DNA of 26,264 nt. Origin: Lentzea aerocolonigenes. GTDB taxonomy: Bacteria; Actinomycetota; Actinomycetes; Mycobacteriales; Pseudonocardiaceae. How positions within the stretch are numbered: position 1 is the first letter of the stretch; every line of letters starts with the position of its first letter. Where the stretch lies: positions 1 to 26,264 of the forward strand of contig NZ_JYJG01000364.1 of assembly GCF_000955955.1 (NCBI RefSeq), in the 5' to 3' direction. A program made the position numbers and the translations under genes. Shown here piece after piece: positions 1 to 26,264 of this stretch. The notes below the pieces were generated by a model that did no database searches, had not been told where the DNA came from, and was given only the letters and a program-made list of their open reading frames with translations.

Positions 1-76
1 AGGTGCGCAAGGCTGTGCGCGCGACCCGGATGCACGAACAGCCGGCCGCCGGCTGACAGCTCTCCCGCATCGAGGC

Positions 77-119
77 CGACGAGCACGTCGGGTCCGTCAC
101 GGGCCTGACGTGCTCGTCG
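77..119. terminator. Strong hairpin, probable transcription terminator
   Basis: GACGAGCACGTC (78-89) and GACGTGCTCGTC (107-118) are perfect 12-nt inverted copies, and 77/119 add one more pair. The arm can continue inward with a G-U pair and two G-C pairs. There is no T-run, which is common for actinomycete terminators. It lies about 90 nt after the stop of the minus-strand gene ending at 207 and 20 nt after a plus-strand stop at 54-56 (possible tail of an upstream gene), so it could serve both strands. Confidence 0.6.
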
Positions 120-206
120 CCTTCCACACCGAGCCGAGCGGCCATCGAAGTGCCGTCGCTCGGCAAAGCCAAGCCCAGCACCCGAACATGGCGCTGACGG
201 TGGCGG

Positions 207-1316
207 TCAAACCAGTGGCGCGACCACGTCCTCGATGCCGAGCAGCTCACGCACCACGTTCATCTGCTCCCGCAGGTGACTGTTCTCCTGCCGCACCACG
301 GCGCAGCACCACAGCAGGCTCTCCAGTTCTTCCATCGCCTCGCGCGCGTAGGCCTCGTCGATCGCCCGCAGCGTCTCGAACACCGGCTCCCGGTCGGTTT
401 CCGGCGTCCACCGCGCGCCGAAGTCCTGCAGCGCCGTCCACACCTCCGCCAGGTGCTCGTTCAGCTCCGCGACGCTCGTGGCCAGGTCGAACCAGGCCGT
501 CGACGGTCCGAGCGTGTGGCTGTGTGGTCGCAGGTCGGGCACGTTCAGCCGCACGCACGGCGTCTCGCGCAGCAACGCCACCACGGACGGCACCTGGTCT
601 TCGGTCACCAGTGCGAACCGCATGCAGACCAGGCGCATCGCGCCGAACTGCTCGCGGTGTGCGACGGCGACGGTGTCCGGTGTCGCGGACGCGTCGAGGA
701 ACAGGTCAGCCACCTCGGCACGCCGCTCGCACCACGCCGTGATCCGGGTGGCGAGCGCGCCGAAGTACAGCACGTACCGCTCGATGTCCTCCGCCGGTGG
801 CGGTGTCGCGCCGGTGACGGCGTCGTAGAACGCGCGCAGCGCGGTGTTGTAGTCGTCGACCTCGCGTGCCAGCGCCTCGTTCGCACCCGGCATGAACAGG
901 TGGTCGCCGTACACCACGGGCAACCGGGCCGGGTCGAGCACCGGCATCGAGCCTGCCTCGTCGAGGAACGGCCGGGTGACGTAGGCCTGCCAGTCATCCC
1001 CCACGTACCGGTAGTAGTACGCAGAGCGGTCGGCGCTGAACGCCGCGTCCAGCAACGGTGCCGCGACACCGAGCTGCGCGAGAACGGCCCGGTCCAGCTC
1101 CGCGCGGCAGAACGGGCAGCTCGGCGCGGCGGGCAGCTGGCCCCATTCGGCCTCGTCGTCGCTCGCGGTCGCGACCGCTGTGGGCACCGTCGACTGCTCG
1201 ACGAGCATTTCCAGGCAGGGCAAGCACATGCGGCCCGTGCACTGCGCGTCGACAGCGGTCACCGGCCGCTGCTCGACGCAGATCGGGCACGTCATGTCGT
1301 AGTTCGGCGTGGTCAA
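207..1316 (-). CDS. Variant RING-type zinc-finger protein (paralogue of the gene at 7364-8464)
   Basis: A 369-residue protein with a cysteine-rich N-terminus. C10-x2-C13, then C26-x4-C31-x2-C34, then C67-P-x-C70 imitate a RING finger, but the usual C-x-H is missing, so one metal site would have only three obvious ligands. The rest is predicted helical and has the family motif (VVYGD, then VDDYN near the middle). It aligns along its whole length with the gene at 7364-8464, including the stretch around EWGQLPA...CPFCR and the C-terminal helix ending in VVRELLGI. The start is TTG at 1316 because GGAGG lies 8 nt upstream and the paralogue has the same arrangement. It is divergent from the sigma factor gene. 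Function is unknown; a RING fold suggests protein-protein contact or E3-like activity (inference). Confidence 0.8.
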   Translation of the reverse strand: MTTPNYDMTCPICVEQRPVTAVDAQCTGRMCLPCLEMLVEQSTVPTAVATASDDEAEWGQLPAAPSCPFCRAELDRAVLAQLGVAAPLLDAAFSADRSAYYYRYVGDDWQAYVTRPFLDEAGSMPVLDPARLPVVYGDHLFMPGANEALAREVDDYNTALRAFYDAVTGATPPPAEDIERYVLYFGALATRITAWCERRAEVADLFLDASATPDTVAVAHREQFGAMRLVCMRFALVTEDQVPSVVALLRETPCVRLNVPDLRPHSHTLGPSTAWFDLATSVAELNEHLAEVWTALQDFGARWTPETDREPVFETLRAIDEAYAREAMEELESLLWCCAVVRQENSHLREQMNVVRELLGIEDVVAPLV

Positions 1317-1385
1317 CCCGCAAACCTCCGGCACCGTTGACTTCGGTCTCGGACGGGATTGTGGCGCCGCCGCCGCACCGCCGAC

Positions 1386-1401
1386 TTGCCCGGAAGGGCA
1401 A
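1386..1401. promoter_or_regulatory. Inverted repeat TTGCCC-GGAA-GGGCAA, candidate operator
   Basis: Perfect 6-bp arms with a 4-nt spacer in the divergent region between the variant-RING gene (start 1316) and the sigma factor gene (start 1475). Near copies occur at 6710, 8527 and 16259, each 55-70 nt before a minus-strand gene of the same family. Confidence 0.45.
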
Positions 1402-1474
1402 CCACGAGGCGCGTAATCAACGAGCGGCACGCGTGTGTGGACGTCGAGAGTCCAGACAGCGGCGAGGTGGGAAC

Positions 1475-2731
1475 GTGTCGACAGCAGACCCGATGACCGA
1501 TGCGGACGAACGGACGGATGCGGAGCTGCTCGCGGAGGTTCGCGCGGGACGAACCTCCGCGTACGGCGTGCTGTACCAGCGGTACCTGGGTGCCGCCCGG
1601 CGCACCGCGGCGGCGATCGGGTTCGGCGGTGCGGAACGCGACGACCTCGTCGCCGAGGCGTTCGCCGCGTCGTTGCGAGCGTTGCGGCGCGGTGCCGGAC
1701 CGACCGAGGCCTTCCAGCCGTACCTGTTGCGCGCACTGCGCAACCTCGCGATCAACCATCGGCGCGCGAACGCCCGCGTCGTTCCGCACGGCGACGTCTC
1801 GGTGCTGGAACGACCGGTCGACGAACCGGACCCGGTGATCACCCGCTGGCACCACGACCTCGTCGCGCGCGCCTTCGGCACGCTGCCGCAGCGGTGGCGG
1901 CAGGTGTTGTGGCACACCGAGGTCGAAGGCGCGAGCCCGGCCGAGGTGGCGGCGCTGATCGGCGGCACGGGCAACAGCGTGGCGGTGCTGGCCTTCCGGG
2001 CCAGGGAAGGCCTGCGCCGCGCCTACCTCAAGGAGTACCTGCCGGACGTGGAGGACGAGCGCTGCCGTGCCGTCGTCGAGAAGCTGAGCGCCTACGTGCG
2101 GGGCAAAACCGGCACCGGCGACACCCGGCGAGTTCGGGCGCACCTCGACGAATGCCCGCGGTGCGCAGACCTCGCCGCCGGGCTGGCACAGCTCAACCGC
2201 GGGCTGCGCGGCGCACTGCTACCGGTCGTGCTCACAACGCCCGCATTGGCGTCATCGCTGTCCAATGCCGCGCACGGCACGCTCGGCGTGGTGAAGACGA
2301 TCGCGGCGGCGACCTTGCTGGCAGCGGGGGTGTCGGTCTGCGCGGGCGCGGGCGCGGCACCACCCTCCGCACCGAAGCACCCCGAAGTCCCGGTCGCCGA
2401 ACAGGCTTCCACCGGACAGGCCACACCGATCAGATCGATCCCGTCCGCACCGCCATTGCTGACCGCCGTACCGGACACCTCTGTCACGCGAACCGAAGCC
2501 CGCACCGCCCCAACGGTTGCGACCCGCTCTTCGGCTGTGGCGGAACTTCCCCCGCTCACCAGCGCGGCCCGGCACACCACCACCGCCGATCAACCCGACA
2601 CCGCCGGGCAGCCGAGCTCCACGGCGACGAGCACGCCCGCGCCAGTTTCCAGCTCGACGACGCCGTCCTGTGACCTGGTGGTCACCCGGCCCAACGGTCT
2701 CTACGTGTGCGTCGCCGTACCCGGCCGTTGA
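1475..2731 (+). CDS. ECF-type sigma factor with fused zinc-finger-like segment, membrane helix and Pro/Thr-rich tail
   Basis: A 418-residue protein. Residues about 24-98 look like sigma region 2 (DDLVAEAFAASLRAL, then LLRALRNLAINHRR) and about 132-188 like region 4 (LPQRWRQVLWHTEVEGASPAEVA, FRAREGLRRAY; read in pieces). A C-terminal extension has H223-x3-C227-x2-C230, the layout of anti-sigma zinc fingers, then one hydrophobic helix at about 273-293 and about 125 Pro/Thr/Ser-rich residues that would lie outside the membrane. Such fused ECF factors are known in actinobacteria and are thought to be self-inhibited and membrane-tethered. GTG at 1475 is chosen because GAGG lies 7 nt upstream; ATG at 1493 is the alternative. 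Next to and divergent from RING-family genes, it is the obvious candidate regulator of the array (inference). Confidence 0.88.
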   Translation: MSTADPMTDADERTDAELLAEVRAGRTSAYGVLYQRYLGAARRTAAAIGFGGAERDDLVAEAFAASLRALRRGAGPTEAFQPYLLRALRNLAINHRRANARVVPHGDVSVLERPVDEPDPVITRWHHDLVARAFGTLPQRWRQVLWHTEVEGASPAEVAALIGGTGNSVAVLAFRAREGLRRAYLKEYLPDVEDERCRAVVEKLSAYVRGKTGTGDTRRVRAHLDECPRCADLAAGLAQLNRGLRGALLPVVLTTPALASSLSNAAHGTLGVVKTIAAATLLAAGVSVCAGAGAAPPSAPKHPEVPVAEQASTGQATPIRSIPSAPPLLTAVPDTSVTRTEARTAPTVATRSSAVAELPPLTSAARHTTTADQPDTAGQPSSTATSTPAPVSSSTTPSCDLVVTRPNGLYVCVAVPGR

Positions 2732-2831
2732 CTCCGCGCGAGCACGGTGATCGCCACGAACACCCCGGTTGCCCTTTCGCGCTGCCCCAACGGATCTGGG
2801 CACGCCGAGTTGATCACTCCACAGTGGGCCG

Positions 2832-3959
2832 GTGCAGATCATCGACCTGACCGGCTTTCCCGCGCTGCTGCGTCACTTCACCGGCCAGCCGGAGCCCGAG
2901 CCCACCTTCTTCGTCCTCGTCGACTGGATCAACAACCTGTGGTCGTACGGTGAGTTCGCGAGCGACGACTTCGCGAAGCTCGTCGACCGGGCGGTGAACG
3001 AGGTCACCGGCGCGCAGGCCGGCGCTCCGCAGGAGTGCGCGGTGTTGCTGGCGCGGTTGCGCGATCTCGTCACCGACGAGTGCCCGGTGTGCGTCGACCC
3101 GCTCATCGACGCGCGCATCCGGATTCCGGTCTCGGTGCTGCCCGCGTGCGCGCACGGGTTCCATCTCGTGTGCATCGCCGACTGGCTGGCGCGCACGGCC
3201 GTCGCACACGCTCAACCGTCGTGCCCGAGCTGCCGGGCCGGGATCGACCTGGCCGCGCTACCTCCCGCGCTCGTCGGTGAGGTGACCGCGCGCATCACCG
3301 GTCCCGGCGACGGGCCGCTCGCGACGTCGATGATCTCGTTGCACGGAATCGCCGAGTCCGGTGAGCTGATCCAGCTCGTGCGGCGGTACAACGCCGAGAG
3401 CGAGGGCACGGGCGTCGGCCGGCGGACGGCGCTGCTGGACGAGGTCGCGGCCGCCGTCACCGAGTTCGCCGAGTCCGCCAGGATCACCGGTACCAGGCTG
3501 TGGGCGGTCGCCGAGCTCACCGCGGACTGCCGGCAGCGCTGCGAGCACCTCGCCGCGTTCTGCGAGCAGCACCCCGAACGAACCGAGGCGCTGCTCGCCC
3601 GCGTCGGCGACTACTGGGGCGCCATGTCGCAGATGCGGGTGCTGGGCGAGATCCGCGACGCGTTGCGCGCGCTTGGACAGTCCTATGAGGACTTGCTCCC
3701 GGGACTCGACCTGACGACCGCGCACTCCGACGTGACCGACTTCCACGACCGGCTCAGGACGCGCTACGACGGCCCGGCGGACCACGACGACGCATCGGCG
3801 GAGGTCTTCTGGTTGTGCCTGGAGCGCATCCCCGCCGTCGTGCTCACCGTGCTGGACGCGGTGGACGAACGGGTGCGCCTGCTCGGTGACGGTGTGCTGG
3901 TCGCGCGCCGCGAGGCCGCGCTGGTGCTGGACCAGGTGCGGTTGATCCGTGGCCGCTGA
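2832..3959 (+). CDS. RING-H2 finger protein
   Basis: A 375-residue protein. About 80 residues of N-terminal helix precede a RING-H2 finger: C84-x2-C87-x18-C106-x-H108-x2-H111-x2-C114-x16-C131-P-x-C134, with the usual Trp (W118) four residues after C114. About 240 helical residues follow, including the family motif (ISLHGIAESGELIQLVRRYN). No signal peptide or membrane helix is seen, so it should be cytoplasmic. The start is GTG at 2832, the only start after the in-frame stop at 2811; no clear ribosome binding site is present, so a leaderless or weakly translated message is possible. It follows the sigma factor gene by 100 nt on the same strand and converges on the next gene with only 9 nt between stops. 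RING-H2 fingers bind two zinc ions and in eukaryotes recruit E2 enzymes; activity here is unproven. Confidence 0.87.
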   Translation: MQIIDLTGFPALLRHFTGQPEPEPTFFVLVDWINNLWSYGEFASDDFAKLVDRAVNEVTGAQAGAPQECAVLLARLRDLVTDECPVCVDPLIDARIRIPVSVLPACAHGFHLVCIADWLARTAVAHAQPSCPSCRAGIDLAALPPALVGEVTARITGPGDGPLATSMISLHGIAESGELIQLVRRYNAESEGTGVGRRTALLDEVAAAVTEFAESARITGTRLWAVAELTADCRQRCEHLAAFCEQHPERTEALLARVGDYWGAMSQMRVLGEIRDALRALGQSYEDLLPGLDLTTAHSDVTDFHDRLRTRYDGPADHDDASAEVFWLCLERIPAVVLTVLDAVDERVRLLGDGVLVARREAALVLDQVRLIRGR

Positions 3960-3968
3960 GGGGCCCCG

Positions 3969-5579
3969 TCAGTCGTCCGCCAGGTGCCTGATCACGGCGT
4001 CGTGGTCGTCCTGCAACCGGACCGCGTAGTTCGCGAGCGGAGCCAGCGTCGCGGCCAGCACCGTCACCAGTTCGCGGATCTGCTCCACCTTCGCGGTGAA
4101 CCGCGACCTCCCGCTCGCCGTGCCGCTGTCGGCAAGCTCGGCGACCAGCTGGTTCAACACGGTCAGCTGCGGTACCGCGAAATCGAGGCCGTCGTCCAGT
4201 CTGGCCAGCTCGCGCACGCATTCCTGGACGTCCGCCATCCGCCGCAACAGCCCGTCGGCCTCATCTTCTCCCGAACGCGATCCGTCGGCCCAGCCCTGGG
4301 TGGTCGCGGGCATGTCGGCGAGCAGCGTGAGCCAGGAGCTGAGGTCGCGGGTGACCAGCGGTCCGAGGAGCTCGTCGCGTGCCTTGACCGCGGTTCTGAC
4401 CGCGTTGGCCGCCGCCGTGCGCTGTGCGCCGGTGGCCGTGCCGTACGCGTCGATCGCCTGCCGGATCGCGGTCATCGCCTGCCGCCCGCGAGCGCTGTCC
4501 GGCCACGCGACGTAGAGGGTCTGGCGTTGCTGCGGTGGGAACTGTGCCCGGACGTACGCCTCTGCGGGTTGGGCCGCCGAGGGAGTCTCGGTCTCGTCGT
4601 CGGTGTCGTACTCGTCGGAACCGTCCAGGCCTTCCCAGCCGTCGAGACCTTCGAAGTCCTCGGCCAGGTCGAGCACCGGCATGATGTGGTCCGGCATCGG
4701 CTGCGGCTCGACGTTCTCCCAACCCGGCTCGACCTCCCGGCACAACGGGCAGGTGCGCCGTTGTTCCAGCCACGGCACGACGCAGTCGTTGTGGAAGACA
4801 TGACCGCACGACAGCGTCAGCGTTCCATTGCCGGACATGGTCTCCTGGCAGACGGTGCACACCGGCTCGGCGGCGTCCGCGAGCTGCGAGCTCACTTGGG
4901 CGACCACGCCGTACACCTCGCTCGCGCAGTCCCGCAGTGCCACCGCCTCGGCGTGCAGCGAGAGCAACGCGTGCTCCACCGCCGCCATCCGCGCCTGCAC
5001 CACCTCTGACCAGTCGCGAACCTGGTAGGTGAAGGGCAGCAGCACTTCCCGCATCCGTTCGGCGTCCGGTGCGGCCGGCAACGCCAGCGCGACGGCGGCA
5101 ACTCGCGGAGCGTTGCGCAAGTCGTCGAGCCTGCCGAGTGCGTCAGCCGCGTCACCGCGTCCGCCCGCGTCCAGCAGGGCGGCGACACCCTCGAGCGCGG
5201 TGCACGACGGCAGGTTCCACCGCAGGAAGACGTGGTCGAACGAGAGCCGCAGGTCGTCGGCGGAGACGTCCGTGTCGAGCACCGCCGCGAAGTGCTCCCA
5301 GCGACCTGCCTTGTCCCGCAGCTCGTCGAACCACTCGTCCAGGGCGCCGCCCGCGGCGGTGCAGTCCGCGACGAGATCACTCGCGCGGGTGTGCAGCTCC
5401 GCCACCGTGCTCGCGGCCGTCCGCAGCAGCTCGACCGCATGCAGTGCGGAGAAGTCCGCGTGTCGCACCAGCCCGTTGTACCGGTCGACCGCCTCGACGA
5501 GCGCCACGCGTTCCGGTTCGAACCGGCTCGCGCCCGTCAGCTGCTCCGACCACTGCGTCAGATCCACTTCGTGAACCAT
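3969..5579 (-). CDS. Large helical protein with central RING-H2 finger
   Basis: A 536-residue protein with three parts. Residues 1-235 are helical and begin MVHEVDLTQW with DRYN at about 32-35. The RING-H2 finger is textbook: C241-x2-C244-x13-C258-x-H260-x2-H263-x2-C266-x10-C277-P-x-C280, with W270. An acidic linker (about 300-340, many Asp/Glu) leads to a C-terminal helical domain beginning FPPQQRQTLYVAW. Two other genes (10346-11932, 13732-15384) share all three parts. It is the second gene of an operon: the upstream stop is 8 nt away, and GAGGA, the ribosome binding site 5 nt before the ATG, overlaps that TGA, suggesting coupled translation. Cytoplasmic by sequence. An E3-ligase-like or scaffold role is inference. 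Confidence 0.9.
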   Translation of the reverse strand: MVHEVDLTQWSEQLTGASRFEPERVALVEAVDRYNGLVRHADFSALHAVELLRTAASTVAELHTRASDLVADCTAAGGALDEWFDELRDKAGRWEHFAAVLDTDVSADDLRLSFDHVFLRWNLPSCTALEGVAALLDAGGRGDAADALGRLDDLRNAPRVAAVALALPAAPDAERMREVLLPFTYQVRDWSEVVQARMAAVEHALLSLHAEAVALRDCASEVYGVVAQVSSQLADAAEPVCTVCQETMSGNGTLTLSCGHVFHNDCVVPWLEQRRTCPLCREVEPGWENVEPQPMPDHIMPVLDLAEDFEGLDGWEGLDGSDEYDTDDETETPSAAQPAEAYVRAQFPPQQRQTLYVAWPDSARGRQAMTAIRQAIDAYGTATGAQRTAAANAVRTAVKARDELLGPLVTRDLSSWLTLLADMPATTQGWADGSRSGEDEADGLLRRMADVQECVRELARLDDGLDFAVPQLTVLNQLVAELADSGTASGRSRFTAKVEQIRELVTVLAATLAPLANYAVRLQDDHDAVIRHLADD

Positions 5580-5587
5580 GGCTGTCC

Positions 5588-6655
5588 TCAGACCACCTGT
5601 TCCTGACCGATGTTCGCGATGAGCGCGGCGACCTGGAGCCCGAAGAGCTGAAGCAGCCCGTCGACGCGGTCCGCCCACCGCACGAGCGGTAGGACCTCGC
5701 TCGTCAGGAACTCGTCGACCAGGTTCAGCCGGGTGCGCGCCGCCGTGACCGTCGCGGTCTCGTCCTGGGTGAGCGGCCGCCCGCCGTCGGCGTCCAGCCG
5801 GGTCGCGAGATCGACGACCAGCTGCCGCTGCCGCGCGACGATGTCGCGGGACTCGGCCACGTCGGCGAGCAGCTGGGCCATGTCGCCGGGAGCGTTCCCG
5901 GCGTTGCACGGCGGCACCTCGACCACGTACTCGCGGACGAGGGCACGTGCCCGCGCGCCGTTCACCGGATGATCGAGCGTCCCACCCATCCGGTAGAGCC
6001 AGTCCACGTTGTCGGCGACCGCGAGCACGGCGGCCAGTTGACGTGCCGTGCCGACGATCTGCCCGTAGCGGGCGAACAGCTGGGCGAGGTCGGTCAGGTC
6101 GTCGCGCAGCAGAGCGCGGCACTGGGCGATCTCGGGTGCGGTGCGCGCAGCGCGGGCGTGCAGCAGGTCGTCGTTGAACCGCCGCATCGCTTCGAACGTG
6201 CCGCCGGCGAGCTCGGGGAACCGGCCCGGCTCGGCGACCTGCTGCTGGAACGCGGCGGCGTCCAGCGGTTGCGCCTGCGCCACGACACCGATGAACGGGT
6301 CGTCCGGGACACGGTGCCACTCACCGTCCCGCAGGAAGTAGTCGGCGGCGCGGTCGGCGGCGAACACCTCGTCCCACAGCGCGGCGTCGAAACCCTGCTG
6401 CACCACATGCCCGCGCTCCAGCGCGCAGGTGCAGAGCGGGCACGCCGGTGCGGCGCGCAGCCTGCCCATCCCGGCACCGATCTCGACGGGTTCCAGCGAC
6501 TGCTGGAAGATCCAGCCGAGACAGGTCATGCACAACGCGATGCGGCACGCCCCGCCGGGGTGCATCACGACGGCGGTGACGCCTTCGGCCGCCAGCTCGT
6601 CCCAAGTGGACATGCACACCGGGCACGTGGTCAGCTCGCCGTAAGTCGTGGGCAT
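5588..6655 (-). CDS. Variant RING-type zinc-finger protein, first gene of a two-gene operon
   Basis: A 355-residue protein with N-terminal C11-x2-C14, C37-x4-C42-x2-C45 and C72-P-x-C75. This is the same His-less pattern as in the genes at 207-1316 and 7364-8464, although the overall sequence is more divergent; H32 could supply a missing ligand. The body is helical with the family motif near residue 155-165 (AMRRFNDDLL). The start is ATG at 6655, preceded by GGAGG 5 nt upstream; an upstream in-frame TTG at 6667 lacks a site. It is followed after 8 nt by the central-RING gene at 3969-5579, so a His-less and a classical finger protein are made together, which may mean they form a complex (inference). 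Confidence 0.83.
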   Translation of the reverse strand: MPTTYGELTTCPVCMSTWDELAAEGVTAVVMHPGGACRIALCMTCLGWIFQQSLEPVEIGAGMGRLRAAPACPLCTCALERGHVVQQGFDAALWDEVFAADRAADYFLRDGEWHRVPDDPFIGVVAQAQPLDAAAFQQQVAEPGRFPELAGGTFEAMRRFNDDLLHARAARTAPEIAQCRALLRDDLTDLAQLFARYGQIVGTARQLAAVLAVADNVDWLYRMGGTLDHPVNGARARALVREYVVEVPPCNAGNAPGDMAQLLADVAESRDIVARQRQLVVDLATRLDADGGRPLTQDETATVTAARTRLNLVDEFLTSEVLPLVRWADRVDGLLQLFGLQVAALIANIGQEQVV

Positions 6656-6709
6656 CGCAACCTCCAAGACCTGTCACCACGACGGTAGGGAGCGCGGAGC
6701 ACCCGCTGC

Positions 6710-6725
6710 CTGCCCGCTCGGGCAC
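6710..6725. promoter_or_regulatory. Inverted repeat CTGCCC-GCTC-GGGCAC, candidate operator
   Basis: TGCCC and GGGCA arms around a 4-nt spacer, 55 nt before the start at 6655 and in the divergent region shared with the ssgA-like gene (start 6944). It matches the layout of the site at 1386-1401. The remaining intergenic DNA (6656-6943) shows no gene. Confidence 0.4.
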
Positions 6726-6943
6726 CACCGGGGGAACAACCGTTCGTCCGGCTCGGCCGGCGGGGCATCCACGTGGTGGCCGCCCTCACGTCCAGGGGCG
6801 AGGGGCCCGCCCGGCCATTTCGTCCGCCACGCCCTACCGGTTCGGTGACGGCCCGTAAGGCCCGGCGGTGTGCGGAGTCTTCCCGGTATCACGATCCGAT
6901 GTGGAGCGTGCCGTCCCACCGCCAGGTCGAGGAGCGCCGACTC

Positions 6944-7357
6944 ATGGACCATGTCACCACCAGGACCACCAGTGCCCTGCACATGAGTTGCGCCGACGGC
7001 ACGGAACGATCGCTCGCCACCGGGATCGTGTACGACACCAGGGACCCGTACACACTGGCGTTCGTCTTCACGGTCGGTTCCCAGCAGGTGCGGTGGGCGA
7101 TCGGCCGTGATCTCGTGGCCGCCGGGCTGCTCGCGCCCACCGGCGATGGTGACGTGGTCGTCCGCCCTGCTGAGGACGACGCCACCCGCGTCGAGTTCCG
7201 GCTCGCGGACCACGGTCGGGTGTCGACGCTCAGCGCGGCGCTGCTGGACGTGGCCGAGTTCGTCGACCGCACCTTCGAGGTCGTGCCGATGGGCGAGGAG
7301 TCGCGGTGGATGGACCTCGACGGCGAAATCGAGAAGCTCTTGTCCGCCATCGAGTAG
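6944..7357 (+). CDS. SsgA-family sporulation/cell-division regulator
   Basis: A 137-residue protein, the usual length of the SsgA-like family. Family features are the YDTRDPYTLAFVF strand near residue 30-42, VRWAIGRDLVAAGLLAPTGDGDV near 49-71, and the C-terminal EVVPMGEES followed by an acidic helix. SsgA-like proteins are restricted to morphologically complex actinomycetes and help place FtsZ rings, remodel peptidoglycan or control septation during sporulation. The start is ATG at 6944 with GAGGAG 9 nt upstream. It stands alone on the plus strand between two minus-strand finger genes, and its stop is only 6 nt from the stop of the next gene. Its place inside the RING array hints at a link to development or division (inference). 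Confidence 0.88.
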   Translation: MDHVTTRTTSALHMSCADGTERSLATGIVYDTRDPYTLAFVFTVGSQQVRWAIGRDLVAAGLLAPTGDGDVVVRPAEDDATRVEFRLADHGRVSTLSAALLDVAEFVDRTFEVVPMGEESRWMDLDGEIEKLLSAIE

Positions 7358-7363
7358 CGGTGC

Positions 7364-8464
7364 TCAGCCGACCCCGAGCACCTGCCTGATGGTCGCGACC
7401 ACGGACAGCAGATAGGTGTTCTCCTTGCGGAAAGCGGCGCATTCGTCGTGGACCTCGTCCAGCTGCGAAACGCATCTCTGGACATCGATGTCCTCCATGG
7501 TCTGCAGCACCCGGCGCGCCTCCACCCGCGCGGTCGCCGCCGTCCATCCGGGCGCCTGCAGCAGGAGATCCACCCACAGCGCCGACAGCTCGTCGTTCAC
7601 CCGGTTCGTCTCCGCGGCGGTCTGGAACCAGGACGTGGTCTCGCCCAGCAGGTTCGCGATCGGTTCGAGGTCCGGCACGGTGAGCCTCAGGCACGGCGTG
7701 GCGACGAGCACGTCGGTGAGCACGCCGACCGTCTCATCGGTGGCCTCGCACAACCGCAGGCACACCGTCGTCATCGCGGCCAGCCGGGCGACGTGACCGT
7801 CGAGCACCTCGGTCGGCACGGCCAGCACCAGGTTCACCACGTCACCACGCCGCCCGCAGAGCGCCGCGACGCGGTTCGCCGCGTCCTGGAGGTAGCACCG
7901 CCATTCCTCGACCTGCGCCGCGGTCATCGGCACCCCGGCGCCGATCAGGTTCCCCAGGTGGAACAACGCCGAATTGTAGTCGTCCACCTGGTCGCCGAGC
8001 GCGTCGTTCAGCACGGGCATGAGCGTCAGGTCGCCGTAGAGCGAGCCGAGGTGCTCGACGCCCATGCCGGGCAGGGCATTCGCCTCGGCCGCGAACGGCA
8101 GCTCGCCGTAGGGCTGCCAGTCCCCGCCCGCGTAGCGGTAGTACGGCCGGCCGCGGTCCAGCCCCCAGGCGGTGTCCACCAGCACGGGGTCGAGCGGCAG
8201 CAGCTCCAGTACCGCCCGGTCGAGCACGAGGCGGCAGAACGGGCAGCTGATCGCGGGCAGCTGTCCCCATTGGACCTCGTCGTCGCCCGCCGTGGCCACG
8301 GCGATCGGCACGCACGACTGGCGAACGATGTTCTCCAAGCACACCAGGCAGAGGAGGCCGACGCAGCGCGTGTCGACCCGCACCCGCGGCCGGGTGTCAC
8401 CGTAGGGTTCGGCGCATACGAGGCACTCGGCGTCCTCGTCCAGGCCTGTGGTGGGTGTGGTCAA
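7364..8464 (-). CDS. Variant RING-type zinc-finger protein (paralogue of the gene at 207-1316)
   Basis: A 366-residue protein. C14-x2-C17, C34-x4-C39-x2-C42 and C74-P-x-C77 form the His-less finger; C51 is an extra cysteine. From the finger onward it parallels the first gene of the window: QWGQLPA..CPFCR, a YYRYAGGDWQPY segment, LYGDLTLMP, QVDDYN, TPCLRLTVPDLEP, and a C-terminal helix ending VATIRQVLGVG. The start is TTG at 8464, with GGAGG exactly 8 nt upstream as in the paralogue, and both proteins then begin (M)TTP. No membrane or export signal. It is divergent from the RING-H2 gene at 8654, sharing a 189-nt promoter region. Function unknown. Confidence 0.82.
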   Translation of the reverse strand: MTTPTTGLDEDAECLVCAEPYGDTRPRVRVDTRCVGLLCLVCLENIVRQSCVPIAVATAGDDEVQWGQLPAISCPFCRLVLDRAVLELLPLDPVLVDTAWGLDRGRPYYRYAGGDWQPYGELPFAAEANALPGMGVEHLGSLYGDLTLMPVLNDALGDQVDDYNSALFHLGNLIGAGVPMTAAQVEEWRCYLQDAANRVAALCGRRGDVVNLVLAVPTEVLDGHVARLAAMTTVCLRLCEATDETVGVLTDVLVATPCLRLTVPDLEPIANLLGETTSWFQTAAETNRVNDELSALWVDLLLQAPGWTAATARVEARRVLQTMEDIDVQRCVSQLDEVHDECAAFRKENTYLLSVVATIRQVLGVG

Positions 8465-8506
8465 CGCGACGACCTCCGGGTGGCAACGACTCGCCCGTAT
8501 CGTCAC

Positions 8507-8521
8507 CGCGCGGACCGCGCG
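8507..8521. promoter_or_regulatory. 15-nt palindrome in divergent promoter region
   Basis: CGCGCGG-A-CCGCGCG is a perfect 7-bp inverted repeat around one base, 43 nt upstream of the TTG start at 8464 and immediately beside the TTGCCC motif at 8527. It could be a protein-binding site, but CG-only palindromes also arise by chance in DNA this GC-rich. Confidence 0.25.
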
Positions 8522-8526
8522 TCCGG

Positions 8527-8542
8527 TTGCCCGAAAGTGCCT
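8527..8542. promoter_or_regulatory. TTGCCC-GAAA-GTGCCT, imperfect copy of the family inverted repeat
   Basis: The TTGCCC half matches the perfect repeat at 1386-1401 and the other half is degenerate. It lies 63 nt before the start of the variant-RING gene at 8464 and upstream of the divergent RING-H2 gene at 8654. Confidence 0.35.
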
Positions 8543-8653
8543 GCGCGCGTTCACCGTCCACAGCGGACCGCACGCTGCCCCCACCGTTGCCCCCGCGAAC
8601 GCCCGCTTCCGGTGCCGGGCTGGGATCGTCGACCTCGGACCAGGAGGTGAACC

Positions 8654-9412
8654 ATGCCGCTCGCGGACGTGGACGAGTGCGTCGTCTGCCTGGCCGAGAT
8701 CGATGATCCGCACATCGCGAAGGAGCTCGGCTGCGGCCACTGCTTCCACCTCGAGTGCATCCTGCAGTGGGGCGCCGGGTCACGGCGGTGCCCACTGTGC
8801 CGCCTCGACTTCACCGCGGACTTCCCGGAGGCGGTGGACATCGGCCAGGCAGGCTCGCTCGCGGCGGACACCGTGCTGCACGACGCGAACGCGGCCGTCC
8901 GCGCGGCGGTCGAGGGGTTCAACGCGCACGCGAACGCGGGCTCCCCCGGCCCGCGAAGCGATCTCGACGCGATCGTGAGCAGCGTGGTCCGCGCACTCGT
9001 CTGGCGGCAGGAGGCCGTCGAGGAGCTGGCGTGGGTGTGCTCGAGCGCCACCGATCTCGCGCAGCGGTGCAGGCGTGAACTGACGCGGATGGCCGAGGAC
9101 GCCGGGTCGGCGCCCGCCTCCGGGTGGGCTGCCCTGCACACCGCGTTCGGTGAGCTCGTCACCGTCCTGTCGAGCACCACCAGCACCGAGAACGCGGCCG
9201 CGCTGATCCGGCAGTCGGCAGCCCGGCTTCCGGGCGGCAGCGGCAATCCCGTCGGCCACGAGGTTCTGACCGAAGTCGTCTCCGCACTCGACGACGTGCG
9301 GCTGAGGCTGATCGAGCTGACGGACTGGTGCACCGTCGCCGCCGAGGACAACAGCGGCGTGTGGGACGTGGTGCGGTCGATCGCCGCCCCGCTGGGGCTG
9401 ACCGCGCACTGA
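8654..9412 (+). CDS. Small RING-H2 finger protein
   Basis: A 252-residue protein beginning almost directly with a RING-H2 finger: C9-x2-C12-x14-C27-x-H29-x2-H32-x2-C35-x10-C46-P-x-C49, with W39. The rest is helical: a DTVLHDANAAVRAAVEGFN segment resembling the family Tyr-Asn motif, and a C-terminal helix WDVVRSIAAPLGL that resembles the end of the variant-RING proteins. ATG at 8654 has a perfect AGGAGG 6 nt upstream, so translation should be strong. It converges on the next gene with a hairpin over both stops. The finger is as canonical as those of eukaryotic E3 ligases; whether an E2 partner exists cannot be seen here. Confidence 0.9.
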   Translation: MPLADVDECVVCLAEIDDPHIAKELGCGHCFHLECILQWGAGSRRCPLCRLDFTADFPEAVDIGQAGSLAADTVLHDANAAVRAAVEGFNAHANAGSPGPRSDLDAIVSSVVRALVWRQEAVEELAWVCSSATDLAQRCRRELTRMAEDAGSAPASGWAALHTAFGELVTVLSSTTSTENAAALIRQSAARLPGGSGNPVGHEVLTEVVSALDDVRLRLIELTDWCTVAAEDNSGVWDVVRSIAAPLGLTAH

Positions 9413-9419
9413 CGATCGC

Positions 9420-9441
9420 ACCGGGCGGGCTACGCCCCGGT
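9420..9441. terminator. Hairpin between two convergent genes
   Basis: ACCGGG (9420-9425) pairs with CCCGGT (9436-9441); an alternative fold pairs GGGC with GCCC around TAC. It spans the end of the minus-strand gene (stop 9430-9432) just after the plus-strand stop at 9410-9412, so it could end both transcripts. No T-run. Confidence 0.4.
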
Positions 9442-10332
9442 CAACGTCCGGCGCAACCACGCTGCCACCACCGCGAGATGGTCCTCCAGGCGACGGTTGT
9501 CGCGCATCGCGGCGGCGTAGCGCTCCTCGTGCACCTCGAGTTCCCGCACCACCAGGAAGAGGTACCCGTCCAGCTCGACGCACCGGTCGTGCAGCACGCT
9601 CGCGAACCGCGCCCAGTCGCGTGGTCCGGCCACTTCCTCCGTTGCTGTCCACTGTGGATCGGCCAGCTCCGGGACGACCTCGTCGCAGAACACCGCGGCG
9701 GCGAACGAGACGTCGATCAGCGTGTCGGCCTGCAACGCCGAGGCGAGCGCCCCCACCTGGCGCGAGACGTCCTGGGCGACCGGCGGCAGCCGGTCGCAGA
9801 ACGCCAGCAGCGGGGCGAGCACGAACGGGTCGGCCGGACCGCCCGCCGCTGTCTGCCGGTGCAGACTCTCCGCGAGCGACCACACCTGGTCGAAGTCGTC
9901 GCGCCACCGGAAGACCGCGTCCACCGGCGTGCTCAACACGACACCGGTGGCCTCGCCGAGCAGCCGAGCACGCCGGGCGAGCGCCTCGTCCAGCGCGACC
10001 GCCGCGGCATGCACCGCCTCCGGCGCGACCGTGCTGCTCAGCAACCGGTTGAGCGCACCGGTACGCGTCACCACGTCCACGTCCGCCCTCACCACGTCGG
10101 CGGAGAAGGTCGCACCGAACCCTTCGTGCAGAGTGGGGCACCCGGCGACGTCCACCGGCCCCGGCGGGGTGAGAGACCGGCACAACGGGCACTCGGGCTG
10201 AGTCCGCAGCCACGGCCGGACGCAACCACCGTGGAACCCGTGCCCGCACGGCAGCACCTCGGCCTGCCCTGGCGGCAGCTCCTCCCGGCAGATCGCGCAG
10301 ATGTCGTGCGTGGCACCGACTGGCAGGCTCAT
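9430..10332 (-). CDS. RING-H2 finger protein, downstream gene of a coupled pair
   Basis: A 300-residue protein. The N-terminal finger is C12-x2-C15-x13-C29-x-H31-x2-H34-x2-C37-x10-C48-P-x-C51, with W41. After it comes PTLHEGFG, matching the PTLYDGYL and QTLYVAWP segments after the fingers of the large members, so this protein looks like a large member that has lost its N-terminal helical half. Its C-terminus is helical. ATG at 10332 has AGGAGG 9 nt upstream; the upstream gene's TAG stop overlaps that site (TAGGAGG), so the two are probably translated together. Cytoplasmic; biochemical role unknown. Confidence 0.9.
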   Translation of the reverse strand: MSLPVGATHDICAICREELPPGQAEVLPCGHGFHGGCVRPWLRTQPECPLCRSLTPPGPVDVAGCPTLHEGFGATFSADVVRADVDVVTRTGALNRLLSSTVAPEAVHAAAVALDEALARRARLLGEATGVVLSTPVDAVFRWRDDFDQVWSLAESLHRQTAAGGPADPFVLAPLLAFCDRLPPVAQDVSRQVGALASALQADTLIDVSFAAAVFCDEVVPELADPQWTATEEVAGPRDWARFASVLHDRCVELDGYLFLVVRELEVHEERYAAAMRDNRRLEDHLAVVAAWLRRTLTGA

Positions 10333-10345
10333 CTCGTCGAACCTC

Positions 10346-11932
10346 CTATGTGGATGACCGGCGCGGCCGCACTGCCTCACGCACCTTCGCGTGGGCTCTG
10401 GCCACCTCGGTGGCCCACGCGCACCACGGGGCGAGTTCGCGGTCGAGCGCCCGCAGCCAGCCGGTCACGACGGCGGTTGCGGCCCGCAGACCTTCATCGA
10501 ACCGACCGTCCGCGGTGCCCGCGGCGCCCGCTACCCCGGCGATCAGCGCGGCACCGCCCTCGGCGAGCAGGGCCAACCAGGCAGACGCTCGAGCGGCGTT
10601 CGCGGCGTGCCGCAGGAGCTGCGGATACGTCGCGGCCAGCTCGGTGCACGCACCGGCGACCTGGTCGAGCCGCACGGCGAGACCCGCGCAGCCGAACCGG
10701 TCCTCGACGCCGGTGAGCGACTCCGCGAGACGCGTGTCCTCCGCCGCTCGCATCAGCTGCGCCGTGCGCACCACTACAGCTTGGCGCGCCGCCTCGATCA
10801 CCTCGGACCAGCCGGTCCACGTCCCGTCAGCCAGTGCACCCAGCACCCGTTCGTGTTCACGCACGGCGGCGTGCACTTCGGCAGCGGCGGCCTCGACGTC
10901 TCCTCCGTCCGCCAGCGCCCGCGCGTGGGCACCGACCGCGCTCCTGATCCGGCGCTGGTGGCGCGACCCCTCAGCACCACCCGGCCCCACGTAAAGGGCA
11001 CCGGCTCGCCTCGGTGGGAAGACCGACCGCACGTGCTCACCGTCCACCGCGAGCCGGCCAGGCAGATGCGGCTCGGTGTCCTCGCCCGCCTGTGCCCGGC
11101 ACAGCGGACATCGCCCTCGCGTGCTGAGCCAGCGGGAAACGCAGTCGTCGTGGAAGTCGTGCCCGCACACCAGAGCACGCACCTCGCCGCCGTCGAACGG
11201 CTGGTGGCACACGGCGCACCGGTTTTCCGGGCTCACGACAGGCAGGCGGTCGAGCTCCTGGTCGCGTCCGGCGAGCACAGCGCGTGCCTTCCCGACATCG
11301 GACACCAGGTGCGCCGCGCACCGGTCGAGCGAGGTCAGCTGGTCCACCGACCGGTGCACACACGCCACGAGCTGCCCGTGCCAGCCGCCGATCGACTCGA
11401 CGAAGCTGCGCAACGCGCCCAGCACTACGCCGAGATCCTCCGCACCGTCGATCACGGCACCGGTCTCCTTCGCGATCTTCACCGGAGTCCCGCACAGTTC
11501 GCGGAGCAGACCGAGGTCCCGTGCGAGCTCCGGCACCGTGTCCTCCGCAGCGACTCGCTCGTCCACGACCGGGACGTCCCACCGGTGCGCGTGGAACGAC
11601 GCGGTGAGGTCGCTGACCGTCGCACCAGTGCTCAGCACGCGCGCCAGGTGACCGAGCCGCAGCACCATCTCGGTGACCTCGAGCAGCCAGCTCTCCAACG
11701 ACTTCAGCAGTTTCTGGAACTCCCCGCGCCGCGCGTCCGCGTGTGCGGCGAGGTCGCGGAGCAGGACGTCGGCGACGCGCAGCAGCTGCCGTGCGTCCAT
11801 CGGGACGAACGCCGGCGTGGCCACCAGGACGTTGTAGCGCCCCAGCACCGCGGTGACTTCCCCACGTTCGGCGGCGAGCAGCGGGGACGAGGTCAACGCG
11901 GGCCAACCGCGCAGCTCGACGCCCAATTTCAT
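10346..11932 (-). CDS. Large helical protein with central RING-H2 finger
   Basis: A 528-residue protein of the same three-part design as the genes at 3969-5579 and 13732-15384. Residues 1-230 are helical, with GRYN at 31-34. The finger is C239-x2-C242-x13-C256-x-H258-x2-H261-x2-C264-x10-C275-P-x-C278, with W268. The C-terminal domain begins FPPRRAGALYVG and is Ala-rich and helical. The start is ATG at 11932, with GAGAGG 8 nt upstream; a GTG three codons earlier overlaps that site and is less likely. It precedes the small RING gene by 13 nt and is co-transcribed with it. The upstream 133 nt (11933-12065) separate it from another minus-strand helical gene and contain two GGGCAG hexamers but no clear promoter. 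Confidence 0.9.
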   Translation of the reverse strand: MKLGVELRGWPALTSSPLLAAERGEVTAVLGRYNVLVATPAFVPMDARQLLRVADVLLRDLAAHADARRGEFQKLLKSLESWLLEVTEMVLRLGHLARVLSTGATVSDLTASFHAHRWDVPVVDERVAAEDTVPELARDLGLLRELCGTPVKIAKETGAVIDGAEDLGVVLGALRSFVESIGGWHGQLVACVHRSVDQLTSLDRCAAHLVSDVGKARAVLAGRDQELDRLPVVSPENRCAVCHQPFDGGEVRALVCGHDFHDDCVSRWLSTRGRCPLCRAQAGEDTEPHLPGRLAVDGEHVRSVFPPRRAGALYVGPGGAEGSRHQRRIRSAVGAHARALADGGDVEAAAAEVHAAVREHERVLGALADGTWTGWSEVIEAARQAVVVRTAQLMRAAEDTRLAESLTGVEDRFGCAGLAVRLDQVAGACTELAATYPQLLRHAANAARASAWLALLAEGGAALIAGVAGAAGTADGRFDEGLRAATAVVTGWLRALDRELAPWCAWATEVARAHAKVREAVRPRRSST

Positions 11933-12065
11933 GATGCTCACCTCTCGGGACGACCCGGACTTTCCGTCGTTGCCGACGATGCCACCGCGACGCCGGCGCC
12001 GGCCCACTCGGACGGGCAGTCCCCAGGGCAGGAGCGCGATCCCCTTTCAGTCCACAAAGGACGAA

Positions 12066-12926
12066 TCACAGCGTCTCGAACAGCACCGCGGCACAGCGCT
12101 GGTACGCGAACTGCAGATCACCGTAGGCAGCTGACAAAACCTGCGCCGCCTGCTCGCGTTCGGCTTGCCACCGGTGATCGGCGAAAGAGTCCATCTCAAC
12201 CCACTCCGCGCCGTCCCCCGGCGGCCCCGGCGTGCCCGCGCGTTCCTGTTCCACCGCTTCGGCCAGCACCGCGCGCACCTGCTGCAGCAGTTCCTCAGCC
12301 GACTCCACCCGCTCTGCCACCTGAGCCATGACCGCGTCGAACGGTGTCGGCCGCGCCAATGCCGTGGCGGCAGCGAGCAACGGCCGCATCCGCTCGGCGG
12401 TGTTCAGCGCGGCGGCGAACTCGTCGTCACAGCGCACCAGCCCGGCAGAGGTGCCAAGCTCGTCGTGGGCACGTTTGACGTGCTCGCGCATCGTGGTGAT
12501 GTGCTCGAGCGCCGGGCGGACTGTCGCGGCCGGCAGCGCGATGAGCTCGTCGTGCACGGCAACGGCATCCCGCAGCCGCCTCTCGGCCTTGTCGAGCAGC
12601 CTGGTGGCTTCCGCGCGCCGCCCAGACCAGTCGTTCTGAGCGGTCGCGCCCCCTCGCTCCAACACGCCGAACGCCTCCATCACCGCGTTCACGGCCACGA
12701 GCACGCCCCCCTCGATCATCCGCAGCCCCTCCTCGACGCGCTCGCTCTCCGTCGCGCTCTTGGCCTGCTGCAGAAAGGGATGCATGGCGAGCCCAAGATC
12801 CGTCGACCGCGACATGGCCGGAGAAGCGTCGAGATCGGCGGGCACCACTGCGGCTGCCACGGCCTGCCGCAGCGACACCACTTCCTGGCACAGGTCGAGC
12901 AGCAGTTTCTGCAGCTGGTTCGTCAC
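12066..12926 (-). CDS. All-helical protein within the RING array, no zinc finger
   Basis: A 286-residue protein with no Cys-x2-Cys pair and no membrane segment. It is rich in Ala, Glu, Arg and Leu with long heptad-like stretches (for example around residues 115-150 and 205-235), so it is probably a helical bundle or coiled coil. No family is recognised. The start is GTG at 12926 after a GGGGGAA stretch; this site is modest. It lies on the same strand as, and 133 nt before, the gene at 10346-11932. Its similarity in composition and length to the helical domains of the finger proteins suggests a partner or a finger-less relative, but I see no shared motif strong enough to prove it. Confidence 0.75.
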   Translation of the reverse strand: MTNQLQKLLLDLCQEVVSLRQAVAAAVVPADLDASPAMSRSTDLGLAMHPFLQQAKSATESERVEEGLRMIEGGVLVAVNAVMEAFGVLERGGATAQNDWSGRRAEATRLLDKAERRLRDAVAVHDELIALPAATVRPALEHITTMREHVKRAHDELGTSAGLVRCDDEFAAALNTAERMRPLLAAATALARPTPFDAVMAQVAERVESAEELLQQVRAVLAEAVEQERAGTPGPPGDGAEWVEMDSFADHRWQAEREQAAQVLSAAYGDLQFAYQRCAAVLFETL

Positions 12927-12938
12927 GGATTCCCCCGT

Positions 12939-13082
12939 TCACGGCTCGTCGAGCCGCCGCGCCCACACCGCGCATGCGCCGTGCGGTGCCGAGACCACGT
13001 CGAACTCCACCCGTTGACCCGCGACCAGCGAGCCGGCGTGCTCCCTGTTCGTCCCCGGTTTGCCTCGGCAGAAGACACGACC
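12939..13082 (-). pseudogene. Possible cold-shock-domain C-terminal remnant
   Basis: The last about 47 codons of a minus-strand open frame read like the end of a cold-shock domain (SLVAGQRVEFDVVSAPHG, then a short tail), but the RNA-binding KGFGFI half is not found upstream in any frame. It ends 12 nt before the GTG of the gene at 12066-12926. It may be a fragment, a diverged small gene, or chance similarity. Confidence 0.3.
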
Positions 13083-13215
13083 AGCCGTGGGATCCGATGA
13101 GCGGGCCGCTGGCCGAACGGGCCGTGCGTCCAGTATCGCGAGGCTCCTCTGCGCGGGCACGGCCTCAAGGGCAGTCGCGCGGGCAGCCACGGCGCTTGCC
13201 GGAAGGTCGCCGCCC

Positions 13216-13512
13216 GTGAGCCATTTCGCCGGTCCACCCGCGCCCGAATGGACCACACCCGACAAGTGCCCCGCATGTCCGCAGGCGTTCGAACCCGAAC
13301 AGCGGGTCTGGTTCAGCTGCCACCATTCGATGCGCAAGGCCTGCCTGCACTCCTGAGTCGCGACCAAGGGCGTGCACCGGGAATGGAGCTGTCCGTTGTG
13401 CCGCAAAGCACTGGCACCCGCCTGCAGGCCGCGTGGACCGCTGGCGGACGCGTTCGCCCGGCGCACCGGACCACGACCTGGCCACAACGCGGTGGTGTCA
13501 CTCTTCGCCTAG
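13216..13512 (+). pseudogene. Small RING-finger gene broken by TGA at the conserved Trp
   Basis: Reading from GTG at 13216 (GGAAGG about 9 nt upstream), the frame gives C18-x2-C21-x13-C35-x-H37, R40 where the fifth ligand should be, C43, then TGA at 13354-13356, and continues with C59-P-L-C62-R to TAG at 13510-13512. In intact family members the residue four after the sixth ligand is Trp, and this is exactly where the TGA lies, so one TGG-to-TGA change explains it. The lost His ligand supports decay rather than programmed readthrough. A strong terminator hairpin follows directly (13518-13548). The frame after the stop has stayed open for 52 codons, so inactivation may be recent. Confidence 0.7.
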
Positions 13513-13517
13513 TCCGG

Positions 13518-13548
13518 TGTCCGGCAGAGCCCTCGGCTCTGCCGGACA
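13518..13548 (+). terminator. Strong terminator hairpin after the broken RING gene
   Basis: GTCCGGCAGAGCC (13519-13531) and GGCTCTGCCGGAC (13535-13547) form a perfect 13-bp stem with a CTC loop; 13518/13548 add a T-A pair. It begins 6 nt after the TAG of the RING remnant and 184 nt before the next gene. The stretch 13549-13731 shows no gene; it is the leader of the gene at 13732. Confidence 0.7.
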
Positions 13549-13731
13549 ACCCTCGCACGACATCCCAGCCCCGACCACGGCACGGATTCGGGATGCCCAT
13601 TGCGTTTTCTACGCGACCATCCGATCCGGCGACAACCGGGAGAACTCCTGGTCGGACCGGGCCCGGCGTTGCCCGCGGCGATGCCCGCTCGGCCGGTGCG
13701 GCCGGCCCGGTGCGCTGCCACCGTCGACGGC

Positions 13732-15384
13732 ATGGTCAACCAGGTGGATTTCCGCGACTGGCCCGGCGGACCCGTGCTCGCGCACGTGGCAGGCACCGTC
13801 CAGAACGCCGTGGCAGTGTGCGAAACGGCGTTCGCCGGGCAGCGGGTGACTGCGGCGCTGCACCGCGAGGACGAGCTCGTGGGATCCGTGCGGGTCGACG
13901 ACTTCGACCCGGCCGAGGTCGGCACGGCGGCCGGGACCGCCGTGGCGTGGCTGGACGAGGTGGGTGACGCGGCGGGTGCCGTCGTGGCCGAGGCGGACGC
14001 GCTGCGGCACGTGATCGCCATGTGGTTCGACAGCACCACCGAACGGCTCACTGAGATCTCCACGCGCTTCGACGCCGTTGCCGCGGAAGGAGGTTCTCAC
14101 CTGCCGCCGCTGACGGACCGGCTCGCGGCCGTCGACCGGGCGGTGCCCGCGTTCGATCTCGACCGCCTCGGTGAGCTGGCGCGTTCGGTCGCCGCACCCG
14201 AGCTCACCACGCAGATCACGACGCTCGACGAGCTGCGGCGCTACGCCGCGCGCATGCCCGCGATGGTGGTGGAGGTGCTGGCAACGTCGGACGCTGATCC
14301 GGACGGCGTAGCGGCCACGCTGGCGGATTTCGCCGCCACCGTGCAGGCGTGGCAGCGCACGGCGGCCCCGGTCGCCGGCGAGGTGCTGGAACAGCTGCTG
14401 GTCGCGTCCGCGGCCGCCGAACGGCTCAGCACCGCGGCCCGGTCGTACGCGGCGGGATTGCGCGAGTCCACCAGCGAGTCGTGCCTGATCTGCCTGGAGA
14501 ACGTGCTGGACGGCGAGGGCGCCGCGCCGTGCTGGCGGTTGTTGTGCGGGCACTCGTTCCACAGTCGCTGTGCGCACGACTGGCTCGCGCTGCGGGGCAC
14601 GTGCCCGACTTGCCGCAGGCCCGCCGACGGCCTCACCGGGTTCATGCCGGTCTCGATGCCGGTGAACATCGATCCGGTGCTGGACTTCGGCGAGCAACCT
14701 GACGACGAAAGCGAGCTGGCGGTGCCACCGCCCCCGTCCTTCCCGGCGACGGACTTCCCCACGCTGTACGACGGGTATCTGGGGCCGGGGTCACCCACCT
14801 ACAGCGGCAGACTCAATGAGCTGCTCGGCGCCCGCGAGACCGCGACCGACCACGGCAGGCGGGCCGAGCTCGACGCCGCCGTGCGCCGCGAGATCGCGGG
14901 CAGGGCCGAGCTGCTCGCAGAGCTCGACGGCAGCACGCCGCTGAGCCCGTGGCACGAAGTCCTGTCCGACACCGCCGAAATCCTGCGGGCCGGCGAGAGA
15001 CGGCTCAGCGAGGCGGTGGCCGGCGCGGCCGGCCGCGACGACCTCGGCAGGCGAGTGAGCCAAGTCGGCCGCGAGATCAAGTACATGCTGACCAACTCGT
15101 TCGGTTTCGTCACCGATCTCGAGGACACCGCCTCGTGGGCGGAGGGCTTCACCGCCATCGCGACGCAGGTCCGCGCGGTCCGCGACTGGCTGTCGACGCT
15201 GGCCGGCTACACACCTTCCGCCCAGTTCGGTTCGCTGGACGAGGTTCACGACGACCTGGTCACGCGCAACAAGGCGGTGTCCGACACGGCGGCGGCGACT
15301 GCCGCCACACTGCTCGAGGTGTCCAAGTGGGTCGAGCAGGCCCGATCGGACCACGACGCGATCCTCGCCCGCCTCACCACCTGA
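13732..15384 (+). CDS. Large helical protein with central RING-H2 finger
   Basis: A 550-residue protein, the third with the three-part layout. It begins MVNQVDFRDW, closely matching the MVHEVDLTQW start of the gene at 3969-5579, which fixes ATG 13732 in spite of a weak ribosome binding site. Residues to about 245 are helical. The finger is C251-x2-C254-x17-C272-x-H274-x2-H277-x2-C280-x10-C291-P-x-C294, with W284 and an extra C267. A Pro-rich linker (AVPPPPSFP) leads to the C-terminal domain with FPTLYDGYL and a second helical region with RLNELL. No export or membrane signal. It converges on the next gene, with a hairpin between. Biochemical role unknown; a zinc-dependent E3-like activity is the testable idea. 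Confidence 0.9.
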   Translation: MVNQVDFRDWPGGPVLAHVAGTVQNAVAVCETAFAGQRVTAALHREDELVGSVRVDDFDPAEVGTAAGTAVAWLDEVGDAAGAVVAEADALRHVIAMWFDSTTERLTEISTRFDAVAAEGGSHLPPLTDRLAAVDRAVPAFDLDRLGELARSVAAPELTTQITTLDELRRYAARMPAMVVEVLATSDADPDGVAATLADFAATVQAWQRTAAPVAGEVLEQLLVASAAAERLSTAARSYAAGLRESTSESCLICLENVLDGEGAAPCWRLLCGHSFHSRCAHDWLALRGTCPTCRRPADGLTGFMPVSMPVNIDPVLDFGEQPDDESELAVPPPPSFPATDFPTLYDGYLGPGSPTYSGRLNELLGARETATDHGRRAELDAAVRREIAGRAELLAELDGSTPLSPWHEVLSDTAEILRAGERRLSEAVAGAAGRDDLGRRVSQVGREIKYMLTNSFGFVTDLEDTASWAEGFTAIATQVRAVRDWLSTLAGYTPSAQFGSLDEVHDDLVTRNKAVSDTAAATAATLLEVSKWVEQARSDHDAILARLTT

Positions 15385-15392
15385 CCGGTGCG

Positions 15393-15417
15393 GGCCGGAC
15401 TGCGGCGTGGTCCGGCC
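15393..15417. terminator. Bidirectional hairpin between convergent genes
   Basis: GGCCGGAC (15393-15400) and GTCCGGCC (15410-15417) are perfect 8-bp arms with a 9-nt loop. The hairpin lies between the plus-strand stop at 15382-15384 and the minus-strand stop at 15422-15424 and can end both transcripts. Confidence 0.6.
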
Positions 15418-15421
15418 GGCC

Positions 15422-16192
15422 CTAGCCGACCGGGCCGAGGCTGAGTCCCATGTAGACGTTCCACGCGTTCTTGAGCCGGGTGTGCGCGCCGATGACGTCG
15501 CTCTCGATCTTCGTGCACTTGTTCAGGCGCTGTTCGGCCCACTTCCGCAACGCCCGCACGTCCTGGTGGACGCGCGTCAGCTGGACCCTGATCTCGAGCG
15601 TGGCGTGGTGAAAGCGATCCACGTCTTCCGGCTCGATCGGCCCGCGGCCGAGCCCGCGCCGTTCCCTGATCACGTTGTGCAGCGCGGTCTGGACGCCGAG
15701 CAGCGCCTCCAGCGCCTGGCCTGCCTCCGGCACGACCTTCCGCACCCCGTCGAGCGCCTGCATCACCGGTTCGACCACGATGTCGAGACCGTCGGCGGTC
15801 AGCACCTCTCCGCGCTCGGCGGCGAGCTCCTGCTTCTCCAGCTCGGCCCCCGCCGCGGTCATGGCCTTCTCGATCTCCATCGACGCCAGTGGCGCCAGCA
15901 GCGCCGAATGGGCGTCTGCCAGCGCGTGGACCGGGTCCAACCGGGCCGCCGACCGCTCGGCGAACTCGACGAGCCGGGCACGCAGCTGCTGCGCCATCCT
16001 CTCGGCTTCGTCCGCGGCCCTCAGCACCGCCGCGTAGTCCCGCTCCGCCTGGACGATCGCGGCCAGGTCCGCGTTGTACTGCTCCGCGGCGCGCCGAGCG
16101 CCCTGCGTGTCCAGCTCGCCGAACAGCGCCGTCACGTCGAGCTCTTTCGGAACCGGCAGCGAGCGCAGCCGTTCCGCCAACTCTGACCGCAT
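15422..16192 (-). CDS. Helical protein, finger-less member of the RING-array family
   Basis: A 256-residue protein without cysteine pairs. It begins with a short segment (MRSELAERLRSLPVPKELDV), then LFGELDTQGARRAAEQYNADL, which keeps the family order of a Leu-aromatic-Gly segment followed by Tyr-Asn and a helix as seen after the fingers of its neighbours. Long Ala/Glu/Arg/Leu-rich helices follow. It therefore looks like the shared helical domain without the zinc finger. ATG at 16192 has GGAGGAG 4 nt upstream. No membrane or export signal. It is the last gene of the array; it may modulate or pair with finger proteins (inference). Confidence 0.75.
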   Translation of the reverse strand: MRSELAERLRSLPVPKELDVTALFGELDTQGARRAAEQYNADLAAIVQAERDYAAVLRAADEAERMAQQLRARLVEFAERSAARLDPVHALADAHSALLAPLASMEIEKAMTAAGAELEKQELAAERGEVLTADGLDIVVEPVMQALDGVRKVVPEAGQALEALLGVQTALHNVIRERRGLGRGPIEPEDVDRFHHATLEIRVQLTRVHQDVRALRKWAEQRLNKCTKIESDVIGAHTRLKNAWNVYMGLSLGPVG

Positions 16193-16258
16193 CGTTCTCC
16201 TCCGTCGCGCGGTTGATGTCGTCTGTCCCAAGTCGACCAGTCGCGGCCGGGTTTCGGC

Positions 16259-16274
16259 TTGCCCGCACGGGAAG
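16259..16274. promoter_or_regulatory. TTGCCC-GCAC-GGGAAG, imperfect copy of the family inverted repeat
   Basis: Five of six bases in the core arms agree with the perfect repeat at 1386-1401 if GGG is paired with CCC. It lies 67 nt upstream of the ATG at 16192, within the same distance range as the other copies. Confidence 0.35.
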
Positions 16275-16377
16275 CACAACGGATATGGTTCAGGTCTCAG
16301 GCATCCGCCGGAGTTGTTCACCGTGAACGGTTTTCAGCCGATTTCCGGCGGCCCAGAGCCTGCACGAGCCTGGCCGG

Positions 16378-16674
16378 GTGCGATTCCCAGCCGTAGTCGT
16401 GTTGATTCTCATCGCGCTGGTCCCGGTGGTCCCCGCCCGTGCGGCGGCCCAGAGGGCGTCTACTACCTGCGGAGCGCCAGCACGGGCTTCAACCTGGCTC
16501 AGACCGGCGACTCGGCCGCCCTGCACCGACCCGAAGTGGACACTCGCCGCCCGCGCGGACCAGTGGGAGATCCCCGGAATCGGGCCAGGCCACCCCACCG
16601 GCTGCGACGGTTCCACACCACAGGCAGACTGTCGGCTCGCGGACCGATTCGCCGGACCGCCACCACGGAGCTGA
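16378..16674 (+). pseudogene. Frameshifted small secreted lectin-like protein
   Basis: From GTG 16378 the frame opens with a good signal peptide (RFPAVVVLILIALVPVVPARA). Then the adjacent frame carries GVYYLRSASTGFNLAQTGD and SAALHRP (about 16457-16535), which resembles ricin-type lectin repeats, and afterwards the first frame carries PKWTLAARADQWEIPGIG. Together they read as one secreted protein interrupted by two compensating frameshifts. The ribosome binding site is weak. Alternatively the 98-codon first frame is a real protein of unknown fold. It fills the gap before the spermidine-synthase-like gene, with 7 nt between the frame's stop and that ATG. Confidence 0.42.
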
Positions 16675-16681
16675 CCAACAC

Positions 16682-17398
16682 ATGAGTGCTCGTTTCCAGG
16701 AACTCGACTGGCGCCAGACACCTTTGGGTGAACTCACGCTGCGCAAGCGACACGATCCCGTTGTGGGTGGGGAAGTCCACGAGATCAAGCTCAACGACGA
16801 GTTCCTGATGTCCAGCATGTTCACCGTCGCCGAGGTCGAACTGGCCCGCCTCGCGCTCGCGGCAGTTCCGAGGGCACCCCTTGACGTGGTCGTGGGTGGT
16901 CTGGGGCTCGGCTTCACGGCGGTGACCGTGCTGGAGAACGCGGATGTCGGTTCGCTGCTGATCGTCGACGCGCTCGGCGAGGTGATCGAATGGCACCAGC
17001 AGGGGCTCATCCCCGCCGGGTCCGTGCTGACGGCCGACGCCAGGTGCCGCCTGGTGCACGGTGACTTCTTCGCGATGCTCCGCTCCGGACACGGCTTTGA
17101 CCCGGCGACTCCCGGCCGGGCGTTCGACGCGATCATCGTCGACATCGACCACTCGCCGCGTCACCTGCTGCATCCCGGCAACGTCGACTTCTACGAGCCC
17201 GAGGGCCTGCGGCGGCTGGCCGGCCTGCTCCGTCCCGGCGGAGTGTTCGCGCTGTGGTCCAACGACCCGCCCGACGACGAGTTCATCGCCACGCTCTCGT
17301 CGGTCTTCACCGACGTCCACGCCGAGATCGTCAGCTTTCCCAATCCGTTGCAGGGCAAGGACTCCACGAACACCGTCTACCTCGCGAAGCTGACCTGA
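16682..17398 (+). CDS. Spermidine synthase-like (polyamine synthase family) protein
   Basis: A 238-residue protein with the Rossmann-type fold of spermidine synthases and related methyltransferases. VVVGGLGLGFTAVTVL (about 69-84) is the nucleotide-binding loop, IVDALGEVIEWH (94-105) carries the acidic residue, RLVHGDFFA follows, and FDAIIVDIDHSPRHLL plus a YEPEGLRRLAGLLRPGG segment complete the motifs. Spermidine synthases transfer an aminopropyl group from decarboxylated SAM to putrescine; many short actinobacterial members are of unknown substrate, so the label is family-level. The ATG at 16682 has CGGAG 11 nt upstream. It is alone on its strand. Cytoplasmic. Confidence 0.85.
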   Translation: MSARFQELDWRQTPLGELTLRKRHDPVVGGEVHEIKLNDEFLMSSMFTVAEVELARLALAAVPRAPLDVVVGGLGLGFTAVTVLENADVGSLLIVDALGEVIEWHQQGLIPAGSVLTADARCRLVHGDFFAMLRSGHGFDPATPGRAFDAIIVDIDHSPRHLLHPGNVDFYEPEGLRRLAGLLRPGGVFALWSNDPPDDEFIATLSSVFTDVHAEIVSFPNPLQGKDSTNTVYLAKLT

Positions 17399-17415
17399 GC
17401 GGGGCCGGGCCGCGG

Positions 17416-17721
17416 TCAGGCGGTTCGGTCGTCGGGCAGTTCGAGCAGTTCCTCGATCACGCGGCAGGCGGGGCCGGTGCGCTGCCACGAGTACCGCGTC
17501 GGCACCAGGACGTTGGCCTCGTCCGCCGGCATCCGCGTCGCGATCGCGTCGTTCTCGTCGTGCAGACGGACGACGTCGATGACGTTGTCGTGAGCGCGGA
17601 CGCCCACGACGGCGGTGAGTTCGCCCTTGTGGTTGCGCGGGTGGAGGAACTGGAAGCCGCGCAAGATCAGCGCGTTGAGCCGGACCGTGGCGCTGTCCAT
17701 GGTGTCACGCGACGAAGTCAT
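17416..17721 (-). CDS. Small conserved actinobacterial protein downstream of DUF397
   Basis: A protein of about 101 residues (TVRLNALILRGFQFLHPRN, VVGVRAHDNVIDVVRLHDE, then RTGPACRVIEELLELPDD). No named domain is recognised; it looks like a soluble alpha/beta protein. ATG at 17721 has AAGGTGAG about 5 nt upstream and would overlap the end of the DUF397 gene by 17 nt; ATG at 17700 gives 94 residues without overlap but no clear ribosome binding site. Either way it is translated from the same message as the DUF397 gene and may belong to the same regulatory unit (inference). Confidence 0.7.
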   Translation of the reverse strand: MTSSRDTMDSATVRLNALILRGFQFLHPRNHKGELTAVVGVRAHDNVIDVVRLHDENDAIATRMPADEANVLVPTRYSWQRTGPACRVIEELLELPDDRTA

Positions 17722-17944
17722 CGAACTCACCTTCCTTCGCACCCGCCAGGAAGGCCGCGATCTCGGCGCGAGTGAGAACAAGCGCGGGACCGTCCGGAAA
17801 GCGGGAGTTCCGCACTGCGATGCCGCCGTCGTCGAGCCGGGCGAGCTCCATGCAGTTTCCGGACGCGCCGCTGTGCCTGCTCTTCCGCCAGGTCGCGTCC
17901 GTCAGCAGGGCGGCTGACATCCCGCTGTGGATCGCTTCTCCCAT
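17705..17944 (-). CDS. DUF397 domain protein
   Basis: A 79-residue protein with the DUF397 signature: WRKSRHSGASGNCMELARL, GGIAVRNSRFPDGPALVLTRAEIAAFLAGAKEGEFD (read in pieces). DUF397 proteins are small actinobacterial partners of XRE/DUF5753 regulators, often acting as their antagonists in WhiJ-like developmental systems. The matching regulator lies just upstream on the same strand (18100-18981). ATG at 17944 has GGAG 5 nt upstream. Its promoter region (17945-18099) holds two copies of a 12-bp palindrome and further TGCAC elements, suggesting it is directly controlled. Confidence 0.9.
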   Translation of the reverse strand: MGEAIHSGMSAALLTDATWRKSRHSGASGNCMELARLDDGGIAVRNSRFPDGPALVLTRAEIAAFLAGAKEGEFDDFVA

Positions 17945-17974
17945 GGCCACTCCGCCTCCGCGAAACGGGTGCAT

Positions 17975-17986
17975 ATGCACGTGCAT
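17975..17986. promoter_or_regulatory. Palindrome ATGCACGTGCAT, candidate operator
   Basis: A perfect 12-bp palindrome 31 nt upstream of the DUF397 start codon. An identical copy lies at 18029-18040, 54 nt further on, and single TGCAC elements lie at 17994, 18012 and 18042. Confidence 0.5.
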
Positions 17987-18028
17987 TTGGCTGTGCACGC
18001 ACGGTAGCAGATGCACTCGCACGGGTAA

Positions 18029-18040
18029 ATGCACGTGCAT
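18029..18040. promoter_or_regulatory. Palindrome ATGCACGTGCAT, second candidate operator
   Basis: Identical to 17975-17986 and flanked on the right by TTG in both copies. Core ACGTGCA also occurs at 19089-19095 in front of the XRE regulator gene, so the regulator at 18100-18981 is the likely binder. Confidence 0.5.
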
Positions 18041-18070
18041 TTGCACGCTCTATGGGTCGGCGGCGGCCGG

Positions 18071-18114
18071 GCTACAGCTCGGGTTACAGCTCAGCGGGGT
18101 TACAGCTCAGCGAG
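18071..18114. repeat. Short tandem repeat over the 3' end of the XRE regulator gene
   Basis: Three head-to-tail units: a partial GCTACAGCTCGG (18071-18082), GTTACAGCTCAGCGGG (18083-18098) and GTTACAGCTCAGCGAG (18099-18114). The last unit contains the gene's stop codon, so the end of the gene has been copied downstream, probably by slippage. Confidence 0.7.
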
Positions 18115-18981
18115 ACGCTTGCTCAGCACCTGGCGCGTGCGGTCCGGCGTGTGGGCGTCGATGGTCAGCCGGTCGAACATCCGGCTGTACAGCTCGAGCT
18201 CCTTGCTCCGGTCGAGGTACAGGGCGCCGCCGCCGTGCTCGAGGTAGACGATGTCCGGCAGCTCCGGCTCGTCGAACCGCAGCATGGCGAACGAGCTCTC
18301 GGCCGCGTAACCGCTCAGGGAGTAGGGCAGAACCTGCAGGGCGATGTGCTTCTGCTTGGTGACGGCGAGCAGGTGTTCGAGCTGACCGCGCAACACCGCC
18401 ACGCCGCCGATCGGCCGGTACAGCACCGACTCGTCGATCACCGCCCACAGACGGGGCGCGCCCGGCCTGGCCAGGATCTTCTGCCTTTGCATGCGCAGGG
18501 TGACGAGCTGTTCGACCGCCTTGTCCGCGAGGTCCGGGCGGCCGCGGCTCGCGATCGCCCTGGCGTAGTCCTCGGTCTGCAGCAGGCCGGGCACGAACTG
18601 CAGCTCGTACGTGAGGATTCTCGACGCGGCTTCTTCCAGGCCGACGTAGTCGTGGAACCAGTCCGGCATCAGGTCGCTGTAGCGATGCCACCAGCCCGGC
18701 TGGTTCGACTGGGCGACCATCTCGAGGAACATGTCCCGATCCGCCTGGTCGGTGACCCCGTACATGGTGAGCAGGTCGGCGACGTCGCGATCCTTCAGGC
18801 CGACGCGGCCGAGTTCCAGCCTGCTGATCTTCGACTCGGACCCGCGGATGGCGAAACCCGCTTCACTGCGCGAGATGTCCGCTGCTTCGCGCAGCCTGCG
18901 CAACTGCGCGCCGAGCACGATGCGCAGGGCTGTCGGGCCTCCAGGCCGGACGTTCGCCGAGTTGGAGTCAGCAGTCGCCAT
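18100..18981 (-). CDS. XRE-family regulator with DUF5753 domain
   Basis: A 293-residue protein. Residues about 22-76 form a Cro/C1-type helix-turn-helix (LGAQLRRLREAADISRSEAG, SESKISRLELGRVGL). The remainder is the DUF5753 domain, with the typical FVPGLLQTEDYARAI, LWAVIDESVL, LRGQLEHLL, QVLPYSLSGYAA and YLEHGGGALYLD segments. Such proteins work with small DUF397 partners in control of development and antibiotic production in actinomycetes (WhiJ-like pairs). ATG at 18981 has GGAGGAG 6 nt upstream. It is divergent from the methyltransferase gene at 19196. Likely autoregulated through the TGCA-rich elements in 18982-19195. Confidence 0.92.
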   Translation of the reverse strand: MATADSNSANVRPGGPTALRIVLGAQLRRLREAADISRSEAGFAIRGSESKISRLELGRVGLKDRDVADLLTMYGVTDQADRDMFLEMVAQSNQPGWWHRYSDLMPDWFHDYVGLEEAASRILTYELQFVPGLLQTEDYARAIASRGRPDLADKAVEQLVTLRMQRQKILARPGAPRLWAVIDESVLYRPIGGVAVLRGQLEHLLAVTKQKHIALQVLPYSLSGYAAESSFAMLRFDEPELPDIVYLEHGGGALYLDRSKELELYSRMFDRLTIDAHTPDRTRQVLSKRLAEL

Positions 18982-19050
18982 CAGGGCTCCTCCTTAGCGT
19001 TCCGGCCCTCACCTGCGCCAGTGCGGACAGCACAATCCACTCGAAAGGCG

Positions 19051-19096
19051 GTTGCTGTAGATGCAACGGCGCAAGGGGTGATCACTGTACGTGCAG
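19051..19096. promoter_or_regulatory. Repeated TGTA(N)GTGCA-like elements in divergent promoter region
   Basis: CTGTAGATGCAACGGCG (from 19055) and CTGTACGTGCAGCGGCG (from 19085) are two direct copies 30 nt apart, about three helical turns; the first also contains a GTTGC/GCAAC inverted repeat (19051-19067). They lie between the XRE regulator and the methyltransferase and share the ACGTGCA core with the palindromes at 17975 and 18029. Confidence 0.45.
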
Positions 19097-19195
19097 CGGC
19101 GGCACATTCACGCATTCGGCTCATGTGCGTGGGCCGGGTGCGGTGTGATCTGATGCACAGAACGCCATGCCATGTCTACGTTTGTGAGGTTCGTG

Positions 19196-20014
19196 ATGCC
19201 CGACACCGATGTGCCCGTCTACATCGACACGACGAAGGCCAGCATCGCCAGGGTCTACGACGCCTTCCTCAACGGCAAGGACAACTACGAGATCGACCGC
19301 GAGGTGCTGCGGCGGGTGCAGCAGGTCGCGCCGGAAGCGCAGACCCTCGCGTTCGACAACCGCAACTTCCTGATCCGCGCCACCCGCTTCATCGCGAGCC
19401 AGACGGGCATCACCCAGTACCTCGACTGCGGATCGGGGCTGCCCACGGCCGAGAACACCCACCAGGTGGCGCAACGGATCCAGCCCGAAGCTCGCGTGGT
19501 CTACGTCGACAACGACCCCGTGGTGCTCGCACACGGCCGGGCGTTGCTCGAGGAGAACGACCAGACGCACTTCTCGGCCGCGAACATCTTCAACCCCAAG
19601 GAAATCCTCGAGGACCCGATCGTGCGCAAGCACATCGACTTCACGCAGCCGATCGCGTTCTTCCAGCTCGGCACGCTGCACCACTACGATGGTGAGATCA
19701 GCCCGCAGGAGATCATGCGCGAGTACATCGAGGCGCTGCCGTCCGGTTCCTACGTGGCACTCAGCCACTTCCTCGATCCGCAGACCGCGGAGCACAGCGA
19801 TCTCGCCCGCCGCATGGAGGACACGTTCCTGCACAGCCCGATGGGCACCGGCCGTTTCCGCACCCGCGACGAGATCGAGGGCATGCTGGCCGGCCTCGAA
19901 CTGGTCGATCCCGGTCTGTCCCTGTGCGCCGACTGGTGGCCGGACGGTCCGCGCATCACGCCTCTCCCCCCGGTGTCGTACTGCATCGCCGGCGCGGTGG
20001 GCCGCAAGCCCTGA
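19196..20014 (+). CDS. SAM-dependent methyltransferase of the DUF574 family
   Basis: A 272-residue protein of the typical length of this actinobacterial family. ASIARVYDAFLNGKDNYEID (15-34) is the family hallmark, followed by YLDCGSGLPTAENTHQVA (75-92, SAM-binding loop), VVYVDNDPVVLAH (101-113), FFQLGTLHHYDG and the C-terminal GLSLCADWWPDG segment. Substrates of the family are unknown. ATG at 19196 is preferred over the in-frame ATG at 19172 because GAGG lies 6 nt upstream and homologues start with similar short leaders. It is divergent from the XRE regulator, a frequent neighbourhood for this family, and could share its control. Confidence 0.9.
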   Translation: MPDTDVPVYIDTTKASIARVYDAFLNGKDNYEIDREVLRRVQQVAPEAQTLAFDNRNFLIRATRFIASQTGITQYLDCGSGLPTAENTHQVAQRIQPEARVVYVDNDPVVLAHGRALLEENDQTHFSAANIFNPKEILEDPIVRKHIDFTQPIAFFQLGTLHHYDGEISPQEIMREYIEALPSGSYVALSHFLDPQTAEHSDLARRMEDTFLHSPMGTGRFRTRDEIEGMLAGLELVDPGLSLCADWWPDGPRITPLPPVSYCIAGAVGRKP

Positions 20015-20035
20015 CACGGCAGGACCTGGCCTGAT

Positions 20036-20259
20036 CAGTTGGTGGCGGCGCTCTCCCCAGCCTCGTGGTTGAGTTCCACGGCGATCGGGTCTACGCCGTG
20101 AACTGGACGCAGGACCTGATGCCGGAACTGCTCAAGGGCATCGAGAACGCCATGGCGCGCGTCGGCGAGGCGGTCAAGCCGCCCGCCACGCTCATCGGCG
20201 TGGCGACGTTGGACCTCCCGGAGCACCTGGTCGAGGTCGAGGCGACCGCGATCATCTGA
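20036..20259 (+). pseudogene. RidA-family (YjgF/UK114) C-terminal fragment
   Basis: The frame from GTG 20065 gives 64 residues that match the C-terminal half of RidA-like deaminases: VYAVNWTQDLMPELLKGIEN, then PPATLIGVATLDLPEHLVEV and EATAII. The N-terminal half with its substrate-binding residues is absent. A short stretch in a neighbouring frame just before (QLVAALSPAS, about 20036-20065) looks like the preceding RidA helix, implying a frameshift plus loss of the 5' part. RidA enzymes hydrolyse reactive enamine/imine metabolites. This copy is probably dead, although the conserved Arg/Glu region at the end is well kept. Confidence 0.6.
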
Positions 20260-20289
20260 TTTACCGGTGACTAACCGGCGCAACGGACG

Positions 20290-20310
20290 CTCCTCTCAAA
20301 TCGAGAGGAG
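20290..20310 (+). promoter_or_regulatory. Hairpin whose 3' arm is the ribosome binding site
   Basis: CTCCTCTC (20290-20297) and GAGAGGAG (20303-20310) are perfect 8-bp inverted copies with a 5-nt loop. The second arm is the ribosome binding site of the secreted-protein gene, ending 4 nt before its ATG. In the folded RNA the site would be fully masked, as in RNA thermometers and other translational switches. Confidence 0.6.
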
Positions 20311-20314
20311 CACC

Positions 20315-20731
20315 ATGCGCAAGATCCTGGCCGCCGCTGCCGTTTCGGCGGCAGTCGCCGTGACGCTCACCGGCACGGCGCAGGCCGAGTCTAACCAGTA
20401 CTGCAACAGCGTTACGCAGATCGGATCGACTGCCTACGTGAAGAACTACGACGAGACCGTGGCATCGGTGAAGCAGTTCAAGGGCTGCGGCAAGAACTTC
20501 TCCTACATCTACGTGTGGGACTCGTGGATCGCTCGTGCCGGCAGGGACTTCACTCTCCGCACGCACATCCTGACCCGCGACAACAACACCCACGGGTACA
20601 AGACGGGTGCGCGGGGCCAGCGGGAGCTTTGGGGCGGTCCCGCGGACACGCTCGACGACTGCACGCGCGCGCACGGCGAGGTCGACGGCAGCAGCTACTT
20701 CCTGTTCGCCAAGACCAGCGAGCGCTGCTGA
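20315..20731 (+). CDS. Small secreted protein with four cysteines, unknown family
   Basis: A 138-residue protein. Residues 1-24 are a signal peptide (MRK, then an Ala/Val-rich core) with likely cleavage after AQA. The mature part of about 114 residues has C30, C58, C116 and C138, enough for two disulfides, is rich in aromatic residues (FSYIYVWDSWIARAG), and ends on the last cysteine. No catalytic motif or named family is recognised; a small beta-rich extracellular binding protein, inhibitor or toxin is possible. ATG at 20315 has GAGAGGAG 4 nt upstream, within the hairpin described separately. Its stop is 3 nt from the stop of the convergent gene. Confidence 0.8.
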   Translation: MRKILAAAAVSAAVAVTLTGTAQAESNQYCNSVTQIGSTAYVKNYDETVASVKQFKGCGKNFSYIYVWDSWIARAGRDFTLRTHILTRDNNTHGYKTGARGQRELWGGPADTLDDCTRAHGEVDGSSYFLFAKTSERC

Positions 20732-20734
20732 GCG

Positions 20735-21169
20735 TCAGCAGAACTCGGCAAGACCATCGGTCACCCTGACCGTCACGGTGGTGCGCCCGTCCGGACTGTG
20801 CCGGGCGGGTCCGTACTCCGCCAGCAGGGTCTTGTTCGCGCGAACATTCGAGTCATAGGCCCGAATGTGCTGCGCGCACTGACACTTGTGATCAAGCGGC
20901 GTCCCGCAGGCGAACTCGGCTCGCAGCCGGTCGACGTCGGCCGTGACGAGCACGCCCGACCACACCATCACGTCGTCTTCCTCGCCGTACGCCACGAAGT
21001 CGTCGTAGCTGAACGTGCGAACCTCGCCGACGTCGCAGGCCGCGCAGAACAGCACGCGGACGTAATCGTGCATGCGCTCGTGCGGCCCGCGCTCGCGGAC
21101 GCCGATGACGACCTCCTGTGCGCCGTGGCAGATCAGGCAGTTGTCCGACGGCGTGTGCCACCGGCTCAT
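20735..21169 (-). CDS. Zinc-ribbon-like cytoplasmic protein coupled to a membrane protein
   Basis: A 144-residue protein. C11-x2-C14 (CLICHG) and C42-x2-C45 (CAAC) are spaced like a zinc ribbon; further cysteines (CGTPLDHKCQC) follow near residue 88-98, so two metal sites are possible. A central acidic segment (YDDFVAYGEEDD) and a C-terminal beta-like part are present. No family is recognised. ATG at 21169 overlaps the TGA of the upstream membrane-protein gene (ATGA), a sign of translational coupling and likely joint function. No signal peptide. C-x2-C-H might suggest haem c, but the protein is not exported. Confidence 0.75.
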   Translation of the reverse strand: MSRWHTPSDNCLICHGAQEVVIGVRERGPHERMHDYVRVLFCAACDVGEVRTFSYDDFVAYGEEDDVMVWSGVLVTADVDRLRAEFACGTPLDHKCQCAQHIRAYDSNVRANKTLLAEYGPARHSPDGRTTVTVRVTDGLAEFC

Positions 21170-21531
21170 CGGCGCATGCTGACGAACAACGCCAGTCCCG
21201 CGGACAGCGCGATCAAAGCCGACACGACGAGCTGGTTGAGCCAAACGGCCCAAACACCGCCATCCGCCGCGTGCAACGCGACGATCACCAGCCACAGCGC
21301 CAAAGCGATCGTGATCGGTTGCGCCAGCGGCACGTCCAGCGGCGCCATCGCCCGCACCATGCCGAGCAGCATGACGACGACGGCCAGTCCCATCGACCAC
21401 CAGTAAGGCCGGAAAGCGTGCACGGACGCGCTGAAGTGCAGGACCGGTGGCGCGGCGATCAGCCACACGCCGGCCAGGAAGGCGGCGACACCGGCCCTGC
21501 TCTCGAACGTCCGAACTCGTAGGTCCCCCAC
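21166..21531 (-). CDS. Four-helix membrane protein, SPW-repeat-like
   Basis: A protein of about 121 residues with four hydrophobic helices: AGVAAFLAGVWLIAAPPVL, WWSMGLAVVVMLLGMVRAM, ITIALALWLVIVALHAA and LNQLVVSALIALSAGLALFV. The layout and the WLIAAPPVLHFS turn resemble SPW-repeat membrane proteins, a family of unknown role. The start is uncertain: GTG 21531 has GAGGTGA 11 nt upstream; GTG 21546 and GTG 21570 are alternatives, the latter directly after the stop of the lyase-like gene (TGAGGTG). It overlaps the zinc-ribbon gene by 4 nt and is probably in one operon with it and perhaps with the lyase gene. Confidence 0.75.
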   Translation of the reverse strand: MGDLRVRTFESRAGVAAFLAGVWLIAAPPVLHFSASVHAFRPYWWSMGLAVVVMLLGMVRAMAPLDVPLAQPITIALALWLVIVALHAADGGVWAVWLNQLVVSALIALSAGLALFVSMRR

Positions 21532-21571
21532 GCGAGTAATTCTCACCTCTGACGGACCTGGAGGGAACACC

Positions 21572-22351
21572 TCATTCGTTGCGGTACGCCTTCATGTTCC
21601 GCAGCAGCAGGTAGGTGTCCTGCAGCTGCGCGGAGTCGCCGAGGGACCGGTAGATGCCCCACTTCGGATGCGCCTGGGTGCCACCGAGCCAGGTGTCGAA
21701 GTTGGACCGTGACGCGTTGACGACCGTGGTTGCGCCGTCCTTCAACGCGAAGCGCAACGAGCCGGACCCGTCGGCCACCTTGATCTCGATCTCCACGTCG
21801 ATCCACTTGTTGCGCAACGGTGCGAGCGGCGTGCTGCCGAGTTTCGCCTGTCCCGCACCGAAGAGCCGCATCTCGACGGTCTCGGTGGAACCGCTGCGGA
21901 ACAACGACATCGTCACGACCGGCGATGCCACACCGGTGTGCTTGACCTGGAAGATGTGCGTGAAGCTGGTCGTCCCCTTCAACGAGCTGGGGATGTACAT
22001 CTGGTAGTTGTAGCGCCAGGTCTCGCCCTTCTTCATGTCGTGCCGGGTGCTGCCGGTCTGGATCGCGCGGACTTCCTGGCGCTGCCGGTCCGAACCGTCC
22101 CGATCGGACTTGTGCATCACGAACCGGTACTGGTCGCTCTCGGCGAAGATGTGCGTGGCCGACGGATGCGAGTTGGAGCGGTCGTCCTCGATGCCCACGA
22201 ACGCCTTCAGCCCGACCGATCCGGGATTCGGCGCCCACTTCTGCACGAACGCCAGTGCTCCGACGTCAGCCGACGCGACTCCGGCGACAAACGGCGTCGC
22301 CGCGACGGCGAGCGCTCCTCGCAGTGCCGTGCGGCGGTTGAACAACTCCAT
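21572..22351 (-). CDS. Tat-exported polysaccharide-lyase-like protein
   Basis: A 259-residue protein. The N-terminus has a twin-arginine signal (NRRTAL at 5-10, then a hydrophobic core ending VASA near 28), so it is exported folded. The mature part has jelly-roll features of heparin-lyase-I-type proteins (PF14099): RFVMHKSDRDGSDRQRQEV, WRYNYQMYIPSS, FTHIFQVKHTG, WIDVEIEIKV and PKWGIYRS near the C-terminus. Family members cleave acidic polysaccharides by beta-elimination, but the substrate here is not predictable and the level of similarity I can judge is moderate. ATG at 22351 has GAGGAGGAA about 5 nt upstream. It is divergent from the flavoprotein gene across 165 nt that show no further feature. 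Confidence 0.75.
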   Translation of the reverse strand: MELFNRRTALRGALAVAATPFVAGVASADVGALAFVQKWAPNPGSVGLKAFVGIEDDRSNSHPSATHIFAESDQYRFVMHKSDRDGSDRQRQEVRAIQTGSTRHDMKKGETWRYNYQMYIPSSLKGTTSFTHIFQVKHTGVASPVVTMSLFRSGSTETVEMRLFGAGQAKLGSTPLAPLRNKWIDVEIEIKVADGSGSLRFALKDGATTVVNASRSNFDTWLGGTQAHPKWGIYRSLGDSAQLQDTYLLLRNMKAYRNE

Positions 22352-22516
22352 GCGGGTTCCTCCTCGAACCAGAAGTTCGAGGCGGCGGTGCCCATCACGA
22401 TCTGCGACAGACCTCCGACGTGTCAAGGCCTCACTTTTGTGGAGGATCCGTGCAGATCCGGTGAAGGTGTTGCGGCCGAACGGGAACCTCCGCCCTGGTC
22501 CGTCCTACGGTCAGGC

Positions 22517-23548
22517 ATGGACACCGTGGACGTGCTCGTCGTGGGCGCCGGGCTGGCCGGGCTCAACACCGCTCGCCTGCTCGCCGACGCAGGCCTCGAC
22601 GTGGCCGTGTGCGAACGCCGGACCAGCCTGGAAAGCGGTATCCGCACGACCGGGATCTTCGTCCGGCGCACCCTCACCGACTACGACCTGCCGCACCTCG
22701 GCCCGGCGGTCCGGCGTGTGCTGCTCTACCCGCCGTCGCTCCGGGAACCTGTCGAGCTTGTTAGCGCTCACGACGAGTTCCGAGTCGGTGACATGGCGGG
22801 CATCTACGCTCAAGCGGTCGAGGACGCCGAGCGGGCCGGTGCCCAGGTCCACCTCAACGCGAGCTATCCGATGAAGGCGACGAAGGCCCGGTTCACGATC
22901 GGCGCGGACGGCGCCCGGTCCACCGTCGCCAGGCAGCTCGGCCTCGACGTCAACCGGCAGCTGATCACCGGGATCGAGGAGGTCTACCCGATCAAGTCCG
23001 GCTCGACGCCGACGTTCCACTGCGTCGTCGACCCGCGGCTCGCACCCGGCTACATCGCGTGGGTCATCGACGACGGCGAGCACGCTCACGTGGGCCTGGC
23101 CGGACGCGCCGACCGGTTCGCCGCACCGCTGCCCCAGCTGCTGCAACGGTTCCGCGACAGCTTCCCCACGCCGACGCCCGTCGGGCCGGTCAAACGGCGC
23201 GGCGGACCGATCCCCGTCGGCGGGCTGCTGCGCAAGATCGTGTCGCCGGACGGGCTGCTGGTCGGCGACGCGGCTGGCGCGGTCTCCCCGCTCACCGCAG
23301 GCGGGCTCGACCCGTGCATGCGGATGTCCGAGCTCGCCGCCTCGGTCACGTTCGACTACCTGCGCAGCGGCAACAAGTACGTCCTGGAGCACTACGACGC
23401 TGCCGCGATGCGCCGCCGCTACCTCGTCAGGTCGACGATGCGTCGCGGGTTGTCGCTGGTCCGCGGGCCGGGCCTCGCCGAGTTGGCGTTCACAGGGCTG
23501 CGCACGCCCCTCGGCAAGGCCGCCGCCAGGCGGATTCTGTTCAATTAG
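22517..23548 (+). CDS. Geranylgeranyl-reductase-type FAD-dependent oxidoreductase
   Basis: A 343-residue flavoprotein. VDVLVVGAGLAGLNTARLLA (4-23) is the dinucleotide-binding G-x-G-x2-G loop, FTIGADGARSTVARQLGL is the second FAD motif (DG), and LLVGDAAGAVSPLTAGGLDP is the GD motif that binds the FAD ribityl. The order and spacing are those of geranylgeranyl reductase and related monooxygenase-like proteins, which reduce or oxidise isoprenoid and polyketide chains. ATG at 22517 has only a weak GGTCAGG upstream. The C-terminal about 40 residues are basic and may contact the membrane. Its stop (TAG) overlaps the stop of the convergent gene by 3 nt. Confidence 0.88.
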   Translation: MDTVDVLVVGAGLAGLNTARLLADAGLDVAVCERRTSLESGIRTTGIFVRRTLTDYDLPHLGPAVRRVLLYPPSLREPVELVSAHDEFRVGDMAGIYAQAVEDAERAGAQVHLNASYPMKATKARFTIGADGARSTVARQLGLDVNRQLITGIEEVYPIKSGSTPTFHCVVDPRLAPGYIAWVIDDGEHAHVGLAGRADRFAAPLPQLLQRFRDSFPTPTPVGPVKRRGGPIPVGGLLRKIVSPDGLLVGDAAGAVSPLTAGGLDPCMRMSELAASVTFDYLRSGNKYVLEHYDAAAMRRRYLVRSTMRRGLSLVRGPGLAELAFTGLRTPLGKAAARRILFN

Positions 23549-24048
23549 GACTCCGCGATGCGCTTCAGAGCCGCGTTCTCCGCCTGCATGCCGTCACGCA
23601 TCGCCTTGCCCATGAAGTGATCTGCTCCGCCGGACAGGATTCCGTCGATCAGCAGCTCGTTGGAGACGAGCACCGTGCCGTCGGGCTGCGTTGTGAGCGT
23701 GCGACAACGCTGGCCGTAGACGAACCACGCGTTCCAACCGGCGTCCTTCCAGCAGAACCGCCGGCCGGGCACGCCGTTGAGCACCGTGTGCTTCGCGGCC
23801 ATCTTGGTCGAACCGAGGATGACGTCGACCTTCACCTCGTCGCCCGGTGACGTGCCTCCCTCGGCCCTGGTCACCCACGGGTTCCAGCTCGCGTAGCCGG
23901 GGAAGTCGGTCAGCAGCCCGTAGATGCGCTCCTGAGGGGCGGAGATGACCGTGTCGACGCGGTAGACCACCGAATGCTCCCCCGGTTCCCTGGGATCCAG
24001 TGGAGCGCCGCTCACCAGCATCGCGAGCACCAGACCTGCTGCCAGCAC
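23545..24048 (-). CDS. Exported SRPBCC-fold protein (polyketide cyclase/START-like)
   Basis: A 167-residue protein. A short signal-like N-terminus (LAAGLVLAMLVSGAPL) is followed by an SRPBCC domain: YRVDTVISAPQERIYGLLTD, FPGYASWNPWVTRAEGG, then strands up to a long C-terminal helix (MGKAMRDGMQAENAALKRI). SRPBCC proteins hold hydrophobic ligands such as lipids or polyketides in a deep pocket. GTG at 24048 has GAGG 7 nt upstream; internal ATG starts would shorten the signal. The convergent flavoprotein gene, also of isoprenoid-type, overlaps at the stops, so they may act on related lipids (weak inference). Confidence 0.83.
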   Translation of the reverse strand: MLAAGLVLAMLVSGAPLDPREPGEHSVVYRVDTVISAPQERIYGLLTDFPGYASWNPWVTRAEGGTSPGDEVKVDVILGSTKMAAKHTVLNGVPGRRFCWKDAGWNAWFVYGQRCRTLTTQPDGTVLVSNELLIDGILSGGADHFMGKAMRDGMQAENAALKRIAES

Positions 24049-24069
24049 GTGATCACCTCGGAAAGAGAG

Positions 24070-24110
24070 CCGGGACGCAGACGTGAAGAAAATACGCGTC
24101 TGCGTCCCGG
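24070..24110 (-). terminator. Strong intrinsic terminator after the protease gene
   Basis: CCGGGACGCAGACG (24070-24083) and CGTCTGCGTCCCGG (24097-24110) form a perfect 14-bp stem with a 13-nt A-rich loop. It lies 15 nt downstream of the protease stop (24125-24127) and upstream of the SRPBCC gene, so it ends the AbfB-protease transcript. Confidence 0.85.
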
Positions 24111-24124
24111 GTGGGAACGACCGA

Positions 24125-25198
24125 TCAGGCAGTCAGCAGCCGCAACCCGTAAACACGCAGAATCTCGTTAACGGGCTGGAACCACGTGCGGCCACCGCTC
24201 GAGCAGTTGCCGTACCCGCCGGACGTCACGCCCTGCGCCTGGTCGCCGGTGATGAACGACCCGCCGGAGTCGCCCGGTTCCGCACACACGCTGGTGCCGA
24301 CCATCTCGTAGACCGCGCCCTGCTGGTAGTTCACGGTCTCGTTGCGGCCCTGGACCACGCCGCAGTGCCAGTGCGAGGTCGAGCCGGAGCGGCACACCGA
24401 CGTGCCGGGCGGGGCCTCCCACGAGCCGCGCACCAGGGCGTCGCTCACCTGGCCCCAGCCGAGCACGACCGCCACGTTCCACCAGCCGCCGCCGGTGCGG
24501 ACCCAGCCGTAGTCGTTGGTGGGGAAGGAAGAGCCGACGAACTCCCCCTGCCACGAACGGTCCCAGCCGTAGACGTTCCACGCACCGACGTTGCAGTGGC
24601 CTGCGGTGACGTAACCGCCCTGCACGGAGAAGCCGATCGAGCAGCGGACGTTGCCCGTGTAGAAGGGGTCGCCGCCCACGGTGCCGGCCGCGAACGTCTG
24701 CGGCTTCTGCACACCTGCGGTGTTGACGACAACATCCTTCGGCAGACCGGAGAGATCGGCTCCTGGCAGAGCGTCGACCACCACGGCACCGCGCTGGACG
24801 TCGACCCGCCACCCGGCGACGTCCTTCGACACCGCACCGGCCTTCGACAGTCTGTCAATGCCGTTCTTGGTCGCTGTCAACGAGGCGAAGGACTTCGTGC
24901 GCAGAACCGGCTGTGCTCCAGCGGCTTTCACCGCGTCGAGCTTCGCGGGATCGGTCACCGCCACCTGGAGCCCGCCGTCGGCGAACCAGCTGCCGCCGTA
25001 CGCGTCGGCAGCGGCCTCCTGGGCGGCGGGCGCGATCTTCAGCGCCACCTTCTCCTGGCGGATCCTGGTCAGCGCCTGCGCGGTGCTGATCCCGAAGTCG
25101 CGGCTCATCGCGTCGACGACTTCGGCGGAAGCCGCAGCGGCAGGGATTGTGATCGTGCTCAACACGATCGCGGACACGGAAACTATGCGTAGCAGCAT
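24125..25198 (-). CDS. Secreted S1-family serine protease (streptogrisin/alpha-lytic type)
   Basis: A 357-residue preproprotein. Signal peptide about 1-25; propeptide about 26-170 of the alpha-lytic protease type (helical, with AVTDPAKLDAV and LSKAGAV segments) that helps folding and is removed. The mature domain has the catalytic triad H201 (YVTAGHC), D229 (TNDYGWV) and S311 (GDSGGS). Cysteine pairs 186/202, 269/279 and 305/332 match the disulfides of the family. These enzymes digest extracellular protein. ATG at 25198 has GGAGA 7 nt upstream, overlapping the TAG of the AbfB gene (10 nt before), so both are co-expressed. The transcript ends at the hairpin 24070-24110. Confidence 0.95.
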   Translation of the reverse strand: MLLRIVSVSAIVLSTITIPAAAASAEVVDAMSRDFGISTAQALTRIRQEKVALKIAPAAQEAAADAYGGSWFADGGLQVAVTDPAKLDAVKAAGAQPVLRTKSFASLTATKNGIDRLSKAGAVSKDVAGWRVDVQRGAVVVDALPGADLSGLPKDVVVNTAGVQKPQTFAAGTVGGDPFYTGNVRCSIGFSVQGGYVTAGHCNVGAWNVYGWDRSWQGEFVGSSFPTNDYGWVRTGGGWWNVAVVLGWGQVSDALVRGSWEAPPGTSVCRSGSTSHWHCGVVQGRNETVNYQQGAVYEMVGTSVCAEPGDSGGSFITGDQAQGVTSGGYGNCSSGGRTWFQPVNEILRVYGLRLLTA

Positions 25199-25208
25199 GA
25201 TTTCTCTC

Positions 25209-26264
25209 CTACGGTGCCCAGGGCGAGCTCACGGCCCAGCTCACGTCCTGGTTGTACGAGGCAGGGTTGTCGTACGTGTGCGCGCCGCCGTTCGAGGCGA
25301 CCCAGACCTCCTCCTGGTAGTGGCGGATGTTGGTGCCGAGCTCGTTGACCGACTCCAGCCGCACACCGCCCTCGCCCGGCTGGGCGCAGAACGTGGCGTC
25401 GCGGCGGAACAGGTCGGAGTTCTCGCCTGCGTTGAGGCGAACGCGGAAGTCGGCGTGCCGCAGATAGCTGCCGGGAAAGTTGCGGGATTCCAGCGAGTAG
25501 CAGGTCGGATCGGCCAGTCCTCGCCTGATCACGAACGTCGAGTCCGCCTTCAGCAGACCGTCACTCCCGCTCGTCACGACGTCGGTGCGCGCCAGGCCGT
25601 CGCGGTGCCGCAGGTAGCGGTCCGTGAAGCCCGGTGTGGTGACGCGGAACGACCTGGCCTGGTCCAACGGCAGCTCCGCGCCGCTGCGCCACACCGCGAC
25701 GCTGATCGCCCAGGTGGTGTCCGCGGCGAACGAGTTCGGGGTGTCCCAAGGGTTCGGGCCACCGCTGCGCGCCAGGTACACGTTCGCGTCGAAGTGCCTG
25801 ATGAAGCTGCCGCGCACGTTGTACGACTCCAGCGCGGTGCCACCGGAACCTTCACGCGCACAGAACGTGGCGTCGGCGGCGACCGGGTTCGCCGCGATGC
25901 CGATCCGGGAGTTCGCGTGGCGCAGGAAGAGTCCAGGGAAGTTCCGCGACTCGAACGACAGACAGGACGCGTCCGCGAGACCAGGCCGGGTGAAGAACGT
26001 CGAGTCCAGGCGGTCGAGATCGGAGCCGGGCACGTCGGTGCGGGCCAGGCTGTCGCGGTGGCGCAGGTAGCGGTCGGTGTAGCCGGAGGTGGTGACGCGC
26101 AACGAAACCAGGTCGTCCGGCCCCACCGCCGTGCCGTTCGCGATCGCGAGAACCTTCTGGTTGACAGCGCGCACCCGGGACTCGGTCATCTTCAGCACGC
26201 GGCGGTCGTAGGTGTAGAAGCCGTTGACCTCGTTCTCGACGTCGTACGGTTCGGTGTAGAGGGA
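25209..26264 (-). CDS. AbfB-domain (CBM42-type) protein, 5' end outside the window
   Basis: At least 351 residues; the frame runs open to the window edge, so the N-terminal part, possibly a catalytic or signal region, is missing. Two tandem AbfB-type arabinose-binding beta-trefoil modules are seen. Each begins with a V/FRVTTSGYTDRYLRHRD-like strand (about 26125-26045 and 25650-25570) and repeats RNFPG.xLRHA, ATFCA and xxNVRG/NELGxxIRH segments. Such domains bind arabinofuranosyl side chains of arabinoxylan and are usually attached to arabinofuranosidases or other secreted enzymes. The stop is 10 nt before the protease start. Without the N-terminus the enzyme class cannot be named. Confidence 0.9.
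   Translation of the reverse strand, partial: SLYTEPYDVENEVNGFYTYDRRVLKMTESRVRAVNQKVLAIANGTAVGPDDLVSLRVTTSGYTDRYLRHRDSLARTDVPGSDLDRLDSTFFTRPGLADASCLSFESRNFPGLFLRHANSRIGIAANPVAADATFCAREGSGGTALESYNVRGSFIRHFDANVYLARSGGPNPWDTPNSFAADTTWAISVAVWRSGAELPLDQARSFRVTTPGFTDRYLRHRDGLARTDVVTSGSDGLLKADSTFVIRRGLADPTCYSLESRNFPGSYLRHADFRVRLNAGENSDLFRRDATFCAQPGEGGVRLESVNELGTNIRHYQEEVWVASNGGAHTYDNPASYNQDVSWAVSSPWAP

Follow-up and report, generated by a model that had tools for sequence, protein, structure and literature searches.

A dense array of largely lysine-poor RING-finger proteins in the actinomycete Lentzea aerocolonigenes

Introduction

The arginine that follows the last cysteine of a RING finger is known as the 'linchpin', and ubiquitin-like conjugation generally requires an E1. 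Prokaryotic RINGs were reportedly surveyed by Burroughs in 2011. Bacterial RING or related ligases described as acting on host ubiquitin include SneRING (Simkania), RavN (Legionella) and AvrPtoB (excerpts of PMC12591485 and PMC5819833); the bacteria that use them as effectors are host-bound or plant pathogens, and AvrPtoB is delivered via type III (same excerpt of PMC12591485). In Arkadia, a eukaryotic RING-H2 E3, the Trp is reported to be essential for E2 recruitment (a section of PMC7594095). According to passages of the respective papers, lysine deserts protect ubiquitin-system proteins (PMC10169902), lysine-poor toxin A chains evade host ubiquitin (PMC4030972), and low lysine is widespread in actinobacteria (PMC10665810). 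SsgA-like proteins are described as developmental regulators, and SsgB as recruiting FtsZ (portions of PMC3814722 and PMC4457907).

Here, we describe an array of RING-finger genes in a 26,264-nucleotide stretch of Lentzea DNA, referred to in full as the window. A literature search on RING arrays in actinomycetes gave no such title among the matches listed, and one on Lentzea and RING fingers gave nothing relevant, its matches concerning brain imaging.

Architecture of the array

The first-pass annotation had claimed six RING-H2 fingers, three His-less variants and one broken copy at positions 207–16192, and these counts stand (Table 1). All six RING-H2 fingers passed the Pfam zf-RING_2 cut-off (E-values from 1.5e-7 to 5.8e-13), and the profile check that the annotation had called for thus identifies the RING-H2 set as true RING fingers. 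The His-less fingers of R1, R4 and R5 have a common C-x2-C...C-x4-C-x2-C...C-P-x-C frame, and the broken copy retains two Cys pairs in a single frame with an intervening stop. For the two proteins that had been taken for finger-less helical relatives, H9 and H11, sequence kinship was not seen: their best BLASTP E-value against the finger proteins is 0.17. The open frames of the finger proteins span 252–551 aa. The array further includes a gene for an SsgA-like protein and one for an ECF-type sigma factor carrying zf-HC2.

Table 1. Coordinates of features in the window.
Position	Strand	Feature	Match
207–1316	-	R1, family A: His-less RING-like finger and helical body, 0 lysines
1391–1401	-	TTGCCCTTTCG-like motif, 1 mismatch, upstream of R1; weak
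1493–2731	+	ECF-type sigma factor, zf-HC2 domain
2769–2779	+	TTGCCCTTTCG motif upstream of R2, likewise upstream of the R2 paralogue on C533; weak
2832–3959	+	R2, family C: RING-H2, finger 3081–3233; paralogue on C533, relative in Lentzea sp. E54
3969–5579	-	R3, family B: helical / RING-H2 (finger 4740–4859) / low-confidence linker / helical
5588–6655	-	R4, family A: His-less finger, 0 lysines
6944–7357	+	SsgA-like protein	PF04686 5.4e-22, 78 bits vs cut-off 25
7364–8464	-	R5, family A: His-less finger, 1 lysine
8654–9412	+	R6: RING-H2 at N-terminus (8678–8800), 1 lysine
9430–10332	-	R7: RING-H2 at N-terminus (10180–10299), 0 lysines
10346–11932	-	R8, family B by sequence: mid-protein RING-H2 (11099–11218); lysine ordinary for GC
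12066–12926	-	H9: without finger or Pfam match
13267–13401	+	Broken RING-like copy: in-frame stop separates two Cys-rich halves
13732–15384	+	R10, family B by sequence: mid-protein RING-H2 (14482–14613)
15422–16192	-	H11: without finger or Pfam match; weak JetC match (PADLOC, 2.3e-4)
16377–16536	+	Remnant similar to a PI-PLC-like gene adjoining the C533 finger genes; 77% over 161 nt
20086–20259	+	ridA-like gene, 3' remnant: right edge of the island; synteny with relatives resumes

A strict RING pattern, allowing His or Cys as the fifth ligand, picked out exactly the six RING-H2 proteins in the window. It did not occur in 607,077 six-frame residues from 27 control loci of this genome and its relatives, nor in 12,000 shuffled proteins, and on these counts neither random occurrence nor composition accounts for the fingers. 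Four further fingers lie on two other contigs of the genome (C533 and C534). One on each passes the zf-RING_2 cut-off, that on C534 being of the C3HC4 and not the C3H2C3 type.

None of 12 window proteins (R1–R8, R10, H9, H11 and the SsgA-like protein) matched a P-loop NTPase family in Pfam. Likewise, nine of ten array proteins (R5 was left out) had no match among the PADLOC-DB models at E<=0.01, the sole match being a weak one of H11 to JetC (2.3e-4). By this measure the array lies outside known anti-phage defence systems.

RING-H2 and His-less fingers

Examination of the eight RING-H2 fingers (six in the window, R2_c533, and P0004 of Lentzea sp. E54) highlights residues of the E2-contact face. 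The helix Trp is kept in all eight, as is the Arg after the last Cys. This Arg recurs in 15 of the 16 fingers of all types; R4 alone has a Thr in its place. The residue before the second Cys is V or I in six of the eight (R2_c533 and P0004 have Pro or Ala there). Judged by these residues, the RING-H2 fingers would present an E2-binding face. The helix Trp is missing from family A and from the C3HC4 finger on C534. When searched against PDB sequences with phmmer, the R7 finger gave 45 matches at E<=0.01, mostly to named E3 ligases, among them RNF13 (1.1e-10, the lowest E-value) and synoviolin (2.2e-10). In a Foldseek search with the R3 model, the RNF126 RING was the second-best row, with a probability of 1.00 and an E-value (0.11) that is not significant; the whole R3 model had no significant fold match.

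Family A has seven Cys ligands, apparently one short of the eight in a cross-brace, and the His position is occupied by G, I, Q or A in all seven members. R1 had a weak match to a Pfam RING model (1.8e-5; 25.1 bits, where the cut-off is 50), and R4 and R5 matched no Pfam model at E<=0.1. Against solved structures, a seven-row family-A profile found the RINGs of TRIM32 (5.6e-4) and RNF4 (0.0066). An AF2 model of family A predicts strands and a helix in the finger region at a pLDDT of about 75–93, with no significant Foldseek match.

Lysine depletion and conservation of the finger

The 13 finger proteins contain 24 lysines, against 98 expected from GC, and four contain none. Eight of the 13 fall below every GC-matched control in a crude ORF set of 90 proteins, drawn from 20 stretches of the same genome and two flanks. 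GC bias as the full cause was rejected: the correlation (r = -0.56) explains part of the deficit, and 24 versus 98 remains. R8 and RING_c534 have lysine contents ordinary for their GC. In Lentzea sp. E54, P0007 has no lysine in 374 aa, and P0004 has seven in 387. The genome encodes a Pup system.

In all 21 family-A pairs and all three family-C pairs, the finger shows higher identity than the stretch behind it (24/24, the pairs not being independent). Within family C, conservation is higher still over the first 80 residues than in the finger (3/3 pairs).

Genomic island and distribution

All of the fingers seem to lie in one chromosomal island of at least 68 kb, including C534, which is bounded by remnants of nmrA-like and ridA-like genes. 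The flanks are 1–7 kb apart in five of seven relatives, one of which has a NACHT gene between them. In relative G018, the slot equivalent to the array holds an NNH7-NACHT gene, and similar DNA occurs in two further relatives. The corresponding slot of G021 holds, on our reading, a transposase-like and a HINT-like gene. A foreign or contaminating contig was rejected because the flank gene at 22511–23548 is matched in all 23 other genomes of the genus (67–95% identity, with a partial or divided match in two genomes) and because synteny with relatives is regained from 20086 onwards. The finger contigs also encode lectin and discoidin domains, a hypothetical glycosidase, and Stv and DUF11 proteins; a literature search on Stv gave no relevant paper among the matches listed. 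No common upstream DNA repeat was prominent among the 20 largest of at least 60 repeat families.

The array had been interpreted as a lineage-specific expansion, and the distribution agrees: the full-length relatives found beyond the source genome are three proteins (P0004, P0007 and P0009) of Lentzea sp. E54, an isolate from desert soil. Family-A member A_c533 groups with P0009 (support 100/100), indicating a family-A lineage common to another species. The protein-database searches covered R3, family C and family A, with R6, R7, R8, R10, H9 and H11 outside their scope, and R3 matched only its own sequence. No zf-RING_2 match was found in 59 other relatives or 393 other genomes of the class (overlapping sets), and neither zf-RING_2 nor family A in the 23 other genomes of the genus, 22 of them at least 98% complete. 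The family-A profile search missed R5 and the C533 and C534 rows of its own query, so it is incomplete and absence from it is weak evidence; one homologue scan scored five candidates per genome. There was also no match for families C and A in named genomes, for family B in viral contigs, for R7, R3 and R1 in plasmids, or for R7 in phages, sets that may exclude the source genome.

Ubiquitin partners and delivery

As the first-pass annotation had held for the array, no ubiquitin-like operon was seen beside its fingers, and the two further contigs with fingers likewise showed none. Across the genome, UQ_con produced no E2 match at E<=1, in a search whose reach for bacterial E2s is unproven, as no control passed the cut-off. 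With ThiF, a single MoeZ-type protein, encoded on C498, passed the cut-off, and four further matches were weak and partial; ThiF matched in 14 of 14 control genomes and passed the cut-off in 11. With ThiF and UQ_con searched (the prokaryotic E2 families PF14457-14462 and the JAB and Ubl families being outside the search) in a 96.6% complete assembly of 648 contigs, the E1 and E2 of a bacterial ubiquitin-like conjugation system were not found. No secretion system or signal was seen, with no genome-wide injection-system search behind this. The finger begins within approximately the first 13 residues in R1, R4, R5, R6, R7 and RING_c534, which, as far as can be inferred without a predictor, leaves no space for a signal peptide; an N-terminal signal peptide is therefore unlikely in these proteins.

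SsgA-like genes and an upstream motif

Four of the nine SsgA-like genes in the genome lie on the finger contigs, with all three contigs represented. These contigs make up 0.84% of the genome's bases (p = 6e-7 if the genes are independent), and two of the island copies are 54% alike. K-mers upstream of 26 genes did not rise above shuffles, the starts being approximate for several C533 and C534 genes. A motif picked by eye after this test, TTGCCCTTTCG, occurs at <=1 mismatch twice in window positions 1–20000, twice in the island part of C533, and not in C534 or in 308,053 control bases. Three of these four sites are upstream of finger genes (R1, R2 and R2_c533). A longer form at <=3 mismatches occurs four times in the window, a count equalled in one of 100 shuffles. 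As a shared upstream motif, TTGCCCTTTCG is weak.

Possible functions

We tentatively propose, with distinctly less than even confidence, that the fingers are diversified E3-type ligases for another organism's ubiquitin. The finger would dock a ubiquitin-charged E2, the variable arm would select the target, and the lysine-poor body would stop the ligase from tagging itself. A foreign partner is proposed because no E2 was found at home; its source would be a soil eukaryote that grazes on the bacterium, competes with it or hosts it. After synthesis in the bacterium, the proteins would be delivered or released by a route yet unseen, and this delivery is the weakest step. We count in favour the Trp/Arg face, the matches to E3 ligases in the PDB, the conservation of finger over arm, the low lysine content, the failure of the searches to find a home E2, and the lectin, discoidin, glycosidase, Stv and DUF11 genes of the finger contigs. 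Against this reading stand the secretion system and signal that were looked for in vain, the unproven reach of UQ_con, the lysine levels of P0004, R8 and RING_c534, the missing His ligand of family A, the missing Trp of family A and the C534 finger, and the family-C N-terminal residues that outdo the finger in conservation. Lentzea is moreover a free-living soil genus, and the SsgA company points to an internal role. Low lysine, widespread in actinobacteria, could instead serve evasion of the bacterium's own Pup system.

Such evasion is part of an alternative that we consider unlikely but worth weighing, in which the array is an internal conflict or immune set. Variable arms would sense invaders or non-kin, the finger would serve signalling or oligomerisation as a common zinc-held module whose partner is not an E2, and low lysine would shield the proteins from the Pup-proteasome. 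The NNH7-NACHT gene in the G018 slot, with its similar DNA in two more relatives, and the gene content of the G021 slot are consistent with this, as are the conserved finger and variable arm, the presence of Pup, and the many paralogues with one broken copy. However, PADLOC has no match at E<=0.01 for nine of the ten proteins compared, no ATPase, nuclease or cyclase effector was recognised beside the fingers, and the fingers retain E2-contact residues in a genome where no E2 was found. The SsgA-like genes on every finger contig and the sigma factor within the array, together with the motif upstream of R1, R2 and R2_c533, would fit zinc-stabilised adaptors that act with SsgA-like proteins in septation or sporulation, perhaps under that sigma factor. 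We regard such a developmental scaffold as rather improbable: none of the 23 other genomes of the genus has zf-RING_2 or family A, so that development in the genus can do without them, the SsgA-like genes of the island may have hitchhiked or arisen by local duplication, and no upstream k-mer common to the 26 genes exceeds shuffles.

Two further explanations seem more remote. The finger residues would suit a bacterial E3 whose home E2 was overlooked, either because that prokaryotic E2 or its Ubl is divergent or because the gene falls in the part that the assembly lacks. The incomplete, fragmented genome and the limits of the UQ_con search leave room for this, but the single MoeZ-type protein and weak partial ThiF matches make it very unlikely. 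That the array is mobile-island debris with no selected function, as the broken finger, the PI-PLC-like remnant and the truncated flank genes might suggest, is scarcely credible given the long open frames, the 24 of 24 pairs in which the finger is the more conserved part, and the family-A lineage common to two species.

The proposed E3 role for foreign ubiquitin draws on E2-contact residues that would favour E2 binding; no E2 was found, though. More broadly, and still short of even confidence, the fingers may represent an undescribed, fast-diversifying class of lysine-poor or lysine-free RING proteins in filamentous actinomycetes. Its members would combine a conserved finger with a variable reader arm, share one island with SsgA-like and surface factors, and act on foreign ubiquitin or on a non-ubiquitin partner via the E2-binding face. 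Should the fingers be active, this soil bacterium would hold an E3 repertoire for a ubiquitin that it seems not to make, which would suggest that it attacks eukaryotic neighbours or defends itself against them. Should they be inactive, they show RING use without ubiquitin, a long-standing issue in how the system arose. In either case, the lysine-poor bodies offer a clean test of whether the bacterium's own Pup tag or foreign ubiquitin is being avoided.

Comparison with known systems

The likeness to Bil-type ubiquitin-like operons extends no further than the idea of E3-like partners; E1, E2, Ubl and JAB were unrecognised among the genes read on the finger contigs. Unlike SneRING, RavN and AvrPtoB, the fingers described here are densely clustered, their bearer is a soil-type actinomycete, and no system for delivering them was seen. 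Bacterial NACHT (NNH7) NTPases occupy the same chromosomal slot in G018, whereas the array proteins tested have no P-loop NTPase match. Family A has the C-x2-C / C-x4-C-x2-C / CPxC frame in common with TRIM32- and RNF4-type RINGs but is without their His ligand throughout, and no constant residue replaces it. Eukaryotic RING-H2 E3s such as RNF13, synoviolin/HRD1, AMFR and Arkadia differ from the present set in its bacterial host, its very low lysine content and its lack of a detected E2. Nonetheless, the RING-H2 fingers share with RNF13, synoviolin/HRD1 and AMFR the finger frame itself, including the helix Trp and the CPxC.

The array and its finger families

The draft genome of this actinomycete (10.25 Mb in 648 contigs, 96.6% complete) includes the window as one entire contig, C642. 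Nine of its genes are open RING-type genes (R1–R8 and R10). The first-pass annotation had counted six RING-H2 fingers, and six exceed the Pfam cut-off; the three His-less fingers and the broken copy that it listed are also present. Two genes described there as finger-less helical relatives, H9 and H11, exist and lack a finger, but sequence comparison gives neither a significant match to the finger proteins (best E 0.17). The strict RING-H2 motif occurs nowhere in 607,077 control residues or in 12,000 shuffles.

There are three families among these proteins. Family A contains the His-less R1, R4, and R5 (R1 and R5 share 40% identity over 359 aa, E 1e-82). Family B (R3, R8, R10) carries a mid-protein finger, with 24–28% identity over 387–570 aa (E 1e-21 to 1e-10), and family C is represented in the window by R2. 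R6 and R7 resemble other finger proteins chiefly within the finger, although their alignments extend beyond it, to R2 over 156 aa (E 6e-5) and to R10 over 201 aa (E 9e-7). Across the genome, the Pfam RING-H2 model zf-RING_2 matches at eight loci, six of them in the window and one on each of two other contigs, C533 and C534; a family-A profile matches at five (three, one, and one). Thirteen finger genes on three contigs are therefore known.

Table. Features of the window and of related stretches
Feature	Location	Remarks
RING array	window 207–16192
Broken finger	window 13267–13401	stop separates its two halves
ECF-type sigma factor	within window array	zf-HC2 domain
SsgA-like gene	within window array
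TTGCCCTTTCG motif	window 1391, 2769; C533:17627	weak motif upstream of R1, R2, and the C533 family-C gene R2_c533; absent with up to one mismatch from a 308 kb control
PI-PLC-like gene	L021:3049–4428 (C533)	beside the C533 fingers; Pfam match 0.017, below cut-off
Decayed copy of PI-PLC-like gene	window 16377–16536	beside the array
DUF397-like (our reading), XRE/DUF5753, and PF04672 methyltransferase genes	window 17705–20014	between array and ridA remnant
ridA remnant	window 20086–20259
GHL15 hypothetical glycosidase	finger contigs
Ricin-B/F5-F8 lectin protein	finger contigs
DUF11/DUF7507 proteins	finger contigs
Four Stv proteins	C534 (L022/L023)	long C-terminal parts; two above the Pfam cut-off, two beneath; DUF11/DUF7507 proteins, a pair of finger proteins, and a pair of SsgA-like genes lie among them
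Island protein	L022:9846–11666	C-terminal HTH match
Island protein	L023:1298–2227	309 aa, one lysine, no Pfam match
NNH7-NACHT NTPase	L084:12266–15724 (relative G018)	stands where the RING island stands here

Finger conservation and predicted structure

Examination of the fingers highlights two residues, a helix Trp and an Arg after the last Cys, both kept in eight of eight RING-H2 fingers, including R2_c533 and P0004 from Lentzea sp. E54. In Arkadia, E2 recruitment needs the Trp (PMC7594095). The C534 finger is C3HC4 and is labelled RING-H2 only because the pattern permits Cys; it lacks the Trp and has the Arg, which is also kept in six of seven family-A fingers. In every pair compared, 21 in family A and three in family C, the finger shows higher conservation than the stretch that follows it, by a narrow margin in one pair (55 vs 53%). 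The N-terminal 80 residues of family C, however, exceed even the finger in conservation (3/3 pairs).

AF2 models R1 (7 rows, pLDDT 85) as an N-terminal strand-and-helix finger region followed by a helical body. The R3 model (3 rows, pLDDT 73, pTM 0.43) places a 64-residue helix immediately ahead of the finger and a low-confidence linker after it. PDB searches gave no significant match to the whole-protein fold.

Lysine depletion

The 13 finger proteins contain 24 lysines vs 98 expected from their GC by a regression fitted to 90 control proteins, and eight fall below every GC-matched control. R1, R4, R7, and the C534 family-A protein have none. Median lysine content is 0.40% vs 2.4% in 69 controls (p 5e-8, without GC matching), and across family A, the two E54 members included, five lysines occur in 2,598 residues. 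R8 (1.3%) and the C534 C3HC4 protein (1.1%) are normal for their GC, and P0004 has seven in 387 residues. A few further island genes are also lysine-poor. Arginine makes up 6–11% of the finger proteins. Low-lysine proteins are described as frequent in Pup-bearing actinobacteria (PMC10665810), and Pup is present in this genome.

A probable single island in a variable slot

Synteny with relatives delimits the island. C533:1–11942 is collinear with them (11.5 kb at 86% in G018), as is the window from 20086 to ∼23.6 kb with the same relatives, and both breaks fall within genes, nmrA-like on C533 and ridA-like in the window. Of seven relatives retrieved, five carry the two anchors on a single stretch; the distance between them is ∼5 kb in four of these and 1.4–7.2 kb in the fifth, whose left anchor is split. 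The left anchor was not found in the other two relatives. The right end of C533 and the left end of C534 have exactly 19 nt in common, and an open frame leaving C533 runs on into C534 for 114 codons before a stop; we read this continuation as resembling the discoidin-type domain just ahead (F5/8 type C). We therefore order the island as C533:11942–24595, C534 (35.7 kb), a gap, and window 1–20086, with C534 very probably in this position. The island measures at least 68 kb if C534 is included, or ∼33 kb if it is not. The PI-PLC-like gene and its decayed copy indicate that the island's two sides share ancestry.

Two further relatives have DNA similar to G018 over much of the slot, and in another, G021, it holds, by our reading, a transposase-like and a HINT-like gene. 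The slot looks like an exchange site that also receives immune genes.

Distribution

zf-RING_2 has no match in 59 other relatives or 393 other genomes of the class (the sets overlap), and family A none in 23 other genomes of the genus or, with five candidates scored per genome, in 389 others of the family. Searching 5.8 billion database proteins with R3, family C, and family A yielded three full-length relatives from beyond this genome: in family C, P0004 (41% identical to R2), and in family A, P0007 (50% identical to R1) and P0009 (38%). Each comes from Lentzea sp. E54, which is L. xerophila, isolated from desert soil (PMC12300779). P0005 is another RING protein with 30% of the query covered. 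A tree groups the C533 family-A protein with P0009 (support 100/100; remaining forks weak), which means that two species have at least one family-A lineage in common. R1 and P0007 are 50% alike. A flank gene mostly keeps 85–95% identity across the genus, falling to 67% in a single genome; finger proteins thus diverge faster or have a separate history.

Candidate functions

The best-fitting reading, which we hold tentatively and short of even odds, is that the finger proteins are E3 ligases for the ubiquitin of another organism. Delivery is where this reading is weakest. We favor it because the E2 face is kept, the finger is common and the arm variable, lysine is avoided, and no home E2 was found: UQ_con, the E2 profile, finds nothing at E ≤ 1 in this genome and likewise nothing above cut-off in control genomes. 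The E1-like ThiF profile returns one protein above cut-off, by our reading MoeZ-type (398 aa, rhodanese-like tail), and four weak partial matches.

An internal conflict set, to which the NACHT gene in a relative's slot lends some weight, comes next and is only slightly less likely. A developmental scaffold with SsgA seems less likely still. Four of the genome's nine SsgA-like genes lie on the three finger contigs, three besides the window's (p 6e-7 if independent, an assumption that local duplication breaks, two copies being 54% alike). All three readings have identical anatomy.

Comparison with known systems

Earlier work has described RING domains as well as bacterial E3 effectors. Among the literature matches listed, none describes a dense island of lysine-poor RING proteins accompanied by SsgA-like genes. 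According to one review, the ligand order of bacterial RINGs departs from the canonical eukaryotic one (PMC11354881); unlike the RINGs described there, the RING-H2 fingers of this array keep the canonical eukaryotic order.
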